In this document: positions 1 to 64,000 of the stretch, in pieces
Layout: each line of letters starts with the position of its first letter
How positions within the stretch are numbered: the first letter of the stretch is position 1
NCBI RefSeq assembly: GCF_000725545.1
Contig: NZ_JNZP01000001.1
Location: 124,001-188,000 of the forward strand
Direction: 5' to 3'
DNA: 64,000 nt
DNA from: Streptomyces exfoliatus
GTDB taxonomy: Bacteria > Actinomycetota > Actinomycetes > Streptomycetales > Streptomycetaceae
Notes under the pieces: model-generated
Databases searched by the model: none
What the model was told of the DNA's origin: nothing
The model's input: only the letters and a program-made list of their open reading frames with translations
Translations under genes and position numbers: made by a program

Positions 1-189
1 CGTGCCGCCGGAGCTCTCCCAGAACGACCAGTAGCGGTAGCCGGCGGCCTGCGCCGGAGCCGCCGCGACCGACGTCAGGGTGAGCAGGGCCCCGGCCGCG
101 GCACCCGCGGCGAGGGCGGCGCGGCTTCTCCCGGCGGCTCTCCCGGCCGCCTTCCCGGCCGCCTTCCCGGCCGCCTTCACGGTCGTCAC
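1..189 (-). CDS. Exported SCO2322-family-like protein, N-terminus only
   Basis: Only the first 63 codons lie in the window; the rest continues off the left edge. The GTG start overlaps the TGA stop of the preceding gene in a GTGA junction, so the two are translationally coupled. The N-terminus has an Arg/Lys-rich n-region containing three to four near-identical AAGK/AAGR units (from a GC-rich tandem repeat in the DNA), then a hydrophobic Ala/Leu core and an Ala-x-Ala site. The mature part begins YRYWSFWESSGGT, which I recognise from the secreted Streptomyces SCO2322 family. In relatives this gene lies next to ECF cobalt-transport genes; that is recalled context and cannot be seen here. Function unknown, presumably at the cell surface. 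Confidence 0.7.
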   Translation of the reverse strand, partial: MTTVKAAGKAAGKAAGRAAGRSRAALAAGAAAGALLTLTSVAAAPAQAAGYRYWSFWESSGGT

Positions 190-1436
190 TTCTTGCGGCC
201 GCTCACGAGGAAGCCGATGCCGACGCCGACGACCATGCCGATGCCGATGATCCACCAGACGTCGAAGCCGCGGCCCTCGTCCTCGGTCGTCGAGGACGCG
301 GAGGTGTCGGGGGCCTTGGGCGCGGGGCCGGTGGCGTTGAGCTGCTCCACCAGGTCCGCCGAACCGAACTCGCGCGGGTCGGTGTCCATCGCGCGGGCGG
401 CGAGGATCAGCTGCGCGTAGGCGGCGGGGCCGCTCTCCTTCGCCCAGGCGGCGGAGTTCTTCTCCAGCCACTCCAGGGCGGGCTTCGCCTCCTTCGCGGC
501 GCCGGAGGCGGCGAGCGCGACGACGGCGTCGGCGGTGTTGCCGACGTCGGGCTTCTCGGCGGTGTCGGTGGCGCCCGGCATGGGCGGCAGGGTCAGGTGG
601 CCGGTCTTCGCGAGGGCCTTCGTCAGGTAGGAGGCGCCGTTCAGCGCGGCCCGGTCGATCGTCGGCTTCGCGAGGTCGGTGCAGGCCGGGGGCTGCTCCG
701 GGGAGGCCTTGGTGGCGACGACGCTCTTGCCGAGCCCGGCGAGGGTGGCCGCGGCGGTGGCGTCGGCGTTCGCGAGGAGCTTGCCGGACTTGTCCGGCTG
801 GTACGCGAAGGCGCCCGCGCCGTCCTTGTCCGTGCAGGGCAGCGCGAAGGTGAGGAGCGCGTCGTAGGGCGTACGGCCCTCGGCGGAGGTGAACGAGCCG
901 GGCTTCACGCCCGTCGCGGCGAGCGCGCCGATGACGACGGACGTCGAGTTGGCGTCGCTGGCGCCGCCGGCGCCGTAGCCCCAGCCGCCGTCCTTGTTCT
1001 GCACGGACCGCAGCCAGTCGCTGCCCGCCTTGACGGCGGCGTCGAGCTTCTCCGGTTCGGCGGCCTGGCGGCGGACGGCGCGGAGCGCCTGCACGGCGAC
1101 GGCGGTGGCGTTGGTGTCGCGCATCGTCTTCGCGTCGCAGGGCTTCGTGACGTCCGCGCGGTACGAGCTGAAGGAACCGTCCTCGCACTGCTGGCCGCGC
1201 AGCCAGTCCACGGCCTGGTCGGCGGGCTGGAAGCCGGTGGCGCGCTGGGCGAGGAAGGCGAGCGACTGGCGCCAGACACCGTCGTACGTCGGGTCCTTCG
1301 TGCCGTAGGGACCGGCCGGGGCCGTGCCGGCCGACGGGGACGGCGAAGGCGCGGCGGTGGCGGCACCGGCTGCTCCGGTGCCGAGCAGGACGGCGGCGGC
1401 GGCGAGCGCGGCGGCGCCGCGGCGGACGGTGTTCAT
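186..1436 (-). CDS. Exported, membrane-anchored prenyltransferase/squalene-oxidase repeat (alpha/alpha toroid) protein
   Basis: 416 aa. A signal peptide covers about residues 1-29, followed by a Ser/Pro-rich linker. Toroid-type repeats are visible: AVDWLRGQQCEDGSF near 75-89, TAVAVQAL near 111, SDWLRSVQNKDGGWGYG near 139-155 and STSVVIGAL near 164. More helical repeats run to about 370. A single transmembrane helix (392-413) ends in GRKK, so the protein is probably held on the outer face of the membrane. It lacks the DXDD or DCTAE motifs of catalytic terpene cyclases, so ligand binding is more likely than catalysis. It is the first gene after a cobalamin riboswitch and is coupled to the next exported protein. 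The same fold forms the alpha domain of eukaryotic transcobalamin, so a cobalt or corrinoid role is a reasonable inference. The ATG has GAGAGG about 5 nt upstream. Confidence 0.85.
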   Translation of the reverse strand: MNTVRRGAAALAAAAVLLGTGAAGAATAAPSPSPSAGTAPAGPYGTKDPTYDGVWRQSLAFLAQRATGFQPADQAVDWLRGQQCEDGSFSSYRADVTKPCDAKTMRDTNATAVAVQALRAVRRQAAEPEKLDAAVKAGSDWLRSVQNKDGGWGYGAGGASDANSTSVVIGALAATGVKPGSFTSAEGRTPYDALLTFALPCTDKDGAGAFAYQPDKSGKLLANADATAAATLAGLGKSVVATKASPEQPPACTDLAKPTIDRAALNGASYLTKALAKTGHLTLPPMPGATDTAEKPDVGNTADAVVALAASGAAKEAKPALEWLEKNSAAWAKESGPAAYAQLILAARAMDTDPREFGSADLVEQLNATGPAPKAPDTSASSTTEDEGRGFDVWWIIGIGMVVGVGIGFLVSGRKK

Positions 1437-1469
1437 GGGGCCCTCTCGTGCGGCCGGGCACCGGCACGC

Positions 1470-1645
1470 CTCAGGGGCACCAGGCTCCGGCTCCGTATTC
1501 CTCGACGGTGCCGGCGGTCACGTCCCGGACGGGGCATTCCGACTCGCCGCTCCCCGTGGGGAGACGGCTCACGGTTGCGGGACAGTGCCGGATTCGCACC
1601 GGCTTCCCCCCGTACGGGCATGATGACGACGTGGGCCCACTCTAC
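1470..1645 (-). promoter_or_regulatory. Cobalamin (B12) riboswitch
   Basis: Read on the minus strand, 1577-1602 carries the conserved core GGTGCGAATCCGGCACTG followed by TCCCGC, preceded by GGGGGAAGCC. About 85 nt further down, 1473-1495 holds a B12-box-like CGGAGCCGGAGCCTGGTGCC. Both match the cobalamin riboswitch family consensus. The element ends about 35 nt before the ATG of the toroid protein, so control is probably by sequestering translation initiation, or by termination in the short remaining leader. Outer boundaries are approximate. Confidence 0.92.
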
Positions 1646-1682
1646 CGGCCCCCAGGCGCTCCACCCGGGGGTGGGAGGTGCC

Positions 1683-2720
1683 TCACACGGCCACGTACTC
1701 CACGGGGTCCGTGCCCGTCACCGCTTCGGCGCGGCCCAGTTTCACCAGGCGGCGGACGTGGGCCTCGGCCTCGCTGACGGCGATGTTCCGGGAGCCGTAG
1801 GGGATCTGTTCCCAGGGGCGGTTCCACTCCATCCGCTCGGCGAGCTGCCAGGGGGTGAGCGGGGCGGCGAGGAGGCCGAGGAGTCCGGTGAGCCGCTCCT
1901 CGTGGTGGTCGAGGAGCTCGTGGACGCGGCCGGCGGCGTCCGCGAAGGCGTGCTGGTGGGCGGGGAGGACTTCGGCGACGCCGAGGCGCCCGACGCGTTC
2001 GAGCGAGTCCAGGTAGTCCCCGAGGGGGTCGGTCTCGGTGTGGTCGTCGGGGTCCTCGTACAGGCCGATGTGCGGGGAGATCCCGGGCAGCAGGTGGTCG
2101 CCGGAGAAGAGCCGGCCGTGGCCGGGCAGCCGGGAGGGGTGCTCCTCCTCCAGGTGGAGGCAGACGTGGCCGGGGGTGTGGCCGGGGGTCCAGATCGCCC
2201 GCAGCCGCCGGCCGGCGAGGTCGAGCAGCTCACCGGGGACGATCTCGCGGTCGGGGAGGGCGGAGCGCAGCCCGGGGAGGGTGGCCATGCGGCCGGAGGC
2301 GCGCGCGGCCCGGAGCGGGGCGAGGTGGTCCTCGGGGGCGCCGGCGGTGGCGAGTTTGCGGGCGAGGTAGTCGAGCCAGGTGCCGGGATCGGACTCGCGG
2401 GTGCGGCGGACGACGGCGGTGTCGGCGGCGTGCATGGCGATCCAGGCCCCGGACTCCTCGCGGACGCGGCCGGAGAGACCGTGGTGGTCGGGGTGGTGGT
2501 GGGTGATGACGATCCCGTGGACGTCCGCCACCCCGAGGCCGAGCGCGCCGAGCCCGACGGCCAGTTCGGCCCAGGAGGCCGGGTCGTCCCAGCCGGTGTC
2601 GACGAGGACGGGGCCGCGGTCGGTGTCGAGGACGTGGACCAGGGTGTGGCCGAGCGGGTTGTCCGGGATGGGCACCCGGAGCGACCAGACGCCTCCGCCG
2701 TGCTCGGTCACCTGGGTCAT
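1683..2720 (-). CDS. MBL-fold metallo-hydrolase
   Basis: 345 aa, cytoplasmic. The dinuclear metal motif THHHPDHHG lies at 73-81. Further metal ligands appear in WTPGHTPGHV and the downstream LFSGDHLL, the pattern of glyoxalase II/RNase-Z-like hydrolases. The C-terminal 80 residues are helical with a winged-helix look, as in many hydroxyacylglutathione-hydrolase-like proteins. The ATG follows GAGGGCAC. It is divergent from the aldehyde dehydrogenase across a 131-bp intergenic region carrying palindromes, so it may belong to the same catabolic regulon. Substrate unknown; a CoA or glutathione thioester is possible. Confidence 0.85.
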   Translation of the reverse strand: MTQVTEHGGGVWSLRVPIPDNPLGHTLVHVLDTDRGPVLVDTGWDDPASWAELAVGLGALGLGVADVHGIVITHHHPDHHGLSGRVREESGAWIAMHAADTAVVRRTRESDPGTWLDYLARKLATAGAPEDHLAPLRAARASGRMATLPGLRSALPDREIVPGELLDLAGRRLRAIWTPGHTPGHVCLHLEEEHPSRLPGHGRLFSGDHLLPGISPHIGLYEDPDDHTETDPLGDYLDSLERVGRLGVAEVLPAHQHAFADAAGRVHELLDHHEERLTGLLGLLAAPLTPWQLAERMEWNRPWEQIPYGSRNIAVSEAEAHVRRLVKLGRAEAVTGTDPVEYVAV

Positions 2721-2776
2721 GTGCCCTCATCTCTCCAAGACCGTACGGAGCTTGCCCGACCGTTGCCCATCATAAC

Positions 2777-2790
2777 TAGAACTGGTATCA
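2777..2790. promoter_or_regulatory. Degenerate KstR-type box in the MBL/ALDH intergenic region
   Basis: TAGAACTGGTATCA matches TnnAACnnGTTnnA with one mismatch (GTA for GTT). It is nested in a perfect inverted repeat AGAACTG-GTAT-CAGTTCT (2778-2795). A possible promoter TTGCCC (2763-2768), 17 bp, TATCAG (2786-2791) overlaps it, so bound repressor would occlude the polymerase. The perfect inverted repeat could alternatively be the site of another TetR-family protein. Confidence 0.55.
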
Positions 2791-2806
2791 GTTCTGGGTG
2801 TCAGTA

Positions 2807-2821
2807 CTGATACATCGTCAG
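2807..2821. promoter_or_regulatory. CTGAyr-N3-CGTCAG palindrome (degenerate copy)
   Basis: CTGATACATCGTCAG matches in one half site the palindrome CTGACG-N3-CGTCAG found at 11694, 21648 and 27240. It lies 31 bp before the ALDH start codon and overlaps the perfect 10-bp palindrome TCAGTACTGA (2801-2810). Regulator unknown. Confidence 0.4.
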
Positions 2822-2851
2822 GGAATTCCTTCTCCTCTGGAGGCGGCGGTC

Positions 2852-4312
2852 ATGACCGAGCTTGTGGAGCACGGAAAGCTGTACATCGGCGGGGAGTTGA
2901 CCGACCCGCTCGGCGAGGAGGTCATCGAGGTCGTCTCCCCGCACACCGAGGAGGTCATCGGGCGCGTCCCGCACGCCTCCGCCGCCGACGTCGACCGGGC
3001 CGTGGCCGCCGCCCGCCGGGCCTTCGACGAGGGGCCCTGGCCCCGGATGACGGTGGAGGAGCGGATCGCCGTCGTCACCCGTATCAAGGACGGGGTCGCC
3101 GCGCGGTACGAGGAGATCGCCCGCTCCATCAGCGCCCAGAACGGCTCCCCGTACTCCTGGTCCGTCCTCGCCCAGGCGCTCGGCGCGATGATGGTCTGGG
3201 ACGCGGCGATCACCATCGCCCGCGACTTCGTGTACGAGGAGCGGCGCGGCGGCGTCCTCGGGCCGCTGCTCGTCCGGCGCGAGCCGGTCGGGGTCGTCGC
3301 GGCCGTCGTCCCGTGGAACGTGCCGCAGTTCACCGCCGCCGCCAAGCTCGGGCCCGCGCTGCTCGCCGGCTGCGCGGTCATCCTCAAGCCCTCGCCCGAG
3401 ACGCCCCTCGACTCGTACATCCTCGCCGAGATCGCCACCGAGGCCGGGCTGCCCGAGGGCGTGCTCAGCATCCTGCCCGCCGACCGGGAGGTCAGCGAGT
3501 ACCTCGTCGGCCACCCCGGCGTCGACAAGGTCTCCTTCACCGGCTCGGTCGCGGCCGGCAGGCGCGTCATGGAGGTCGCCTCCCGCAACCTCACCCGCGT
3601 CACCCTCGAACTCGGCGGAAAGTCGGCCGCCGTGATCCTGCCGGATGCGGACCTGGACACCGCCGTCGCCGGGATCGTCCCCGCCGCCTGGATGAACAAC
3701 GGCCAGGCGTGCGTGGCCCAGACCCGTATCCTCGCCCCCCGCTCCCGGTACGAGGAGATCGCCGAGGCCTTCGCGGCGGCGGCCGGCGCGCTCGTCGTCG
3801 GCGACCCGCTCGACCCGGCCACCCAGGTCGGCCCGCTCGTCGCCAGGCGCCAGCGGCAGCGCTCCCTCGACTACATCGGCATCGGCCAGGGGGAGGGCGC
3901 CAAGGTCCTCGCGGGCGGCGGCCGGCCGGCCGGGCTCGATCGCGGCTGGTACGTCGAGCCGACGCTCTTCGGCGGCGTCGACAACTCCATGCGGATCGCC
4001 CGCGAGGAGATCTTCGGCCCGGTCATCTGCCTCCTGCCGTACGCGGACGAGGCCGAGGCCCTCCGGATCGCGAACGACTCCGAGTACGGCCTCAGCGGCA
4101 GCGTCTGGACCGGCGACGTCGAGCACGGCATCGACTTCGCCCGCGCGGTGCGCACCGGCACCTTCAACGTCAACACCTTCAGCCTGGACATGCTCGGGCC
4201 GTTCGGCGGCTACAAGAACTCCGGCCTGGGGCGCGAGTTCGGCCCCGAGGGCTTCGGCGAGTACCTGGAGCACAAGATGATCCACCTGCCGGCCGGCTAC
4301 GGAGACGTGTGA
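2852..4312 (+). CDS. NAD(P)-dependent aldehyde dehydrogenase
   Basis: 486 aa, normal family length. Conserved parts: PWN at 154-156, VTLELGGK with catalytic-base Glu253, and GQACV with nucleophile Cys287. The start was chosen at ATG 2852 because GGAGG lies 10 nt upstream; a longer frame back to 2798 would run through the operator region. Translation is coupled to a [3Fe-4S] ferredoxin (TGATG overlap), an arrangement common beside cytochrome P450 systems, although no P450 is in the window. The KstR-type box upstream suggests oxidation of an aldehyde from sterol side-chain or similar alcohols; the mycobacterial KstR regulon, as I recall it, also contains an aldehyde dehydrogenase. Confidence 0.93.
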   Translation: MTELVEHGKLYIGGELTDPLGEEVIEVVSPHTEEVIGRVPHASAADVDRAVAAARRAFDEGPWPRMTVEERIAVVTRIKDGVAARYEEIARSISAQNGSPYSWSVLAQALGAMMVWDAAITIARDFVYEERRGGVLGPLLVRREPVGVVAAVVPWNVPQFTAAAKLGPALLAGCAVILKPSPETPLDSYILAEIATEAGLPEGVLSILPADREVSEYLVGHPGVDKVSFTGSVAAGRRVMEVASRNLTRVTLELGGKSAAVILPDADLDTAVAGIVPAAWMNNGQACVAQTRILAPRSRYEEIAEAFAAAAGALVVGDPLDPATQVGPLVARRQRQRSLDYIGIGQGEGAKVLAGGGRPAGLDRGWYVEPTLFGGVDNSMRIAREEIFGPVICLLPYADEAEALRIANDSEYGLSGSVWTGDVEHGIDFARAVRTGTFNVNTFSLDMLGPFGGYKNSGLGREFGPEGFGEYLEHKMIHLPAGYGDV

Positions 4313-4548
4313 TGGGCGACCGCTGGCACGTCGAGGTCGACCGGGGCGTCTGCATCGGCTCCGGCATGTGCGTCAACCACGCCCCGGACGGCTTCCGTCT
4401 CGACACGGCCCGCCAGTCCCACCCGCGTGAGCCGGAGACCGACGCGGGCGAACTGCTGCTCGCGGCGGCGGAGGGCTGCCCCGTGGAGGCCATCCAGATC
4501 ACCCTGGCGGCGGGCGGCGAGCCGGTGTTCCCACCGGAGGATGAGTAG
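4312..4548 (+). CDS. [3Fe-4S] ferredoxin
   Basis: 78 aa electron carrier. The cluster ligands fit the single-cluster 3Fe-4S pattern of P450-associated ferredoxins: Cys14 and Cys20 in CIGSGMC, where the middle cysteine of a 4Fe-4S CxxCxxC motif is missing, and Cys56 followed by Pro (GCPVEAI). The ATG overlaps the TGA of the aldehyde dehydrogenase, giving one transcript and coupled translation. Its redox partner is not encoded nearby; a P450 or oxygenase elsewhere in the genome is the likely client. Confidence 0.9.
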   Translation: MGDRWHVEVDRGVCIGSGMCVNHAPDGFRLDTARQSHPREPETDAGELLLAAAEGCPVEAIQITLAAGGEPVFPPEDE

Positions 4549-4638
4549 CCACGGTCCGCCCCTGACCGCCCGTGACCTGCCCGTACGTCGTGTGTGACAC
4601 TCCTCCGGCACAGCAGACGCACAGGGAGTGGGGCAGAC

Positions 4639-5214
4639 ATGCGGGGTCGCGGTACATGGTGGGCGGCGGTCGCCGGAGCGACGGCGGCGGCGCTTCTGGC
4701 GGCGGGCTGCGGGCCCGGTGCGAAGCCCGGGGCCTTCGGCCGCCAGGCGGCGCACGCCGAGATCACCGCTGCCGTCGAGGGGGCGGGGCTGCCGGAGTCC
4801 GACCTCCCGGGGACCGGCGGGCCGACCCCCACGGGCTCGACCCCCGAGCCCACGCCGACCACGGAGCGGGAGCGGGTGGCCGCGCGCATGGCCGCCTGCT
4901 CCACCGGCTGGCAGTACGTCGGCCCTCTCGTCGAAGGGTCGCGCGGCGACTTCGACAAGGCGGTCGCCGCCCTCGTCGGCGAGAAGTGGGTCCAGGACCA
5001 GCGCCAGGTCGAGAAGCTCGACGACAAGGGCAGCACGATGGTCGCGGTCACTCTCAAGAAGCGGGGCTGGACGCTGTTCGGGAGGCACCACAGTGCGCCG
5101 CAGACGCTGAGCCTGGAGATGATCTCCCTCCAGGCGTCGGAGGACTCGTGCATGAAGCAGTTCACCGACAAGGAGCTGGACCTCCTGGAGGGCGAGGGCG
5201 GCGAACAGCCCTGA
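4639..5214 (+). CDS. Lipoprotein, paralogue of the next gene
   Basis: 191 aa. The start is ATG 4639 with GGGAG about 10 nt upstream. A lipoprotein signal peptide ends at the lipobox LLAAGC (Cys24). The mature part has a low-complexity Pro/Thr linker and then a globular region with the pattern DKAVAALVGEKW...TLKKRGWTLFGRHHS. That region aligns with KSYAATITALTKGGW...LKKGGWQLNASDHS in the next protein, so the two are tandem duplicates sharing an uncharacterised domain. Two cysteines (near residues 92 and 174) could form a disulfide. No function known. Confidence 0.85.
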   Translation: MRGRGTWWAAVAGATAAALLAAGCGPGAKPGAFGRQAAHAEITAAVEGAGLPESDLPGTGGPTPTGSTPEPTPTTERERVAARMAACSTGWQYVGPLVEGSRGDFDKAVAALVGEKWVQDQRQVEKLDDKGSTMVAVTLKKRGWTLFGRHHSAPQTLSLEMISLQASEDSCMKQFTDKELDLLEGEGGEQP

Positions 5215-5313
5215 CGCGACGTGCCTTTGCACGCTCCGTTCGTTCCCACGTGCAAAACTGTGCCCCTGTCAGCGGGGGCAAGAGGTCTTCGTGCGGGCCG
5301 TTTTGGGAGTGTT

Positions 5314-5865
5314 GTGCGCAAGGTGATGACGGCGGTCGCGGCCGCCGGTGTGGTGCTGCTGGTCGCGGGCTGTGGCAGTGAGGGCGGTACGGACAAGGGC
5401 GGTTCGTCCTCCGCCGGTTCGTCCTCGGTCGGTTCGGCCGCCACGGGCGGCGCGGGTGGCTCCGGTGGTTCGAGTGACGCGAAGCTGGACGGGGCCGCCG
5501 TCACCAAGGAGCTGACCGACGCGGCCACGGCGGCCGGGTTCACGAAGGACTCCTCGGACGACGAGGTGCCGCCGGAGCTCAAGGACTGCATGGTCAGCTG
5601 GTCGGCCGACGTCGAGAAGGCCGCCGACCCGAAGAAGTCCTACGCGGCCACGATCACGGCCCTGACCAAGGGCGGCTGGCAGGAGGAGCGGAGCACCGAG
5701 CAGAACGGCTCGGTGATCAAGTCCCTGAAGAAGGGCGGCTGGCAGCTCAACGCCAGCGACCACTCCACCGGTCCGGTCAAGCTGGTCATGTTCATCGGCG
5801 CGGACAGCAGCCCGACGTGCGCCGCGCTCATCGCGAAGGACAACGCGAAGCACCAGAAGCCCTGA
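5314..5865 (+). CDS. Lipoprotein, paralogue of the preceding gene
   Basis: 183 aa from GTG 5314, preceded by GGGAG at about 8 nt; longer in-frame starts would spoil the signal peptide. The lipobox is LLVAGC (Cys20), followed by a Gly/Ser-rich linker (about 21-55) and a globular domain holding DCMVSW and CAALIAKDN cysteines, equivalent to those of the upstream paralogue. The two-lysine GGW repeats (LTKGGWQEE and LKKGGWQLN) are the clearest shared signature. Extracellular, membrane-attached; unknown role. Confidence 0.85.
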   Translation: MRKVMTAVAAAGVVLLVAGCGSEGGTDKGGSSSAGSSSVGSAATGGAGGSGGSSDAKLDGAAVTKELTDAATAAGFTKDSSDDEVPPELKDCMVSWSADVEKAADPKKSYAATITALTKGGWQEERSTEQNGSVIKSLKKGGWQLNASDHSTGPVKLVMFIGADSSPTCAALIAKDNAKHQKP

Positions 5866-5914
5866 TTCGGCGCGCCGCCCGTGCCCCCACCGCAGGGGGC
5901 GCGGGTGGCGTACG

Positions 5915-6547
5915 TCAGGCCCGCCTGTCGCCGGTCTCCGGCGCCGTCAGGTCGATCAGCCGGCAGACCGTCTCGATGTCGATCTTCACCTGTGCGATCG
6001 AGGCGCGTCCGGACAGCCAGGTGATCAGCGCCGAGTGCCAGGTGTGCTCGATCACCCGGACCGCCGAGAGCTGCTCCGGTGTGGGGTGCTCCGTCCCCAT
6101 CGCGTCCAGGATGATCGCGGTCGTCAGCCGGGAGACCGTGTCGACCTCGGGGCTCACGCTGCGGTCGGCGAAGGTCAGGGCCCGCACCATCGCGTCGGCG
6201 AGCTGCGGTTCGCGCTGGAGCGCGCGGAAGGTCCGCATCAGGGTCTCCGCGACCCGCTCCGACGGGTCGGCGCCCGCGGGCGGCCGCTTCCGCAGGGTGG
6301 TGTGCAGGTGCTGGAGCTGGTCCTGCATCGTCGCGACCAGCAGGTGGATCTTGGACGGGAAGTAGCGGTACAGCGTCCCCAGGGCCACCCCGGCCGCCTC
6401 GGCGACCTCCCGCATCTGCACGGCGTCGAAGCCGCCCCGCGCCGCGAGCTGGGCGCTGGCGTTCAGGATGCGGCGCCGCCGCGCCTCCTGGCGCTCCGTG
6501 AGGGGCGGCGACGCGGGTCTGTGGTCCGCTCTGTTGTCTGCGGTCAT
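5915..6547 (-). CDS. kstR: KstR-like TetR-family repressor of sterol/lipid catabolism
   Basis: 210 aa. The helix-turn-helix covers about 26-70 and reads RRILNASAQLAARGGF, then VQMREVAEAAGVALGTLYRY and FPSKIHLLV. From memory this is very close to Mycobacterium tuberculosis KstR (Rv3574), including VQM-x-VA, GTLYRYFPSK-x-HLLV and the ligand-domain stretch REPQLADAMVRALTFADRS. KstR represses cholesterol-catabolism genes through TnnAACnnGTTnnA and is released by a CoA-thioester intermediate. A perfect match to that box (6708-6721) lies in this gene's own upstream region, and others stand before catabolic genes in this window. The name rests on remembered sequence similarity and on the boxes. Confidence 0.85.
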   Translation of the reverse strand: MTADNRADHRPASPPLTERQEARRRRILNASAQLAARGGFDAVQMREVAEAAGVALGTLYRYFPSKIHLLVATMQDQLQHLHTTLRKRPPAGADPSERVAETLMRTFRALQREPQLADAMVRALTFADRSVSPEVDTVSRLTTAIILDAMGTEHPTPEQLSAVRVIEHTWHSALITWLSGRASIAQVKIDIETVCRLIDLTAPETGDRRA

Positions 6548-6634
6548 GGGGTCCCGTTCCGTGCGGTGGGGAGCGACAGTATGGCGGGGTGGGCGCCGTG
6601 GCGCGAATCACCTGTTCCGGCTCTCACCACGGGG

Positions 6635-6648
6635 CTACCTGCCGGTAG
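6635..6648. promoter_or_regulatory. Short inverted repeat upstream of kstR
   Basis: CTACC-TGCC-GGTAG, a perfect 5-bp inverted repeat about 90 bp before the kstR start on the minus strand. Candidate operator or leader hairpin; no known regulator assigned. Confidence 0.3.
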
Positions 6649-6707
6649 ATTCTGTCCTCCTTGAAGGATCAAGAAGATCAGGCCAGAAGATCAAGAACGA
6701 TCAAGTC

Positions 6708-6721
6708 TGTAACTTGTTCTA
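6708..6721. promoter_or_regulatory. kstR box: KstR box between kstR and the glycosyltransferase operon
   Basis: TGTAACTTGTTCTA fits TnnAACnnGTTnnA at every fixed position. It lies between the divergent kstR (start 6547) and glycosyltransferase (start 6776) genes. It sits at the end of an unusually A/T-rich stretch (6660-6725) that contains four GATCA units, as expected of a promoter region. It overlaps a possible -10 TAGATT (6720-6725) for the rightward operon. It implies autoregulation of kstR and possible co-regulation of the glycosyltransferase operon. Confidence 0.8.
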
Positions 6722-6775
6722 GATTAGCGCGAGCGGTTACGCTCCGGCGAAACGCACGCTCGAAGGGGGTCGCGC

Positions 6776-8104
6776 ATGACCGCTGAGGCCATAGAGGCAG
6801 GCCCCCGCCAGGGCGTCACCGCGACCGGTGACACTCCGCTGCGGATCGCTCTCCTCACGTACAAGGGAAACCCTTTCTGCGGCGGTCAGGGCGTCTACGT
6901 CCGGCACCTCTCCCGCGAGCTGGCCCGCCTCGGTCACCACGTCGAGGTCATCGGCTCGCAGCCGTACCCCACTCTCGACGAGGGCGTCCCGCTCACCGAG
7001 ATCGCCAGCCTCGACCTCTACCGCTCGCCGGACCCGTTCCGGACGCCGAAGCGCGACGAGTACCGGGACTGGATCGACGGTCTCGAGGTCGCCACCATGT
7101 GGACCGGCGGCTTCCCCGAGCCGCTCACCTTCTCCCTGCGGGCCCGGCGCATGCTCGCCGCCCGCCGCGGGGACTTCGACGTCGTCCACGACAACCAGAC
7201 CCTCGGGTACGGGCTCCTCGGCGGCCCGCGCGCCATCGGCGCCCCGCTCGTCACCACGATCCACCACCCCATCACCGTCGACCGGCAGCTCGAACTCGAC
7301 GCCGCCGCCGGCTGGAAGCGCCGTGCCTCCGTCCGTCGCTGGTACGCCTTCACCCGCATGCAGAAGCGGGTCGCCCGCCGGCTGCCGTCCGTGCTCACCG
7401 TCTCCGGCACCTCCCGGCGGGAGATCGTCGACCACCTCGGCGTCCGCGACGACCGCATCCGGGTCGTCCACATCGGCGCCGACACGGACCTGTGGTCGCC
7501 CGACCCGGCCGTCGCCGAGGTCCCCGGCCGGATCGTCACCACCTCCAGCGCCGACGTCCCCCTCAAGGGCCTGATCCACCTGATCGAGGCGCTCGCCAAG
7601 CTCCGCACCGAGAACCCGGCCGCGCACCTCGTCGTCGTCGGCAGGCGGGCCGAGGACGGGCCGGTCGCCGCGGCCATCGAGCGGTACGGGCTCGACGGCG
7701 CCGTCGAGTTCGTCAAGGGCATCAGCGACGCCGAGCTCGTCGACCTGGTCCGCTCCGCCCAGGTCTCCTGCGTGCCCTCGCTGTACGAGGGGTTCTCGCT
7801 GCCCGCCGCCGAGGCGATGGCCACGGGCACCCCCCTCGTCGCCACCACCGGCGGGGCCATCCCCGAGGTCGCGGGGCCCGACGGCGAGACCTGCCTCGCG
7901 GTGCCGCCTGGCGACGCGGGGGCGCTTGCCGCCGCGCTGGGGCGGGTGCTGGGTGACCCGGGCCTTCGGGCCCGGCTGGGGGCGGCCGGGCGCGCCCGGG
8001 TGCTGGAGCGGTTCACCTGGGCGCGGGCCGCGCAGGGCACCGCAGAGCTGTACCGCGAGGCGGTCGCCGCGCAGGGCGCCGGTGTGCGCGGGGGCGCAAG
8101 GTGA
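6776..8104 (+). CDS. Glycosyltransferase family 4 (GT-B)
   Basis: 442 aa. The N-terminal GT-B domain begins near residue 22 with RIALLTYKG and the Gly-rich GGQGVYVRHLSREL, which binds the acceptor/phosphate. The C-terminal nucleotide-sugar domain carries the E-x7-E motif in YEGFSLPAAEAMATG (Glu338 and Glu346). Predicted to be a retaining, cytoplasmic or membrane-peripheral enzyme. It opens a three-gene operon with a methyltransferase and a toroid-fold protein, suggesting the making or modification of one glycoconjugate. The shared upstream KstR box hints at a link with sterol or lipid metabolism. Confidence 0.9.
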   Translation: MTAEAIEAGPRQGVTATGDTPLRIALLTYKGNPFCGGQGVYVRHLSRELARLGHHVEVIGSQPYPTLDEGVPLTEIASLDLYRSPDPFRTPKRDEYRDWIDGLEVATMWTGGFPEPLTFSLRARRMLAARRGDFDVVHDNQTLGYGLLGGPRAIGAPLVTTIHHPITVDRQLELDAAAGWKRRASVRRWYAFTRMQKRVARRLPSVLTVSGTSRREIVDHLGVRDDRIRVVHIGADTDLWSPDPAVAEVPGRIVTTSSADVPLKGLIHLIEALAKLRTENPAAHLVVVGRRAEDGPVAAAIERYGLDGAVEFVKGISDAELVDLVRSAQVSCVPSLYEGFSLPAAEAMATGTPLVATTGGAIPEVAGPDGETCLAVPPGDAGALAAALGRVLGDPGLRARLGAAGRARVLERFTWARAAQGTAELYREAVAAQGAGVRGGAR

Positions 8105-8156
8105 CACCTCGCGCCTGCCCACAACGTTCCGTCAACACCGAAAGCAGGACGACCCC

Positions 8157-8894
8157 GTGCTGACCGTCGACTTCACCCGCTTCCCGCTCGCCCCCGGCGA
8201 CCGTGTGCTCGATCTGGGCTGCGGTGCGGGCCGGCACGCGTTCGAGTGCTACCGGCGCGGCGCCCAGGTCGTGGCCCTCGACCAGAACGGCGAGGAGATC
8301 CGCGAGGTCGCCAAGTGGTTCGCGGCCATGAAGGAGGCCGGGGAGGCCCCCGCGGGCGCCACCGCCACCGCGATGGAGGGCGACGCCCTCAACCTGCCCT
8401 TCCCCGACGAGTCCTTCGACGTCGTCATCATCTCCGAGGTCATGGAGCACATCCCGGACGACAAGGGCGTGCTCGCCGAGATGGTCCGCGTGCTCAAGCC
8501 CGGCGGCCGGATCGCGATCACCGTGCCCCGCTACGGCCCCGAGAAGGTCTGCTGGGCGCTCTCCGACGCGTACCACGAGGTCGAGGGCGGCCACATCCGC
8601 ATCTACAAGGCCGACGAGCTCCTCGGCAAGATCCGGCAGGCCGGCCTCAGGCCGTACGGCACGCACCACGCGCACGCGCTGCACTCGCCGTACTGGTGGC
8701 TGAAGTGCGCCTTCGGCGTGGATAACGACAAGGCGCTGCCCGTCCGCGCCTACCACAAGCTCCTGGTCTGGGACATCATGAAGAAGCCCGCCCTGACCCG
8801 GGTCGCCGAGCAGCTGCTCAACCCGGTCGTCGGCAAGAGCTTCGTGGCGTACGCGACCAAGCCCCACCTTCCCGAGGCGGACGCGGCCAAGTGA
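8157..8894 (+). CDS. Class I SAM-dependent methyltransferase (Methyltransf_11 type)
   Basis: 245 aa from GTG 8157. SAM-binding motif I VLDLGCGAGRH lies at about 17-27, the acidic VVALDQN after it, motif II NLPFPDESFDVVIISEVMEH near 80-100, and motif III LKPGGRIAITVP. It lies 52 nt after the glycosyltransferase, and its stop overlaps the GTG of the next gene (GTGA), so it is part of the same operon. Acceptor unknown; the family often methylates lipids or quinones. A longer in-frame open stretch upstream overlaps the glycosyltransferase and is not used. Confidence 0.88.
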   Translation: MLTVDFTRFPLAPGDRVLDLGCGAGRHAFECYRRGAQVVALDQNGEEIREVAKWFAAMKEAGEAPAGATATAMEGDALNLPFPDESFDVVIISEVMEHIPDDKGVLAEMVRVLKPGGRIAITVPRYGPEKVCWALSDAYHEVEGGHIRIYKADELLGKIRQAGLRPYGTHHAHALHSPYWWLKCAFGVDNDKALPVRAYHKLLVWDIMKKPALTRVAEQLLNPVVGKSFVAYATKPHLPEADAAK

Positions 8895-9982
8895 CGAGCC
8901 CCGAGCGGATCGCCGAGCACCTCGTGCTGCCCGGCGTCCTCACCGCCGAGCAGGCCGCCGAGACGGTCACCGGGATACTCGCCGTCCAGCGCGAGGACGG
9001 CGCCATACCGTGGTTCCGCGGCCATCACCTGGACCCGTGGGACCACACCGAGGCCGCCATGGCCCTGGACGCGGCGGGCGAGCACGCCGCCGCGACCCGC
9101 GCCTACGAGTGGCTCGCCCGGCACCAGAACGGCGACGGCTCCTGGTACGCGGCCTACCGCGACGGCGACCCGGACGACGTCACCGACCGGAGCCGGGAGT
9201 CCAACTTCGTCGCCTACATCGCGGTCGGCGTCTGGCACCACTACCTGTCGACCGGCGACGACGCCTTCCTCGACCGGATGTGGCCCGTCGTCTTCGCCGC
9301 CGTCGAGTTCGTCCTCGGGCTCCAGCAGCCCGGCGGCCAGATCGGCTGGAAGCGCGAGGCCGACGGCACCCCGGTGAACGACGCGCTGCTCACCGGCAGT
9401 TCGTCGATCCACCAGGCGCTCCGCTGCGCCCTCGCCATCGCCGAGACCCGCGAGGAGCCGCAGCCGGACTGGGAGCTGGCGACCGGGGCGCTCGCTCACG
9501 CGATCCGCAGCCACCCGGAGCGTTTCCTCGACAAGTCGCGCTACTCGATGGACTGGTACTACCCGATCCTCGGCGGCGCGGTCACCGGACCGGACGCCCT
9601 GGCCAGGATCGAGGCCGACTGGAGCGCGTTCGTCGTGCCCGGCCTCGGGGTGCGCTGCGTGATCCCCAACCCGTGGGTCACCGGCGGCGAGAGCTGCGAA
9701 CTCGCTCTCGCCCTCTGGGCGATGGGGGAGTCCGACCGCGCCCTCACGATCCTCCAGGACATCCAGCACCTGCGGGCCGGGAACGGCATGTACTGGACGG
9801 GGTACGTCTTCGAGGGCGACGAGGGGGCGGGCAGGGCGTTCTGGCCCGAGGAGCAGACCAGCTGGACCGCGGGCTCCCTGCTGCTCGCGGTGGCGGCCCT
9901 GGGCGGCGAGGAGGCCACGGGCGCCGTCTTCGGCGGCGAACGCCTCCCGACGGGCCTCGAACCGGACTGCTGCGAGGCCTGA
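8891..9982 (+). CDS. Prenyltransferase/terpene-cyclase-fold (alpha/alpha toroid) protein
   Basis: 363 aa, no signal peptide, so cytoplasmic, unlike the exported toroid protein at 186. Repeats include ILAVQREDGAIPWF near 31-45, YEWLARHQNGDGSWYAAY near 72-89 and a VEFVLGLQQPGGQIGW segment near 138-153. The aromatic/Gly-rich QxxDGxW motifs are those of squalene-cyclase-like QW repeats, but no DXDD or DCTAE catalytic signature is evident. The GTG start overlaps the methyltransferase stop. It is probably a binding partner or an atypical hydrolase acting on the product of the glycosyltransferase and methyltransferase. Confidence 0.8.
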   Translation: MTSPERIAEHLVLPGVLTAEQAAETVTGILAVQREDGAIPWFRGHHLDPWDHTEAAMALDAAGEHAAATRAYEWLARHQNGDGSWYAAYRDGDPDDVTDRSRESNFVAYIAVGVWHHYLSTGDDAFLDRMWPVVFAAVEFVLGLQQPGGQIGWKREADGTPVNDALLTGSSSIHQALRCALAIAETREEPQPDWELATGALAHAIRSHPERFLDKSRYSMDWYYPILGGAVTGPDALARIEADWSAFVVPGLGVRCVIPNPWVTGGESCELALALWAMGESDRALTILQDIQHLRAGNGMYWTGYVFEGDEGAGRAFWPEEQTSWTAGSLLLAVAALGGEEATGAVFGGERLPTGLEPDCCEA

Positions 9983-10111
9983 GCGCGCAAGGGCGCCCGT
10001 TCCTTCACGCGTGCCCGTCACCCGAGTTCCCGTACCCGTACGGAGTCGTCCGGGTGGCGGGTGCTCGGGCCCCGGGTGAGGCTGACGCCATCACCCCAGG
10101 GAGGTCCCGTC

Positions 10112-10663
10112 GTGCCCAGAAGTCTTTCGCGCGGTGTCGTGGCGCTGCTGCTGTCCTGCACCCTGCTCCTGACCACCGCCGCCTGCGGCGGTGACGGCGA
10201 GGCCCAGAGCGTGAGCGGCGCCCCGACCCCGACGGCGTCCGCGAGCTTCGAGCAGCAGAAGCTGGCGAAGACGCGGTTCGTGGCCAACGCCGGTCTGGCC
10301 GCGGGTGCCACGTACCAGTGGATCGTGAAGCCGTACCGCGCGGGCAAGTTCAAGAAGGGCGCCGACGGTCGCACCTTCGCCCTGGTGAAGGCGGGCCTCG
10401 CGGGCGCGTTCACGTACAACCGGCTCAAGGCGGCGACGAACAACGCCAAGGGCGATCCGCTGCTCTCGAAGGCGGTCGCGCCGCTCACGGCCGGCATCGA
10501 GTCGCTCAAGGACCTGGGGACGAAGCTCCGCAAGGGCGAGGTGGGCGACGCGGACGTCGGCGCCTTCGAGGGAGTCATCAACAGCGTCAAGGACGCGGGG
10601 AAGAGCGCGGGCGCCGAGGTCGTCGACAAGGTGCCGAGCGCCTCGCAGCTCAGCGGCGGCTGA
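10112..10663 (+). CDS. Lipoprotein of unknown function
   Basis: 183 aa from GTG 10112, with GGGAGG about 10 nt before it. The signal peptide ends at the lipobox TTAAC (Cys26). The mature protein has a short Thr/Ser-rich linker, then an all-helical domain with a central KFKKGADGRTFALVKAGLAG and a pattern of alternating Lys/Ala-rich helices (ESLKDLGTKLRKGE, INSVKDAGKSAGAEV). Only 5 nt separate it from the convergent F420 oxidoreductase gene. No recognised family. Confidence 0.78.
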   Translation: MPRSLSRGVVALLLSCTLLLTTAACGGDGEAQSVSGAPTPTASASFEQQKLAKTRFVANAGLAAGATYQWIVKPYRAGKFKKGADGRTFALVKAGLAGAFTYNRLKAATNNAKGDPLLSKAVAPLTAGIESLKDLGTKLRKGEVGDADVGAFEGVINSVKDAGKSAGAEVVDKVPSASQLSGG

Positions 10664-10668
10664 CCGGG

Positions 10669-11679
10669 TCAGGCGTTGAGCTCCGCGAGCAGACCGAGCG
10701 TGGCGGGGTCCGGTGACGTGACGAGGAGGTCCGTCACCGGGCCCCGCCGCCATGTCTCCAGGCGGGCGGCGATCCGCCGCCGGGGGCCGACGAGTGAGAT
10801 CTCGTCCGCGAAGGCGTCCGGCACCGCGCGTACGGCCTCCTCCCGCCGCCCGGCCGCGAACAGCTCCTGGATGCGCCGGGCCTCCTTCTCGTATCCCATC
10901 CGTCCCATCAGGTCGGCGTGGAAGTTGCGGGCCGCGTGCCCCATGCCGCCGATGTAGAAGCCGAGCATCGCCTTGACCGGCAGCAGCCCGGCCGCCACGT
11001 CCTCGCAGAGCTGGGCGCGGACCATGGGGGCGACGAGGAAGCCCTCGGGGAGTGCCTCCGGCAGGGCGTACACCTCGGCCCAGCGGTCGGGCGTCCAGTA
11101 CAGCGGCAGCCAGCCGTCGGCGAGGGTGAGGGTCTGCGCGATGTTCCTGGGGCCCTCGGCGCCGAGGAGGACGGGGACGTCGGACCGGAGCGGATGGGTG
11201 ATGGGCTTGAGGGCCTTGCCGAGGCCGGTGCCGTCCGCCCCGGTGTACGGGTGGGAGTGGTGGCGCCCGTCGAGCCGGACGGGGCCCTCGCGGCGCAGGA
11301 CCTGGCGGACCACGTCCACGTACTCCCGGGTCGCGGTCAGCGGGGAGCGGGGGAAGGGGCGCCCGTACCATCCCTCGACGACCTGCGGTCCCGACAGGCC
11401 GAGCCCGAGCAGAACCCGTCCGCCGGAGAGGTGGTCGAGCGTGAGGGCGTGCATCGCGGTGGTGGTGGGGGCGCGGGCCGCCATCTGCGCGACGGCGGTG
11501 CCCAGCCTGATGCGGCTGGTGTGGGCGGCGATCCAGGTGAGCGCGGTGAAGGCGTCGGAGCCCCAGGCCTCCGCCGTCCACACGGAGTCGTAGCCGAGCC
11601 GCTCGGCCTCGCGGGCGAGGTCGAGATGGGCGGGGGAGGGGCCGCGGCCCCAGTAGCCGAGGGCGAGTCCGAGTCGCAT
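10669..11679 (-). CDS. LLM-class F420-dependent oxidoreductase, Rv3520c-like
   Basis: 336 aa, TIM-barrel luciferase-like family. The N-terminus MRLGLALGYWG, the segment FTAEAWGSDA-like VWTAEAWGSDAF (about 34-45), ALTLDHLSGGRVLLGLGLSG, QVVEGWYGRPFP and GLGKALKPITHPLR follow M. tuberculosis Rv3520c closely as I remember it. Rv3520c lies in the KstR-controlled cholesterol cluster and uses coenzyme F420. The start is ATG 11679 with AAAGG about 10 nt upstream; ATG 11688 is possible. A perfect CTGACG-N3-CGTCAG palindrome ends 15 bp before the start. Likely reduces or oxidises a sterol-side-chain or related CoA intermediate. Confidence 0.88.
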   Translation of the reverse strand: MRLGLALGYWGRGPSPAHLDLAREAERLGYDSVWTAEAWGSDAFTALTWIAAHTSRIRLGTAVAQMAARAPTTTAMHALTLDHLSGGRVLLGLGLSGPQVVEGWYGRPFPRSPLTATREYVDVVRQVLRREGPVRLDGRHHSHPYTGADGTGLGKALKPITHPLRSDVPVLLGAEGPRNIAQTLTLADGWLPLYWTPDRWAEVYALPEALPEGFLVAPMVRAQLCEDVAAGLLPVKAMLGFYIGGMGHAARNFHADLMGRMGYEKEARRIQELFAAGRREEAVRAVPDAFADEISLVGPRRRIAARLETWRRGPVTDLLVTSPDPATLGLLAELNA

Positions 11680-11693
11680 GCCCCGCATCCTTT

Positions 11694-11708
11694 CTGACGA
11701 TCCGTCAG
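11694..11708. promoter_or_regulatory. CTGACG-N3-CGTCAG palindrome before the F420 oxidoreductase
   Basis: CTGACGATCCGTCAG is a perfect 6-bp inverted repeat with a 3-bp spacer. It sits 15 bp before the start codon, where a bound protein would cover the promoter or transcript start. The same palindrome recurs at 21648 and 27240. No KstR box accompanies this copy. Confidence 0.65.
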
Positions 11709-11794
11709 TTCGGGTGTTGCGGGGACTGTACGGCAACGGCCCCCCGCCCGGAAGGGATTCCGGACGAGGGGCCGTGTGCGCGCGTACGGCGGGA

Positions 11795-12646
11795 TCAGCC
11801 GCGCTGGATGCCCGTCGTGTCCTGGAGGACGCCGCGGCGGCCGTCCTGCGTCTGCGCCACCAGGGCGGCACCGCGCTGCTCCACCGCCAGGTACCAGGTA
11901 CCCGGAGCCAGTTCGGCGATCGGCGCCTGCGAGCCGTCCTCCGCGTACAGCGGACGGGCGACCGGGACGGCGAACCAGAACGGAGCGAAGTCCCCGGCCG
12001 GCTGAGCCTGCGGGGCCTGCTGCTGCGGCTCCGGCTGGTGCGGGGCCTGCTGCTGCGGGGCGCCGGCCTGCGCGCCGAACGACTGGCCCGCACCCTGCGA
12101 GGGATCCTGCGGACCGCCGTACGGCTGGTGCTGCTGCGCGCCCGGGTAGCCGTAGCCGCCGGGGACGCCCTGCTGGCCGGGCTGCATGCCGTACGGCTGC
12201 GGGGTCTGCGGCTTGGGCGCGGGGAGGAGCGGGGCCTTGAGGGCGGGGACCAGCGGGCCGGCCACGGCGGCACCGGCCGCGACCAGGGAGGCGATGAGGC
12301 CGAGGATCAGGCCCGCGCCGGCGTTGTCCGACTCGAAGATCCACATCAGCACGGTCCAGGCGGCGGCGATGGTGAACGCGGCACCGACCTGACCGAGCTC
12401 CAGGCCGGCCACCTTGCGCGGCTGCGGCAGCGCGCGGGAGACGACGACGAGGGCGACGCCGGCGATGCCGAGGAGGAAGGAGCCCCAGCCGAGCGGCGAC
12501 GCCTCCCACGCGTTGATGCTGTCGAACTGGTCGCAGACCGCGTCCGGGGCGTCGCAACCGGAGATGCCCAGGAACGAGGCGATGAACAGCACCACCGCTG
12601 CGCCGATCAGCACGCCATCGCCTCGGGTGAGGGAGCGGATATTCAC
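11795..12646 (-). CDS. Four-helix membrane protein with proline/glutamine-rich tail (DUF5336-like)
   Basis: 283 aa. Four transmembrane segments are visible (about 12-30, 50-70, 86-105, 110-135). They are followed by a Pro/Gln/Gly/Tyr-rich low-complexity linker (about 145-215) and a C-terminal globular segment (FAPFWFAVPVARPLYAEDG...WYLAVEQRGAALVAQTQDGRRG) that looks like a small beta domain, probably cytoplasmic. The layout resembles mycobacterial 34-kDa antigen-like DUF5336 proteins. Function unknown. No signal peptide other than the first helix. Confidence 0.75.
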   Translation of the reverse strand: MNIRSLTRGDGVLIGAAVVLFIASFLGISGCDAPDAVCDQFDSINAWEASPLGWGSFLLGIAGVALVVVSRALPQPRKVAGLELGQVGAAFTIAAAWTVLMWIFESDNAGAGLILGLIASLVAAGAAVAGPLVPALKAPLLPAPKPQTPQPYGMQPGQQGVPGGYGYPGAQQHQPYGGPQDPSQGAGQSFGAQAGAPQQQAPHQPEPQQQAPQAQPAGDFAPFWFAVPVARPLYAEDGSQAPIAELAPGTWYLAVEQRGAALVAQTQDGRRGVLQDTTGIQRG

Positions 12647-12751
12647 GTAAGAGTCCTTCGTCGGTCGTCGGTCGTCGCGTCGGGGTGGCGCTCAAGGTTC
12701 GTGGCACGGGGGAGGCCCCATCGTACGGAGCGAATCTATCGCCCGCCGGTT

Positions 12752-13645
12752 CTACCCCTTGAGGTAGGTGGCGATGCCGTCCGCGATCCCCTGGGCGGCC
12801 TTCTGTCGCCACGTCGCCGACGTGAGCAGCGTCGCATCCTTCGGATCACGCATATTGCCGCATTCGACGAACACCTTGGGGACGGTTGAGAGATTGAGTC
12901 CGCCGAGGTCGTCGCGGACGTCCAACCCCGTGCCGTCGCCCAGGTAGTTGGCGGGCGCCGTTCCGGTGGCGCGGGCGAACCGGTCGGCGATCCGCTCGCC
13001 CAGCTCACGGGAGGGGCCGACGATCTTCGCCGTGTCGGCGGACCCCCCGCGCACGGATGCGGGAAGGATCACATGGAATCCGCGGTGGCCGACGGCGGAA
13101 CCGTCCGCGTGGACGGAGACGACGGCGTCGGCGCGGGCCGCGTTGCCGATCCGCGCACGCTCGTCGATGCACGGGCCCCAGGGGCGCTCGGCGTCGTGGG
13201 TGAGGACGACGGTGGCGCCGCGGGCGGTGAGGAGGTCGCGGAGCCGGTGGGAGACGTCGAGGGTGAACGACGCCTCGGTGTATCCCGCGTTCGTGGAGGT
13301 GCCGGTGGTGTCGCACTCCTTGCGGTTGGTGCCGATGTTCACCTTCTGGTTGATTTCCGTGGAATGACGGAAATTGCCGGGGTTGTGACCGGGGTCGATG
13401 ACGACGGTCCGTCCGGCGAGGGAGAGAGCCGGCTGGGGTGAGGCGGAGGCCAGAGGGGGCCGGGACGCGGTCGCGCTCGCGTGTCCGGTCGTCGGGGACT
13501 GCGGGCTCTGCGGGCTCTGCCCGGACTTCCCCGTCGGCGGCGAGGCCTGGGAGGCCCCGCACCCGGCGAGCACGGCGCAGCAGCCCGTGGCGGCGAGGAC
13601 GAGGGCGAGGGTACGGCGGGCGGTGTTCCGGTGGTCGTACGGCAC
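12752..13645 (-). CDS. N-acetylmuramoyl-L-alanine amidase (Amidase_3), lipoprotein-like
   Basis: 297 aa. It cleaves the amide bond between muramic acid and the stem peptide outside the cell. The start GTG 13645 gives a signal peptide with the lipobox-like AVLAGC (Cys29). A Ser/Pro/Gln linker follows (about 32-72), then the zinc-dependent domain: VVIDPGHNPGN with His87, the zinc-ligand Glu124 in YTEASFTLDV, SVHAD with His179, and VFVECGNMRD with the catalytic Glu near 265. A much longer open frame continues upstream past 16000, but it runs antisense to the next genes and is not coding. Confidence 0.92.
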   Translation of the reverse strand: MPYDHRNTARRTLALVLAATGCCAVLAGCGASQASPPTGKSGQSPQSPQSPTTGHASATASRPPLASASPQPALSLAGRTVVIDPGHNPGNFRHSTEINQKVNIGTNRKECDTTGTSTNAGYTEASFTLDVSHRLRDLLTARGATVVLTHDAERPWGPCIDERARIGNAARADAVVSVHADGSAVGHRGFHVILPASVRGGSADTAKIVGPSRELGERIADRFARATGTAPANYLGDGTGLDVRDDLGGLNLSTVPKVFVECGNMRDPKDATLLTSATWRQKAAQGIADGIATYLKG

Positions 13646-13807
13646 GCCCGCGACTTTAGGGCCTTTGCGGGGAGAAACCGCGTAGGGATAGGTCGCAGGT
13701 TGGTCACCGGCTTCGCAGATCGGTGGACGCGTGTGAGTGAACCGTGAAGGGTAGGTGGGAAGAGGCGACGGTGGGGTGTCACCGCGCATGGACCACGAGG
13801 GGGAACC

Positions 13808-15820
13808 GTGGTGGGGGAAGAACCGACCGACGCACGTCCCGAACCGAACGACGCACGTCCCGAACCGAATGATTCCCGGCCCGAGCCGACGGATGCCCGC
13901 CCTGAGCCGGGCGACGCCCGTCCTGAGCCGGTCGATGACCGTCCCTGGGCCGCTCCCGTTCCGGCCGCTCCGACCGCTCCGACCGCTCCGACCGCTCCGA
14001 CCGCACCGCCTGCTCCGGTCGCACCGCCCGCTCCCGTGCCTCCCGTGGCTCCGGCCCCGCCCGTGGCTCCCGCCCCGGTCGCCGGGCCGCCCACGCTCGC
14101 CTTCGGGGCGCCGGCCGCCGCGGCCGCCGCCCCGCAGGGCGCCGCGCCCGGCCCCGTACCCCAGCCCGTGCCCGGTCCCGGCTGGGCGGAGGCGGGAGCC
14201 ACACCGCCGCCCGGCGCCCCGCCCGGCTACGGTCCGCCGCAGGGTTACGGCGGTCAGCCGCCCGGCTACGGCCCGCCCCCCGGCTACGGCGGTCAGCCGC
14301 CCGCGCAGCCGCCCGCCCAGCCGCGCGGGGAGGCGAACCCGGCCCAGGCCGCCATGATCGGCCTGCTCAACCTCTCCTGCCTGGGCCTCGGTTACGTCCT
14401 CTTGCGCAACTGGGTCGGCGCCGCGCTCTGCTGGATCGCCACCGCCGCCCTGCTCGTGATGGCACTTCCCGCCGACGTCGACGGCGTGCCCCAGGGGCTC
14501 CTCATCGGCTACGGCGTCTTCCTGCTCGCCGTCGCCGCCGACGGGGCCAGGCGCGGGCTGCGCGCGACCCTGCGGATCGGCGCCGCCTTCCGCCGCCTGG
14601 CGCTGCCGCTCGCGCTCGTGCTGCTCGCCGTGCCCGCGGGCGGTTCGCTCGCGTACGGGGCGGCCCGCGACGAGGCGAAGCAGCAGGCCCTGCTCGAACA
14701 GCTCGCCGCCGCCGACGCACTCGTGAAGTCCGCCGAAGGCCTCCCCTTCGACAAGGCCGAGCCGACCTTCCGCACGGCGCTCACCGCCTACGAGGACCTC
14801 GGGACGAAGCACGCGGGATCGCGGGCAGGGAAGCTCGTCCCCGCGCGGCTCGACACGTATTACGAGACGCTCTCCGCTCCGTACACCGAGAAGAAGTACT
14901 GCGCGGCCGTCCCGCAGCTCACGCACCTGCGGGGGCTCCCGGACACGGTCGACAAGACCCTCCTCGGCACCCGGCCCGCCAAGACCGACGAGCCGCTGGC
15001 CCACTCGCTCTACGAGTGCGGGGCGGCGGCGCTCGGCGTGGCGACCTCCGCGCCGGATGCCAGGGAGAGCTTCAACAAGCTCCTCGGCGACTTCCCGAAG
15101 TCGAGCCACGCGGCCCGCGTCGCCCCGGCCGTCGAGGCGTCGATCAAGACCCGGTCGTCCGCCCTCGCCGGGAGCGCCGAGCCCTGCGACACCACCGCGG
15201 AGCTGCGCGTCATCCGCGCCTCCGTCGACGGCATGCCCGACCCCTCCCTGGAGAACGCCGGGGACCAGGTCGCCGCCGCGGTCCAGAAGGGCGACTTCGC
15301 CTGCGGGACGGACCAGTTCAAGGACAAGGACTTCAAGAGCGCGCTCGACACGATGACGGCGTACGCCAAGGACTACCCGACGAGCCCGCAGGCCGCGCAC
15401 GCCCGCTCCATCGCCATCGCCGCCGAGATCGCCGAAGAGGAGGCCGACGCGGGGAAGAAGCTGCCCCCGGCCGACGTCCCCGGCGGCGCCCGGATGGTGA
15501 TGGTCGTGAGCAACGACGGCCCCGGCGAGGTCGAGCTGCTCTACACGGGCCCGATGACCGGCAAGGTCACCCTGAAGGCGTGCGGGACCTGCACGAAGTA
15601 CAAGACCCCGCTGCTGGTCAACTCGCCCAAGATCAAGGCCTGCACGGGACCGGCCTCGAAGTACCCGAAGGCGACCCTGCTGCTGCCCGCCGGCAACTAC
15701 CACTTCCTCCAGAAGCGGGCCGCCGGCACGTCCTCGGCCGGTGACACGAAGTCGAGCAAGGCGAAGATCGAACCGGGCTACTCCTACACCAACTGCCTCT
15801 ACGTGACCTCGCTGTACTGA
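13808..15820 (+). CDS. Large repeat-rich membrane protein with Cys-containing C-terminal domain
   Basis: 670 aa, start GTG 13808. Residues 8-42 are five copies of the 7-residue unit DARPEPx. Residues about 48-120 are Pro/Ala-rich with four TAP repeats. A GYG-x-PP/GGQPP low-complexity section follows (about 138-172). Three to four transmembrane helices lie between about 182 and 275. The remaining part is helical, with TPR-like spacing, and ends in a beta-type domain containing CGTCTK, KACTG and NCLYV cysteines. The Pro-rich N-terminus and membrane anchor suggest a scaffold. No family recognised beyond Streptomyces-type hypothetical proteins. It is divergent from the amidase. Confidence 0.8.
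   Translation: MVGEEPTDARPEPNDARPEPNDSRPEPTDARPEPGDARPEPVDDRPWAAPVPAAPTAPTAPTAPTAPPAPVAPPAPVPPVAPAPPVAPAPVAGPPTLAFGAPAAAAAAPQGAAPGPVPQPVPGPGWAEAGATPPPGAPPGYGPPQGYGGQPPGYGPPPGYGGQPPAQPPAQPRGEANPAQAAMIGLLNLSCLGLGYVLLRNWVGAALCWIATAALLVMALPADVDGVPQGLLIGYGVFLLAVAADGARRGLRATLRIGAAFRRLALPLALVLLAVPAGGSLAYGAARDEAKQQALLEQLAAADALVKSAEGLPFDKAEPTFRTALTAYEDLGTKHAGSRAGKLVPARLDTYYETLSAPYTEKKYCAAVPQLTHLRGLPDTVDKTLLGTRPAKTDEPLAHSLYECGAAALGVATSAPDARESFNKLLGDFPKSSHAARVAPAVEASIKTRSSALAGSAEPCDTTAELRVIRASVDGMPDPSLENAGDQVAAAVQKGDFACGTDQFKDKDFKSALDTMTAYAKDYPTSPQAAHARSIAIAAEIAEEEADAGKKLPPADVPGGARMVMVVSNDGPGEVELLYTGPMTGKVTLKACGTCTKYKTPLLVNSPKIKACTGPASKYPKATLLLPAGNYHFLQKRAAGTSSAGDTKSSKAKIEPGYSYTNCLYVTSLY
13829..13933 (+). 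repeat. 21-bp coding tandem repeat, five units
   Basis: Five 21-bp units encoding DARPEPx at the start of the membrane protein. The first two are nearly identical (GACGCACGTCCCGAACCGAA). Later units drift at third positions while keeping the peptide, which shows selection on the protein and unit gain by slippage. Confidence 0.8.
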
Positions 15821-15830
15821 CCCCCCGCGC

Positions 15831-16517
<687 letters not shown>

Positions 16518-16925
16518 CTACGCGTCGCACTCGAACCACACCGTCTTGCCGGCGGCCGTCTCGTCGGCCCCCCACCGGTCCGTCACCGCCTCCACGAGCG
16601 CGAGCCCCCGCCCGCTCCCGTCCAGCGGACCGGCGAGCTTCGCGATCAGGGCCCCGGGGACGGCGTCCGCGACCTCCACCCGCAGCCCGTACGGCTCGCG
16701 CAGCATCAGGACGGAGCACCGCCGGCCCGGCACGTGCCGGACGACGTTCGCGACGAGCTCGGTGAGCGCGAGGGTCGCCGGGTCGGCGAGGCGGTCGAGC
16801 TCCCACCGCGTGAGGAACATGCGGAGGATGCGGCGCATGTGACCGGCGGAGTGCTCACCGACGGTGAAGCCCATGCGGTAGCTCGTCGCAAGTGCGGCGG
16901 GATAGAGGTCTGTTGCCTGATTCAT
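16518..16925 (-). CDS. Anti-sigma-factor-like ATP-binding protein (HATPase_c_2)
   Basis: 135 aa, GHKL-fold ATPase. The N box reads ALTELVANVVRHVPG (Glu and Asn ligands), and the G box reads DGSGRGLALVEAVTDRWG. There is no DHp domain, so this is a stand-alone RsbW/SpoIIAB-type domain. It is divergent from an XRE-DUF5753 regulator and a DUF397 protein. This threesome recurs many times in Streptomyces genomes, the best known being the whiJ cluster, which affects the timing of development. Confidence 0.88.
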   Translation of the reverse strand: MNQATDLYPAALATSYRMGFTVGEHSAGHMRRILRMFLTRWELDRLADPATLALTELVANVVRHVPGRRCSVLMLREPYGLRVEVADAVPGALIAKLAGPLDGSGRGLALVEAVTDRWGADETAAGKTVWFECDA

Positions 16926-17009
16926 GCCACCAGGTTGGGGTCGCTTCGTTACGCTCGGCTACGGACTGAACGCAACGCCTCACCGCGTGAGCTTGGGGGT
17001 GACCTCGCC

Positions 17010-17858
17010 GTGGTCAACATCCGCAACCTGGATCCGAGCGCCTCGCCGCTGGACTATTACGGATCCGAACTTCGTCGCCTGAGAGAAGGGGCTGGGCTCA
17101 GCCAGTCGCAGCTCGGCGACATCCTCTTCTGCACCGGCTCGCTCGTCGGCCAGGTCGAGACGGCGAGAAAGGTCCCGACCAGGGAGTTCTCGGAGCGCCT
17201 TGATGCCGCGCTGATGACCGGTGGGTTCTTCACGCGGCTGGTGGGGCTGGTGCTCAAGAGCCAACTCCCGACGTGGTTCAGGCCGTACGCGGACATGGAG
17301 GCGAAGGCGACGTACCTCTGCTCCTTCCAGGCGCAACTGGTGCACGGCCTGCTCCAGACGAAGACCTACGCCCAGGCCCTCATGGGGGCCCGGTTCGAGA
17401 GCGATCTCGAAGGCCTGGTCGCCGCCCGCATAGAGCGCCAGCGCATCCTGGACCGTGAACATCCGCCCCTCTTCTGGGTCGTCATGAGCGAGGCGGCACT
17501 GCGCCAGGAGGTCGGCGGGAGGGCGGTGATGCGGGAGCAACTGGCCCACCTGTTGGAGATGCAGGAGCGCGAGTGGGTGAAGATCCAGATCCTGCCGTTC
17601 GAGGCTGGCGCGCACGCGGGATCGCATGGCTCCTTCAACCTCCTCCGCTTCGAGAGCGACCCCGACCTTGTCTACACCGAGGACTTCGTCCAGGGTCATA
17701 TGACCGTGGATTCGGCCGCGTTCAGGGAAGGGTCGCTCCGTTACGATCACCTGCGAGCGGCCGCTCTCTCGGTGGAGGACTCGACCGCGCTGATCACCCG
17801 CGTCATGGAGGAACACTATGGAGAGCAACCGGAACCTGGCGGGCGCGCGCTGGCGTAA
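17010..17858 (+). CDS. XRE-family regulator with DUF5753 domain (WhiJ-like)
   Basis: 282 aa. An N-terminal helix-turn-helix (about 16-55; YYGSELRRLREGAGLSQSQL, then GSLVGQVETARKVPT) is followed by the DUF5753 ligand/partner domain (FRPYADMEAKATYLCSF, VHGLLQTKTYAQAL, LDREHPPLFWVVMSEAALRQ). The GTG start at 17010 has GGGGGTG about 9 nt before it. The open frame upstream is antisense to the ATPase and is not used. The 3' end overlaps the DUF397 gene by 41 bp. In the whiJ system this protein is believed to bind DNA and be antagonised by the small DUF397 protein. Confidence 0.9.
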   Translation: MVNIRNLDPSASPLDYYGSELRRLREGAGLSQSQLGDILFCTGSLVGQVETARKVPTREFSERLDAALMTGGFFTRLVGLVLKSQLPTWFRPYADMEAKATYLCSFQAQLVHGLLQTKTYAQALMGARFESDLEGLVAARIERQRILDREHPPLFWVVMSEAALRQEVGGRAVMREQLAHLLEMQEREWVKIQILPFEAGAHAGSHGSFNLLRFESDPDLVYTEDFVQGHMTVDSAAFREGSLRYDHLRAAALSVEDSTALITRVMEEHYGEQPEPGGRALA

Positions 17859-18027
17859 GTCCTCGTACAGCGGCGACAACGGCGGCGACTGCGTCGAGGT
17901 CGCCGACCTCGCCGCTCACGTCGCCGTCCGGGACTCCAAGAACCCCGAAGGCCCCGCCTTCCTCACCGCCCCCGCCGCCTTCACGGCGTTCGTGCGGGCC
18001 GCCGCCGAGGGGCGTATCGGTCGCTGA
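17818..18027 (+). CDS. DUF397 small protein
   Basis: 69 aa, complete DUF397 domain: ARWRKSSYSGDNGGDCVEVA, then VAVRDSKNPEGPAFLTAPAAFTAFVRAA. The ATG lies inside the end of the XRE gene and is preceded by GGAGG. These proteins are the small partners of XRE-DUF5753 regulators and probably modulate their DNA binding. Certainly co-transcribed with its neighbour. Confidence 0.92.
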   Translation: MESNRNLAGARWRKSSYSGDNGGDCVEVADLAAHVAVRDSKNPEGPAFLTAPAAFTAFVRAAAEGRIGR

Positions 18028-18029
18028 CC

Positions 18030-18479
18030 GTGTCGACCCTCATAGGGATGATGATCCTCGCCATCGGCCTGCCGGCCTGGGCGGGGATCACCTACGTCGG
18101 CCTCGTCCGCGCCCGGCGAGGCAACGACCTTCCGCAGCCCGACCTGCCCCGCCGCCGTACGCCCGCCAAGAAGGCGGCCTGGATCGCCGCGCTCGCGTAC
18201 GTCGCGGGTGGTGTGCTGCACGTGTACGGCATGTCGTACCTGCCGTTCCTCTTCCCGGAGGACGCGTGCTGGTTCAACGCGGGGTACAAGGCCGTCCCCG
18301 ACTCCAGCAGCGCGCTTCCCGTCAGCCTGGTGTGCGCGGGCGAGGAGATCGTCCCGTGGTGGGTGAACCCGGGACTGCTCGTCCTCGCGGTCACCGCCGT
18401 CACCGCGACCGTCACGAGTGTCGCGCTCGCCCTCAGGGACAGGCCCGCCGGAGCGCGCACGACCGACCCGATGGGCTGA
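18030..18479 (+). CDS. Small integral membrane protein
   Basis: 149 aa, start GTG 18030, only 2 nt after the DUF397 stop. Three transmembrane segments are apparent (about 2-24, 45-68, 108-133). The loop between the last two carries two cysteines (PEDACWFNAG and SLVCAGEE) that could form an extracytoplasmic disulfide. No family recognised. Its position makes it a fourth member of the whiJ-like transcript, which is not usual for these clusters. Confidence 0.7.
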   Translation: MSTLIGMMILAIGLPAWAGITYVGLVRARRGNDLPQPDLPRRRTPAKKAAWIAALAYVAGGVLHVYGMSYLPFLFPEDACWFNAGYKAVPDSSSALPVSLVCAGEEIVPWWVNPGLLVLAVTAVTATVTSVALALRDRPAGARTTDPMG

Positions 18480-18493
18480 CCTGACAGGTCAGC
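18475..18493. terminator. Bidirectional hairpin between convergent genes
   Basis: GCTGACCTGACAGGTCAGC is a 19-bp palindrome with only the central base unpaired. It contains the stop codons of both flanking convergent genes (TGA at 18477-18479; complement of TGA at 18489-18491). No T tract, so it is a weak or Rho-assisted terminator at most. Confidence 0.5.
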
Positions 18494-18893
18494 TCCCCGC
18501 CAGGACCGTCCGCAGCTTCCGTACCCCCGCCTTCCATTCCTCGCCGGCCGACTCCTCCCAGAGTTCGAGGAGTTCGGACGGCTCGACGAGCACCCGGTCC
18601 AGGGCCTCGACGGCCGCCGGGCGGAGTTCCGCCGGAAGCACGGGCAGGGGCTTCTTCGGGCCGTACGCGGTGGTGACAGGGTCGCCGCCCGGGCATTGCG
18701 CCGCGACCAGGGCCGCCGACGCGATGGCCTCCACGGCCAGATCCGAGTCCAGGTAGTCGTCGCCCGTCCCCGTCACCTCGCGGAACGTGGCGAGGAGCAC
18801 GTCCGCCTTCTTCTCCTCCGGTGCCTCGTCGACCCTGTACGAGAAGTCGGCGGCGGTGTCGTTGTCGAAGGGGCCGATGTCCCAGGTGCCCAT
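18489..18893 (-). CDS. DUF4259 protein
   Basis: 134 aa, cytoplasmic. The N-terminus MGTWDIGPFDNDTAADF is the hallmark of DUF4259, and LDSDLAVEAIASAALVAAQCPGGDP and the PELRPAAVEALDRV helices are in the usual places. The start is ATG 18893, with GGAGAGAG upstream; a longer frame exists but does not match the family N-terminus. Function unknown. Confidence 0.88.
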   Translation of the reverse strand: MGTWDIGPFDNDTAADFSYRVDEAPEEKKADVLLATFREVTGTGDDYLDSDLAVEAIASAALVAAQCPGGDPVTTAYGPKKPLPVLPAELRPAAVEALDRVLVEPSELLELWEESAGEEWKAGVRKLRTVLAGS

Positions 18894-18965
18894 GGTGTGC
18901 TCACTCTCTCCGTCGTCCAGATCCAAGGAGAGCGTGACAGGCGGCACTGACAACGGACCCGCCGC

Positions 18966-19547
18966 TCAGTCCTCGACGCCCAGATCCGCGCGCATGGCCT
19001 TCTTCATCGCTCCCACGTAGGGCCAGACGTCCTGGTGGAGATCGTCCTTCATCGCCTCCAGCTCGGCCGCGTACCGGGAGGGCTCCTCCGCGTACTTCCT
19101 GAGCTTTCCGTACGCCTCGTTCAAGCGTCTCTTGGCCGTGCTGGTAGCGCGCGACACCGTGTCGGGGACGATCATCTGGGACTCCGCGTAGCTGTCCCGG
19201 TAGGCCAGCCTGGCCGCCTCCAGGTTCTCCAGGGACGCGGCGACGCCGTCACCGCGCCCGAGCGCGTGGAGGTGGTTGGTCATCTCCGTCAGGTACTGGC
19301 GCGAGGCGGTGTTCAGCGCGATGTAGCAAGCGCGTCGGCGCTCCAGGCTCTCGCGCTGCCCCTGCCGGGCCTGCTCCGCCCTGAGCAGCTCCTCGGCGTG
19401 CCCGCGTTCCTCGCGCCGCTGCTCGGCGGCGGCCTGGAGCTCCATGCGCTTGGTGCGGTCCGCACGGACCTGTGTCAGGAGCGCCGCTCCCAGTGTTCCC
19501 GCCACGCCGACCACGGCGATCAGCAGTGCCGTCCAGCTCGCGCTCAT
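18966..19547 (-). CDS. Single-pass membrane protein with coiled coil
   Basis: 193 aa from ATG 19547 (RBS AGGGGGGC). One N-terminal transmembrane helix (about 6-26) is followed by a charged coiled coil with a QAAAEQRREERGHAEELL pattern (about 36-75), then a helical domain. This is the design of many actinobacterial proteins of unknown function annotated only as hypothetical. The soluble part is cytoplasmic by the positive-inside rule. No enzymatic motif seen. Confidence 0.75.
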   Translation of the reverse strand: MSASWTALLIAVVGVAGTLGAALLTQVRADRTKRMELQAAAEQRREERGHAEELLRAEQARQGQRESLERRRACYIALNTASRQYLTEMTNHLHALGRGDGVAASLENLEAARLAYRDSYAESQMIVPDTVSRATSTAKRRLNEAYGKLRKYAEEPSRYAAELEAMKDDLHQDVWPYVGAMKKAMRADLGVED

Positions 19548-19660
19548 GTGCCCCCCTGCGTACGGCTCGTTCCCCGCGACGATGCTGCCACAGGGGAGGG
19601 CCGGTGGGGTGTGCTGTGCGAGGATGCGCCGTCCGTTGCCGATCATGAAGGGACGTGCCC

Positions 19661-20632
19661 ATGCGCGCGTCGTTCAGAGCGCTGTTCGCCGCGCTCTTCT
19701 CGATAGGTCTGCTCCTCGGTGCGGGGACCGGGTCGGCCCAGGCCGACGAGGTCACCCCGCAGACCGCACCGGAGCTGCGCTTCGTCTCGTACAACGTGTG
19801 CGGCGCGAAGTGCCCGCTGCCGGAGGCCACCGACGCGGTCAGGTCCGCGTGGGTCACCGGTCTGGTGCGGGAGATCGACGCCTGGGACACGGACCTGATC
19901 ATGCTTCAGGAGCTGTGCTACGGGCAGTGGAGGCTGATCCGCGACGCCCTGGCGGGGCGTACCGGAGAGGACTCCTACGACACCGTGTGGGGCGCGTCGC
20001 TGGCCTCCGCCTCCGACTGCGACCAGTGGGACCCGGTCGACCGGCGGTTCGGGCTCGCGATCTTCTCGAAGGGCGCGGGCTCGATCGTCGAGGGGACGCG
20101 GAGCGTCACGTTCCTCCCCGAGGCGCCCGCGAAGGACACGGAGGACCGCATCCTGCTCTGCGCCCGGGCCCAGCTGGACGCCCGCGTCGCCCGCGCCTGC
20201 AACACCCACATCGACCCCAGTGACGCGGCCACGGCCCTGCAGGTCCCCGAGGTGGCGAAGCTCGTCGAGGCCGGCCGGCAGGCGGGCGAGCCCGTGGTCC
20301 TGGCGGGGGACTTCAACCAGGTGCCCGGGCACGCCGACATGAACACCCTCTACAACCACGGGACGGGTTCCACCGGCCGGTTCCAGGAGGTCGACGAGAA
20401 CGACAAGGAGCACTTCACGGCCGTCGACTGCCCGCAGACGGAAGCCCGCTGCCGCAGCGGCGAGGCGACGGCCAGCCCGACCTGCTCGTCGCACACGACC
20501 GGAGCCGCCAAGATCGACTACGTCTTCCTGAGCTACGAGTGGTTCAAGACCGTGCGCGGGGACGCGCTGCCCTGCCCGCCGGGCATGTCCGACCACCACC
20601 CCCTACGCGGCGCGGCGGCCTGGGAGCAGTAG
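19661..20632 (+). CDS. Secreted endonuclease/exonuclease/phosphatase-fold enzyme
   Basis: 323 aa. A Sec signal peptide ends about residue 29 (GSAQADE). The EEP fold is shown by RFVSYNV (Asn), DLIMLQEL (metal-binding Glu), NTHID, VVLAGDFNQVPG (Asp and Asn) and the terminal SDHHPL (catalytic His). Six or more cysteines after cleavage suggest disulfides and extracellular action as a nuclease, phosphodiesterase or sphingomyelinase-like enzyme. The start is ATG 19661, with GAAGGG 8 nt upstream; GTG 19655 is too close to that site. Confidence 0.9.
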   Translation: MRASFRALFAALFSIGLLLGAGTGSAQADEVTPQTAPELRFVSYNVCGAKCPLPEATDAVRSAWVTGLVREIDAWDTDLIMLQELCYGQWRLIRDALAGRTGEDSYDTVWGASLASASDCDQWDPVDRRFGLAIFSKGAGSIVEGTRSVTFLPEAPAKDTEDRILLCARAQLDARVARACNTHIDPSDAATALQVPEVAKLVEAGRQAGEPVVLAGDFNQVPGHADMNTLYNHGTGSTGRFQEVDENDKEHFTAVDCPQTEARCRSGEATASPTCSSHTTGAAKIDYVFLSYEWFKTVRGDALPCPPGMSDHHPLRGAAAWEQ

Positions 20633-20683
20633 TCCGTTCGAATCCGTGAGCGAAGCGGCACATTTCGCCTAGGGTGGTGTGCG

Positions 20684-21550
20684 ATGACTCCCTTACGCGC
20701 ACACGACTTCGGGGGCGATGGCCCCCAGCTGGTTCTTCTGCACGGTTACGGACGTTCGCTCCACGACTGGGACGCCGCGGCTCCGCTGCTCGCCGCCGCC
20801 GGTCACCGGGTCCTCGCCGTCGACCTTCCCGGGCACGGCGGCTCGCCCTCGGTCTCCCCGTGGACCCTCTCCACGGTGGTCGAGCAGCTCGCCGACACCC
20901 TCGTCGCGCGCGGGGTGTCGGAGGCCGTCGTGGTCGGCCACTCCCTCGGCGGCATCGTCGCCGTCGAGTACGCCCGCGCCGACCCCGACCGGGCCCGCGC
21001 CCGTGCCGCCGTCGATCTCGACGGCTTCTGGTGGCCGCGTGACCGCCCCGGCGGCGCGCAGGTGACCGAGGGGCTGCTCGCGAGGGCCGGGATCGTCGCG
21101 CCGCCCGGGTACATCGAGGGGCAGGTCGCCCACTCCGCCCGGTCCGGGATTCCCGCCGACCGGGCGGAGGCCGCCGCCCGCGCCGCCGCCCGCCCGCTGC
21201 CCGACGGCAGCTGGCAGACGCTGCCGCGCCGGGAGGCGGCGCTCGAACTCGTCGACGAGCTCCACGCGCTAGGCGAACTCGGCGTCACCGCCTGGCTGGG
21301 CGGCGTCGAGCGGCCGCTGTACGTGGTCCAGGCCGCCCGGCGGCCGGTGCCCACGCCCGGCATGGAGTGGTTCGACGAGTTCAGTGCCCGGTGGGCGCGC
21401 GAGGTCTCCGACGAGCTGGACGCGCTCTCCCGTGACCGGTCGACGATCAGCGTCGACCGGATCGACGCCACCCATCCGATGATCCTGGAGACTCCGGAGC
21501 TGGTGGCGAAGCTGGTCGCCGCGTTCGTCGGGGGTCTGCCGCCCGGCTGA
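20684..21550 (+). CDS. Alpha/beta hydrolase
   Basis: 288 aa, cytoplasmic. The oxyanion region is LLHGYGRSLHDW, the nucleophile elbow is GHSLGG with Ser87, and the catalytic His lies in DATHPMIL near 266-273. The family covers esterases, lipases and C-C bond hydrolases. A TAGGGT -10-like hexamer ends about 10 nt before the ATG, with no clear RBS, so the message may be leaderless. It lies directly before the sterol-type catabolic block but is separated from it by a strong terminator. Confidence 0.88.
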   Translation: MTPLRAHDFGGDGPQLVLLHGYGRSLHDWDAAAPLLAAAGHRVLAVDLPGHGGSPSVSPWTLSTVVEQLADTLVARGVSEAVVVGHSLGGIVAVEYARADPDRARARAAVDLDGFWWPRDRPGGAQVTEGLLARAGIVAPPGYIEGQVAHSARSGIPADRAEAAARAAARPLPDGSWQTLPRREAALELVDELHALGELGVTAWLGGVERPLYVVQAARRPVPTPGMEWFDEFSARWAREVSDELDALSRDRSTISVDRIDATHPMILETPELVAKLVAAFVGGLPPG

Positions 21551-21570
21551 GGAGCGCCACGCGAAGCCTG

Positions 21571-21609
21571 AGCCCCGTCGATCCGTCCGCGCGGACCGGC
21601 GGGGCTTTT
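21571..21609 (+). terminator. Rho-independent terminator after the alpha/beta hydrolase
   Basis: An outer stem AGCCCCG...CGGGGCT encloses an inner perfect hairpin GTCCGC-GCGGAC (21585-21596) and is followed by TTTT. It isolates the hydrolase from the acyl-CoA dehydrogenase promoter. Confidence 0.7.
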
Positions 21610-21647
21610 CGCTGCGCGTTCGCGTGGCCCGGGCAACAGATACGCAT

Positions 21648-21662
21648 CTGACCTTCCGTCAG
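21648..21662. promoter_or_regulatory. CTGACs-N3-CGTCAG palindrome before the acyl-CoA dehydrogenase
   Basis: CTGACCTTCCGTCAG, a 6-bp inverted repeat with one mismatch and a 3-bp spacer. It sits in the -35 region, 2 bp from the adjoining KstR box. Same motif as 11694 and 27240. Confidence 0.6.
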
Positions 21663-21664
21663 AA

Positions 21665-21678
21665 TGGAACGTGTTCTA
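21665..21678. promoter_or_regulatory. kstR box: KstR box overlapping the acyl-CoA dehydrogenase promoter
   Basis: TGGAACGTGTTCTA matches TnnAACnnGTTnnA exactly. It ends at a -10-like TAGTCT (21677-21682). The ATG follows 7 nt after that hexamer with no Shine-Dalgarno sequence, so the transcript is probably leaderless and the box would block the promoter. Confidence 0.82.
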
Positions 21679-21689
21679 GTCTGCGCGCC

Positions 21690-23852
21690 ATGGGCATCGC
21701 CATCACGCACGAACAGCGGGAGCTCGCCCGATCCGTCCGCGGCCTGCTCGCCCGCGCCGTCCCCCCGGAGGACGTCCGCAAGGAACTCGACGCCCCCGAG
21801 CCCGCCACCGGCCGGCCCGGGTACTGGGACACCCTCGCCGGACAGGGCCTCCTGGGGCTCCACCTGCCCGAGGAGTACGGGGGAGGCGGCGGCGACCTGG
21901 GAGACCTGGCCGTCGTCGTGGAGGAGGCCGCCGGGGCGCTGCTCCCGGGGCCGTACCTCCCCTCCGTCCTCGCCGCCGAGGTGCTCCACCGAGGCGGGCT
22001 CGGGGAGCTGGCCGGCGACCTCGCCTCCGGCGAGCGGATCGGCGCCGTGGACCTCGCGGACACCGGCTCCCTCACCGCCGTCCGTACCGCCGACGGGTAC
22101 CTCCTCGACGGCACCGCGCCCCCCGTCCTCGGCGGCGCCCAGGCCGACCTGGTGATCCTGCGGGCCGCCACCACCGACGGCGCCGTCTGGCTCGCCGTGG
22201 ACACCGCCGGGCTCCTCGTGCGGCCCCACACCGGCGCCGACCCCACCCGGACCACCGCCGAGGTCACCGCCAGGAACGTCCCCGTCCCCGCCGCTCGCCG
22301 GCTCACCCTCGACCCCGCCCTCGTCCACGACCTCGCCGCCGTCCTCCTCGCCGCCGACGCCTGCGGCACCGCCGCCCGCGCCGTCGAGACCGCCGCCGAA
22401 CACGCCCGTACCCGCGAACAGTTCGGCCGGCCCATCGGACGGTTCCAGGGCGTCAAACACCTCTGCGCCGACATGCTCGTCCGGCTCGAACAGGCCCGCG
22501 CCCTCACCTGGGACGCCGCCCGCGCCACCCGGAGCGAGGCCCGGTCGCTCACCGCCGCGCTCGCCGCCGCCACCGCCCTCGACACCGCGTACACCTGCGC
22601 CAAGGACTGCATCCAGATCCTCGGCGGCACCGGTTTCACCTGGGAACACGACGCCCATCTCCTGCTCCGCCGCGCCGTCGTCGCCCGCCAGCTCCTCGGC
22701 GCCGGCGACCACCACCGCCTCGCCGCCCTCCGGCACGCGGCCGCCGGCGTCCGCCGCGGTCTCCGGCTCGACCTGCCGCCCGAGGCCGACGCCTACCGCG
22801 CCGCCGCCCGCGAGGCCCTCGCCCCCGCCGTCGGACTCGAACCCGCCGCCGCCCGGCGCGCCCTCGCCCCCACGGGGTACGCGGCCCCGCACCTCCCGGA
22901 GCCGTACGGGCTCGGCGCGGGACCCCTCCAGCAGCTCGCCGTCCAGCGTGAGATGGACGAGGCCGGCATCAGGGTCTCCGGGCTCGGCATCGGCGCCTGG
23001 GTCGTGCCCTCGCTCCTCGCCCACGGCACCCCGGCCCAGCAGGCCGAGCACCTCGGCCCGACCCTGCGCGGCGAACGCCTCTGGTGCCAGCTCTTCTCCG
23101 AACCCGGCGCCGGCTCCGACCTCGCCTCCCTCCGCACCCGCGCCGAACGCACCGAGGACGGGCGCTGGCGGATCAACGGCCAGAAGGTGTGGACGAGCGC
23201 CGCCCAGTGGGCCCATTACGGCATCCTGCTCGCCCGTACCGACCCCGCCGCCCCCAAGCACCGGGGGCTCAGCTACTTCCTCGTCGACATGCGGAACACC
23301 CCCGGGGTCGACGTACGGCCGCTCAAGGAGATCACCGGCGAGTCCCTCTTCAACGAGGTCTGGTTCGACGACGCGGTCCTCCCGGCCGACGCCGTCGTCG
23401 GCGAGGTCGGTGACGGCTGGCGGGTCGCCCGCAACACCCTCGGCAACGAACGCGTCCACATGGCCGACCAGGTCGCCTTCGACACCGGCCTCGAAGCCCT
23501 CGTCGAACGCGCCGCGCCGCACGACGGCTCCGTGCGCGTAAGGATCGGGGCGCTCCTCGCCGAGGCGCACGCGCTCGCGTGCATCGGCCTGCGCACCACC
23601 CTGCTCCAGGTGTCCGGGCTCGAACCGGGCGCGGGCGCCAGCGTCCGCAAGCTCGTCCAGACCCTCCACCAGCAGAAGGTCGCCGAACTCACCCTCGAAC
23701 TCCTCGGACCGGAAGGCGCCGTGCGCGAGGGCCCCGGCGAAGGGGCCGTCCACGGGCTGCTCATGTCCCGCTGCCTGACCATCGCGGGCGGCACCACCCA
23801 AGTACAGCTCAATGTCGTCGCCGAGCGGCTGCTCGGCCTGCCGAGAGACTGA
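21690..23852 (+). CDS. Fused two-domain acyl-CoA dehydrogenase, FadE34-like
   Basis: 720 aa, twice the usual ~380. The N-terminal ACAD unit (about 1-345) contains [17 protein letters not shown] and [17 protein letters not shown]. The C-terminal unit (about 365-720) contains [26 protein letters not shown] and the end segment [19 protein letters not shown]. Other acyl-CoA dehydrogenases acting on sterol side chains are alpha2beta2 heteromers; M. tuberculosis FadE34 is the fused form and belongs to the KstR regulon. It introduces a double bond into a steroid or bulky acyl-CoA, using FAD. The ATG at 21690 is supported by the adjacent promoter and KstR box. Followed closely by a thiolase gene (13 nt). 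Confidence 0.92.
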
Positions 23853-23865
23853 GGGGGAACCGAAG

Positions 23866-25059
23866 ATGGGCAAGGCGTACGTCGTCGGCGTCGGAATGAC
23901 GAAGTTCGAGAAGCCGGAGACCCGCGACTGGCAGTACTGGGACATGGCCCGCGAGGCCGGCACCGCCGCCCTCGACGACGCCGGCGTCCCGTACGCGCGC
24001 GTGGAGCAGGCCGCCGTCGGCTACTGCTTCCAGGCCTCCACCGCGGGACAGCGCGCCGTGTACGAACTCGGGCTCTCCGGCATCCCCGTCTACAACCTCA
24101 ACAACAACTGCGCGACCGGCTCCACCGCCCTCATGACCGCCCGCCAGTTCGTCGAGGGCGGCATCGCCGACTGCGTCCTCGCCCTCGGCTTCGAGAAGAT
24201 GAGCCGGGGAGCGCTGGGAGGCGGGTCGGGGGCGGGTGACTTCTCGGCTTCTCCCGTCGCCCGGCACTACGGCATCATGGCCGCCGCCCACGGCTTCGAG
24301 GCGAGTCCGCCCACCGCGCAGATCTTCGGCAACGCCGCCCGCGAGCACATGGAGCGGTACGGGACGACCGAGGTGCAGCTCGCGGCCGTCGGGGCCAAGA
24401 ACCACCAGCACTCGGCGAACAACCCCAACGCCCAGTTCCAGGACGTCTACACCGTCGACGAGATCCTCGCCGCGAAGTCCGTCCACCGGCCGCTCACCCG
24501 GCTCCAGTGCTCGCCCACCTCCGACGGCGCGGCGGCGGCCCTCGTCGTCTCCGAACGCTTCGTCGACGCGCACGGGCTGCGGGGGAGGGCCGTGGAGATC
24601 GCCGGACAGGCGATGACCACCGACACCGAGGAGTCCTTCGCCTCGCGCTCCTGCATCGACGCCGTCGGCCGCCCGATGTCCCGGGCCGCCGCCCGTCAGG
24701 CGTACGAGCGCTCCGGACTCGGCATCGAGGACGTCGACGTCGTCGAACTCCACGACTGCTTCTCCGTCAACGAACTCCTCACCTACGAGGCCCTCGGCAT
24801 GTGCGAGGACGGCGCCTCCGGCAAGCTCGTCGAGTCGGGCGCCACCACGTACGGCGGGCGCTGGGTCGTGAACCCCTCCGGCGGCCTCATCTCCAAGGGC
24901 CACCCGCTGGGCGCGACGGGCCTCGCGCAGACCGCCGAACTGGTCTGGCAGCTCAGGGGCGAGGCGGGCGCGCGGCAGGTGGCGGGGGCGCGGGTCGGAC
25001 TCGCGCACAACATCGGCCTGGGCGGGGCGGCGGTGGTGACGCTGCTGCGCAAGCCGTAG
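23866..25059 (+). CDS. SCP-x-type thiolase / lipid-transfer protein, Ltp1-like
   Basis: 397 aa thiolase-fold enzyme. The nucleophile is Cys82 in [17 protein letters not shown] and [14 protein letters not shown] carry the other active-site His residues. The N-terminus [16 protein letters not shown] and the sequence [21 protein letters not shown] closely follow M. tuberculosis Ltp1 from memory. Expected to cleave a 3-ketoacyl-CoA with CoA in beta-oxidation of a sterol or branched side chain. It is second in the operon with the fused acyl-CoA dehydrogenase; the start ATG follows GAGGGGG. Confidence 0.93.
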
Positions 25060-25139
25060 CGGCCGCGGACGCCCGCTGCTCCCTGCTGCGCGAGCCGTAG
25101 CGGCCGAGTACGCCGCCCTCGCTGCTGCGCAAGCCGTAG
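25042..25139 (+). repeat. Three copies of the thiolase gene's last 18 bp
   Basis: CTGCTGCGCAAGCCGTAG occurs at 25042-25059 (the true gene end), at 25083-25100 with one change, and again at 25122-25139. The first two are also followed by CGGCCG. Spacing is about 40 bp. It looks like slippage or unequal exchange that duplicated the stop region; only the first copy is in frame. Confidence 0.85.
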
Positions 25140-25179
25140 GACTCACGGCGTATGTACGGGGCGGAGGGGGTCTGCGACC

Positions 25180-26655
25180 ATGACATCCATGTCGCAGACG
25201 GACTCCGCCACGAGCACCTCACCCACCCCCTCCATACCCCCGGCCCATCCGTGGAAGGTCGTCCTGACCGCCTGCGCGGGCCAGTTCCTCGTCGTCCTCG
25301 ACGTCTCCGTCGTGAACGTGGCACTGCCGTCGATGCGGACCGACCTCGGGCTCTCGGCCCTGGGGCTGCAATGGGTGCTCAACGCGTACGCCATCGCCTT
25401 CGCCGGCTTCATGCTGCTCGGCGGGCGCGCTTCCGACCTCTACGGACGGAAGGCGATGTTCCTGCTCGGGCTCGGGCTCTTCACCGCCGCCTCCGCCGCG
25501 GGCGGCCTCGCCGAGGAGGGCTGGCAGCTCGTCGCCGCCCGAGCCGTGCAGGGCCTCGGTGCCGCCGTCCTCTCCCCGGCCACCCTCACCCTGGTCACCA
25601 GCGCCGTCCCTGCGGGAGCCGCCCGCACACGGGCCATCGGCACCTGGACGGCGGTCGGCGCGGCGGGCGGCGCGGCGGGCGGATTCGTCGGCGGCGTCCT
25701 CGTCGAACTGCTCTCCTGGCGCTGGGTCCTCCTCATCAACGTCCCCATCGGCGTCCTGGTCCTCGCGGGCGGCCTGCTCTGGCTGCGCGAGTCCCGCACC
25801 GGCGCGGGCCGCCGCCTCGACCTGCCGGGAGCCGTCCTCGTCACCGCCGGTCTCGCCACCCTCGCGTACGGCATCGTCGAGACCGAGGCGGCGGGCTGGA
25901 CGGACCCGGCGACCCTGCTCACGCTCCTCGGCGGCGTGCTGCTCCTCGGCCTCTTCGTGGCCGTCGAGGCCCGGACGGCGGCCCCGCTGATGCCGCTGAA
26001 GATCTTCCGTACGCGGGCGGTCACGGCGGCCAACGTGGCGATCCTGCTGTGCGGTTCGAGCTCCTTCGGCATGTGGTTCTTCATGACGACGTACGCGCAG
26101 AGCGTCCTCGCCTACACCCCGCTCCAGGCCGGCCTCGCGCTCGTCCCCAGCTCCGTCGCCGTCATCGTGGGCTCCAAGCTGGCACCCCGGCTGATGCCGG
26201 CGGTCGGCGCGCGGAACCTGGCCGTGCTCGGCACCCTCGTCGCCGCGGCGGGCTTCGCCTGGCAGTCGACCCTCACGGCCGACGGCACCTTCCTGGGGAC
26301 GATCCTGGGCCCCGGCGTCCTGATGATGGCCGGCCTCGGCCTGGCCACCACCCCGCTGGCAGCCCTCGCCACCTCCAGCGCCTCCCCCGCGGACACGGGC
26401 CTGGTCTCGGGCCTCGTCAACACGTCCCGCACGATGGGCGGTGCCCTCGGCCTCGCCGTACTCTCCACGGTCGCCGCCGCCACGGCCGGACCCGTCGCCC
26501 CCGACTTCGGCGACCCGTCCTCCGGCCACCTGGTCCCCGGCTACGCGATGGCCTTCCGCGTCTCGACGGCCGTCCTCATCGCGGCGGCCGTCCTGATGCA
26601 CCTCTGGCTCCCCAAGCCGGCGGGCCGCGGCGGGGCGCAGACGAAGGGGGCCTAG
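25180..26655 (+). CDS. MFS exporter, DHA2 (14-helix) family
   Basis: 491 aa with 14 predicted transmembrane segments. Motif A-like GGRASDLYGRKAMF lies in the loop between helices 2 and 3, and motif C-like GAAGGAAGGFVGGVL lies in helix 5, marking an EmrB/QacA-type proton-driven exporter. The N-terminus has a short Ser/Thr/Pro-rich cytoplasmic tail. ATG 25180 follows GGAGGGGG; ATG 25189 is an alternative. Its TAG stop is formed by the left CTAG of a palindromic element. Substrate unknown; placed within the catabolic block but without its own KstR box. Confidence 0.92.
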   Translation: MTSMSQTDSATSTSPTPSIPPAHPWKVVLTACAGQFLVVLDVSVVNVALPSMRTDLGLSALGLQWVLNAYAIAFAGFMLLGGRASDLYGRKAMFLLGLGLFTAASAAGGLAEEGWQLVAARAVQGLGAAVLSPATLTLVTSAVPAGAARTRAIGTWTAVGAAGGAAGGFVGGVLVELLSWRWVLLINVPIGVLVLAGGLLWLRESRTGAGRRLDLPGAVLVTAGLATLAYGIVETEAAGWTDPATLLTLLGGVLLLGLFVAVEARTAAPLMPLKIFRTRAVTAANVAILLCGSSSFGMWFFMTTYAQSVLAYTPLQAGLALVPSSVAVIVGSKLAPRLMPAVGARNLAVLGTLVAAAGFAWQSTLTADGTFLGTILGPGVLMMAGLGLATTPLAALATSSASPADTGLVSGLVNTSRTMGGALGLAVLSTVAAATAGPVAPDFGDPSSGHLVPGYAMAFRVSTAVLIAAAVLMHLWLPKPAGRGGAQTKGA

Positions 26656-26700
26656 GGGGTGTCTTGCCGATCAGGCCGGATCGACAAGACACCCCCTAGG
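26651..26700. mobile_element. 50-bp CTAG-bounded palindromic element between convergent genes
   Basis: The arms 26651-26672 and 26679-26700 are inverted copies (21 of 22 bases match) around the centre AGGCCG. Each end is CCTAGG. The left CTAG supplies the TAG stop of the exporter, and the right CTAG supplies the TAG stop of the response regulator on the other strand. Inserting into one original CTAG with duplication of those four bases would give exactly this, as for IS5-type YTAR targets. It also forms a long hairpin able to end transcription both ways. Confidence 0.65.
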
Positions 26701-27136
26701 GCCTCTCGCCCGGCCCGTCTCCCGCCGCCGGCTCCCCGGCCGTCCCGGCGAGGGCCGGGTCGATGACCGTCTCGCCGCGCAGGGCCCTGCGGATCGCCTC
26801 GGCCAGCTCCTCCACGGGGCCGTCCTTCACCAGGAACCCCGCCGCGCCGGCCTCCATCGCCCGGCGCAGAGAGCCCGGCCGGCCGAAGGTCGCGAGGATC
26901 AGGACCCGGCAGTCCGGGGCCTCCGACCGCAGGTCCGCCGCCGCGTCCAGGCCCGAACGGCCCGGCAGCCCGATGTCGAGGAGGGCCACGTCGGGCCGGG
27001 AGAGCAGGGCTGCGTCCACGACCTCGTCACCGCGGCCCACCTGCGCCACGACCTCCATGTCGTGCTCCATGCCGAGCAGCAGGGCCAGCGCCCCGCGCGT
27101 CATGCCCTGGTCCTCGGCGAGCAGCAGTCTGATCAT
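26696..27136 (-). CDS. Response-regulator receiver domain, DNA-binding domain missing
   Basis: 146 aa. The receiver domain is complete: acidic pair in LLLAEDQGMTRG, phospho-acceptor Asp in VALLDIGLPG, ATFG switch residue and FLVKD Lys. The sequence is like the DesR-type NarL regulators, which are about 200 aa with a C-terminal LuxR-type HTH. Here the protein ends soon after ETVIDPALAG with a Gly/Pro-rich tail, and no HTH follows. The stop codon lies in the adjoining palindromic element, and no histidine kinase gene is next to it. The likeliest reading is a remnant of a truncated two-component pair; a phosphate sink is the alternative. Confidence 0.78.
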   Translation of the reverse strand: MIRLLLAEDQGMTRGALALLLGMEHDMEVVAQVGRGDEVVDAALLSRPDVALLDIGLPGRSGLDAAADLRSEAPDCRVLILATFGRPGSLRRAMEAGAAGFLVKDGPVEELAEAIRRALRGETVIDPALAGTAGEPAAGDGPGERP

Positions 27137-27239
27137 TCCGTCGGCTCCCCTCGTGCGGTCGTTCCGAGTCAAGGGTGCGGCCTTCGGTGGCGGACCGCTC
27201 GCCCAGACGCGCTCCCGGGGGACGTGCCGACGCGCCCAT

Positions 27240-27254
27240 CTGACGTATCGTCAG
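27240..27254. promoter_or_regulatory. CTGACG-N3-CGTCAG palindrome upstream of the MaoC gene
   Basis: CTGACGTATCGTCAG, a perfect 6-bp inverted repeat with 3-bp spacer. It lies 20 bp before the -35 of the strong promoter at 27274, so it could be an activator site for the MaoC operon, or an operator for the minus-strand response regulator. Confidence 0.62.
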
Positions 27255-27273
27255 GTAGGGCGACCCGGGAGGG

Positions 27274-27302
27274 TTCACAACGCTTGCCGCCTCGGCTATA
27301 CA
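27274..27302 (+). promoter_or_regulatory. HrdB-type promoter for the MaoC operon
   Basis: TTCACA (27274-27279), a 17-bp spacer, then TATACA (27297-27302). This is close to the vegetative consensus and the best promoter match in the window. Transcription would start about 27309, just before the KstR box. Confidence 0.65.
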
Positions 27303-27317
27303 TGGGGACCACCGACC

Positions 27318-27331
27318 TAGAACGCGTTCTA
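27318..27331. promoter_or_regulatory. kstR box: KstR box before the MaoC operon
   Basis: TAGAACGCGTTCTA is a perfect palindrome and an exact fit to TnnAACnnGTTnnA; it extends to CTAG ends at 27317-27332. It lies about 10-23 bp downstream of the predicted transcription start, a roadblock position. Confidence 0.87.
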
Positions 27332-27439
27332 GAACGGCCGCGTACGGGACGGTCCCCGCACGGCCTCGGTGCGGCCGACGGTGCGGACGGCCGCGCCGAG
27401 GTCTTCCACCGCACGAGGAGCCACGAGGAGCAGCAGCCG

Positions 27440-28294
27440 ATGCCCATCGACCCCGCAAAGGCCGTCGCCGCCGAACCCCGCAGCGCCGAGATCTCCTGGG
27501 ACCACAAGGACGTCCAGCTCTACCACCTCGGGCTGGGGGCGGGCACCCCCGCGACCGACCCCGACGAGCTCCGCTACACCCTCGAATCCCGGCTCCACGT
27601 CCTGCCCAGCTTCGCCACCGTCGCGGGCGCCGGCATGGGCGTCGTCGGCGGACTCTCCGCGCCCGGCATCGACATCGACCTCGCCGCCGTCCTGCACGGC
27701 GGCCAGTCGGTCACGCTCCACCGCCCGGTACCCGTCGCCGGCCGCGCCGTCTCCACCTCACGCGTCGCCGCCGTGTACGACAAGGGCAAGGCCGCCGTCC
27801 TCGTCCTGCGCACCGAGGCCGCCGACGCCGAAGGGCCCCTCTGGACCAGCGACGCCCAGATCTTCGTCCGCGGCGAGGGCGGCTGGGGCGGCGACCGCGG
27901 TCCCTCCGAGCGCCTCGCCCTCCCCGACCGCGCGCCCGACGTCACCGCCGAGCGACCGATCCGCGAGGAACAGGCCCTGCTCTACCGGCTCTCGGGCGAC
28001 TGGAACCCGCTCCACGCCGACCCCGAGTTCGCGAAACTCGCCGGCTTCGACCGCCCGATCCTGCACGGCCTCTGCTCGTACGGGATGACCCTCAAGGCGG
28101 TGGTGGACACGGTGCTCGGCGGGGACGTCACCCGCGTCCGCTCGTACCGCACCCGCTTCGCCGGGATCGTCTTCCCCGGCGAGACCCTGCGCGTCCGGAT
28201 GTGGGCGGGCGAGGGCGGCGTCCAGGTGACGGTCACCGCGGTGGAGCGCGACGACGCCCCCGTACTCGCCGACACGGTCGTCGAACACTCGTAG
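27440..28294 (+). CDS. MaoC-type (R)-specific enoyl-CoA hydratase 2
   Basis: 284 aa, double hot-dog fold. The hydratase-2 motif YRLSGDWNPLHADPEFA lies at 182-198, with catalytic Asp187 and His192; the N-terminal half is the substrate-binding hot-dog. Size and motif match the hydratase Rv3538 (Hsd4B) of the mycobacterial KstR regulon. It hydrates the enoyl-CoA made by the FadE34-like enzyme. The start ATG 27440 follows GAGGAGC; an earlier in-frame ATG at 27302 would overlap the promoter and KstR box. First gene of an operon with alcohol dehydrogenase and SDR. Confidence 0.92.
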   Translation: MPIDPAKAVAAEPRSAEISWDHKDVQLYHLGLGAGTPATDPDELRYTLESRLHVLPSFATVAGAGMGVVGGLSAPGIDIDLAAVLHGGQSVTLHRPVPVAGRAVSTSRVAAVYDKGKAAVLVLRTEAADAEGPLWTSDAQIFVRGEGGWGGDRGPSERLALPDRAPDVTAERPIREEQALLYRLSGDWNPLHADPEFAKLAGFDRPILHGLCSYGMTLKAVVDTVLGGDVTRVRSYRTRFAGIVFPGETLRVRMWAGEGGVQVTVTAVERDDAPVLADTVVEHS

Positions 28295-28356
28295 ATCCGC
28301 CAGATCCGCCAGATCCGCCAGATCCGCCAGATCCGTTCAGATCCGTTCAGATCCGT
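28294..28356 (+). repeat. GATC-rich tandem repeat between MaoC and alcohol dehydrogenase genes
   Basis: Four copies of the 9-bp GATCCGCCA (28294-28329), then two 10-bp GATCCGTTCA units (28330-28349) and a partial one. The array starts in the last base of the MaoC stop codon and ends just before the RBS GGAGGGAG. It fills the whole intergenic leader. Confidence 0.9.
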
Positions 28357-28374
28357 CCCGGAGGGAGCCGCACC

Positions 28375-29451
28375 ATGCGCGCAGCCGTACTGCACGAGAT
28401 CGGCCAGGACAAACTCGAAGTCGTCGACGACGTCGAGGCGGTGGGCTTCGGCCCCGGCAAGGTGCGGATCCGGGTCCGGGCCACCGGCCTCTGCCACTCC
28501 GACGTCTCCGCGATGAGCGGCGTCCTCCCGCAGCCCGCCCCCTTCATCCCCGGCCACGAGGGCGCCGGCGAGATCCTCGACGTCGGCGACGGCGTCACCG
28601 GACTCGACCAGGGCCAGCGGGTGCTGCTCTGCTGGCTGCCCGCCTGCGGTAGCTGTCCCGCCTGCAAGCGCGGCCAGACACAGCTGTGCCTGGCCGGCTT
28701 CATGAACGCCGGCACGCCCAACTTCAAGCGCCCCGGCGGCGACGTCTTCGGCTTCGCCGGCACCGGCACCTTCACCGAGGAGGTCGTCGTCGACGCCGGC
28801 TGCGCCGTCCCGATCCCCGACGACGTGCCCTTCGAGATCGCCGCCCTCATCGGCTGCGGCGTCACCACCGGCCTCGGCGCCGCCATCAACACCGCCAAGG
28901 TGGAGGCGGGTTCGTCCGTCGCCGTCATCGGCTGCGGCGGCGTCGGCATCTCCGCCATCCAGGGCGCCAAGCTCCAGGGGGCCGCCCAGATCGTCGCCGT
29001 CGACCCCGTCGCGTCGCGCCGCGAGGCCGCGCTGCGCTTCGGCGCCACCGAGGCCGTGGCCCCGGACGCGCTCGCCGACGCCAAGCAGCGGGTCACCGGC
29101 GGAGAGGGCTTCGACTACGTCTTCGAGGTCGTCGGCAAGTCCGCCACGGCCCGCACCGCGTACGAGACGACCCGCCGCGGCGGCACCCTCTGCGTCGTCG
29201 GCGCCGGCGCCCTCGACGACTACCTCCAGCTCAGCATGTTCGAGCTGTTCTTCGACGAGAAGCGGATCCTGCCGTCCATGTACGGCGGCGGGGACGTGCT
29301 CCGGTCGTACGAGCGGGCCATCGCGCTCTGGCGGGCGGGCCGCATCGACCTGGAGTCGCTCATCACCCACCGGGTGCCGCTCGCGGGCATCAACGAGGCC
29401 CTGGAGCAGATGCGCACGGGCGTGGCGCTCCGCACCTGCATCGAGATCTGA
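28375..29451 (+). CDS. Zinc-dependent alcohol dehydrogenase (MDR superfamily)
   Basis: 358 aa. Catalytic zinc ligands are Cys40 (GLCHSD) and His61-Glu62 (PGHEGAGE). The structural zinc cysteines are 91, 94, 97 and 105 (ACGSCPACKRGQTQLC). The Rossmann motif VIGCGGVGISAIQGA lies near 181-195. It oxidises a primary or secondary alcohol with NAD(P). In the operon of MaoC hydratase and SDR it may supply the aldehyde for the aldehyde dehydrogenase elsewhere in the regulon. The start ATG follows GGAGGGAG. Confidence 0.93.
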   Translation: MRAAVLHEIGQDKLEVVDDVEAVGFGPGKVRIRVRATGLCHSDVSAMSGVLPQPAPFIPGHEGAGEILDVGDGVTGLDQGQRVLLCWLPACGSCPACKRGQTQLCLAGFMNAGTPNFKRPGGDVFGFAGTGTFTEEVVVDAGCAVPIPDDVPFEIAALIGCGVTTGLGAAINTAKVEAGSSVAVIGCGGVGISAIQGAKLQGAAQIVAVDPVASRREAALRFGATEAVAPDALADAKQRVTGGEGFDYVFEVVGKSATARTAYETTRRGGTLCVVGAGALDDYLQLSMFELFFDEKRILPSMYGGGDVLRSYERAIALWRAGRIDLESLITHRVPLAGINEALEQMRTGVALRTCIEI

Positions 29452-29466
29452 GAGGACCCCCACGCG

Positions 29467-30426
29467 ATGTCACTCCCCCTGGAAGGGCTGAGCGCGATCG
29501 TCACCGGCGCCGGGCGCGGCCTCGGCCGCGCCGAGGCCCTCGAACTGGCCAGGCTCGGCGCCGCCGTCGTCGTCAACGACTACGGACAGCCCGGCCGCGA
29601 CGGCTCCGGCGCCGCCTCCGCCGCGCCCGCCGAGGAGGTCGCCGCGGAGATCCGCGCGGCGGGCGGCCGGGCGGTCGCGCACCTCGGCGACGTCTCCGAC
29701 TTCGAGACCGCGCGGGCCCTGGTCGACCTGGCCGTCGCCGAGTTCGGGAAGCTGGACGTCCTGGTCAACAACGCGGGCATCCTGCGCGACCGGATGGTCT
29801 TCTCGATGAGCGAGGACGAGTGGGACTCGGTCGTACGGGTCCACCTCAAGGGCCACTTCAACACCACCCACTTCGCCGCCGTGCACTGGCGGGGACGCGC
29901 CAAGGCCGGGGAGACCGGCGTCTACGGCCGGATCGTCAACACCTCCTCCGAGGCCTTCCTCGCGGGCTCGGCCGGTCAGCCCAACTACGCGGCGGCCAAG
30001 GGCGGCATCGTCGGTCTGACCACCTCGACGGCGCTCGCGCTCGCCCGGTACGGGGTCACCGCCAACGCGATCTGCCCCAGGGCCAGGACGCGGATGACGG
30101 AGGACGTGTTCGCGGCCATTCCAGCGATCAAGAGCGGCGGCGAGCCGGGGGAGGGGGAGCTCGACCCGCTGTCCCCGGAGCACGTGGCGCCGCTCGTCGG
30201 CTATCTCGCCTCCCCGGCCGCGTCCGGGGTCAACGGCCAGCTGCTCGTCGTGCACGGCGGGATGGTGGCGGTCGTGGACCGGCCGCGGGTTTCGGCCAAG
30301 TTCGACACGGCCAAGGAGGCGTTCACGTACGAGGAACTGGACGGCCTGCTCACCCCGCACTACGCGTCCCGCCCGGCGGGCGAGACCTTCGCCGCGGCGG
30401 AGGTGCTGGGGCTGAAGAAGGGCTGA
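29467..30426 (+). CDS. Short-chain dehydrogenase, Hsd4A-like
   Basis: 319 aa SDR, longer than the usual 250 because of a C-terminal extension with TPHYASRPAGETFAAAEVL. The NAD-binding TGAGRGLGRAEAL starts at 13, with NNAG, Ser and the catalytic Tyr174 and Lys178 of NYAAAK. Long insertions after the second strand and the extension match peroxisomal MFE-2-type enzymes and Rv3502c (Hsd4A) of the KstR regulon. It would dehydrogenate the 3-hydroxyacyl-CoA from the MaoC hydratase. Its stop is followed by a strong terminator. Confidence 0.92.
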   Translation: MSLPLEGLSAIVTGAGRGLGRAEALELARLGAAVVVNDYGQPGRDGSGAASAAPAEEVAAEIRAAGGRAVAHLGDVSDFETARALVDLAVAEFGKLDVLVNNAGILRDRMVFSMSEDEWDSVVRVHLKGHFNTTHFAAVHWRGRAKAGETGVYGRIVNTSSEAFLAGSAGQPNYAAAKGGIVGLTTSTALALARYGVTANAICPRARTRMTEDVFAAIPAIKSGGEPGEGELDPLSPEHVAPLVGYLASPAASGVNGQLLVVHGGMVAVVDRPRVSAKFDTAKEAFTYEELDGLLTPHYASRPAGETFAAAEVLGLKKG

Positions 30427-30467
30427 GGACGGGCCGTCGGACGAGGACGGTCAGCGGTGGGGAAACA

Positions 30468-30498
30468 CGAGGGCCCCGGGGACACCCCGGGGCCCTCG
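30468..30498 (+). terminator. Strong hairpin terminator after the MaoC-ADH-SDR operon
   Basis: CGAGGGCCCCGGGG-ACA-CCCCGGGGCCCTCG is a perfect 14-bp stem with a 3-nt loop. No T-run, as is usual in Streptomyces. It also ends the small convergent gene. Confidence 0.75.
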
Positions 30499-30534
30499 CG
30501 TCACTGGAATCGCTCCGTCGCCGGACCTACCGCG

Positions 30535-30663
30535 TCACTGCGCGTCCGGCTCGCGGCGGTGGCGGCCGTGCGGGGAGGACGCGGAGTCCTCCGTCGGCGA
30601 GGCCTCACCGCGGTGCTTGCCGGAGCCGATCCGCTCCTGCCCGTGCGTGCTGTTTTCCGACAT
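30535..30663 (-). CDS. Small protein of 42 aa
   Basis: MSENSTHGQERIGSGKHRG and so on, highly charged and disordered, rich in Ser, Glu, Arg and His. The RBS GGGGTGAG lies about 9 nt before the ATG. Both ends are well defined. Short proteins with this His/Arg-rich C-terminus occur in many Streptomyces genomes as hypothetical proteins. No motif or function known. Confidence 0.6.
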   Translation of the reverse strand: MSENSTHGQERIGSGKHRGEASPTEDSASSPHGRHRREPDAQ

Positions 30664-30711
30664 GGTCGAACTCACCCCGTTGACATCGGTCTTGCTGTGC
30701 AGCCCGAGATT

Positions 30712-31884
30712 CTAACCAGCGGGTCTCCGGTCGGTGAGAGGCGCCTGCTGCAACGGCACCGGACGGCACACCCGGGGCTCCTCGGCGACCGCCGGCACCG
30801 TCACCGGCGGCTCGGGTTCCGGTTCCGGCGGCGCCTCCATGTCCGCGAGCCCGCACGGCGCCCCGGCCGTCGCGTACGGCAGCCGCAGCACGCCCCCGGC
30901 CGTCCACAGGCCCGCACCGGCCAGCCAGCCCGCGGGGGCGGCCAGATGGCCCAGTCGGCGGGCCGACGGCCGCCAGACACCCACCCAGCTGCCGCCCGCC
31001 GCGTCGATCCGCAGCGCCACCGAGCAGCTCTCCGGCATCAGCACCTGCCCCGGCTGCACCGCGAACGGCGTCACCGCCGCGTCGTCGAGCCGCAGGCACT
31101 CCGGGAACCGCACCGGCAGCAGACTCCCGAGCACCCCCCAGCCGAGCCGGTCGTGCCCCGGCGACGGCGCGTCGGAGCGGATCAGGAGCAGCCCGCTGTC
31201 CGGGTCGGCGAGGAGCAGCCGGTCGTCGCTCCCCTCGGTGATCTGGAGCAGCGGCGTCACCTCCCCGCCCCGCTCCAGGTCGACGGCGACGGCCTTCACG
31301 GGACCGTCGCCGAGCCGCCGGTCGAGCGCGAGCATCCGGCCCGTACGGTCGAGCCACACCCCGCCCGTGCAGCGGCCCCTGACCTCCGCCACCTGCTCGG
31401 GGCCGAAGGCGCCGCCCGCCACCAGCCACAGCGTCGTCGTGTCGGGGCCGACGCACATCGCGTACGCGCAGATCCCGTCGGGCGAGGGCGGCAGCAGCAC
31501 CAGGTGCTCGGAGCCCGGGGCCTCCACCGCGCCGAGCTGGAGTTCGCCGGTGGCCGGTCCTGTGGGATAGAGCAGCGAGAAGGTGTTCCGCCGCCCGTCC
31601 ACGCGGCGGGCGACGAGGACGCGGCCGTCCGCGAGGGGCAGCAGCCGGGTGCCCGGCTCCTCCGGCTGGTCGAGGGGGAGCGGCACGGCGTACGGCTCCG
31701 GGCCGTCGAGCGTCCACCTCTCCACGTACAGGGCGTCACCGGCGCCCGCGAGCCGGGCCGCGTACGCGCCGTTCGCCGTGATCGTGAACCCCGTCGGCCA
31801 GTCGGCGCTCCCGGGGCGCGCCCCGTCCCGGTGTCCCTCGCGGTCGTCGTCCTCGGCCGCCGTCTCGATGGCACACGCTGTCAT
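30712..31884 (-). CDS. Hypothetical beta-propeller-like protein
   Basis: 390 aa, cytoplasmic, no signal peptide. About six weak repeats of the kind GRVLVARRVDGRRNTFSLL, CAYAMCVGPDTTTLWLVAGG, RLLLADPDSGLLLIRSD and SWVGVWRPSARR give it a beta-propeller look. The C-terminal 40 residues are Pro/Glu-rich (EPEPEPP) and probably disordered. ATG 31884 is chosen because GGAGGTGA lies 7 nt before it; GTG 31905 is in frame but lacks a site. No family recognised. It is divergent from the iron-box lipoprotein. Confidence 0.75.
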   Translation of the reverse strand: MTACAIETAAEDDDREGHRDGARPGSADWPTGFTITANGAYAARLAGAGDALYVERWTLDGPEPYAVPLPLDQPEEPGTRLLPLADGRVLVARRVDGRRNTFSLLYPTGPATGELQLGAVEAPGSEHLVLLPPSPDGICAYAMCVGPDTTTLWLVAGGAFGPEQVAEVRGRCTGGVWLDRTGRMLALDRRLGDGPVKAVAVDLERGGEVTPLLQITEGSDDRLLLADPDSGLLLIRSDAPSPGHDRLGWGVLGSLLPVRFPECLRLDDAAVTPFAVQPGQVLMPESCSVALRIDAAGGSWVGVWRPSARRLGHLAAPAGWLAGAGLWTAGGVLRLPYATAGAPCGLADMEAPPEPEPEPPVTVPAVAEEPRVCRPVPLQQAPLTDRRPAG

Positions 31885-32028
31885 CGACTCGTCACCTCCG
31901 GCCACGAAGCTAGTTTTCGCACTTCCAGCCGAACAACACGAGCAGGGTCACTTCACACATAAGGGTGGCCGTGGGCGTGTTCGGCTGAGGGGTGGGGGGT
32001 GGTTGTGCTGGAGTTTCCCGTGATGAGT

Positions 32029-32047
32029 AAGGTAAGGCGAACCTAAA
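32029..32047. promoter_or_regulatory. DmdR1/IdeR-type iron box
   Basis: TAAGGTAAGGCGAACCTAA matches the consensus TTAGGTTAGGCTAACCTAA at 16 of 19 positions. It lies 66 bp before the siderophore-binding lipoprotein gene. It implies iron-dependent repression, with expression under iron starvation. Confidence 0.85.
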
Positions 32048-32112
32048 CGGAGTCTCAGGCTCCGGCCGGTCGTGCCCGAAATCCCCGCCAGGACCCGTAC
32101 AGGAGCCTTCTC

Positions 32113-33165
32113 ATGTCCCTCCGCCGCCGCGGCACCGCCGCCGCCGTCGCCCTCGCCGCCGCGCTCTCGCTCGCGGCCTGCGGCGGAGGCGACACCGGAT
32201 CCGACTCCTCCAAGAACGAGGACACGACCAAGGGCGACACGACCAAGAAGAAGGACGTCGCCACCGGCGGCAAGGACTTCGGCGACGCGGCGGCCAAGAC
32301 CGCGGCCATGGGCACCGACGCCACGGCGGGCCAGTTCCCCCGCACCCTGACGCACGCCCTCGGCAAGACCGAACTGAAGGCCGCCCCCAAGCGGGTCGTC
32401 GTCCTCGACGTCGGCGAGCTCGACAACGTGGTCTCCCTCGGCATCCAGCCCGTCGGCTACGCCCCCTCCGAGGGCGACGACGGCATCCCCGGCTACCTCG
32501 CGAAGAACGCCGGCGCCCCGAAGTCCGTCGGCACCATCAACAACCTCAACCTGGAGGCCATCGCCAACCTCCAGCCCGACCTGATCCTCGGGAGCCAGCT
32601 CCGCGCCGCGGACAAGTACGACGAGCTGTCGAAGATCGCGCCGACCGTGTTCTCCATCCGTCCGGGCTTCACCTGGAAGGAGAACTACCTCCTCAACGCC
32701 GCCGCGCTCGACAGGACCGCCGAGGCGAAGGAGAAGCTCGCCGCGTACGAGACGAAGGCGAAGCAGCTCGGCACCGACATCGGAACGAACAAGCCGACCA
32801 TCTCGATGGTCCGCTACCTCCCGGGCAAGATCCGCCTCTACGCCAAGGCGTCCTTCATCGGCACCATCCTCGAGGACGCGGGCCTGCCGCGGCCCAAGAA
32901 CCAGCAGATCAACGAGCTGGCCGCCGAGATCAGCCCCGAGAAGATCGACGAGGCCGACGCCGACTGGATCTTCACCGGCGTGTACGGCGACGCCAAGGCC
33001 ACCAAGAAGGACACCGCCCAGGCCAACCCGCTCTGGAAGAACCTCAAGGCGGTCAAGGCCGGCCAGGCCAAGGACGTCCCGGACGAGACCTGGTACCTCG
33101 GCCTCGGCGTGACCGCGGCGAACAGCGTCCTCGACGACCTGCGCGCGGACCTCGTCAAGAAGTAG
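32113..33165 (+). CDS. Iron-siderophore ABC transporter substrate-binding lipoprotein
   Basis: 350 aa. The lipobox is SLAAC (Cys23), with a Lys/Asp/Thr-rich linker to about 60, followed by the periplasmic-binding (TroA/FepB-like) domain: PKRVVVLDVGELDNVVSLGIQPVGY, ANLQPDLILGSQLR and SKIAPTVFSI. It binds ferric siderophore outside the cell and delivers it to an ABC permease, which is not encoded next to it, so it is an orphan component. Iron control is shown by the box at 32029. Confidence 0.92.
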   Translation: MSLRRRGTAAAVALAAALSLAACGGGDTGSDSSKNEDTTKGDTTKKKDVATGGKDFGDAAAKTAAMGTDATAGQFPRTLTHALGKTELKAAPKRVVVLDVGELDNVVSLGIQPVGYAPSEGDDGIPGYLAKNAGAPKSVGTINNLNLEAIANLQPDLILGSQLRAADKYDELSKIAPTVFSIRPGFTWKENYLLNAAALDRTAEAKEKLAAYETKAKQLGTDIGTNKPTISMVRYLPGKIRLYAKASFIGTILEDAGLPRPKNQQINELAAEISPEKIDEADADWIFTGVYGDAKATKKDTAQANPLWKNLKAVKAGQAKDVPDETWYLGLGVTAANSVLDDLRADLVKK

Positions 33166-33231
33166 TCCCTGGCCGGTGGGTTATCCACAGGCCAGAACGG
33201 TGGGGCACGTGAGGAAGGTAGCCTTTCCTCC

Positions 33232-34050
33232 GTGCCCCGTCTGTCTGAAGTAACCGCCGCGCTCGACGCCCTCTGGCCGCCCGAGCGGGCCGAGTCGTGG
33301 GACGCCGTCGGCACCGTCTGCGGCGACCCCGACGCCGAGGTCACCCGCGTGCTCTTCGCCGTCGACCCCGTCCAGGAGATCGCCGACGAGGCCGTCGCCC
33401 TCGGCGCCGACCTGATCGTCACCCACCACCCGCTCTACCTGCGCGGTACGACGACGGTCGCGGCCGGCCACTTCAAGGGCCGCGTCGTGCACGGACTCAT
33501 CAAGCACGACATCGCCCTCCACGTCGCGCACACCAACGCCGACACCGCCGACCCCGGCGTCTCCGACGCCCTCGCCGGCGCCCTCGACCTCCGCGTCACC
33601 GGCCCCCTCGTGCCCGAGAACAACCTCGGCCGGATCTGCGAGCTGGACCGCCCCGAGACCCTCGCCGAGTTCGCCGCCCGCGCCGCCGCGCGACTGCCCG
33701 CCACCGCGCAGGGCATCAGGGTCGCCGGAGACCCCGGCATGACCGTGCGCCGCGTCGCCGTCAGCGGCGGCTCCGGTGACAGCCTCTTCGACGCCGTGCG
33801 GGCCGCGGGCGTGGACGTCTTCCTCACCGCCGACCTGCGCCACCACCCCGTCTCCGAGGCCACCCAGCACTCTCCCCTCGGGCTCGTCGACGCGGCCCAC
33901 TGGGCCACCGAATGGCCCTGGTGCGAGCAGGCGGCCGCCCAGCTCGACGAGATTTCCGACCGTCACGGCTGGGACCTGCGCGTCCACGTCTCGAAGACGG
34001 TCACCGACCCCTGGTCCTTCCACCACACCTCCCCTGGAGCCCCCAACTGA
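33232..34050 (+). CDS. Nif3-like dinuclear metal-centre protein
   Basis: 272 aa, cytoplasmic, forms hexameric rings in relatives. The metal-binding motif LIVTHHPLYLRG lies near 61-72, ALHVAHTNAD near 92-101, and the terminal helix holds the second metal site in ...DAAHWATEW. Start GTG 33232. It is first in a conserved actinobacterial operon with a zinc-ribbon coiled-coil protein and the RNase H/phosphatase, as in the mycobacterial Rv2230c-Rv2228c segment. Exact role unknown (a possible GTP cyclohydrolase 1 type 2-like activity is reported for relatives). Confidence 0.92.
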   Translation: MPRLSEVTAALDALWPPERAESWDAVGTVCGDPDAEVTRVLFAVDPVQEIADEAVALGADLIVTHHPLYLRGTTTVAAGHFKGRVVHGLIKHDIALHVAHTNADTADPGVSDALAGALDLRVTGPLVPENNLGRICELDRPETLAEFAARAAARLPATAQGIRVAGDPGMTVRRVAVSGGSGDSLFDAVRAAGVDVFLTADLRHHPVSEATQHSPLGLVDAAHWATEWPWCEQAAAQLDEISDRHGWDLRVHVSKTVTDPWSFHHTSPGAPN

Positions 34051-34790
34051 ACGCCGCGCCCGCCGACCAGATCCGCCTTCTCGACGTCCAGGCCCTGGAC
34101 GTCCGCCTCCAGCAGCTCGCCCACAAGCGCGGCTCGCTGCCCGAGCACGCCGAGCTGGAGTCGCTCTCCAAGGACCTCACCCAGCTGCGCGACCTCCTCG
34201 TCGCCGCGCAGACCCAGGAGAGCGACTGCGGCCGCGAGCAGACCAAGGCCGAGCAGGACGTCGACCAGGTCCGCCAGCGCGCCACGCGCGACCAGCAGCG
34301 CCTCGACTCCGGCGCCGTCTCCTCCCCGAAGGACCTGGAGAACCTCCAGCGCGAGATCGTCTCGCTCGCCAAGCGCCAGGGCGACCTGGAGGAGATCGTC
34401 CTCGAGGTCATGGAGCGCCGCGAGGCCATCCAGGAGCGCCTGACCGAGCTGACCGAGCGGGTCTCCGCGGTCCAGGCCAAGACCGACGCCGCCACCGCCC
34501 GGCGCGACGCCGCCGAGGCGGAGCTCGACGCCGAGGAGGCCTCCGTGGCCAAGGAGCGCGAGCTGATCGCGGGCTCCGTCCCGGCCGACCTGCTCAAGCT
34601 GTACGAGAAGCTGCGCGAGCAGCAGGGCGGCGTCGGCGCGGCCCGGCTCTACCAGCGCAAGTGCGAGGGCTGCCACATCGAGCTCAACATCACCGAGCTG
34701 AACGACGTCCGTGCCGCCGCCCGTGACGCGGTCGTCCGCTGCGAGAACTGCCGCCGCATCCTCGTCCGCACCTCGGAGTCCGGTCTGTAA
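34047..34790 (+). CDS. Zinc-ribbon coiled-coil protein, predicted CTG start
   Basis: 247 aa. A long coiled coil (about 10-185, with LENLQREIVSLAKRQGDLEE) is followed by a C4 zinc ribbon with KCEGCHIELN and RCENCRRIL. It has been suggested to bind nucleic acid. There is no in-frame ATG or GTG at the expected N-terminus. The conserved sequence NAAPADQIRLLDVQALD begins right after a CTG at 34047, which overlaps the Nif3 stop as CTGA with CTGGAG 8 nt upstream. This supports a rare CTG start by translational coupling. Confidence 0.85.
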   Translation: MNAAPADQIRLLDVQALDVRLQQLAHKRGSLPEHAELESLSKDLTQLRDLLVAAQTQESDCGREQTKAEQDVDQVRQRATRDQQRLDSGAVSSPKDLENLQREIVSLAKRQGDLEEIVLEVMERREAIQERLTELTERVSAVQAKTDAATARRDAAEAELDAEEASVAKERELIAGSVPADLLKLYEKLREQQGGVGAARLYQRKCEGCHIELNITELNDVRAAARDAVVRCENCRRILVRTSESGL

Positions 34791-36241
34791 TGTCCGTCCC
34801 TCCGTCTTCGCGAGAGCTGATCGTCGAGGCCGACGGGGGCTCCCGGGGGAATCCCGGGCCCGCCGGCTACGGGGCGGTCGTCCTGGACCCCGCCACGGGC
34901 GAGACGCTCGCGGAGGCGGCCGAGTACATCGGCGTGGCGACGAACAACGTCGCCGAGTACAAGGGCCTGGTGGCAGGCCTGAAAGCGGCCCGGGCGCTGT
35001 TCCCCGACGCCACCGTCCACGTCCGCATGGACTCCAAGCTGGTCGTCGAGCAGATGTCCGGCCGCTGGAAGATCAAGCACCCGGACATGAAGCCGCTCGC
35101 CGCCGAGGCCGGCCGGGTCTTCCCGGCGGGCCGGGTCCGCTACGAGTGGATCCCGCGCGAGCGCAACAAGCACGCGGACCGGCTCGCGAACGAGGCGATG
35201 GACGCGGGCAAGCTGGGCCGCCGGTGGGAGCCGTCCGCCTCGACGGCCGGCCTCGACGCCATGGCCGCCCGCAACGCCGCGACTCCGGCGGGTCCGCCGG
35301 GTGACGCGACGGCGGGCGCGGCCCGCGCGAGGGCGGCGCTGGGGGCACGGCCGTCCGCCGGGACCCGCACGAGCGTGCCGGGGACCGGAACGGCCGCCTG
35401 GCCGAGCACGGCGTCCCGACCGTCCGCCCCCGGCGACCTGCCGGACGAGGGCCTGTTCACGGAAGAGGCCCTCGGGGCCCCGGGCGACTTCGAGGCCACG
35501 GGCGATTTCGAGGCCGAGGCGGGCACGGGGGGCGCGACGCCCGCCGTTCCCGTGCAAGCGGCGACCGCCACTGTCCCCGCCGCCCCCCGGCAGGGCTGGA
35601 CCGGGCCCGACATGGGCGCCCCCGCGACCTTCGTGCTGCTGCGGCACGGGGAGACCGCGCTCACGCCCGAGAAGCGTTTCTCGGGCAGCGGGGGCACCGA
35701 CCCCGAGCTCTCGGCGGCCGGGCTGCGGCAGGCCGAGGCCGTCGCGGAGGCGCTGGCCGCGCGCGGCACGATCCAGGAGATCGTCAGCTCGCCGCTCACC
35801 CGCTGCCGGCAGACCGCCGCCGCCGTCGCCGCCCGCCTCGGACTCGACGTACGCGTCGATCAGGGGCTGCGCGAGACCGACTTCGGCGCCTGGGAGGGGC
35901 TGAGCTTCGGCGAGGTGCGGGAGCGGTACCCGGAGGACCTCGACGCCTGGCTGGCCTCGCCGAAGGCGGCGCCGACGGGCGGGGGAGAGAGCTTCGCCAC
36001 CGTCGCCCGGCGCGTCGCCGCGACCCGGGACCGGCTGACCGCCGCCCACGCGGGCCGCACCGTCCTCCTCGTCACTCACGTCACGCCGATCAAGACCCTG
36101 GTCCGGCTCGCGCTCGGCGCCCCGCCGGAGTCCCTGTTCCGGATGGAGCTGTCGGCCGCGTCGATCTCGGCGGTGGCCTACTACGCCGACGGCAACGCGT
36201 CCGTACGACTCCTCAACGACACCTCGCACCTGAGGGCCTGA
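34790..36241 (+). CDS. Bifunctional RNase HI / histidine phosphatase (CobC-like)
   Basis: 483 aa. Residues about 8-145 are an RNase HI domain: EADGGSRGNPGPAGYG with Asp15, ATNNVAEYKGLVAGL, RMDSKLVVEQM and IPRERNKHADRLANEAM. Residues 147-280 are an Ala/Pro/Gly-rich linker. From 281 on is a phosphoglycerate-mutase-type phosphatase, with RHGE at 285-288 (phospho-His286), SPLTRCRQTA, ETDFGAWEGLSF and VTHVTPIK. Same architecture as M. tuberculosis Rv2228c, which degrades RNA in RNA-DNA hybrids and dephosphorylates alpha-ribazole phosphate in B12 synthesis. TAATG overlap with the zinc-ribbon gene. Confidence 0.93.
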   Translation: MSVPPSSRELIVEADGGSRGNPGPAGYGAVVLDPATGETLAEAAEYIGVATNNVAEYKGLVAGLKAARALFPDATVHVRMDSKLVVEQMSGRWKIKHPDMKPLAAEAGRVFPAGRVRYEWIPRERNKHADRLANEAMDAGKLGRRWEPSASTAGLDAMAARNAATPAGPPGDATAGAARARAALGARPSAGTRTSVPGTGTAAWPSTASRPSAPGDLPDEGLFTEEALGAPGDFEATGDFEAEAGTGGATPAVPVQAATATVPAAPRQGWTGPDMGAPATFVLLRHGETALTPEKRFSGSGGTDPELSAAGLRQAEAVAEALAARGTIQEIVSSPLTRCRQTAAAVAARLGLDVRVDQGLRETDFGAWEGLSFGEVRERYPEDLDAWLASPKAAPTGGGESFATVARRVAATRDRLTAAHAGRTVLLVTHVTPIKTLVRLALGAPPESLFRMELSAASISAVAYYADGNASVRLLNDTSHLRA

Positions 36242-36327
36242 GAAGCTGAAGGTCTTCGGCCGGGGGACCTTTCACCCCGGCGGTCGTATGATCGCGCGAC
36301 GTCGTCCGGAGAGCTGGGGGTGCGGCC

Positions 36328-37197
36328 GTGGAGACGGTGCTGTCGGGGAGAGGCACGCGCGCCAGGTTCGACGGCACACGCCTGAGGATCGTCCGGGACG
36401 GCACGACATGGACGGTGCCCGTCCAGGCGATCGCCTCCGTGGAGGAGTCGGCGGGCGGGGCGGTACGGGTCGTCCTCGCCGGGGATCCCTCCCGCGCCCG
36501 GCACGGACTCGGCGGCTCCGTCGCCCTGTCGGGACCGAACGCGCGCGCGGCCGGAGCCTTCGCGGGCCATGTCCGTACGGCGCTGGGGCGCGTCACCCCC
36601 GCCGCCGACGGGCACGCCCTGGTCACCGTCGTACGCCCGGAACCCGCCGGCGCGGGCGGCGGACTCGGGGGGACGGCGCGGCGCGCGGTCCGCGTCGGCG
36701 CGGCGCTCGCCGGCTACGCGACGCTCCTCGCGGTGATCGGTGTGACCGGCCCGCGCAGCACTGTGACAGCCGCCGTGTCCCTCTCCTTCGGCGGGCTGCT
36801 CGGCATCCTCGGCGGTGTCCCGCTCTGGCGGGTCGGCCGCCGTTTCCACGCCATGGCTGTCCTGCGGCGGCGAGGTATCGGCGTCGTCGCCCGGATCGAC
36901 GGCCGCGTCAAGATCTGGTCGAAGGGAGCCTCGCTCTGGGAGTTCCCGTGCCTCTCGTACACGACCGTCGACGGCGAGAAGTACGCGCGGGTGCCGTCAC
37001 GGGTCTCGATGTGGGCCTGGGGTGAAGTGCGTCCCACGGTGGAGATCCTCTACGACCCCGAGTTCCCGCGCCGCGCCGGTGTGCCCCCGACCGTCGGTTT
37101 CGCGCTGCGCAGCGTCGTCCTCGGCCTGCTCGGCCTGGTCCCCATGTTCCTCTTCGTCCTCGCGGTGCTCGCCAACACCCCGCTCCTGGACCTCTAG
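36328..37197 (+). CDS. Membrane protein of unknown function
   Basis: 289 aa, start GTG 36328. The N-terminal 90 residues form a small beta-rich domain with RGTRARFDGTRLRIVRDGTTW. Two transmembrane helices (about 125-165) are followed by a soluble region with KIWSKGASLWEFPCLSYTTVDGEKYARVP, then two more helices at the C-terminus (about 255-285). The middle domain resembles DUF3592-like membrane-associated beta domains. Not recognised further. Its stop is adjacent to the convergent KDPG aldolase stop. Confidence 0.7.
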   Translation: METVLSGRGTRARFDGTRLRIVRDGTTWTVPVQAIASVEESAGGAVRVVLAGDPSRARHGLGGSVALSGPNARAAGAFAGHVRTALGRVTPAADGHALVTVVRPEPAGAGGGLGGTARRAVRVGAALAGYATLLAVIGVTGPRSTVTAAVSLSFGGLLGILGGVPLWRVGRRFHAMAVLRRRGIGVVARIDGRVKIWSKGASLWEFPCLSYTTVDGEKYARVPSRVSMWAWGEVRPTVEILYDPEFPRRAGVPPTVGFALRSVVLGLLGLVPMFLFVLAVLANTPLLDL

Positions 37198-37848
37198 TCA
37201 GCGCAGCGCCGCCGCCTCGCGCGCCAGGGCCTCGACCCGTGCCCAGTCGCGGGCCGCGAGGGCGTCGGGCGGCAGCATCCACGTACCGCCGACGCAGCCG
37301 ACGTTCGGAAGGGACAGATAGGCCGGGGCGGAGGCGAGGGAGACGCCGCCGGTCGGGCAGAAACGGGCCCGGGGGAGCGGCCCCGCGAGGGACTTCAGGT
37401 ACGGGACGCCGCCCGCCGCCTCGGCCGGGAAGAACTTCATGGTGTCCACCCCCCGTTCGAGCAGCGCCACGACCTCCGAGGCCGTCGACACCCCCGGCAG
37501 GAACGGCACGCCCGAGTCCCGCATCGCGCCGAGCAGCCGCTCGGTCCACCCCGGGCTGACCAGGAACCGGGCACCGGCGCCGACCGCTTCCGCGACCCCG
37601 GCCGCCGACACGACCGTCCCCGCGCCGACGACCGCGTCCGGCACCTCGGCCGCGACCGCCCGGAGGGCGTCGAGCGCGGCCGAAGTGCGCAGGGTGATCT
37701 CGATGAGCGGCAGACCGCCCGCCACCAGTGCCCGCGCCAGGGGTACGGCGTCGGCGGCGTCCTCGATCACGACGACCGGGACGACGGGGACGGGAGCGGC
37801 TGCCGGGGCGAGGCCGGCAAGCTCGGCAAGGTCGAACACGCTCGTCAT
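37198..37848 (-). CDS. eda: 2-dehydro-3-deoxyphosphogluconate / 4-hydroxy-2-oxoglutarate aldolase
   Basis: 216 aa class I aldolase, TIM barrel. The base Glu lies in LPLIEITLRT (about 49-58). VGAGTVVSAAG near 74-84, FLVSPGWTE near 94-102 and the Schiff-base lysine in TMKFFPAEAAGG near 134-145 are all present. Splits KDPG to pyruvate and glyceraldehyde 3-phosphate in Entner-Doudoroff or uronate breakdown. It stands alone, with no KDG kinase beside it. A perfect inverted repeat lies upstream (37877-37896). Confidence 0.93.
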   Translation of the reverse strand: MTSVFDLAELAGLAPAAAPVPVVPVVVIEDAADAVPLARALVAGGLPLIEITLRTSAALDALRAVAAEVPDAVVGAGTVVSAAGVAEAVGAGARFLVSPGWTERLLGAMRDSGVPFLPGVSTASEVVALLERGVDTMKFFPAEAAGGVPYLKSLAGPLPRARFCPTGGVSLASAPAYLSLPNVGCVGGTWMLPPDALAARDWARVEALAREAAALR

Positions 37849-37876
37849 GGCCTCATCCTGGCCACAGTGAGCGAAC

Positions 37877-37896
37877 TGCGCAACGAGCGTTGCGCA
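37877..37896. promoter_or_regulatory. Candidate operator before the KDPG aldolase gene
   Basis: TGCGCAAC-GAGC-GTTGCGCA is a perfect 8-bp inverted repeat; a further GCGCAACG half site follows at 37899-37906. It lies about 30 bp from the aldolase start. The layout resembles IclR/KdgR-type operators. The regulator is not in the window. Confidence 0.55.
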
Positions 37897-37911
37897 GGGC
37901 GCAACGGCACT

Positions 37912-38679
37912 CTAGTGGATCTCGTCCACCAGGACGTCCAGCGACCCCGCCTTCCCCGTCTCCTCCACCACGTATCCCAGGTCCCGCAGCGCCTCCACCA
38001 GCTCCCCGGTCGACCGAGGCCCCGCGCCCGCCTCCAGGAGGCTCCGCACGATCCGCCCCTTCGTCGCCTTGTTGAAGTGGCTGACCACCTTCCCGGTCGG
38101 CGCGTGCAGCACCCGCACCGTCGCCGTCCGCGCCGCCACCTCACCCTTCGGCTTCCACGCCGACGCGTACGCCGACGAGCGCAGGTCCAGGACCAGACCG
38201 TCCCCGGCCACCTCGGGAAGAACGGACGCCATCGCACCCCGCCAGTGCGCGCCGAGCGCGCCGAGCCCCGGCAGCTTCACCCCCATCGAGCAGCGGTACG
38301 ACGGAATCCGGTCCGTCACCCGCACCGCGCCCCACAGCCCCGAGAACACGAGCAGCGACCGCCCCGCCCGCTTCCTGGCCGCCGCGTCCAGGGTCGCCAG
38401 ACCCAGCGCGTCGTACAGCACGCCCGTGTAGACCTCGCCGGCCGGACGCGCGCCCGCCGTCCGCAGCTCCACGTTCTTCGCGACCTCGCCGCGCAGGCCC
38501 TCGCTCAGGCCAAGGACCTCGCGCGCCTTCTCCTCGTCGGCCGCGCACAGCTCGACCAGCTCGTCCAGGACCGCCGCCCGTGCCTCCGCGAGCCCCGGCA
38601 GGGACAGCGATTCCGGCTTGAGCGGCGCCCCGCGCCCCGAGGAGGCCTTGCCTTCGGAGGGCGGCAACAGCACGAGCAC
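37912..38679 (-). CDS. yaaA: Peroxide-stress protein YaaA (DUF328)
   Basis: 255 aa. The family N-terminus LVLLPPSEGKASSGRGAPL, the segment GVLYDALGL, LLVFSGLWGAVRVTDRIPSYRCSMGVKLPG and the C-terminal VVSHFNKATKGRIVRSLLE identify it. The E. coli protein limits free iron and binds DNA during peroxide stress. Cytoplasmic. Start GTG 38679. Shares no operon with the aldolase (62-nt gap containing an operator). Confidence 0.93.
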   Translation of the reverse strand: MLVLLPPSEGKASSGRGAPLKPESLSLPGLAEARAAVLDELVELCAADEEKAREVLGLSEGLRGEVAKNVELRTAGARPAGEVYTGVLYDALGLATLDAAARKRAGRSLLVFSGLWGAVRVTDRIPSYRCSMGVKLPGLGALGAHWRGAMASVLPEVAGDGLVLDLRSSAYASAWKPKGEVAARTATVRVLHAPTGKVVSHFNKATKGRIVRSLLEAGAGPRSTGELVEALRDLGYVVEETGKAGSLDVLVDEIH

Positions 38680-38809
38680 GGCGGTTCTCCTTCATACGTA
38701 CGGGATCGGGGGTGCGGCCCCGCCCCTCAAGACTACAAAGCGCGAGCCCCCGCCCTTGCCGTACGGCCTTCGGGGTGCCGTCCCCGGCACCCCGCCATAC
38801 GCTCGGTCC

Positions 38810-40252
38810 ATGCCCCGCCGCCCCCTTCACGTGACCGGCGCAGCCGAGACGCCGCTGCGGGCCGCCCTGCGCGCGCTCCGTACCGAGCTCGCGATCCCCG
38901 ACGACTTCCCGAGCGCCGTCCTCGCCGAGGCCGAGGCCGCCGCGAAGACCCCCCGGCTCCCCGCCCACGACGCCACCGACCTGCCGTTCTTCACCGTCGA
39001 CCCGCCCGCCTCCACCGACCTCGACCAGGCCATGCACCTGGCCCGGCGGGCCGACGGCGGCTACCGCGTCCACTACGCCATCGCCGACGTCGCCGCCTTC
39101 GTCACCCCCGGCGGCGCGCTCGACGCCGAGGCCCACCGGCGCGTCCTCACCCTCTACTTCCCCGACGGCCGGATCCCGCTCCACCCGGCCGTCCTCTCCG
39201 AAGGGGCCGCCAGCCTCCTCCCCGGCGACCCCCGCCCCGCCCTGCTGTGGCGGATCGACCTCGACGCCGAGGGCCGCCGCGTCGCCACCGACGTCCGCCG
39301 CGCGATGGTCCGCAGCCGCGCCAAACTCGACTACGAGGAGGTGCAGCGGCAGATCGACACGGGGACGGCGGAGGAGCCCGTCGCCCTCCTCCGGGACATC
39401 GGCCGGCTCCGCGAGACCCTCGAAGCCGAACGCGGCGGGATCTCCCTCAACGTCCCCGAACAGGAGATCGTCGCGCACGGCCGGAGCTACTCCCTCGCCT
39501 ACCGGGCCCCGCTCCCCGCCGACGGCTGGAACGCCCAGATCTCCCTGCTCACCGGCATGGCCGCCGCCGACCTCATGACCGCCGCCGGCACCGGCATCCT
39601 GCGCACCCTCCCCACCGCCCCCGACGGCGCCGTCGCCCGCCTGCGCCGCTCCGCACGGGCCCTCGGCGTCGACTGGCCGCACCACGTCTCGTACGCGGAC
39701 GTCGTCCGCGCCACCGACCCCACGAACCCGCGCCACGCGGCCTTCCTCCAGGAGTGCACCACCCTGCTGCGCGGTGCCGGGTACACCGTCTTCACCGACG
39801 GCCTCGTCCCCACGCCGGCCGTGCACGCCGCCGTCGCGGACGAGTACACCCACTGCACCGCGCCGCTGCGGCGGCTCGTCGACCGGTACGCGGGCGAACT
39901 GTGCGTGGCGGCGGTGGCGGGCGACGAACCGCCCGAGTGGGTACGGGCCGCCCTGCCGACGCTCCCCGACGAGATGGCCATGGGCACCCGCCGCGCCAAC
40001 ACCGTCGAGCGCGAGAGCGTCGACATCGTCGAGGCGGCCCTGCTCGGCGAACGGGTCGGCGAGGTCTTCGACGCGTACGTCATCGACGTGAAGGAACGCG
40101 ATCCGGCCGTCGGCACCGTCCACCTGGACGACCCGGCGGTCGTCGCCCGCGTCGCGGGCGGGGACCGCCCGCTGCCGCTGGGGGAGTGGCTCCGGGTCAG
40201 ACTGACGGCGGCGGACCCGGGGACGGCGAAGGTACTGTTCGCGCCCGCGTGA
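38810..40252 (+). CDS. RNB-domain (RNase II/R-like) ribonuclease
   Basis: 480 aa, shorter than RNase R (no N-terminal cold-shock or C-terminal S1 domain seen). The catalytic metal site is FTVDPPASTDLDQAMHLAR (about 61-79). The product-exit motif is YTHCTAPLRRLVDRYAGEL (about 345-363), and MGTRRANTVERESV follows. Processive 3'-5' exonuclease. The start ATG 38810 lies downstream of a longer open frame that overlaps the YaaA promoter. The last 56 bp overlap the convergent membrane-protein gene. Confidence 0.92.
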   Translation: MPRRPLHVTGAAETPLRAALRALRTELAIPDDFPSAVLAEAEAAAKTPRLPAHDATDLPFFTVDPPASTDLDQAMHLARRADGGYRVHYAIADVAAFVTPGGALDAEAHRRVLTLYFPDGRIPLHPAVLSEGAASLLPGDPRPALLWRIDLDAEGRRVATDVRRAMVRSRAKLDYEEVQRQIDTGTAEEPVALLRDIGRLRETLEAERGGISLNVPEQEIVAHGRSYSLAYRAPLPADGWNAQISLLTGMAAADLMTAAGTGILRTLPTAPDGAVARLRRSARALGVDWPHHVSYADVVRATDPTNPRHAAFLQECTTLLRGAGYTVFTDGLVPTPAVHAAVADEYTHCTAPLRRLVDRYAGELCVAAVAGDEPPEWVRAALPTLPDEMAMGTRRANTVERESVDIVEAALLGERVGEVFDAYVIDVKERDPAVGTVHLDDPAVVARVAGGDRPLPLGEWLRVRLTAADPGTAKVLFAPA

Positions 40253-41156
40253 CGTCCGGCATGACGTCCGGCGTGACGTCCGGCGTGACGTCCTCCGCGA
40301 GGGCCCGCGTGAGCTGCTTGTACAGGGCGCGCGAATCGTCGGCGTGGACCCGGATCAGCCGTACGGGGCGGGGCGTCCCGCTCAGGAACCGCGGCACGTC
40401 GACCGGCTCGGCAAGCTCGATCGTGACGGAGGTCTGGGAGCCGACCGCGAGGTTCAGCTCGCCCTCGGCCTTCTCGTGGGTGAACAGCAGCTCCTGGCGG
40501 ACCGCCGCGATCCGGCCGAGCGGCACGCGCACGTCGACGTGCGCGGCCTGCCGCAGCCGCAGGACGTCCCCGGTCAGGGTGTGCGGACGGCTCGCGGAAG
40601 CGGCGTGCAGCCCGAGGACGAAGAGCACGGTGTAGACGTCCAGGACGAGGACGACCGCGTGGACCAGGGGCCAGTCGGCGAGCAGGTACGACATGCCGAC
40701 CGTCTCGACCAGACACACGAACGCGAAGCCGTACATCAGCGCCGCCTGGTCCCGCGCGTGCGGGAACACCCCGTCGGCGCCCTCCACCCCGTGCGGCCGC
40801 CGCGCCACCCAGCGCACCAGGCTCACCATGATCAGCAGCTCGTGCCCCATGATCCGCAGCACGGGCCCGGGCACCAGCTCGGCCAGGGCCTCCCGCCGCG
40901 AGAGCCCGCGCCGCCGCAGCCGCGCCCAGACGAGACCCCCGGCGGCGAGCAGCCCCAGGACGAGCAGCTCCCCGACGAGGAGCACGCCCCCGGGCATCCG
41001 TACCCCGGCGAGAAGACAGACGAAGAGCACGGCCTCGGCGGGCAGCGCGGCGTACGCGACACCGCGCAGCAGCCGCAGCCCCCGTCCGCGCGGCGGCCCG
41101 CCCGCCGCACCGGCCACCGGCGCCGGGCCCTGCCGTGATGTTCCGGTTCCGGTCAT
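40197..41156 (-). CDS. Multi-pass membrane protein with PH-like C-terminal domain
   Basis: 319 aa. Four to five transmembrane segments lie between about 30 and 190, with a cytoplasmic loop rich in Arg (RLRRRGLSRREALAELVPG). The C-terminal part (about 200-290) is a PH-like beta domain (VRVPLGRIAAVRQELLFTHEK, SVTIELAEPVDVPRFLSG). The tail has the repeat DVTP four times, from a 12-bp DNA repeat. The ATG overlaps the MerR stop (ATGA), making a regulator-target operon. Function unknown, probably regulated by the MerR protein. Confidence 0.75.
   Translation of the reverse strand: MTGTGTSRQGPAPVAGAAGGPPRGRGLRLLRGVAYAALPAEAVLFVCLLAGVRMPGGVLLVGELLVLGLLAAGGLVWARLRRRGLSRREALAELVPGPVLRIMGHELLIMVSLVRWVARRPHGVEGADGVFPHARDQAALMYGFAFVCLVETVGMSYLLADWPLVHAVVLVLDVYTVLFVLGLHAASASRPHTLTGDVLRLRQAAHVDVRVPLGRIAAVRQELLFTHEKAEGELNLAVGSQTSVTIELAEPVDVPRFLSGTPRPVRLIRVHADDSRALYKQLTRALAEDVTPDVTPDVMPDVTRARTVPSPSPGPPPSV
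40249..40296. repeat. 12-bp tandem repeat in the tail of two convergent genes
   Basis: Four units of RTGACGTCCGGC (last unit diverged). The first contains the TGA stop of the RNB gene and overlaps its end; on the other strand the array encodes DVTP repeats of the membrane protein. Confidence 0.9.
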
Positions 41157-41917
41157 GCCCCCGCCTCCGACGAGTCGTCGTTCCGACGTGTCAGGACCAG
41201 CTCGATCGCCCGCCGTACCGCCGCCGACTGGGCGGGGGCCAGGTCGGCGAAGAAGGCGTCGGCGATGCCGCCGGAGCCCTCGGGAGGCAGCTCCACGGCC
41301 AGCCCGTCCGGCAGGACGGCGGCCAGGGCGCGGGCGGCCCCGTCCACCCGAGGGTCGTCCGGCTCCGCGTCGGCGAGGGCGTCGAGGAGCCCGTACACCT
41401 CCCGGGCGCTGCCGGCCGCCCCGTGCATGAGGCTCATCAGCTCGGCCCGCTCGGTCTCGGGGACGACGGTGTCGAGCAGGGCCAGGATCTCCCGGTCCTT
41501 CGCCGCCATCGGGGACTCCGGCAGCTCGCCCAGGCCCGCGAGCAGCGCCGTGAGTTCAGGGGACACGGGCCCGTCGGCGGGCAGGCGCCCGGCCCGCGCC
41601 TCGGTGAGGAGCGGGGCGAGTCGTTCCCTGCGCTCCCGGACCACCGCCTCCTGCCGGGCCAGGTCCTCGTCCAGCTCCTCCAGGACCTCCACGAGCCCCC
41701 GCCCCTCGTCGTCCGCGAGCACACCGCGTACCTCGTCGAGCCCCAGCCCCAACTCGGTCAGCCGCCGGATCCGGGCGAGCAGCACGGCGTCCCGGACCCC
41801 GTACTCGCGGTACCCGTTGGCCCGCCGCGCGGGCTCGGGCAGCAGCCCCGCCTGGTGGTAGTGCCGCACGGCCCGGGGAGTGACCCCGACCAGGGCGGCG
41901 ATCTCGCCGATACGCAT
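41153..41917 (-). CDS. MerR-family transcriptional regulator
   Basis: 254 aa. The winged HTH (RIGEIAALVGVTPRAVRHYHQ, then LPEPARRANGYREYGV) is followed by a coiled-coil linker and a C-terminal effector domain, like the TipA-related MerR proteins, about 150 aa long. It is first of two genes, coupled to the membrane protein. Its own promoter has the stretched spacer typical of MerR targets, so it probably controls its own operon. No metal-binding Cys residues are seen, so the inducer is likely organic. Confidence 0.92.
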   Translation of the reverse strand: MRIGEIAALVGVTPRAVRHYHQAGLLPEPARRANGYREYGVRDAVLLARIRRLTELGLGLDEVRGVLADDEGRGLVEVLEELDEDLARQEAVVRERRERLAPLLTEARAGRLPADGPVSPELTALLAGLGELPESPMAAKDREILALLDTVVPETERAELMSLMHGAAGSAREVYGLLDALADAEPDDPRVDGAARALAAVLPDGLAVELPPEGSGGIADAFFADLAPAQSAAVRRAIELVLTRRNDDSSEAGA

Positions 41918-41923
41918 GCGCCC

Positions 41924-41954
41924 AGTAGAAACCCTGACGCTGCGGCAAGGTCAA
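41924..41954 (-). promoter_or_regulatory. MerR-type promoter with 19-bp spacer
   Basis: On the minus strand TTGACC (41949-41954) and TCTACT (41924-41929) are 19 bp apart, with an imperfect dyad ACCTTG...CAGGGT between them. The -10 ends 6 nt before the ATG, so the message is probably leaderless. This is the architecture MerR proteins activate by twisting. Confidence 0.7.
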
Positions 41955-42009
41955 GCATGGTCCGCCGTCCCCTCCGGATCATGTGCCACGACCGGTGGGG
42001 GAGATCGTC

Positions 42010-42219
42010 GTGACGCCGCCGCCGGACGGGGACCACGAGAAGTACATCAGCCGCGTCCTGCGGCAGCTCGTCAGGAGATCGCCGGTCGACATGGACGCCT
42101 CGGGGACCAAGGGCCTCAAGGCGGCCGGCACCGCTGTGGAGCGGCTCAGGAACCACCTCATCCCGGACCTCACGTTCGCCCCCCTCGGCTTCGACCTGGA
42201 GACGGCCGAGTTCCTCTGA
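42010..42219 (+). CDS. Small hypothetical protein next to rnpB
   Basis: 69 aa from GTG 42010, with GGGGGAG 6 nt before it. It begins VTPPPDGDHEKYISRVLRQL and ends NHLIPDLTFAPLGFDLETAEF. Soluble, helical, no motif known. The RNase P RNA starts 41 bp downstream in the same direction. Coding probability is moderate, based on the good ribosome-binding site and normal codon use. Confidence 0.6.
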   Translation: MTPPPDGDHEKYISRVLRQLVRRSPVDMDASGTKGLKAAGTAVERLRNHLIPDLTFAPLGFDLETAEFL

Positions 42220-42260
42220 GGGCGGCTGCCTCCGAATCGGCGGGTAGCATGGTCGGCACG

Positions 42261-42666
42261 GCAGACGAGCCGGGCGGACGGCCGCGTGGAGATCTTCGGA
42301 TCTTCCCGAGGAACGTCCGGGCTCCACAGAGCAGGGTGGTGGCTAACGGCCACCCGGGGTGACCCGCGGGACAGTGCCACAGAAAACAGACCGCCGGGGA
42401 TCTCGGTCCTCGGTAAGGGTGAAACGGTGGTGTAAGAGACCACCAGCGCCTGAGGTGACTCAGGCGGCTAGGTAAACCCCACTCGGAGCAAGGTCAAGAA
42501 GGGACACCTCGGTGTCCCTGCGCGGACGTTCGAGGGCTGCTCGCCCGAGTTCGCGGGTAGACCGCAGGAGGCCGGTGGCAACGCCGGTCCTAGATGGATG
42601 GCCGTCGCCCCGACGACCGCGAGGTCCCGGGGCACAGAACCCGGCGTACAGCCCGACTCGTCTGCC
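42261..42666 (+). ncRNA. rnpB: RNase P RNA, class A
   Basis: The catalytic RNA of the tRNA 5'-end-processing ribozyme. The ends pair GCAGACGAG (42261-42269) with CTCGTCTGC (42658-42665). Conserved blocks include GAGGAACGTCCGGGCTCCA, then CAGAAAACAGACCGCC, GTAAGGGTGAAACGGTGG and CGGCTAGGTAAACCCC near 42466. The 3' part has TAGATGGATGGCCGTC and ACAGAACCCGGCGTACAG. Length about 405 nt, normal for Streptomyces. Confidence 0.97.
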
Positions 42667-42677
42667 GGCCCACGCGG

Positions 42678-42719
42678 AAGGGCCCCTGATCAGGTGCATA
42701 CCTGGTCAGGGGCCCTTTT
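42678..42719. terminator. Terminator of rnpB, probably bidirectional
   Basis: AAGGGCCCCTGATCAGGT-GCAT-ACCTGGTCAGGGGCCCTTTT gives a 17-18-bp stem with one G-T wobble, followed by a T-run. It also lies 10 bp beyond the stop of the convergent DUF1203 gene and has A residues on the opposite end, so it can serve both. Confidence 0.9.
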
Positions 42720-42729
42720 CTCGTGGTCG

Positions 42730-43251
42730 TCAGGGGCGTCGTACCTCGAAGTGGAAGCAGCCGTACTCGACCGCCCGGACGTGGACCAGGGCCACGGCCG
42801 GGTCGGTGAAGGCCTCGGTGAGAGCGGCGTCCAGTCCCTCGTCGGGCGCCTCCGGGAGTTCCAGGAGGCGGCCTCCGACGATGTGGCCCGCCGCGTCGTA
42901 GCGGCGGAGGGTCCGGAGCGCCCCGGGGCGGGTGAAGGGGTACGCCTCCGAGGGGGCGGGGTCGCCGCAGTCCTCCGCGTGGATGAAGACGGGACCCTGT
43001 TCGTCGTACGCGCCCGGCTCGGCCCCGGTCTCGGCGGCCCAGCGGCGCAGCGGGGCGTACGAGACCAGCGCGATCCGCTCGCCGGGGGCGGAGGGGCGCA
43101 GGCAGCAGCGGAGCGGGTCGCCGCCGTCGGTGGCCGTCCGCGGCACACAGGGGCGCCCGGCGTCGTCGGAGGCGCGCAGCTCGGCCAGCGCCGAGGGAGC
43201 GATGGGGCGGGCGAGGTGCGCGGTGGTGAGGTGGGTGGCTTCGGTGCTCAT
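42730..43251 (-). CDS. DUF1203 protein
   Basis: 173 aa, cytoplasmic. The pattern RCCLRPSAPGERIALVSYAPL (about 48-68), GPVFIHAEDC, RRYDAAGHIVGGRLLE and VHVRAVEYGCFHFEV matches DUF1203. Conserved cysteines (CC near 49-50, EDC, YGC) suggest metal or disulfide chemistry, but no activity is known. Confidence 0.9.
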   Translation of the reverse strand: MSTEATHLTTAHLARPIAPSALAELRASDDAGRPCVPRTATDGGDPLRCCLRPSAPGERIALVSYAPLRRWAAETGAEPGAYDEQGPVFIHAEDCGDPAPSEAYPFTRPGALRTLRRYDAAGHIVGGRLLELPEAPDEGLDAALTEAFTDPAVALVHVRAVEYGCFHFEVRRP

Positions 43252-43386
43252 GGGGCCAGGCTCGCGCGGGAGCCGCCGCTGCGCTGGCGCAATTCGGACG
43301 GCGTGCCGGCCCGGGCACTACCGGCCGTCCAGCCACTCCGCGCGCGTACGCCCGCCCCGCCCCGGCCCGTCATCCCGCCCCGCCCG

Positions 43387-44391
43387 TCATCCCGTGCCCA
43401 GCCGCCCTGTCCGGTCTTCTCCGTCCGGTGCGGGCGCCGCACCGGCCTTCAACAGCCGCTCCGCCAGCGCACGGCAGCGGCCGGCGAGTTCCGGCGGGTC
43501 GAGCGGCTCGAAGTCGTGCCCGAGGAGGAGTACGTGCAGGATCAGCGCGTCGAGGCCGGCGGCGCCGCTGAGCACCTCGCAGCGGTCGTCCCCCCGTGGC
43601 CGTACGACCGCCGCCGACGCCGGGACCTGCGCGCGGACCGTGTCGGCCGGCGCGTGCACGAGGAACCGGGCCTGGTGGGGGTAGACCCGGCCGGTCACCC
43701 CCTCCTGCACGTATGTCGCCGCGTCGGGTGCCTCACGCGGGCGGAACCGCCAGGTCCTGGCGGACACCTCCGTCATCCTGTCGACGCGGAAGCTGCGCCA
43801 GTCGGCACGGTCCAGGTCGTACGCGAGGAGGTACCAGCGGCGGTCGGAGGCGACCAGGCGGTAGGGCTCGACCCGCCGACGGCGCACCTCGTCACCGGAC
43901 GGGTAGTCGAAGCCCGCCTCGACCTCGTCGCGGCAGGCTCCGGCGAGGGCGGTGAGCACCTCGGGGTCGACCGGCTCACGGCCCCTGCCGAAGAACTCCA
44001 CCGAGCCGGAGAGGGCGCGCACCTCGTGCCGCAGCCGCGTGGGCAGCACCCGGTCGAGCTTCGTCAGCGCCCGGAGCGCCGCGTCGCCGGGTCCCGCGGC
44101 CGCGCCGGCGAGCAGTGAGACCGCGGTGGCGATGGCCTCCTCGTCGTCGAGGAGCAGCGGCGGCAGGTCACGCCCGGGGCCGAGCCGGTAGCCGCCGCCG
44201 ACGCCCTGGCCCGCGTGCACCGGGTAGCCGAGCGAGCGGAGCCGTTCGACGTCACGCCGGACCGTGCGCGTCGTCACCCCGAGCCGGTCGGCGAGTTCGG
44301 GGCCGCTCCAGGTGTGGCGCTGCTGCAGCAGGCCGAGCAGGGTCAGCACCCGTTCCGTGGTGCCCCGTTCGGCGCCGGTCGATGCGATCAC
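43387..44391 (-). CDS. YafY-type HTH and WYL-domain regulator
   Basis: 334 aa from GTG 44391. An N-terminal HTH_11 domain (LLGLLQQRHTWSGPELADRL, then TTRTVRRDVERLRSLGYPV) is followed by the WYL domain (about 130-215, with LVASDRRWYLLAYDLDRADWRSFRVDRM) and a WCX extension. WYL domains sense nucleic-acid or small ligands. It is divergent from a VOC-family gene across a region with a perfect 10-bp inverted repeat, the common arrangement for this family, so the VOC gene is the probable target. Confidence 0.92.
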   Translation of the reverse strand: MIASTGAERGTTERVLTLLGLLQQRHTWSGPELADRLGVTTRTVRRDVERLRSLGYPVHAGQGVGGGYRLGPGRDLPPLLLDDEEAIATAVSLLAGAAAGPGDAALRALTKLDRVLPTRLRHEVRALSGSVEFFGRGREPVDPEVLTALAGACRDEVEAGFDYPSGDEVRRRRVEPYRLVASDRRWYLLAYDLDRADWRSFRVDRMTEVSARTWRFRPREAPDAATYVQEGVTGRVYPHQARFLVHAPADTVRAQVPASAAVVRPRGDDRCEVLSGAAGLDALILHVLLLGHDFEPLDPPELAGRCRALAERLLKAGAAPAPDGEDRTGRLGTG

Positions 44392-44427
44392 GGAGCCACC
44401 CTGGCACGCCCTTGCACGCCCCTGGGG

Positions 44428-44454
44428 CATGGCGGACCGATTCTGTCCGCCATG
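44428..44454. promoter_or_regulatory. Candidate WYL-regulator operator
   Basis: CATGGCGGAC-CGATTCT-GTCCGCCATG, a perfect 10-bp inverted repeat with a 7-bp spacer, lies between the divergent WYL and VOC genes. Strong dyad, ideal position for control of both. Confidence 0.65.
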
Positions 44455-44509
44455 GGTGTCAGGGTGGACTCACAGGACGAGGAACCCCCGTAACGAACGG
44501 AGCGGCACG

Positions 44510-44971
44510 ATGAGCCGTCACTTCCAGGTCACCTTCGACGCCCACGACCCGCGCGCGCTGTCGTCCTTCTGGCGCGACGCACTGGACTACGTCCACCCCG
44601 GCCCGCCCGGGGTCGAGCTGCCCGAGGGCGCCGACCCGCTGGCCGCGTGGGACGACTTCCTCGCGCGGATCGGCGTACCGGAGGAGCAGCGCAACACGAG
44701 GTCCGCCATCGAGGACCCGGACGGGCAGGGCCCGCGGGTGTTCTTCCAGCAGGTGCCGGAGGACAAGGCGGCCAAGAACCGCGTCCACCTCGACGTCCGC
44801 GTCGCGCCCGGACTCGAGGGCGACGAGCGGATGGCGGCCCTGGAGGCCGAGTGCGACCGGCTCGTCGCCCTCGGCGCGAAGCGGGTGCGCCGCTTCGAGC
44901 CCGAGCCCCCGATGAGCACCGGCTGGATCGTGATGACCGATCCCGAGGGCAACGAGTTCTGTCTCGACTGA
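44510..44971 (+). CDS. VOC-family (glyoxalase-like) protein
   Basis: 153 aa, betaalphabetabetabeta-fold metalloenzyme or antibiotic-binding protein. HFQVTFDAHDPRALSSFWRD at the start (His), NRVHLDVRV in the middle and MTDPEGNEFCL (Glu) at the end are the usual metal ligand positions. Probably cytoplasmic detoxification. ATG with GGAGCGG upstream. Control by the divergent WYL regulator is inferred. Confidence 0.9.
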   Translation: MSRHFQVTFDAHDPRALSSFWRDALDYVHPGPPGVELPEGADPLAAWDDFLARIGVPEEQRNTRSAIEDPDGQGPRVFFQQVPEDKAAKNRVHLDVRVAPGLEGDERMAALEAECDRLVALGAKRVRRFEPEPPMSTGWIVMTDPEGNEFCLD

Positions 44972-45015
44972 CGCCCTGCCCCCGGACGGGCCCGGGCGGC
45001 CCCGGGCGTCCCGAC

Positions 45016-46173
45016 TCAGCGGCAGAGTGCCTTGTCCACGACCGCCTCGACGCGCCTCGTGCCCGCGATCTCGACCGGGATGCTCGTCACCGCGATGTTG
45101 ACGGCGCGGCCGTCGTCCGTGGCGCCGCCCCGGGTCTCGTACCCCACGATGTCCCCGCCGTGGCCCCAGTAGACGCCGCCGCACGTCAGCGGCCGGCTCA
45201 TGAGCCCCAGACCGTAGCCGGCGCCGGTGTTCCCGACCGGGACCGTGGTGCGCATCTGGGCGAGCTGGGCGGCCGGGAGGAGTTCTCCGTCGAGGAGCGC
45301 GGTGAAGAAGCGGTTGACGTCGGAGTTGGTGGAGATCATCTGCCCGGCCGCCCCGCCCGCCGAGGGGTCGATCTCGGTGAAGTCGCGCAGCGGCTCATCC
45401 GCCGTGAGCCGGTGGTAGCCGCGGGGGTGGGGCTCCCGGATGGTCTTGTCGCCGGGCGCGGGGAAGTAGGTGTGGCGCAGGCCCAGGGGCCGGACGATCC
45501 GCCGGTCGATCTCCTCGGCGAGCGGGCGGCCAGTGACCTTCTGGGCGATCAGACCGGCCAAGATGTAGTTGGTGTTGCTGTACGACCACTTCTTCCCCGG
45601 GGCGAACTCGGCCTTGTGCCGGAGGGCGATGTCGACCAGGTCGCGGGGCTCGAAGTACCGGTGCGCCATCTCGTCGTCGCTGATGTGCGTCCCGTACTCC
45701 GGAAGTCCGCTGGTGTGCTGGAGGAGCTGACGGACCGTGATGTGGCGTCCGTCGATGCCGTTCCCGCGGACGAGGCCCGGCAGGTAGGTGTCGACGTCGG
45801 CGTCGAGGTCGACCTTCCCCTCGCCGACCAGCTGCAGGACGACGACCGCGGTGAACGTCTTGGTGTTGCTGCCGATCCGTACCTGGCCGTCCCTCGGCAC
45901 CTTCGCCCCGGTGGCCAGGTCGCCGACCCCCGCGGTGTACGTACGGCTGCGGCCCGCACGGTCCTGGACGGTCGCGAGCGCGGCGGGCTGCCCGTCGCGC
46001 ACCAGCGCCTCCAGGCCCTGCTGCACGGTGTCCGGCCGCGCGGCGGCGAAGGCCGTCGGCGGCGCCAGGGCACCCGTGGCCACGACGGCGAGGGCCACCG
46101 CGGCCGCGGCCGCCAGGGCTCCGCGCCGGCGGCGCTCGGAGGGTCGGGGACGGTGGGCTGTCTGCTCACGCAT
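45016..46173 (-). CDS. Secreted serine hydrolase (beta-lactamase / DD-peptidase, class C-like)
   Basis: 385 aa with a Sec signal peptide (about 1-45). The catalytic SxxK is SNTK in IGSNTKTFTAVVVLQ (about 98-112), the YxN element is YSNTNYI near 198, and the third motif is HGGD near 342. The fold is shared by D-alanyl-D-alanine carboxypeptidases and esterases. It is divergent from a two-component system, the arrangement seen when a sensor kinase regulates a cell-wall enzyme. Palindromes lie between them. Confidence 0.92.
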   Translation of the reverse strand: MREQTAHRPRPSERRRRGALAAAAAVALAVVATGALAPPTAFAAARPDTVQQGLEALVRDGQPAALATVQDRAGRSRTYTAGVGDLATGAKVPRDGQVRIGSNTKTFTAVVVLQLVGEGKVDLDADVDTYLPGLVRGNGIDGRHITVRQLLQHTSGLPEYGTHISDDEMAHRYFEPRDLVDIALRHKAEFAPGKKWSYSNTNYILAGLIAQKVTGRPLAEEIDRRIVRPLGLRHTYFPAPGDKTIREPHPRGYHRLTADEPLRDFTEIDPSAGGAAGQMISTNSDVNRFFTALLDGELLPAAQLAQMRTTVPVGNTGAGYGLGLMSRPLTCGGVYWGHGGDIVGYETRGGATDDGRAVNIAVTSIPVEIAGTRRVEAVVDKALCR

Positions 46174-46191
46174 GGACGGTCAACTCCCGTG

Positions 46192-46235
46192 TGATCGTGG
46201 TCGTTCGTGCCCTTCGACCGGGCAGGACACGATCA
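46192..46235. promoter_or_regulatory. Separated inverted repeat between serine hydrolase and kinase genes
   Basis: TGATCGTG (46192-46199) and CACGATCA (46228-46235) are perfect inverted copies with 28 bp between them. Candidate dimer-of-dimers site for the response regulator. Confidence 0.4.
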
Positions 46236-46283
46236 TGGGTTCCGGGGGCTCCGGCGCGCATCGCGGGAAAGCGGGAGAAGGTG

Positions 46284-46301
46284 CTCCCCCGATCGGGGGA
46301 G
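46284..46301. promoter_or_regulatory. 18-bp perfect palindrome before the histidine kinase gene
   Basis: CTCCCCCGATCGGGGGAG, 36 bp before the kinase start codon. Either an operator or a 5'-leader hairpin that would mask translation. Confidence 0.4.
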
Positions 46302-46336
46302 GCCGGGCGCGGGCCGCCCGTCCATACTGGCTGATC

Positions 46337-47572
46337 ATGATCAAGGCAATGCGGCCGCTGCTGCGGCGCTCCACCTACTCGGGTGCGCTGTTCGGCTACG
46401 GCGCCGTCCTGGCGAGCCTTCCCCTGCTGTCCTTCGCGCTGCTCCCGGCGCTCGCGTGGCGGTCCGCTCCCGAGGGCGTGCAGATCGGCCTGGCCGTGCT
46501 CGTCTGGGCGGTGCTGATCGGCCTGGTCGGCCTCGCCCGCACCACCCGGCGGGTGCTGGTCCTGTCCGCCCGGCGGCTGCTGAAGGTGCCGCTGCCCGAC
46601 GCCGACGCCGTACGGGCCGCCGGATCCCGCGCCGGCCGCTGGCGGACTCCGCTCTGGCTGCTGCTGCACGTGGCGGTCGGCTGGACGGGTGCGCTGGCGA
46701 GCGGTCTGCTGCTCTTCGTGGGCCTGACCCTGCCGGGAGGATGGCTAGACGCCGAGCTGGGCCTGAGTCTTTTCGGCCGGTCGGTACGGGTGGAGGGCGG
46801 CTGGCAGAGCTGGGCGGCCGGGCTCGGCTGCCTGCTCCTCGCGGGGGCCGTCTGCGTCCTGGTGACGAGGACCCTGCGGTGGTCGGCGCCCAGGCTGCTC
46901 GGGCCGTCCACGGCCGAGCGGCTCGCGTCGGCGGCCGAGCGGGAACTGCGCCTGGCCGAACGCAACCGGCTCGCACACGAGCTGCACGACTCCATCGGGC
47001 ACACGCTGACGACGACCACGATCCAGGCGGCGGTCGCCGGCGAGGTGCTCGCCGCCGATCCGGTGGCGGCCAGGGCGGCCCTGCGCAGCATCGAGGAGTC
47101 GGCCAGGGCCGCCCTGGAGGACCTGGACTACGTGCTCGGCGTCCTGCGGGAACGGGAGGCCGAGACGGCGCCGACCCGCACCCTGGCCGATCTGCCCGAG
47201 CTGTTCGACCGGGTACGGCACACGGGCGCGGTGGTGGAGCCGGACCTCTCGGGGGACCTGACCCACGTACAGGGGACGCTGTCCCGGGCCGCGTACAGGA
47301 TCCTGCAGGAGGGGCTGACCAACGCGATGCGGCACGGAGGGGGCGGGCCCATCGCGGTCCGCGTGCGGGCCGGGGCGGAGGTACTGGAGCTCGGCGTGGT
47401 CAACGGGACGGCGGACGAGGGCAAGGGACCCCGTGCCTTCCCGTCGTCCGGGCACGGCCTCTCCGGTCTCGCCGAACGGGTACGGCTCCTGAACGGGGAC
47501 ATCGAGTCCGGCCCGGACGGGCCGCGGCACTGGCGCCTGTCGGTCCGGCTTCCCGTACGGCCGTCGGCATGA
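46337..47572 (+). CDS. Sensor histidine kinase (HisKA_3 family)
   Basis: 411 aa. Four transmembrane segments occupy about 15-180. The phosphoacceptor domain carries ERNRLAHELHDSIGHTL (His about 217), and the HATPase is compact (SRAAYRILQEGLTNAMRHGGGG, then GHGLSGLAERVRLL). This is the NarX/DesK-type group that pairs with NarL-type regulators. It senses an envelope signal by its membrane part, since there is no large extracellular domain. The stop overlaps the regulator's start (ATGA). Confidence 0.93.
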   Translation: MIKAMRPLLRRSTYSGALFGYGAVLASLPLLSFALLPALAWRSAPEGVQIGLAVLVWAVLIGLVGLARTTRRVLVLSARRLLKVPLPDADAVRAAGSRAGRWRTPLWLLLHVAVGWTGALASGLLLFVGLTLPGGWLDAELGLSLFGRSVRVEGGWQSWAAGLGCLLLAGAVCVLVTRTLRWSAPRLLGPSTAERLASAAERELRLAERNRLAHELHDSIGHTLTTTTIQAAVAGEVLAADPVAARAALRSIEESARAALEDLDYVLGVLREREAETAPTRTLADLPELFDRVRHTGAVVEPDLSGDLTHVQGTLSRAAYRILQEGLTNAMRHGGGGPIAVRVRAGAEVLELGVVNGTADEGKGPRAFPSSGHGLSGLAERVRLLNGDIESGPDGPRHWRLSVRLPVRPSA

Positions 47573-48285
47573 GCGGGGCGAGCGCGGCACCCGTCACCCT
47601 CCTGATCGCGGACGACGATGAGGTGACCCGCAGCGGCCTGCGCACCCTGCTCGCGGCGCAGCCGGGGATCGCCGTGGTCGGGGAGGCCGCCGACGGCGTC
47701 GAGGTCGTCGAACAGGCGCGGCTGCTGCGGCCCGACGTGATCCTGATGGACGTGCGGATGCCGCGCCGCAACGGGATCGAGGCCACCCGGCACCTCCTCG
47801 CGGAACCGGCCGGATCCGGTGCCGCCGGGGCGGCCGGGTCGTCCCGCGCGTCCGACCCGCCGAAGGTCGTCGTGATCACCACCTTCGAGAACGACGACTA
47901 CGTGACGGCCGCGCTCGGCGCCGGCGCCAGCGGGTTCGTGCTGAAGAGGCTGCCGGTCCGGCAGATCGCGGAGGCGGTACGGATCGTGGCGGCGGGGGAG
48001 GCGATCCTCTTTCCCGCGACGCTGCGCCGGATGGTCGCCGCCCGCCCCAGGGACTCCGCCGACGCGCTGCCGAGGGCGGCGCTCACGGGGCGGGAGGAGG
48101 AGGTCCTGCGGCTGATGGCCACCGGCCTGTCGAATCCGGAGATCGCCCAGACCCTCACCGTCAGCCTGGAGACGGTGAAGACGCACGTCGGGAACGTGCT
48201 GACCAAGCTCGGCGCCCAGAACCGGACCCACGCGGTGGTCATCGCGTACGAGTCCGGTCTGGTCGTGCCGGGGTTCGCCGGCTGA
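47569..48285 (+). CDS. NarL/FixJ-type response regulator
   Basis: 238 aa. The receiver domain has LLIADDDEV, phospho-Asp in VILMDVRMPRRNG, VVITTFEND and VLKRLPV. The LuxR-type HTH is LTGREEEVLRLMATGLSNPE, then TLTVSLETVKTHVGNVLTKL. A 20-residue Ala/Gly/Ser-rich insertion lies between receiver strands. Cognate partner of the upstream kinase; likely controls the divergent serine hydrolase. Confidence 0.93.
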   Translation: MSGASAAPVTLLIADDDEVTRSGLRTLLAAQPGIAVVGEAADGVEVVEQARLLRPDVILMDVRMPRRNGIEATRHLLAEPAGSGAAGAAGSSRASDPPKVVVITTFENDDYVTAALGAGASGFVLKRLPVRQIAEAVRIVAAGEAILFPATLRRMVAARPRDSADALPRAALTGREEEVLRLMATGLSNPEIAQTLTVSLETVKTHVGNVLTKLGAQNRTHAVVIAYESGLVVPGFAG

Positions 48286-48306
48286 GTCCCCGTATCCGTC
48301 CGAGGG

Positions 48307-48741
48307 TCAGTCGAGGACCTCGATCGTCCACTGCGGGTCCCGGTCGTCCGTACGGACGAAGATCCGCTTGGGGAGCAGGGAGCGGTCCTCGAAGAGGTCG
48401 CGGCCGAGGGCCAGGCCGTGCTGGTCGATCGTGTACGTCCCGGTGCGGAGGTCGGCGAGCGAGGTGACCGTGGCGGCGCCGTCGTCGTCGACGCGCTGGA
48501 TCCGCCAGACGGAGGCGGGGGAGTCGTCGCCGCGGACGCCCACCGGGGCGCGGTCGGTGCCCTCCGCGACGATGGTCTCCTCGGTGCCCTTGGCGGTGAA
48601 GCGGAAGCCCTGGCCCTCCCGGGTGACCACCCACTCCGCCGAGTGCCCCTGGTCCACGAGGAAGCCGACCAGGGCTCCGTCCTCGACTCCGACCGGGGCC
48701 CCCTTCGCGTACAGCTTGACGACCTTGCCGGTGTCTGACAT
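48307..48741 (-). CDS. Beta-trefoil-like small protein (possible I66-type protease inhibitor)
   Basis: 144 aa, cytoplasmic by sequence (no signal peptide). Alternating short strands (GALVGFLVDQGHSAEWVV, GQGFRFTAKGTEETIVA, YTIDQHGLALGRDL and PQWTIEVLD) resemble the trefoil of fungal-type I66 serine-protease inhibitors, but identity is not strong. The start ATG 48741 has AGGAGGA upstream. Function uncertain; convergent with the response regulator. Confidence 0.7.
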   Translation of the reverse strand: MSDTGKVVKLYAKGAPVGVEDGALVGFLVDQGHSAEWVVTREGQGFRFTAKGTEETIVAEGTDRAPVGVRGDDSPASVWRIQRVDDDGAATVTSLADLRTGTYTIDQHGLALGRDLFEDRSLLPKRIFVRTDDRDPQWTIEVLD

Positions 48742-48872
48742 CTGTCCTCCTGGGCTGATTGCGGCAGTTGGGGCGATAGTGCCCGGTCGGGCCTGGGTGG
48801 GGCCAGCGAACACGCAGGTCATAGGCTGCGCGGTGCTGGGAAGTCGTCAGGGAGGGGAAGGTTCCGCACGTC

Positions 48873-50033
48873 GTGGAGCACGATCGGACGCAGGGTCGGG
48901 AGCAGGGCCGGACGCAAGGCCGGACGCAGGGTCAGGAGCAGGGGCGGGAGCAGAGGCGGCGCGACTGGGGGCCGATCGGCCCGGCCGGCGTGTCCCCGGA
49001 CAAGCGGGCGGCGGCCTCGAAGCCGGCCGGGGAACGGTGGTGGCGGCGGCCGGGGTTCGTCGTCCTCTTTCTGGTCCTCGTACCCCCGGCCGGCATGGTG
49101 CTCGCCTGGCGGACCCGGTGGACGCCGGGCCGGAAGGTGGTCGCGACCGTCCTGTCGGGGGTGTGGTTCGTGGCGGTGGGGACGAGCGAGCCGTCGACGG
49201 AGGAGCCCGCGACGGCCGCCGCCGGGTCCCGGGTGACCGCGTCTCCGACCGCCCGTGCCCCGGACGGCCGGTACACCCCGCCCACCCCCACGCCGCGCCC
49301 GACGGTGCGGCGGGTCGTGGCCGACTACACGGGCCAGAACCTGGAGACGGCGACGAGGGCCGCGTACGAGGCGGGCTTCAGGACGCGGTCGCACGACGCG
49401 ACCGAGGACGACAAGATGCAGCTCGTGGACGGCAACTGGAAGGTCTGCTTCCAGGAGCCGGCGGCCGGGGAGACGGTCGTGGCGGAGGAAGGGCGGCGGA
49501 GCAGGATCGAGTTCGCGGTCGTCGAGAAGAGCAGCCCCTGCCCGGCGCGGGACGGCGAGGCCGTGGTGTTCCCCAAGATGCCGGACGTGGTCGGCAAGAC
49601 CTTCGCGAACGGTTCGGCGGTGCTCCGGAAGCTGGGCCTCACCCGGATCACCGGCACCAGCGTGTACACGGACGTCGACCTGGCGGCCGGTCACGACGAC
49701 TGGCGGATCTGCTTCCAGGACCCGGAGGCGGGCGAGGACGTCGAACGGCCGGAGCACCTGTCCGTACGGCTCTCCCTCGCGCGGCCGGGGCTCGCCTGTC
49801 CGAGCGAGGAGTACGCCCGGCTGAACCCGGACCCCGACCCGGACCGGCACGGCTCCGGAACGGGCACGGGATCGGGTTCCGACTCCGGCTCCGGCTCCGG
49901 TGGCGGCCTCGCGTACTACAAGAACTGCGACGCCGTCCGCGCGGCCGGCAGGGCCCCCATCTACCGGGGCCAGCCCGGCTACCGCTCGGGCCTCGACCGC
50001 GACGGCGACGGCAAGGCCTGCGACTGGTCATGA
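48873..50033 (+). CDS. Membrane-anchored protein with PASTA-like repeats and excalibur domain
   Basis: 386 aa, GTG start 48873. The N-terminus is a Gln/Gly/Arg/Glu tandem repeat (about 5-30; TQGREQGRTQGRTQGQEQGR). One or two transmembrane helices follow (about 63-110), then a Pro/Thr-rich linker, two PASTA-like segments (YTGQNLETATRAAYEAGF near 152 and GKTFANGSAVLRKLGLTR near 243), and a C-terminal excalibur domain (YYKNCDAVRAAGRAPIYRG, GLDRDGDGKACDW), which binds calcium through DRDGDGKACD. Presumably binds peptidoglycan outside the cell. Confidence 0.85.
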   Translation: MEHDRTQGREQGRTQGRTQGQEQGREQRRRDWGPIGPAGVSPDKRAAASKPAGERWWRRPGFVVLFLVLVPPAGMVLAWRTRWTPGRKVVATVLSGVWFVAVGTSEPSTEEPATAAAGSRVTASPTARAPDGRYTPPTPTPRPTVRRVVADYTGQNLETATRAAYEAGFRTRSHDATEDDKMQLVDGNWKVCFQEPAAGETVVAEEGRRSRIEFAVVEKSSPCPARDGEAVVFPKMPDVVGKTFANGSAVLRKLGLTRITGTSVYTDVDLAAGHDDWRICFQDPEAGEDVERPEHLSVRLSLARPGLACPSEEYARLNPDPDPDRHGSGTGTGSGSDSGSGSGGGLAYYKNCDAVRAAGRAPIYRGQPGYRSGLDRDGDGKACDWS

Positions 50034-50187
50034 CGGTCGGGCGGGCGGACGTGCCGGACGACGTGAGCGGCGCTCGGCCGCGTGGCGGGCCCGTGCTCGT
50101 CCAGGTGGCCCAGCCCGGCCGCTGACACGCGGGCGCGTACGGCCAGGTTCCCCGGGCGGGCCGGGCCGCCGGGTGTACGGGTGGGGC

Positions 50188-50511
50188 ATGACGATTCCTG
50201 TGAACCAGCTCAGCGACCCCGCCGTGCGCGCCTTCGTCACGGCCCTCAACGCGAACGACGAGGAGGCCTTCCGGGCGGCTCTCGTGCCCGGCGCGACCAT
50301 GTCCGACGACGGGTCCGAGCGGGACGTGGAGCAGTGGACGGAGAAGGAGGTCTTCGCCTCGCGCGGGCACATGGAGATCGAGTCCGAGAAGGGCGACGGG
50401 CGCGATCTCGTCGCCCGCTACCGCAACGACACCTGGGGCGAGATGCGGACCCGCTGGCGCTTCACCGTCGAGGACGGCAGGATCGCCCGCTTCGAGACCG
50501 GACAGGCCTGA
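50188..50511 (+). CDS. NTF2-like (SnoaL-type) small protein
   Basis: 107 aa, cone-shaped alpha+beta fold. AVRAFVTALNANDEEAFRAAL at the start and TRWRFTVEDGRIARFETGQA at the end match SnoaL-like or DUF4440-type proteins. Too short to assign an activity. ATG 50188 with GGGTGG upstream. The 154-bp gap before it shows no clear promoter or gene. Confidence 0.82.
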   Translation: MTIPVNQLSDPAVRAFVTALNANDEEAFRAALVPGATMSDDGSERDVEQWTEKEVFASRGHMEIESEKGDGRDLVARYRNDTWGEMRTRWRFTVEDGRIARFETGQA

Positions 50512-50535
50512 CGCCCGGCCCGTCGGACGGGGGTC

Positions 50536-50701
50536 CTAGGGTCTTTCGTTCGGATCGGGCCGGATCAGGGGGCGGGGTCTGGTGTCGTGCGTCGCAAGGC
50601 GGAGGAGGGCGCCATGGCGGCGCCATGGCAACCGACGACAACGCGGCGAGGCGCGGTGCCAGGGCCCGCGAGCCCGGCACGATCCAAACGAGAGGCCCTA
50701 G
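50536..50701. mobile_element. 166-bp MITE-like element with CTAG ends
   Basis: Terminal inverted repeats at 50536-50563 and 50674-50701 match at 24 of 28 bases. Both start CTAGGG. The interior holds two direct copies of GGCGCCATGG and no gene. The right end supplies the TAG stop of the SDR gene. Its left arm shares GATCxGGCCGGATC with the centre of the 26651 element, so the two belong to one family. No transposase is encoded, so it would be moved in trans. Confidence 0.75.
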
Positions 50702-51441
50702 CCCCGGCCGATGTACGGCATCGTCGTCGCCATGACCGTGGCGAACTGGACGTTCGCCGCCAGCGGCAGGGACGCCATGTGCACCACCGTCGCCGCCACG
50801 TCCGCCGCGTCCATCACCGGCTCCGCCGCCAGTTCGCCATTGGCCTGCAGGATGCCGGTCTGCATGCGGGCCGTCATCTCGGTCGCCGCGTTGCCGATGT
50901 CGAGCTGGCCGCAGGCGATGCGGTACGGGCGGCCGTCGAGCGACAGGGACTTCGTCAGGCCCGTCATCGCGTGCTTCGTCGCCGTGTACGCGATCGAGTG
51001 CGGGCGCGGTACGTGGGCGGAGATGGAGCCGTTGTTGATGATCCGGCCGCCCTGCGGGTCCTGCTCCTTCATGGCCCGGAAGGCCGCCTGGGCACAGAGG
51101 AACGCGCCCGTCAGGTTGACGTCGACGACCGCCCGCCAGGTGTCCGGGTCCAGGTCCTCGACGGGGACGCCGCCGCCGGCGAACGTACCGGCGTTGTTGA
51201 AGAGCAGGTCGACGCGGCCGTAGCGGTCCCGTACCGCCGTGAAGAGGGCCGCCACCTCCTGCGCCGAGGTCACGTCCGTGGGGACCGCCAGGAAGTCGCC
51301 GGCCGGGAGGGCCGCCGCCGTCTCCTCCAGGGCCCGCGCCCTGCGCCCCGCCAGGGCCACCGACCAGCCCGCCTCCGCGAGGGCCAGTGCCACGCTCCGG
51401 CCGATGCCCGATCCCGCTCCCGTCACCACTGCGATGCTCAT
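50698..51441 (-). CDS. Short-chain dehydrogenase/reductase
   Basis: 247 aa classical [18 protein letters not shown] near 5-19, NNAG near 89, [21 protein letters not shown] with catalytic Ser, Tyr and Lys, then the C-terminal [11 protein letters not shown] typical of intact family members. The TAG stop is in the end of the MITE-like element. Substrate unknown. It lies about 130 bp from the divergent PhoD gene and is not clearly linked to it. Confidence 0.92.
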
Positions 51442-51576
51442 GGGCGCGCAGCGTACGCGAGACGTGTGCCCCATGAACTCATTGTCCCGACACGTGGATG
51501 TTCTGTACCCGACAACGTGAGGTCGTCCCGTCCCCCTCGAATGGCGGAAGCGCAACATCCGTCCGGGGAGGGGCAC

Positions 51577-53220
51577 ATGACCCACGTACACGACGACGTA
51601 CAGGACCACTCCGAAGAACTCCGCGCCGCGGCCCGCCACTTCGGCCGCCGCCGGTTCCTCACCGTCTCGGGCGCCGCGGCCGCGCTCGCCTTCGCCACCC
51701 AGCTGCCCGCGGCCGGCGCCGCGGCCGCCGCCGAACTCGACGGCCGGCGTGTCGGCGAGTACCCGTTCAGCCTGGGGGTGGCCTCGGGCGACCCCCAGCC
51801 CGGCTCCGTACTCCTGTGGACCCGGCTCGCACCCCGGCCCTTCGAGCCCGGCGGCGGACTGCCCGCGCGCCGGGTCGGGGTCCGCTGGGAGCTCGCCCAC
51901 GACGAGCGCTTCACCCGGATCGCCCGGCGCGGCCTGGCCACGGCACACCCCGAGTTCCGCCACGCGATACACGTCGAGGTCGAGCACCTCTCCCCGGGCC
52001 GCGTGTACTTCTACCGCTTCCGCGTCGGCGAGTGGACCAGCCCGGTCGGCCGCACCCGCACCGCCCCCGACCTGGGCGCCCACAACACGGCCCTCAAGCT
52101 GGCCGCCGTCTCCTGCCAGGCGTACCACGACGGCTACTTCACGGCCTACCGCCACCTCGCGGACGAGGACCTCGACGTCGTCTTCCACCTCGGCGACTAC
52201 CTGTACGAGTACGCCGTGAACGCCACCGGCGGCGCCCGCGCCTACACCGACCGCGTCCTCCCGGCCGTCTTCAACCGCGAGACGGTCACCCTGGAGGACT
52301 ACCGGCTGCGCTACGGCCTCTACAAGTCCGACCCCGACCTGCGGGCCGCGCACGCCGCCCACCCCTTCGTCGTCACCTGGGACGACCACGAGACCGAGAA
52401 CAACTACGCGGGCGGCATCCCCGAGAACGGCGTCCCGCCCGAGGAGTTCCTGCTCCGCCGCGCCTCCGCCTACCGCGCCTACTGGGAGCACCAGCCGCTG
52501 CGGGCGCCCCAGCGGCCCGAGGGTCCCGACATGCGGATGTACCGGCGGCTGCGCTTCGGGCGGCTCGCCCAGTTCGACATCCTCGACACCCGCCAGTACC
52601 GCTCCGACCAGGCCTACGGGGACGGCTGGCACGTCCCGGGCCCCGTGCTCGACGACCCGGCGCGCACCCTGACCGGCGCCGAGCAGGAACGCTGGCTGCT
52701 TGCCGGCTGGCGCGCCTCGCGGGCCCGCTGGAACGTGCTGCCGCAACAGGTGGTGTTCTCCGAGCGCCGCGACCGGCCCACCGCCGACTACACGGTCTCC
52801 ATGGACGCCTGGGACGGGTACGCGGCCTCCCGGCGGCGGGTCCTCGCGGGCGCCGAGGCCGCGGGCGTCGAGAACCTGATGGTGCTGACCGGCGACGTCC
52901 ACGTCGGCATCGGCCTCGACATCAAGGCCGACTTCCGCGACCCGGGCTCCAGGACCGTCGGCACCGAGATCGTCACCACCTCGATCGCCAGCGGGAAGAA
53001 CGGCGCCGACCGCCCGTCCAACTACGACCGGATCACCCAGGCCAACCCGCACGTGAAGCTCTACAGCGGGCGGCGCGGCTACGTGACGGTGGCGCTCGGG
53101 ACGGAGAGCGCCCGTGCCGACTTCCGTACGGTCCCGTACGTGACGGCCCCGGGCGCCCCCGTCACCACGGCCGGCTCCCTCGTCACGGAAGCAGGCGACC
53201 CCGGTCTCAGGCCTGCGTGA
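51577..53220 (+). CDS. phoD: PhoD-type alkaline phosphatase, Tat-exported
   Basis: 547 aa. A twin-arginine signal ([17 protein letters not shown], about 25-41) precedes the PhoD N-terminal domain ([20 protein letters not shown]) and the metallophosphatase core: [34 protein letters not shown], and the late VLTGDVHVG. It hydrolyses phosphodiesters or monoesters outside the cell with Ca/Fe. ATG 51577 is preceded by GGGGAGGGG; the earlier ATG 51541 lacks a good site. Commonly PhoP-dependent, but no clear PHO box was identified by eye. Confidence 0.92.
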
Positions 53221-54235
53221 CGAGCGCCTCCCGAGGCTCTTCCCGCCGGTCCTCCTGCGGGTAGCGGACGCCGATGCGGTCCCGTACCGCGTCGAGCGTC
53301 CGCATCACCGCGAGCGAGCCGTCGAGCGGCACGAGCGCCGACTCCGTCGCGCCCGCCCGCAGGCAGCGCATGACCTCGGCGGCCTCGTGCCGGAGGGAGT
53401 GCGGATCGTCCTCGTTGACGAACTCCTCCGGCTCCTCGCCGTCGCGGTGCAGCGTGAACCGCTCGGGGAAAAAGAAGCCGCGCGGTACGTCGATCCGGCC
53501 GAGGGTGCCCGTCACGGACGCCGTCAGCGGGGTGTCCGCGACGAGCGAGCAGGACAGCAGGGCCGAGGCGCCCTTGTCCGACCAGCCGAGCAACATGCTG
53601 GTGTTGACGTCCACGCCCAGCGGCGAGAGCAGCGCGTGCGCCTGGACGGAGTCCGGCTCACCGAGGAGCAGCTGCGCGAACGACACCGGGTACACGCCCA
53701 GGTCGAGCAGCGCCCCGCCGCCCACCGCCGGGTCGAGGAGCCGGTGATCCGCGGGGAACGGGCCCGCGAGCCCGAAGTCCGCCTGCACCGTGCGGATCTC
53801 GCCGATCGCCCCGTCGCGGACCAGCTCGACGAGCCGCCCGATGAGCGGGTTGCAGTACATCCACATGGCCTCCATGAGGAAGAGACCACGGTCCCGGGAG
53901 AGAGTGACGAGTTCCTCCGCCTCCCCGGCGTTCAGCGTGAGAGCCTTCTCGCAGAGCACCGCCTTGCCCGCCTCCAGGGCGAGGCCGGCCGCCTCCCGGT
54001 GGGCGTGGTGCGGAGTGGCCACGTACACCACGTCGACGTCCTCGTCGGCGAAGAGCCCGGCCCACTCCCCGTACGCCCGCGGGATCCCGAACCGGTCGGC
54101 GAAGGCCTTCGCCGACGCCTCGGTGCGGGACGCCACGGCGACGATCTCCGCGCCGTCGAGCGTCGCGACGTCCGTCGTGAACCGCTCCGCTATGCCGCCC
54201 GTCGCCAGGATTCCCCAGCGCACCTTCTGACTCAT
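53207..54235 (-). CDS. Gfo/Idh/MocA-family oxidoreductase
   Basis: 342 aa. The NAD(P)-binding start [15 protein letters not shown] (about 5-19), the signature [17 protein letters not shown] (Glu-Lys, about 94-110) and [19 protein letters not shown] match trans-1,2-dihydrobenzene-1,2-diol dehydrogenase-like members. Acts on a sugar or cyclic alcohol. ATG 54235 is chosen over 54268 because of GGTGGGG before it. The 3' end overlaps the convergent PhoD gene by 14 bp. Confidence 0.92.
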
Positions 54236-54306
54236 GTTCCCCACCCGTCCCACAGAGGTCTCGACCATGCCGATCGAGCTGAGAGCATAGGCAAGGATTC
54301 AACGAA

Positions 54307-55692
54307 ATGGAGCAGTCGATGCCGGAGAGCGGCCACAAAACGACACAAGGACACATAACCGATACCGCCCCCGAGACCAGCACCGGCCCGGTGACCACCA
54401 CCGGCCCGGTGACCGCCACCGGCCCGGAGACCGCCACCGCCGGCACGGCGAAGGCCGCCGACGCGACCGCCGCACGAAGGACCGGGCTGCTCGTCACCCT
54501 CGTGCTCGGCGGGCTCACCGCCCTCCCCCCGCTCTCCATGGACATGTACCTCCCGGCCCTGCCGGAGGTCACCGGAGCGCTGCACGCCCCCGCCGCCACG
54601 ATCCAGCTCACCCTCACCGCCTGCCTCGCCGGCATGGCCCTCGGGCAGCTCGTCGTCGGCCCCATGAGCGACAAGTGGGGACGCCGCCGCCCCCTGCTCA
54701 TCGGCATGATCGTGTACGTCGTCGCCACCGCGTTCTGCGCGCTCGCCCCCACCGCCGGACTCCTCATCGGCTTCCGGCTGCTCCAGGGCCTCGCGGGCGC
54801 CGCCGGCATCGTCATCGCCCGCGCCGTCGTCCGCGACCTGTACGACGGCGTCGAGATGGCCCGCTTCTTCTCCACCCTCATGCTGATCTCCGGCGTCGCC
54901 CCGATCATCGCGCCCCTCATCGGCGGTCAGATCATGCGGCTCACCGACTGGCGGGGCGTCTTCCACGTCCTCACCCTGATCGGCGTGCTCCTCACCGTCG
55001 TCGTCTGGCGCTTCCTCGGCGAGACCCTTCCGCCCGAGCGGCGTCACGAGGGCGGCGTCGGCGAAGCCCTGCGCACCATGAGGGGCCTGCTCGCCGACCG
55101 GGTCTTCACCGGCTACATGCTGACCGGCGGACTCGCCTTCGCGGCCCTCTTCGCCTACATCTCGGCCTCGCCGTTCGTCGTCCAGGAGATCTACGGAGCC
55201 TCCCCGCAGACCTTCAGCCTGCTCTTCGGGATCAACTCGATCGGGCTCGTCGCCGTCGGCCAGATCAACGGCAAGCTCCTCATCGGCCGCGTCAGCCTCG
55301 ACAAGGCGCTCGGCTGGGGCCTCGGGATCATCCTCCTCGCCGCCCTCGCGCTGCTCCTCATGACCAGCGGCGTCTTCGGCGAGGTCGGGCTCGTGCCCGT
55401 GGCCGCCGGACTCTTCGTCCTGATGTCCGCGATGGGCCTCGCCATGCCGAACACCAACGCCCAGGCCCTGATGCGCACCCCGCACGCCGCCGGGTCCGCC
55501 TCCGCGCTCCTCGGCACCACGTCGTTCCTCGTCGGCGCCATCGCCTCCCCGCTCGTCGGCATCGCGGGCGAGCACACGGCCGTCCCGATGGCGGTCGTCC
55601 AGCTCACCTGCGCCGTCCTGGCCGTCACCTGCTTCCTCGGCCTGTGCCGCCCGTGGCGGACCACCGACAAGGCGGCGGTCGCGGGCGCCTGA
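54307..55692 (+). CDS. Bcr/CflA-family drug exporter (MFS, 12 helices)
   Basis: 461 aa. A 55-residue cytoplasmic N-terminus carries a near-repeat STGPVTTTGPVTATGPETAT, from an 18-bp tandem repeat at about 54383-54440. Helix 1 has PLSMDMYLPALPEV, the Bcr signature, and the motif-A loop is GPMSDKWGRRRPLLIG. Proton-driven efflux of drugs. ATG 54307 is chosen; ATG 54319 is also possible. Divergent from the oxidoreductase. Confidence 0.92.
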   Translation: MEQSMPESGHKTTQGHITDTAPETSTGPVTTTGPVTATGPETATAGTAKAADATAARRTGLLVTLVLGGLTALPPLSMDMYLPALPEVTGALHAPAATIQLTLTACLAGMALGQLVVGPMSDKWGRRRPLLIGMIVYVVATAFCALAPTAGLLIGFRLLQGLAGAAGIVIARAVVRDLYDGVEMARFFSTLMLISGVAPIIAPLIGGQIMRLTDWRGVFHVLTLIGVLLTVVVWRFLGETLPPERRHEGGVGEALRTMRGLLADRVFTGYMLTGGLAFAALFAYISASPFVVQEIYGASPQTFSLLFGINSIGLVAVGQINGKLLIGRVSLDKALGWGLGIILLAALALLLMTSGVFGEVGLVPVAAGLFVLMSAMGLAMPNTNAQALMRTPHAAGSASALLGTTSFLVGAIASPLVGIAGEHTAVPMAVVQLTCAVLAVTCFLGLCRPWRTTDKAAVAGA

Positions 55693-55755
55693 CAGGCAGG
55701 CGGCCACGGGCGTCCGGCGGGACGGTGCCGGGCGGGTCCCTGGGTGTCCCGGGGG

Positions 55756-56448
55756 TCAGTACCCCCGGCTCCCGGTCTCGCCGAGGGCCTGGACCTGGCT
55801 GGCCTGGACCACGGCGGAGTGCCGCACGTTGTCGGGCAGGACGTCGCTCGCGACGATGTGCGCCACGACGGTGCCCAGGCGCATGACCACGACGTCGACG
55901 TCGACCTCGTCGTCCCGGACCGCCTCGGTCTCGTCGGCCCCGGAGTCCACGGTCTTCTGCTGCCAGCGGCCGCCGGAGGAGGCGTCCGCCTTCCGCCACC
56001 GGTCCACCTGGCCCTTCATCGCCGCCTTCGCCTGATCGGCCGTCTCGAACGAGAAGAGCCGGAACTCCACGCGGGCGCCGTCGGAGTTGCCCCGAGCCTC
56101 CATGTCCTTCCCGGAGGCGGCGACGAGACCCGCGCAGGAGATTCCTTCCTCCTGGGCGCAGTACTCGGCGGCCTCGCCCTCCTGGACGACGAAGGGGTCG
56201 CCGCCGACCATGACGTCGCCAACCTGGGACTCGATCGGCAGTGCGTTCAGCAGTCCGGTCGCGTCCAGCATGAGGGGCCGCGGCGCATCCGCCCCCTGCT
56301 CGCCCCCCTGCTCCGCCCCCTGCTGGTTCGCGCCGGGAACGGCCGCGGGCTTCGTGCTCCCCGGCGCCGGATCCCCCTCCGTACCGCATCCCGCCAGCGC
56401 GAACGCCAGTGCCGTCGCCACGACAGTCCCCCGTACGGCAGCCTTCAC
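55756..56448 (-). CDS. Lipoprotein of unknown function
   Basis: 230 aa, GTG start 56448 with GAGGAG. The lipobox is ALAGC (Cys21), then a Pro/Gly/Gln linker with EQGGEQGAD, then a beta-rich domain with a hydrophobic LGTVVAHIVASDV near the end. Two cysteines (AEYCAQEEGISCAGL) could pair. The family is not recognised; it may be a surface sensor similar to sigma-factor-associated lipoproteins. Not clearly related to the lipoprotein pair at 4639. Confidence 0.78.
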   Translation of the reverse strand: MKAAVRGTVVATALAFALAGCGTEGDPAPGSTKPAAVPGANQQGAEQGGEQGADAPRPLMLDATGLLNALPIESQVGDVMVGGDPFVVQEGEAAEYCAQEEGISCAGLVAASGKDMEARGNSDGARVEFRLFSFETADQAKAAMKGQVDRWRKADASSGGRWQQKTVDSGADETEAVRDDEVDVDVVVMRLGTVVAHIVASDVLPDNVRHSAVVQASQVQALGETGSRGY

Positions 56449-56472
56449 CTGAACTCCTCATGCATCCGATGA

Positions 56473-56487
56473 CAAGTGATCAACTTG
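56473..56487. promoter_or_regulatory. Inverted repeat in A/T-rich lipoprotein promoter region
   Basis: CAAGTGATCAACTTG, a 5-bp perfect inverted repeat around GATCA, sits in the most A/T-rich part of the intergenic region between the divergent lipoprotein and Rsm22 genes. Weak evidence. Confidence 0.3.
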
Positions 56488-56615
56488 GCATGAACACCCA
56501 ACATCATCGGCGGGAGATCGACCAACTCCGCAGGCCCGCACGGTCGCTCGTGGCCGCCGGTGCCCAGGAGGCGGGCTCGGCCGCCGGCCCGCGCTCCACC
56601 GCCTAAAATGTCGAG

Positions 56616-57599
56616 GTGAACGCCTCCGCCCCCTCCGCCGACTCCCTGCGCGCCGCCCTCGCCGGGCTCCTCGACGGGCTGCCGCCCCGCCGGGCCGCCC
56701 AGGCCGTCGAGCGGCTGATCGCCAACTACCGGGGCACCACCCCGACGGACGCCCCCGTGCTGCGCGACCGCTCCGACGTCGCCGCGTACGCCGCGTACCG
56801 GATGCCGGCGACCTTCGAGGCGGTACGGGGCGCCCTCGGCGCGCTGTGCGCGGCCATGCCCGACTGGGAACCCCGTACCCACACCGACGTCGGCGGGGGG
56901 ACGGGCGCGGCGAGCTGGGCCGTCGCCGAGGCCTGGGAGGACGCGCCGCCCCGCAGCACCGTCCTCGACTGGGCGGAACCGGCCCTCGCGCTCGGCCGCG
57001 AACTCGCGGCCGGCACCCTGGACGCCGAGTGGCGCACGGCCAGGATCGGCGGCGGGCTGCGGCTCGCGGAAACGGACCTCGTCACCGTCTCGTACGTCCT
57101 CAAGGAGCTGACCGAGGCCGACCGGGCGGCGCTCGTGGCCGAGGCGGCGCGCGCGGCCAGGACCGTGGTGATCGTCGAGCCCGGCACCCCCGACGGCTAC
57201 GAGCGGATCATGGCCGCCCGCACCCTCCTCGTCGACGCCGGGTTCACCGTCGCCGCCCCCTGCCCGCACAGCGGGGCCTGCCCGATCGAGCCGGGCGCGG
57301 ACTGGTGCCACTTCTCGGCCCGGGTGAGCAGGTCCTCGCTGCACCGGCAGGTGAAGGGCGGCTCGCTGCCGTACGAGGACGAGAAGTACAGCTACGTGGC
57401 GGCGACCCGCGAACCGGCGGCCCCGACGGTCTCCCGCATCACCCGCAGGCCACAGATCCGCAAGGGCCTGGTGCTCCTGGAACTGTGCGGCCCCGACGGG
57501 CTCGCGCGGGAGACGGTCACCAAGCGCCACGGGCCTCTGTACAAGCAGGCCCGTGACGCCGAGTGGGGCGACTCCTGGCCCCCGGACGACGAGGGCTGA
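56616..57599 (+). CDS. Rsm22-type (small ribosomal subunit) methyltransferase-like protein
   Basis: 327 aa, GTG start. The SAM-binding region is THTDVGGGTGAASWAVAEAW (about 88-107), and the acidic TVLDWAEPALALGREL follows. CPHSGACPIEPGADWCHFS (about 219-237) holds the conserved Cys cluster of Rsm22, which binds an iron-sulfur or zinc centre. Mitochondrial and bacterial Rsm22 assist maturation of the small ribosomal subunit; enzymatic activity in bacteria is not certain. Confidence 0.9.
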   Translation: MNASAPSADSLRAALAGLLDGLPPRRAAQAVERLIANYRGTTPTDAPVLRDRSDVAAYAAYRMPATFEAVRGALGALCAAMPDWEPRTHTDVGGGTGAASWAVAEAWEDAPPRSTVLDWAEPALALGRELAAGTLDAEWRTARIGGGLRLAETDLVTVSYVLKELTEADRAALVAEAARAARTVVIVEPGTPDGYERIMAARTLLVDAGFTVAAPCPHSGACPIEPGADWCHFSARVSRSSLHRQVKGGSLPYEDEKYSYVAATREPAAPTVSRITRRPQIRKGLVLLELCGPDGLARETVTKRHGPLYKQARDAEWGDSWPPDDEG

Positions 57600-57636
57600 G
57601 GAGGCCGGCCGGTCGCCGGCGGGGCTCAGGACCGCT

Positions 57637-58467
57637 TCAGGGCCGCAGCTCCTGGGTGCAGCACTTCACGCTGCCGCCGCCCTTGAGGAATTCGCCCAGG
57701 TCCATGCCGATCGGCTCGAAGCCCCGCTCGCGCAGCGGCTCGAAGAGGCCCACCGCCGCCTGCGGGAGGAGGACGTTGAGGCCGTCGCTCACCCCGTTCA
57801 GACCGAGGGCCGCCGCGTCCGCGGCCGTCGCGATCAGGGCGTCGGGGAAGAGCCGGGCCAGCACCGCGCGGCTGCCGGGGGAGAAGGCGTCCGGGTAGTA
57901 CATGATCTCGTCCCGGGCGTCGTCCAGGACGCACAGCGCGGTGTCCAGGTGGTAGTAGCGCGGGTCCACCAGCTCCAGACCGATCACCGGGCGGCCGAAG
58001 AACTCCTGCGCCTCGCCGTGGGCGAGCGGGCTGGAGCGGAAGCCGCGTCCTGCGAGGATCCAGGAGGCGGTGACGGCGAAGTCGCCCTCGCCCTCGTTCA
58101 CGTGCTCCGGGACCCGTACGGCGTCGTCCGCCCAGCCGTTTCCGCGGAACCAGGACAGGTGCGCACCCGCCTCGGCCGCGCGTTCCGCGTGGGCGAACCT
58201 CGCGCCGAGGACGCGGCCGCCGACGACGGTGGCGCCGTTCGCCGCGAAGACCATGTCCGGCAGCGCCGGGTCGGGCGTGAGGAGCTCGACGGTGTGGCCG
58301 AGCGCGCGGTAGCGGTCGCGCAGGTCCTCCCACTGGGTGAGGGCGAGCGGCAGGTCGACCGGTTTCGTGGGGTCCATCCAGGGGTTGATGGAGTACGTCA
58401 CCGCGAAGTGTGCGGGTGGGCACATCAGATAACGGCGGGGCGAGGACGAGCGCGGGGTGGGGCGCAA
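57637..58467 (-). CDS. Dimethylargininase / arginine-deiminase-fold amidinohydrolase
   Basis: 276 aa from TTG 58467. MCPPAHFAVTYSINPWMD near 17-34, the Asp motif DMVFAANGATVV, the HVNEGEGDF substrate loop, YYHLDTALCVLDD with catalytic His, and the nucleophilic Cys at the end (GGSVKCCTQEL) are all there. It removes dimethylamine from methylated arginine, or acts on arginine or ornithine derivatives. The TTG is chosen because GAGGAG lies 8 nt upstream; the next in-frame ATG would remove conserved residues. It is divergent from a TetR gene. Confidence 0.88.
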   Translation of the reverse strand: MRPTPRSSSPRRYLMCPPAHFAVTYSINPWMDPTKPVDLPLALTQWEDLRDRYRALGHTVELLTPDPALPDMVFAANGATVVGGRVLGARFAHAERAAEAGAHLSWFRGNGWADDAVRVPEHVNEGEGDFAVTASWILAGRGFRSSPLAHGEAQEFFGRPVIGLELVDPRYYHLDTALCVLDDARDEIMYYPDAFSPGSRAVLARLFPDALIATAADAAALGLNGVSDGLNVLLPQAAVGLFEPLRERGFEPIGMDLGEFLKGGGSVKCCTQELRP

Positions 58468-58586
58468 TGAGGGCTCCTCACGGACGGGCGGACGTAAGAA
58501 CCGGAGATCGGTGGACCCCATGTTCCGCCCTCGGAGCCCCGCACGCTGTGGACCGTTCGGGTGGTTCGGGGACCACCCGCACAGGC

Positions 58587-58601
58587 GAGACGTACCGTCT
58601 C
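58587..58601. promoter_or_regulatory. TetR operator before the TetR gene at 58622
   Basis: GAGACG-TAC-CGTCTC, a perfect 6-bp inverted repeat with 3-bp spacer, ends 20 bp before the TetR start. This is the position of a self-regulating site and resembles known TetR-type operators. It could also act on the divergent dimethylargininase gene. Confidence 0.6.
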
Positions 58602-58621
58602 GGCGCTGTTAGATTGGGGTC

Positions 58622-59257
58622 ATGTCCGACACCAAGGCCCCCGACGCCTCCCGGCGCAGCGAGCGCTCCCGCCGCGCCATCTTCGACGCCGCCCTCGCCC
58701 TCGTCTCCGAGACCGGCTACGCCAGGACCACCATCGAGGGCATCGCCGCCCGCGCCGGCGTCGGCAAGCAGACCATCTACCGCTGGTGGCCCTCCAAGGC
58801 CGCCGTCCTCCTCGACGCCTTCCTCGACCTGGCCGCGCGGGCCAACGAAGCAGCGGGGCTGGACGCCCCCGGCGGGGAAGGGGCCGGTGAGATCCCGAAC
58901 ACCGGCGACCTCGCCGCCGACCTCAAGTACGTCCTGCGCGCCACCGTCGACGAGATGAACGACCCCGCCTTCGACCTCCCCACCCGCGCCCTCGCAGCCG
59001 AGGGCATCGTCGACCCCGAGCTCGGCGCCCGCTTCACCGAGGCCCTCCTCGAACCCCAGCTCCAGTACTACGCCCGCCGCATCGAGGCGGCCCAGGCCGC
59101 GGGCGACGTCGACCCCGACGCCGACCCCCGCATCGCCCTCGAACTGCTCGTCGGCCCCCTCCACCACCGCTGGGCGCACCGCACCCTGCCGCTCACCCAC
59201 GGCTACGCCGACGCCCTCGTCGACCAGGTCCTGCGCGGGCTCGCCCCCCGCCCCTGA
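58622..59257 (+). CDS. TetR/AcrR-family transcriptional regulator
   Basis: 211 aa. The HTH covers about 15-60: RRAIFDAALALVSETGYART, TIEGIAARAGVGKQTIYRWW and PSKAAVLLDAFLDL. The C-terminal domain is of the TetR_C_11-like kind found in many Streptomyces regulators of efflux. It probably represses itself through the palindrome at 58587. The target beyond that is not evident. Confidence 0.92.
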   Translation: MSDTKAPDASRRSERSRRAIFDAALALVSETGYARTTIEGIAARAGVGKQTIYRWWPSKAAVLLDAFLDLAARANEAAGLDAPGGEGAGEIPNTGDLAADLKYVLRATVDEMNDPAFDLPTRALAAEGIVDPELGARFTEALLEPQLQYYARRIEAAQAAGDVDPDADPRIALELLVGPLHHRWAHRTLPLTHGYADALVDQVLRGLAPRP

Positions 59258-59370
59258 CCCCGTGCGCACACCGGTTCCCCACCCCGGTTCCACACTCCGG
59301 TCACCTGAGGCGCAGGATGGTGGGACCATGGGAGGAGCCGAACGGGCGAGCATGAGCTGTGAGGGGATAG

Positions 59371-60150
59371 ATGGGCGACGGCATCGGCCGCTACCGCGGC
59401 ACGGAGAGCAAACTCGCACAGTGGCTGCGCAGGCGCCCCAAACGCACCGCGGCCGACGACGAGAACGACCGCGAGAAGCTGCTCCTGGCCGTCGCCGCCG
59501 CAGGGCTGCCCCTGGCCCCCGCCGCGTACCCCGTGGGCTACAGCTGCTCCTGTGAGCGGATCGGCTGTCCCACCCCCGGCCGGCACCCGGTCTCCTTCGC
59601 CTGGCAGACCCAGTCGACCACCGACCGCGCCCAGATCGAGCGCTGGGCCCGCAACGAGCCCGAGGCGAACTTCGTCACTTCCACCGGCATGGTCCACGAC
59701 GTCCTCGACGTACCGATGGCGGCCGGCCGGGCCGCCCTGGAGCGCCTGCTCGCCGACGGCGTCGAGGTCGGGCCCGTCGCCGAGTCCGCCGACGCCGACA
59801 CCCTCGGCGGGCGGATGCTCTTCTTCACCGCCACCCGCGGCACCCCCGAGGACGAGGACGAGTGGTGGCCGTGTGAGCTCGACTGCCACCCGGAGACGAT
59901 GGACGAGCACCCGGGGCTGCGCTGGCACTGCCGCGGCAGCTACGTCCTCGTACCGCCCGCCCGGCTTCCCGGGGACGAGAGCGCCCATCCGGTCGTCGCC
60001 TGGCTCCGCGGCCCCGAGCACCCGCTGCCCGACCCGCTGAACCTCCTGGACACGCTCCAGGACGCCTGTGCGCGGCACGCGGCGCAGCGCGAGGCGGACG
60101 GGGACGGGGAGCACACGGCCCACGAGATCGCCTGGCCGCTGACCCGCTGA
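59371..60150 (+). CDS. Prim-Pol-like (bifunctional DNA primase/polymerase N-terminal) protein
   Basis: 259 aa. The AEP-type start AAAGLPLAPAAYPVGYSCSC and a zinc-knuckle-like CSCERIGCPTPGRHP lie at about 45-72. The FVTSTGMVHDVLDVPMAAG segment (about 101-119) holds the catalytic-type DxxD, but Pro follows where the second acidic residue of a polymerase DxD is expected. No helicase domain follows, and there is no plasmid context. It may be a chromosomal relic or a regulatory protein with this fold. The 3' end has an 8-bp tandem repeat GCTGACCC (60138-60161). Confidence 0.82.
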   Translation: MGDGIGRYRGTESKLAQWLRRRPKRTAADDENDREKLLLAVAAAGLPLAPAAYPVGYSCSCERIGCPTPGRHPVSFAWQTQSTTDRAQIERWARNEPEANFVTSTGMVHDVLDVPMAAGRAALERLLADGVEVGPVAESADADTLGGRMLFFTATRGTPEDEDEWWPCELDCHPETMDEHPGLRWHCRGSYVLVPPARLPGDESAHPVVAWLRGPEHPLPDPLNLLDTLQDACARHAAQREADGDGEHTAHEIAWPLTR

Positions 60151-60167
60151 CCCGCTGACCCGCTGAT
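60138..60167 (+). repeat. 8-bp tandem repeat at the Prim-Pol gene end
   Basis: Three copies of GCTGACCC, then a partial GCTGAT. The second copy contains the TGA stop codon, so copy number does not alter the protein. Confidence 0.8.
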
Positions 60168-60207
60168 CTGCTGTCCGCCTGACCCAGCGGGCCGGCCGTT
60201 GAGGGCC

Positions 60208-61242
60208 CTACGAGCCCTGTGCGCCCACCACGCCCTGGAGCCGGCCCGTGACCGTCACCGCGTCGCGGTCCGTGCCCGCCGGCTTCACCAGGACCACCTG
60301 GTCGGACACCCACTCCTTGGTGACCGTGTTCTTGACCTCGCCGGTCAGCAGCGCCTTGACGCCCGGGTCGACCTTCGGCCGGTAGCCCGGCGCCGCCGTC
60401 TGCCGCTCGAAGTACCGGGTCGCGAAGAAGACGAGCGCGCCGCCGTCCTTCGTCCGCAGTCCGAGCGGCGCGAAGTCGCCCTGGTTCGCGGCCCGGTCGA
60501 GGTACTGGGTGGCGAGTCCCGGCCGCTTGGCCGCCTTCTGCCGCTGCTCGCGCCACGCCGTCGTGTGCGGCCCCGCCGCGAACGTCCCCGGCCGCCCGTC
60601 CTTCAGGAACGAGGCGTACTGCCCGCCGAGGTCCTGGGGCGCGACCGCGTAAGCGTCGCTGTCCGCCTCGACCGGCACCGCGTACCCGTCCTCCTCGGCG
60701 AACTCCGGCACCTCGGAGGGGGTGAGGATCACCAGGTGGGCGACCTCCCACAGCTGCTGCGGCCCGTTGCGGACGAAGACCAGGATCCAGCGCTGGTCCT
60801 CGGAGCCCGCGGCGTCCCGGTTGGCGTCGGTGTCCGCGAGGAACCAGCGCGGCCAGCCCGCCTTGCGGGGCAGGACGAACCGCGCGTCCGTCAGTTCGAG
60901 GGGCTGGTGATTCGGGTTGCCGCCCGGGCTCGTGACCGCCCCCGCGCGCAGGCCCGCCTGGTTGATCTCCCCGAGCGGACCGGTGACCCGGCCCGCGACG
61001 AGGGCCGGGTCGTACGCCTTGTCGGCCCGGTTGTAGGCGCTCGTGAAGTCGGCGAGTGCCTGCGCGGCCTCGGCCTTCGTCGCCGGCGGCATCAGGGCGA
61101 GCTCGCCGTGCACCGTCACACAGCCGCTCGCCGTCAGGGCGAGGGCGGTCGCGGCCGCCGTCGCCGCAAGGAGCCTCACAGGCCGTGCCGACCACCGCTC
61201 AAGCGGTCGTCCCGGCGCTCGCCTCAGCGTCAGCCTTCTCAT
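60208..61242 (-). CDS. Lipoprotein, downstream gene of the efe operon
   Basis: 344 aa. A long Arg-rich n-region is followed by the hydrophobic core and the lipobox TASGC (Cys41), then a globular domain with FVLPRKAGWPRWFLADT and RWILVFVRNGPQQLWEVAHL. ATG 61242 is used, which overlaps efeU by 44 bp; GTG 61179 would give a shorter signal peptide without an RBS. The family is unrecognised and is not part of the standard EfeUOB system. Co-transcription suggests an accessory extracytoplasmic role, not proven. Confidence 0.75.
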   Translation of the reverse strand: MRRLTLRRAPGRPLERWSARPVRLLAATAAATALALTASGCVTVHGELALMPPATKAEAAQALADFTSAYNRADKAYDPALVAGRVTGPLGEINQAGLRAGAVTSPGGNPNHQPLELTDARFVLPRKAGWPRWFLADTDANRDAAGSEDQRWILVFVRNGPQQLWEVAHLVILTPSEVPEFAEEDGYAVPVEADSDAYAVAPQDLGGQYASFLKDGRPGTFAAGPHTTAWREQRQKAAKRPGLATQYLDRAANQGDFAPLGLRTKDGGALVFFATRYFERQTAAPGYRPKVDPGVKALLTGEVKNTVTKEWVSDQVVLVKPAGTDRDAVTVTGRLQGVVGAQGS

Positions 61243-62080
61243 CGGTCGCCTTCTGCTTCTTCACCCGCGCGGACGGACCCGACCCTATCGGGGCCAGGAA
61301 CAGCGCGAGCGTCGGGACCAGATACAGCGCCCACACCGTGACCTGAAGGACCGTCGGGTCCGGCTGGAAGTTGAAGACGCCCTTGAGGAGCGTGCCGTAC
61401 CAGCTGTCCGGCGGGATCGTCGCCGAGACGTCGAAGGCCTTGTTCGCGAGGCCGTCGAGGAAGCGGGCCTCCTGGAGGTCGTGCACGCCGTACGCGAGCA
61501 CCCCTGCCGCCACCACGACCAGCATCCCGCCGGTCCAGGTGAAGAACCTCGCCAGGTCGATCCTGAGCGCGCCCCGGTAGAACAGCCAGCCGAGCAGCAC
61601 CGCCGTGAGCAGCCCGAGGAGGACCCCGGTCAGCGGCGCGTACGAGCCGTCGGACGAGGCCCGTACCGAAGCCCAGACGAAGAGGGCCGTCTCCAGGCCC
61701 TCTCGGCCCACCGCCAGGAAGGCGGTGGCGACCAGGGCCCCCGTGCCCATCCGCAGGGCCGCGTCCAGCTTGCCGTGCAGCTCGTCCCTGAGGTGCCGGG
61801 CCGTGCGCCGCATCCAGAAGACCATCCAGGTCACGAGGACGACGGCGACGATCGACAGCGTGCCGCCGAGCAGCTCCTGCGCCTCGAACGTCAGCTCCTG
61901 CGAGCCGAACTCGAGACCGGCGCCGAAGGCCAGGGACACGCCGACGGCCACGCCGACGCCGATCCAGATCGGCCTCAGGGCGTCCCGCCGGCCGGTCTTC
62001 ACCAGGTACGCGATGAGGATGCAGACGACCAGACTGGCCTCAAGGCCTTCGCGCAGGCCGATCAGATAGTTGCCGAACAC
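61199..62080 (-). CDS. efeU: Iron permease EfeU (FTR1 family)
   Basis: 293 aa, seven transmembrane helices. The two iron-binding REGLE motifs are in LIGLREGLEASLVV (about 7-20) and LAVGREGLETALFVW (about 132-146). It carries Fe(III), produced by oxidation in the periplasm-like space, into the cell, working with EfeO and EfeB. The C-terminal tail is Lys/Glu/Ala-rich. Third gene of the operon, 30 nt after efeB. Confidence 0.95.
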   Translation of the reverse strand: MFGNYLIGLREGLEASLVVCILIAYLVKTGRRDALRPIWIGVGVAVGVSLAFGAGLEFGSQELTFEAQELLGGTLSIVAVVLVTWMVFWMRRTARHLRDELHGKLDAALRMGTGALVATAFLAVGREGLETALFVWASVRASSDGSYAPLTGVLLGLLTAVLLGWLFYRGALRIDLARFFTWTGGMLVVVAAGVLAYGVHDLQEARFLDGLANKAFDVSATIPPDSWYGTLLKGVFNFQPDPTVLQVTVWALYLVPTLALFLAPIGSGPSARVKKQKATDEKADAEASAGTTA

Positions 62081-62110
62081 GCCGGTTCCCTCCCTGGGGT
62101 ACCTGAGGAG

Positions 62111-63361
62111 TCACGAGAACAGCGCACGGCCCCACCAGTCGTCCCTGTCCCGGACGCCCGGCGGGATCGCGAACAGCGCCGAACCCACGTGCTGGATGTA
62201 CTCGTTGAGGACGTCGGAGGCCAGCGAGGTCTGCACCGGGACGAAGCCGGTACGGACGTCCCGCTGGTACGCCAGGAAGAACAGGCCCGCGTCGAGCCGC
62301 CCGAGCCCGTCCGTGCCGTCGGTGAAGGAGTAGCCGCGCCGCAGGAGCGTCGCCCCGCCGTTGCTGTCCGGGTGCGCGAGCCGGACGTGCGCGTCCGGCT
62401 TCATCGCCTTCAGGAACGGCTCGTCGTGCTCCCTCGCCTTGCCGACCGCAGCGCCCTCGCGCTTGTCGCGGCCGAAGATGTCCTCCTGTTCGGCGAGCGG
62501 CGTACGGTCCCAGGTCTCGACGTTCATCCGGATGCGGCGGGCGACGAGGTACGAGCCGCCGTCCATCCAGGCGGCGCCGCCCTCGGCGTCCCTGCCGGAG
62601 ACCCACACGTGCTTCGCGAGCCGCTCGGTGTCGGTGCCCGCGATGTTGCGGGTGCCGTCCTTGAAGCCGAACAGGTTGCGCGGCGTCTGGGCGTCGGGGG
62701 TCGTCGACGACGTCTTGCCGAAGCCCAGCTGGGACCAGCGCACCGCGACCTTGCCGAAGCCGATCCGCGCCAGGTTCCGGATGGCGTGCACCGCGACCTG
62801 CGGGTCGTCCGCGCACGCCTGGACGCACAGGTCACCGCCGCTGCGCGCCGGATCCAGGTTGTCGCCGGGGAACCTGGGCAGCTCCACCAGCGCCCCGGGC
62901 CGCTTGTCCTTCAGCCCGAAGCGCCCGTCGAAGAGCGTGGGGCCGAAGCCGATGGTGAGGGTGAGACGGGACGGCTTGAGGCCCAGGGCCTCGCCGGTGT
63001 CGTCGGGCGGCGCCTCCGGCAGCCCGCCGTACGCGCCGCCGCCGACCTCGGCGCCGGCCGTCATGCGCTCGGCGGCCCGTGTCCAGTCCTTGAGGAGCTG
63101 GACGACCTCGGCGCGGTCCTCCGTCCGCACGTCGAAGGCCGCGAAGTGCAGCCGGTCCTGCACGGGAGTGGCGATGCCGGCCTGGTGCGTGCCGTGGAAC
63201 GGCACGGCGGAGCCGCCGTCGGCGACCGGGACGGGGGCGTCCCCGTCAGCGGCCAGCAGGGCCGCGCCGCCTGCCGCGGCGGCGAGCCCGGCACCGCCCA
63301 GGGCGATCACCGTACGGCGGGAGGGCGCCGTGGCTTCGGCTTCCCTGTCGTCCTCGGACAT
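62111..63361 (-). CDS. efeB: Deferrochelatase/peroxidase EfeB (Dyp-type)
   Basis: 416 aa, exported by Tat: APSRRTVIALGGAGLAA near 13-29. The Dyp motif GFKDGTRN (GxxDG) lies near 235, with the proximal heme His in the C-terminal half and the distal Asp/Arg in GFKDG and the later RRGYSFTDG. In E. coli it removes iron from heme or oxidises ferrous iron for EfeU. The ATG follows GGACGGGGAC. Lies between efeO and efeU. Confidence 0.95.
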   Translation of the reverse strand: MSEDDREAEATAPSRRTVIALGGAGLAAAAGGAALLAADGDAPVPVADGGSAVPFHGTHQAGIATPVQDRLHFAAFDVRTEDRAEVVQLLKDWTRAAERMTAGAEVGGGAYGGLPEAPPDDTGEALGLKPSRLTLTIGFGPTLFDGRFGLKDKRPGALVELPRFPGDNLDPARSGGDLCVQACADDPQVAVHAIRNLARIGFGKVAVRWSQLGFGKTSSTTPDAQTPRNLFGFKDGTRNIAGTDTERLAKHVWVSGRDAEGGAAWMDGGSYLVARRIRMNVETWDRTPLAEQEDIFGRDKREGAAVGKAREHDEPFLKAMKPDAHVRLAHPDSNGGATLLRRGYSFTDGTDGLGRLDAGLFFLAYQRDVRTGFVPVQTSLASDVLNEYIQHVGSALFAIPPGVRDRDDWWGRALFS

Positions 63362-63387
63362 GTCCCCGTCCTTCCGTGAAGGCTCGA

Positions 63388-64000
63388 CTACTTGACGACG
63401 GCGGCGGCGAGCTTGGAGAGCGGCTCGGCCAGCGCGTTGACGCCGTCCGACAGCTCCTTGCGCTCGGCCGGGCCGACCTTGTCGTACGAGGTGAAGACGT
63501 AGCTGTTCTTGTCCGTGCGGTACTTGTCGAGCAGCGTGTTCAGCGCGGCGAACTGCTTGTCCAGTTCGGCCACGAGCTTCGCGTCGTTCTTCGCGGCGAC
63601 CGGCTTGAGCAGCTCGAAGGACTTCTGCGCGCCCTCGACGTTGGCCTTGAAGTCGACGAGGTCGGTGTGGGAGTAGCGCTCCTCCTCGCCGGTGACCTTG
63701 CCGGTGGCGACCTCGTCCAGGAGCTCCTTGGCGCCGTTGGCCATGGAGGTCGGGGTGATCTCGGCCTTGCCGACCCGCTTCACCCAGTCCGCGAGGTCCT
63801 TGTCGAGGGTGTCGGCGAGGGTCTTCTCGGCGGCGCCGATCTTCTTGTCCTGCCAGAGCGCCTTCTCCAGGCGGTGCCAGCCGGTCCAGTCCTTCGCCGG
63901 GTCCTGACCCGCTTCGAGGCCGTCCTCGCGGACGTCGACCTTGGGGTCGATGTCGCCGAAGGACTCGGCGACGGGCTCGGTGCGCTCCCAGCCGATGCGG
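63388..64000 (-). CDS. efeO: Iron-uptake protein EfeO (imelysin/M75 domain), C-terminal part
   Basis: The 3' 203 codons are present; the gene continues past 64000. Seen on the minus strand: FGDIDPKVDVREDGLEAG, DWTGWHRLEKALW (with the conserved GxHxxE-type metal motif), EKTLADTLDKDLADW, EERYSHTDLVDFKANVEG and a C-terminal LSKLAAAVVK. The M75/imelysin domain binds iron outside the cell. Internal GTGs exist but are not starts. First gene of efeO-efeB-efeU. Confidence 0.93.
   Translation of the reverse strand, partial: RIGWERTEPVAESFGDIDPKVDVREDGLEAGQDPAKDWTGWHRLEKALWQDKKIGAAEKTLADTLDKDLADWVKRVGKAEITPTSMANGAKELLDEVATGKVTGEEERYSHTDLVDFKANVEGAQKSFELLKPVAAKNDAKLVAELDKQFAALNTLLDKYRTDKNSYVFTSYDKVGPAERKELSDGVNALAEPLSKLAAAVVK

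Follow-up and report, generated by a model that had tools for sequence, protein, structure and literature searches.

Probable KstR-type control of sterol side-chain genes in actinobacteria

In mycobacteria, the described targets of the KstR regulon include cyp125/fadA5 (Rv3545c/Rv3546) and fadE34 (Rv3573c) (PMC1995591), and a 2012 paper places the origin of KstR and of its sites in the common ancestor of Mycobacterium and Rhodococcus. In Nocardioides simplex, the cholesterol oxidase gene choE lies outside the steroid cluster and is reported with a putative KstR site (PMC9782250), and thus a link between KstR and cholesterol oxidase has precedent. The same organism has SRTF1, a steroid-responsive TetR protein (PMC7807495), which is another actinobacterial steroid-gene regulator and is likened here by description only. 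From Streptomyces, CYP125A13 of S. peucetius is reported to act in vitro on cholesterol, which it hydroxylates at C27 (PMC9728343); the main text of that paper nowhere uses KstR, operon, regulat-, or thiolase and therefore describes no regulon.

The putative regulon analysed here, in and beyond a 64,000-nucleotide window of the Streptomyces exfoliatus genome, resembles the mycobacterial and Rhodococcus system as described in PMC1995591 in the DNA-binding part of its TetR protein, in an identical 14-bp palindrome, and in target types (cyp125/fadA5 and fadE34). It departs from that description in several ways: kstR and fadE34 are not neighbours, the targets lie scattered, the genome lacks KshA, a second palindrome occurs in several promoters, and the box beside kstR faces a glycosyltransferase operon (Table 1). 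The window is likely the hub of a scattered sterol side-chain regulon under a KstR-type and a second TetR-type repressor, and our best reading is that oxidation of the sterol side chain is gated by both repressors together.

Table 1. Operators and genes of the putative regulon. The starts of the aldehyde dehydrogenase and ferredoxin genes and of the FadE34-like (21690) and MaoC (27440) genes are from gene calling; the names Hsd4B and Hsd4A are presumptive and taken over from the initial annotation.
Feature	Position	Strand	Basis
KstR-like box before aldehyde dehydrogenase, one mismatch	2777..2790	+	Sequence match
Second palindrome before aldehyde dehydrogenase, two mismatches to CTGACGnnnCGTCAG, outer halves intact	2807..2821	+	Sequence match
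Aldehyde dehydrogenase and ferredoxin genes	2852..4548	+	Pfam Aldedh, Fer4_13/Fer4_15
KstR-type TetR repressor gene	5915..6547	-	Pfam TetR_N and TetR_C_20
KstR-type box between kstR and glycosyltransferase, exact	6708..6721	+	Exact sequence match
Putative operon behind this box: GT4 glycosyltransferase, SAM methyltransferase, uncharacterised 363-aa protein	6776..9982	+	Pfam
Rv3520c-subfamily F420-dependent oxidoreductase gene	10669..11679	-	NCBIfam TIGR03559, 431.7 bits (cut-off 335)
Second palindrome just upstream of the F420 gene, exact	11694..11708	.	Sequence match
Second palindrome, left half of putative composite operator of the FadE34-like gene	21648..21662	+	Sequence match
KstR-type box, exact, right half of putative composite operator	21665..21678	+	Sequence match
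FadE34-like two-domain acyl-CoA dehydrogenase gene	21690..23852	+	Pfam acyl-CoA dehydrogenase domains
Ltp-type thiolase/lipid-transfer protein gene	23866..25059	+	NCBIfam PRK08256, 620 bits (cut-off 436)
Second palindrome before MaoC, exact	27240..27254	+	Sequence match
KstR-type box before MaoC, exact	27318..27331	+	Sequence match
MaoC/MFE-2 hydratase (Hsd4B-like), zinc alcohol dehydrogenase, and short-chain dehydrogenase (Hsd4A-like) genes	27440..30426	+	Pfam; NCBIfam PRK07792 for the last
TetR_C_38 regulator gene	C3:218100-218744 (outside window)		PF19352, 243.5 bits; TetR_N, 26.1 bits

A TetR repressor related to KstR

The initial annotation had called the TetR protein of the window very like mycobacterial KstR. 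Its best match among PDB sequences, 3bjb (150 bits), a Rhodococcus paralogue, scores marginally above KstR itself (about 146 bits), and the protein may be either an orthologue or a paralogue of KstR. Identity to the KstR chain 5aqc is 43% across 182 aligned residues. It rises to 63% in the DNA-binding part (the first 54 residues), a closely similar domain in which both proteins share GTLYRYFPSK. The protein scores 201.1 bits against the NCBIfam KstR equivalog model, below the curated cut-off of 280, and we therefore set the strict KstR equivalog label aside. At least 562 candidate stretches encode relatives, the best 80 of which are 88–98% identical to it.

A TetR gene at C1:118 kb (L052) was also considered as a regulator candidate. 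In the literature searched, SCO2319, a possible counterpart of the window protein, was found only in PMC1995591. Two similarly named cases, a Nocardia terpenica 'KstR' and the kosinostatin kst genes, are unrelated to the KstR regulon as their sources describe them.

KstR-type boxes exceed chance and are conserved

All three exact 14-bp boxes named in the initial annotation are present in the window, compared with 0.05 expected from dinucleotide shuffles; none of 100 shuffles reached three, and the maximum was one. With up to one mismatch there are seven matches against 1.88 expected, so the copy before the aldehyde dehydrogenase gene is weak when taken alone. Genome-wide, the exact box occurs at 33 places and the reversed pattern at 7; only part of the 33 were read, and at least six lie inside called genes. 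Operators of the form TnnAACnnGTTnnA precede the regulon genes, including the region of kstR itself, with one mismatch in each of the cyp125-fadA5 boxes.

Conservation was assessed at orthologous loci. Of 80 orthologous kstR/glycosyltransferase intergenic regions, 78 have the exact box, and across these 80 loci (1.61 Mb) the exact pattern occurs 104 times and the reversed one never. One-mismatch counts in this region were discarded as evidence because the reversed control also matches, in 56–60 of 80. Before the FadE34-like gene the box is exact in all 15 genomes that have the gene, our own included, out of 41 genus genomes searched for close orthologues. It is likewise exact before MaoC in 14/14 relatives (exact reversed control, 0/14), all of which have the three genes of 27440..30426. 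That the boxes are chance palindromes, as the seven one-mismatch matches against 1.88 expected and the exact matches within coding DNA (at least 6 of 33) might suggest, is barely credible: we reject it because the boxes are conserved at the FadE34, MaoC, kstR/glycosyltransferase, and cholesterol oxidase loci, and the three exact copies stand against 0.05 expected.

The KstR box that is most widespread in Streptomyces fronts a glycosyltransferase/methyltransferase operon without a known sterol role; the 363-aa protein of this operon had no match in a Pfam search.

A second palindrome accompanies the KstR boxes

Absent from the initial annotation are a second palindrome, CTGACGnnnCGTCAG, and its probable TetR regulator. 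The palindrome lies 2 bp from the FadE34 KstR box and beside several other KstR boxes, and genome-wide it has 38 + 40 strand matches, versus 5 + 1 for the reversed pattern. Of the 15 genomes with the FadE34-like gene (ours among them), 14 have it upstream of that gene and 13 keep the 2-bp spacing, and an alignment footprint shows both boxes conserved within unconserved surrounding DNA. The Ltp-type gene follows in 14/14 relatives read and is probably cotranscribed with the FadE34-like gene. The MaoC relatives carry the second palindrome upstream (at most one mismatch) in 10/14.

At two loci the second palindrome qualifies what had been proposed for KstR. The one-mismatch KstR-like copy before the aldehyde dehydrogenase gene does exist, but besides being weak alone it is conserved in only 17/56 relatives, and the second palindrome (at most one mismatch, or two with outer halves intact) in 41/56 (reversed controls, 0/56 for each). 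The boxed genes had been described as cousins of KstR-regulon members together with an Rv3520c-type enzyme; the unlinked genes with the KstR box are of sterol side-chain types, but the Rv3520c-type gene, unlike its counterpart in the regulon described in PMC1995591, has no KstR box upstream and carries only the second palindrome. This site recurs before the F420 gene in 66/67 relatives (at most one mismatch, or two with outer halves intact; reversed control, 0/67).

A TetR_C_38 protein is the candidate second regulator

The most likely binder of the CTGACGnnnCGTCAG palindromes, judging from genome comparison, is a TetR_C_38 protein. It combines the PF19352 ligand domain with TetR_N, its structure model has a mean pLDDT of 90, and in the genome of the window its gene sits inside the C3 cluster of boxes. 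Across 148 genomes CTGACGnnnCGTCAG tracks this one protein: outside Streptomyces, at least three exact palindromes occur in 16 of 19 genomes with it and 7 of 118 without (Fisher p = 7e-13, a value that ignores relatedness). One actinomycete family has 109–218 exact palindromes per genome.

It is possible but unlikely that another regulator, co-occurring with the TetR_C_38 protein, binds the palindrome. Such an association is no proof, as genomes are related by descent; outside Streptomyces, three carriers have only 0–1 palindromes, and seven of the 118 non-carriers have 3–4 copies. Against this stand the position of the gene within the C3 cluster and the box found at 9/23 distant TetR_C_38 loci in the 150 bp before the gene (reversed, 0/23; background, 0.05 per 170 bp); the proteins of these nine loci are 43–56% identical to the Streptomyces protein. 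The TetR_C_38 genes of Streptomyces itself have no upstream box at up to one mismatch in 7/7 loci scanned; four other Streptomyces loci have a two-mismatch palindrome across the start codon.

KstR2, which acts in steroid C/D-ring degradation, is similar in being a TetR repressor that shares out steroid catabolism with KstR. Its palindrome, ANCAAGNNCTTGNT, is unlike CTGACGnnnCGTCAG, and the TetR_C_38 protein matches 24 PDB sequences, none of them named KstR2. Literature searches returned no relevant paper on the second palindrome and none on TetR_C_38/PF19352, and the palindrome with its probable regulator would mark a large regulon undescribed in the literature searched.

The regulon extends beyond the window and probably spares the ring

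The scattered KstR-type regulon of the initial annotation holds up, in that the boxes are kept before orthologous genes in other Streptomyces, and it reaches beyond the window. KstR-boxed genes elsewhere in the genome are two ChsE4/ChsE5-like acyl-CoA dehydrogenase genes (4x28_A-type, 440 bits; 6wy8_A/4x28_D-type, 174/167 bits) and a cholesterol oxidase (738 bits), whose N-terminus, inspected by eye, makes secretion probable. The KstR box of this oxidase gene recurs in 13/14 close orthologues (3 exact, 10 with one mismatch; reversed control, 0/14). There are two kinds of cholesterol oxidase here, one with the KstR box and the other with the second palindrome; Nocardioides simplex differs in having the ring pathway. 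ChsH2 is matched by its two halves (158 and 110 bits).

Less certainly, the divergent cyp125-fadA5 pair also belongs to the regulon. CYP125 scores 501 bits and FadA5 509 bits, against 248 for the next protein. The second palindrome (at most one mismatch) is found in 28/30 of these regions (reversed control, 0). The KstR box always has one mismatch (0/30 exact), and we discarded the relaxed counts because the reversed pattern matches 16/30 under the loose rule; the case for this box depends on the recurrence of the near-palindrome TAGAACGCGTACTA, unchanged in 24/30 regions.

These genes also bear on a somewhat unlikely alternative, in which the KstR-type protein would sense acyl-CoAs of branched or isoprenoid lipids in general; sterols would be one substrate of several, and the core duty of the protein in Streptomyces would be the glycosyltransferase operon. 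The exact kstR-glycosyltransferase box in 78/80 loci, whereas FadE34 occurs in 15/41 genomes, is in its favour, and Kendall et al. (PMC1995591) argue that diverse lipids are involved in mycobacteria. Yet the boxed genes include the cholesterol oxidase (13/14 close orthologues) and the cyp125-fadA5 pair (one mismatch), with a FadA5 score twice that of the next relative.

KshA (KshA_C), the sole ring gene searched for, is absent from the genome of the window, and the earlier proposal of side-chain beta-oxidation only therefore fits. At about 300 bits KshA is found in only 2/41 genus genomes (G012 and G023), neither of which has a promoter KstR box in the 80 and 100 kb around KshA; KstR-type control of kshA thus finds no support in these genomes or, with the gene absent, here. 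Most Streptomyces with this gene set appear unable to break sterol rings. The scarcity of full-score KshA could also mean that the boxes are nonfunctional remnants of a once complete sterol pathway, which is very improbable because box bases are kept as adjoining DNA drifts and 34/41 Streptomyces genomes retain a FadA5 of at least 90% identity.

A putative two-repressor gate for side-chain oxidation

Returning to joint gating by two repressors, the KstR-type protein would bind TAGAACnnGTTCTA-like promoter boxes and repress the genes behind them, and, by analogy with mycobacterial KstR, would be released by an acid or acyl-CoA that arises as an intermediate when side-chain oxidation begins on sterol entering the pathway. 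The TetR_C_38 repressor would bind CTGACGnnnCGTCAG both next to several KstR boxes and in front of other catabolic genes, and two-site promoters would open fully only once both let go, an AND-logic. Cholesterol oxidase would then form the 3-ketone, CYP125 would hydroxylate the side-chain end, and the chain would be shortened by acyl-CoA dehydrogenases, the MaoC hydratase, dehydrogenases, FadA5, and Ltp/ChsH2-type enzymes, while the sterol nucleus, without KshA, would stay intact.

As KstR boxes are conserved in Streptomyces upstream of matching gene types, we argue for a KstR system older than the Mycobacterium-Rhodococcus ancestor, with side-chain oxidation as its probable ancestral duty. The fuller proposal seems to us evenly balanced between right and wrong: a two-key operator of the KstR-type protein and a TetR_C_38 protein with a wider catabolic regulon, and a KstR that, with its cyp125-fadA5 and fadE34 targets, predates this ancestor as a module originally for the side chain, with ring degradation a later addition. 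Streptomyces able to shorten the side chains of sterols without opening the rings could be of use in making steroids, and side-chain shortening could feed acetyl- and propionyl-CoA to antibiotic synthesis.

KstR-type regulator and its boxes

The TetR protein (domains TetR_N and TetR_C_20), described in the initial annotation as very like mycobacterial KstR, shares 43% identity with the KstR chain of 5aqc across 182 aligned residues, rising to 63% in the first 54, but it scores 201 bits against the NCBIfam KstR equivalog model, below the cut-off of 280; the likeness holds, short of equivalog rank. Comparison with the PDB placed 3bjb at the top (150 bits), followed by KstR chains at about 146 bits. 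Relatives are encoded in at least 562 candidate stretches of named genomes, and the best 80 of these, of which 79 come from records with Streptomyces in the title, are 88-98% identical. A passage of Kendall et al. (PMC1995591) names SCO2319 as a possible S. coelicolor KstR orthologue.

The three boxes previously annotated in the window are exact matches to TnnAACnnGTTnnA, compared with a mean of 0.05 in dinucleotide shuffles. Allowing one mismatch yields 7 matches where 1.88 are expected, so the copy at 2777, before the aldehyde dehydrogenase gene, is present yet carries little weight alone. The genome-wide scan proposed earlier (7.87 Mb, 128 contigs) bore out an excess, with the exact pattern at 33 places versus 7 for the reversed pattern, i.e., the motif read backwards. 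At least six of the 33 fall within called genes (only part of the 33 were inspected); the relevant KstR boxes are located in promoters and resemble TAGAACnnGTTCTA. Palindromes of the type TTGAACnnGTTCAA occur in G000 as pairs 41-44 bp apart (C10:146780/146824 and C16:109586/109627), with a TetR gene (L014/L015) some 0.9 kb away from one pair, and singly 24 bp upstream of a gene in two relatives (L141:14153 and L166:14152). These are probably sites of another regulator that fit the loose KstR pattern.

Features of the proposed regulon in the window and elsewhere in the same genome (C, contig; plain positions count within the window)
Feature	Location	Associated site	Remarks
KstR-type TetR gene	5915-6547		
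Putative glycosyltransferase operon	from 6776	exact KstR box, 6708	
FadE34-like gene	21690-23852	exact KstR box, 21665	
Ltp gene	23866-25059		
MaoC-ADH-SDR genes	27440-30426	exact KstR box, 27318	
Divergent CYP125 and FadA5 genes	C1:113.9-116.5 kb, ~7.5 kb before the window	one-mismatch KstR-like boxes and second palindrome between the genes	assigned by structure/protein matches
Acyl-CoA dehydrogenase gene		exact KstR box upstream, C6:84154	unlinked; 4x28_A-type, 440 bits
Acyl-CoA dehydrogenase gene		exact KstR box upstream, C32:52476	unlinked; 6wy8_A/4x28_D-type, 174/167 bits
ChsH2-like gene	C5		3' of an acyl-CoA dehydrogenase gene that is itself preceded by a one-mismatch second palindrome
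TetR_C_38 regulator gene	C3:218100-218744		inside the C3 cluster; domains TetR_N and TetR_C_38
Clusters of CTGANNNNNCGTCAG matches	C1:115-151, C3:178-221, C9:148-168 kb		acyl-CoA dehydrogenase, Ltp, SDR, luciferase-like and amidohydrolase genes (by eye from translations)

Conservation of the boxes at the window genes

Close FadE34 orthologues occur in 15 of the 41 genus genomes (own included), and all 15 have an exact KstR box a short distance upstream, accompanied in 14 by a second, 15-bp palindrome (CTGACGnnnCGTCAG/CTGANNNNNCGTCAG) and in 13 by the same 2-bp spacing of the two sites. The resulting footprint, TCTGACCTTCCGTCAGA..G.AACGTGTTCTA, recurs with small variations amid otherwise unconserved DNA. 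In the 14 genomes read 3' of FadE34, the MaoC gene always has an exact KstR box and in 10 a second palindrome (at most one mismatch). No KstR box stands directly before the Ltp, alcohol dehydrogenase, or short-chain dehydrogenase genes (0/14 each), which fits operons FadE34-Ltp and MaoC-ADH-SDR.

In 78 of 80 loci, an exact KstR box lies between kstR and the glycosyltransferase gene, and over the 80 loci (1.61 Mb) the exact pattern matches 104 times and its reversal never. Relaxed counts are unsafe here because the reversed control then matches in 56-60 of the 80; an AT-rich stretch of GATCAAG/AGAAGATCAAGAA repeat units at 6660-6707, directly 5' of the box, may explain these matches. Behind the box, the third gene of the putative operon (8891-9982) has no Pfam match, and its product gives weak NCBIfam matches only, e.g., to oligosaccharide amylase.

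Two further genes were scored for the second palindrome with at most one mismatch, or two if the outer halves were intact; reversed controls were 0 for both. Relatives of the aldehyde dehydrogenase gene have a KstR box in 17/56 cases and a second palindrome in 41/56. The Rv3520c-type F420 gene, which the initial annotation had counted among the KstR-box members, does not belong there: its relatives have a KstR box in 0/67 cases and a second palindrome in 66/67.

The second palindrome and its candidate regulator

Genome-wide, CTGANNNNNCGTCAG has 38 and 40 matches on the two strands, versus 5 and 1 for the reversed pattern; the former represent 63 places, since 15 exact palindromes count on both strands. 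Several inspected places outside the clusters lie within genes or upstream of unrelated genes. Among the best 120 relatives listed for the TetR_C_38 protein, none has a name more specific than TetR/AcrR family regulator.

In a class sample of 148 genomes, 30 carry this protein (E <1e-30), comprising 11 Streptomyces and 19 others. All 11 Streptomyces carriers have 3-20 exact palindromes, and 16 of the 19 other carriers have at least three, the exceptions being G235 (one), G089, and G206 (none), versus 7 of the 118 genomes without the protein, which have at most four (Fisher p = 7e-13 outside Streptomyces, kinship ignored). The phylum sample showed the same trend (4/8 non-Streptomyces carriers versus 6/137 non-carriers, with at most 5 palindromes in the latter; p = 7e-4). 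Distant TetR_C_38 genes have a box with at most one mismatch within 150 bp upstream in 9 of 23 loci (L189, at a contig end, excluded); the reversed pattern gives 0, and the surrounding DNA predicts 0.05. Streptomyces TetR_C_38 genes have a two-mismatch palindrome over the start codon in the four loci where two mismatches were allowed; in seven other loci, no palindrome with at most one mismatch lies upstream.

In one actinomycete family (f58; G197, G217, G232, G246, and G261), each genome contains 109-218 exact CTGACGnnnCGTCAG palindromes (reversed 0-1), an unusually large regulon, and all five encode a TetR_C_38 protein of 42-47% identity. In two distant genomes (L186 and L190), the TetR_C_38 gene lies directly 3' of a hydrolase gene, isochorismatase-like by eye, and in L186 an exact second palindrome precedes the pair. 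Elsewhere in the window's genome, a one-mismatch second palindrome stands upstream of a gene of the isochorismatase family (L199:4234-4869, Pfam).

The CYP125-FadA5 locus and other unlinked genes

The two unlinked acyl-CoA dehydrogenase genes with exact KstR boxes resemble chains of 4x28, which we take to be the mycobacterial ChsE4-ChsE5 complex. The CYP125 product scores 501 bits against a CYP125 structure and the FadA5 product 509 bits, versus 248 for the next protein. FadA5 is present at 90% identity or more in 34 of the 41 genus genomes, and boxes were counted in 30 of these 34 loci. The second palindrome is found with at most one mismatch in 28/30 (reversed 0/30) and, with two mismatches allowed and outer halves intact, in 30/30. 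The KstR box has one mismatch in 30/30 and is exact in 0/30; equally loose matching also finds the reversed pattern in 16/30, so this box rests on the recurrence of the near-palindrome TAGAACGCGTACTA, unchanged in 24/30 loci at varying distances, and on the precedent of Rv3545c/Rv3546, a mycobacterial KstR site in the part of PMC1995591 that lists them. This weaker box leaves our confidence in the main reading unchanged, as that confidence rests on the exact boxes.

Sterol ring genes and proposed regulation

A genome search for kshA, of the kind suggested by the initial annotation, showed KshA_C (PF19298) to be absent. Nine of the 41 genus genomes have KshA_C above the family cut-off, at about 300 bits only in G012 and G023; the other seven matches (33-97 bits) are probably other Rieske oxygenases. 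In 80 and 100 kb around KshA in G012 and G023, where ring genes were identified by eye, KstR boxes lie only inside called genes, as do the second palindromes except for one that is intergenic (L299, ~34 kb from KshA). Steroid pathways are missing from 55 of 57 Streptomyces genomes according to a passage of Bergstrand et al. (PMC4810484).

From the sites, their positions and conservation, the gene families, and the genome association, we propose that the KstR-type protein would bind the KstR boxes and the TetR_C_38 protein the second palindromes, each repressing the genes behind them. By analogy with KstR, whose release by sterol side-chain acids or their CoA esters is stated in a section of PMC9782250, such compounds may release the KstR-type protein. 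Two-box promoters would open only once both repressors let go, and the sterol nucleus would presumably stay intact. A sterol substrate is supported by the in vitro hydroxylation of cholesterol at C27 by a Streptomyces CYP125, described in an excerpt of PMC9728343.

Regulator type, KstR box, and enzymes of these kinds are already known in mycobacteria, whereas the conservation of a KstR-type regulon in Streptomyces, and the adjoining second palindrome with its candidate regulator, are new as far as our literature searches, mostly at title level, reach. Such a conserved regulon conflicts with the origin of KstR and its sites at the Mycobacterium-Rhodococcus ancestor, as given in a portion of PMC3388012; the conflict would fall away if the Streptomyces protein were a paralogue recognising the same box.

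Two kinds of cholesterol oxidase

According to one passage of PMC9782250, a putative KstR site has already been reported for a cholesterol oxidase of Nocardioides simplex. The cholesterol oxidase gene of the window's genome (738 bits) has a one-mismatch KstR box upstream. In loci drawn from 41 genomes, 13/14 close orthologues (73-100% identity, own included) carry a KstR box (3 exact) and 2/14 a second palindrome, whereas for a distant type (50-54% identity; 15 of the 19 matches listed) the counts are 0/15 and 11/15, respectively (Fisher, kinship ignored: KstR box, p = 2e-7; second palindrome, p = 0.003). Reversed controls for close and distant types were 0/14 and 1/15 for the KstR box and 0 and 0 for the second palindrome. 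The close and the distant type therefore seem to be tied each to a different box. In one cholesterol oxidase gene (L070:11148-12950), the final 50 codons (C-terminal residues ~548-598) have more than 12 further matches across that genome, many of them at 67-82% identity, as if the 3' end of the gene ran into a dispersed repeat.
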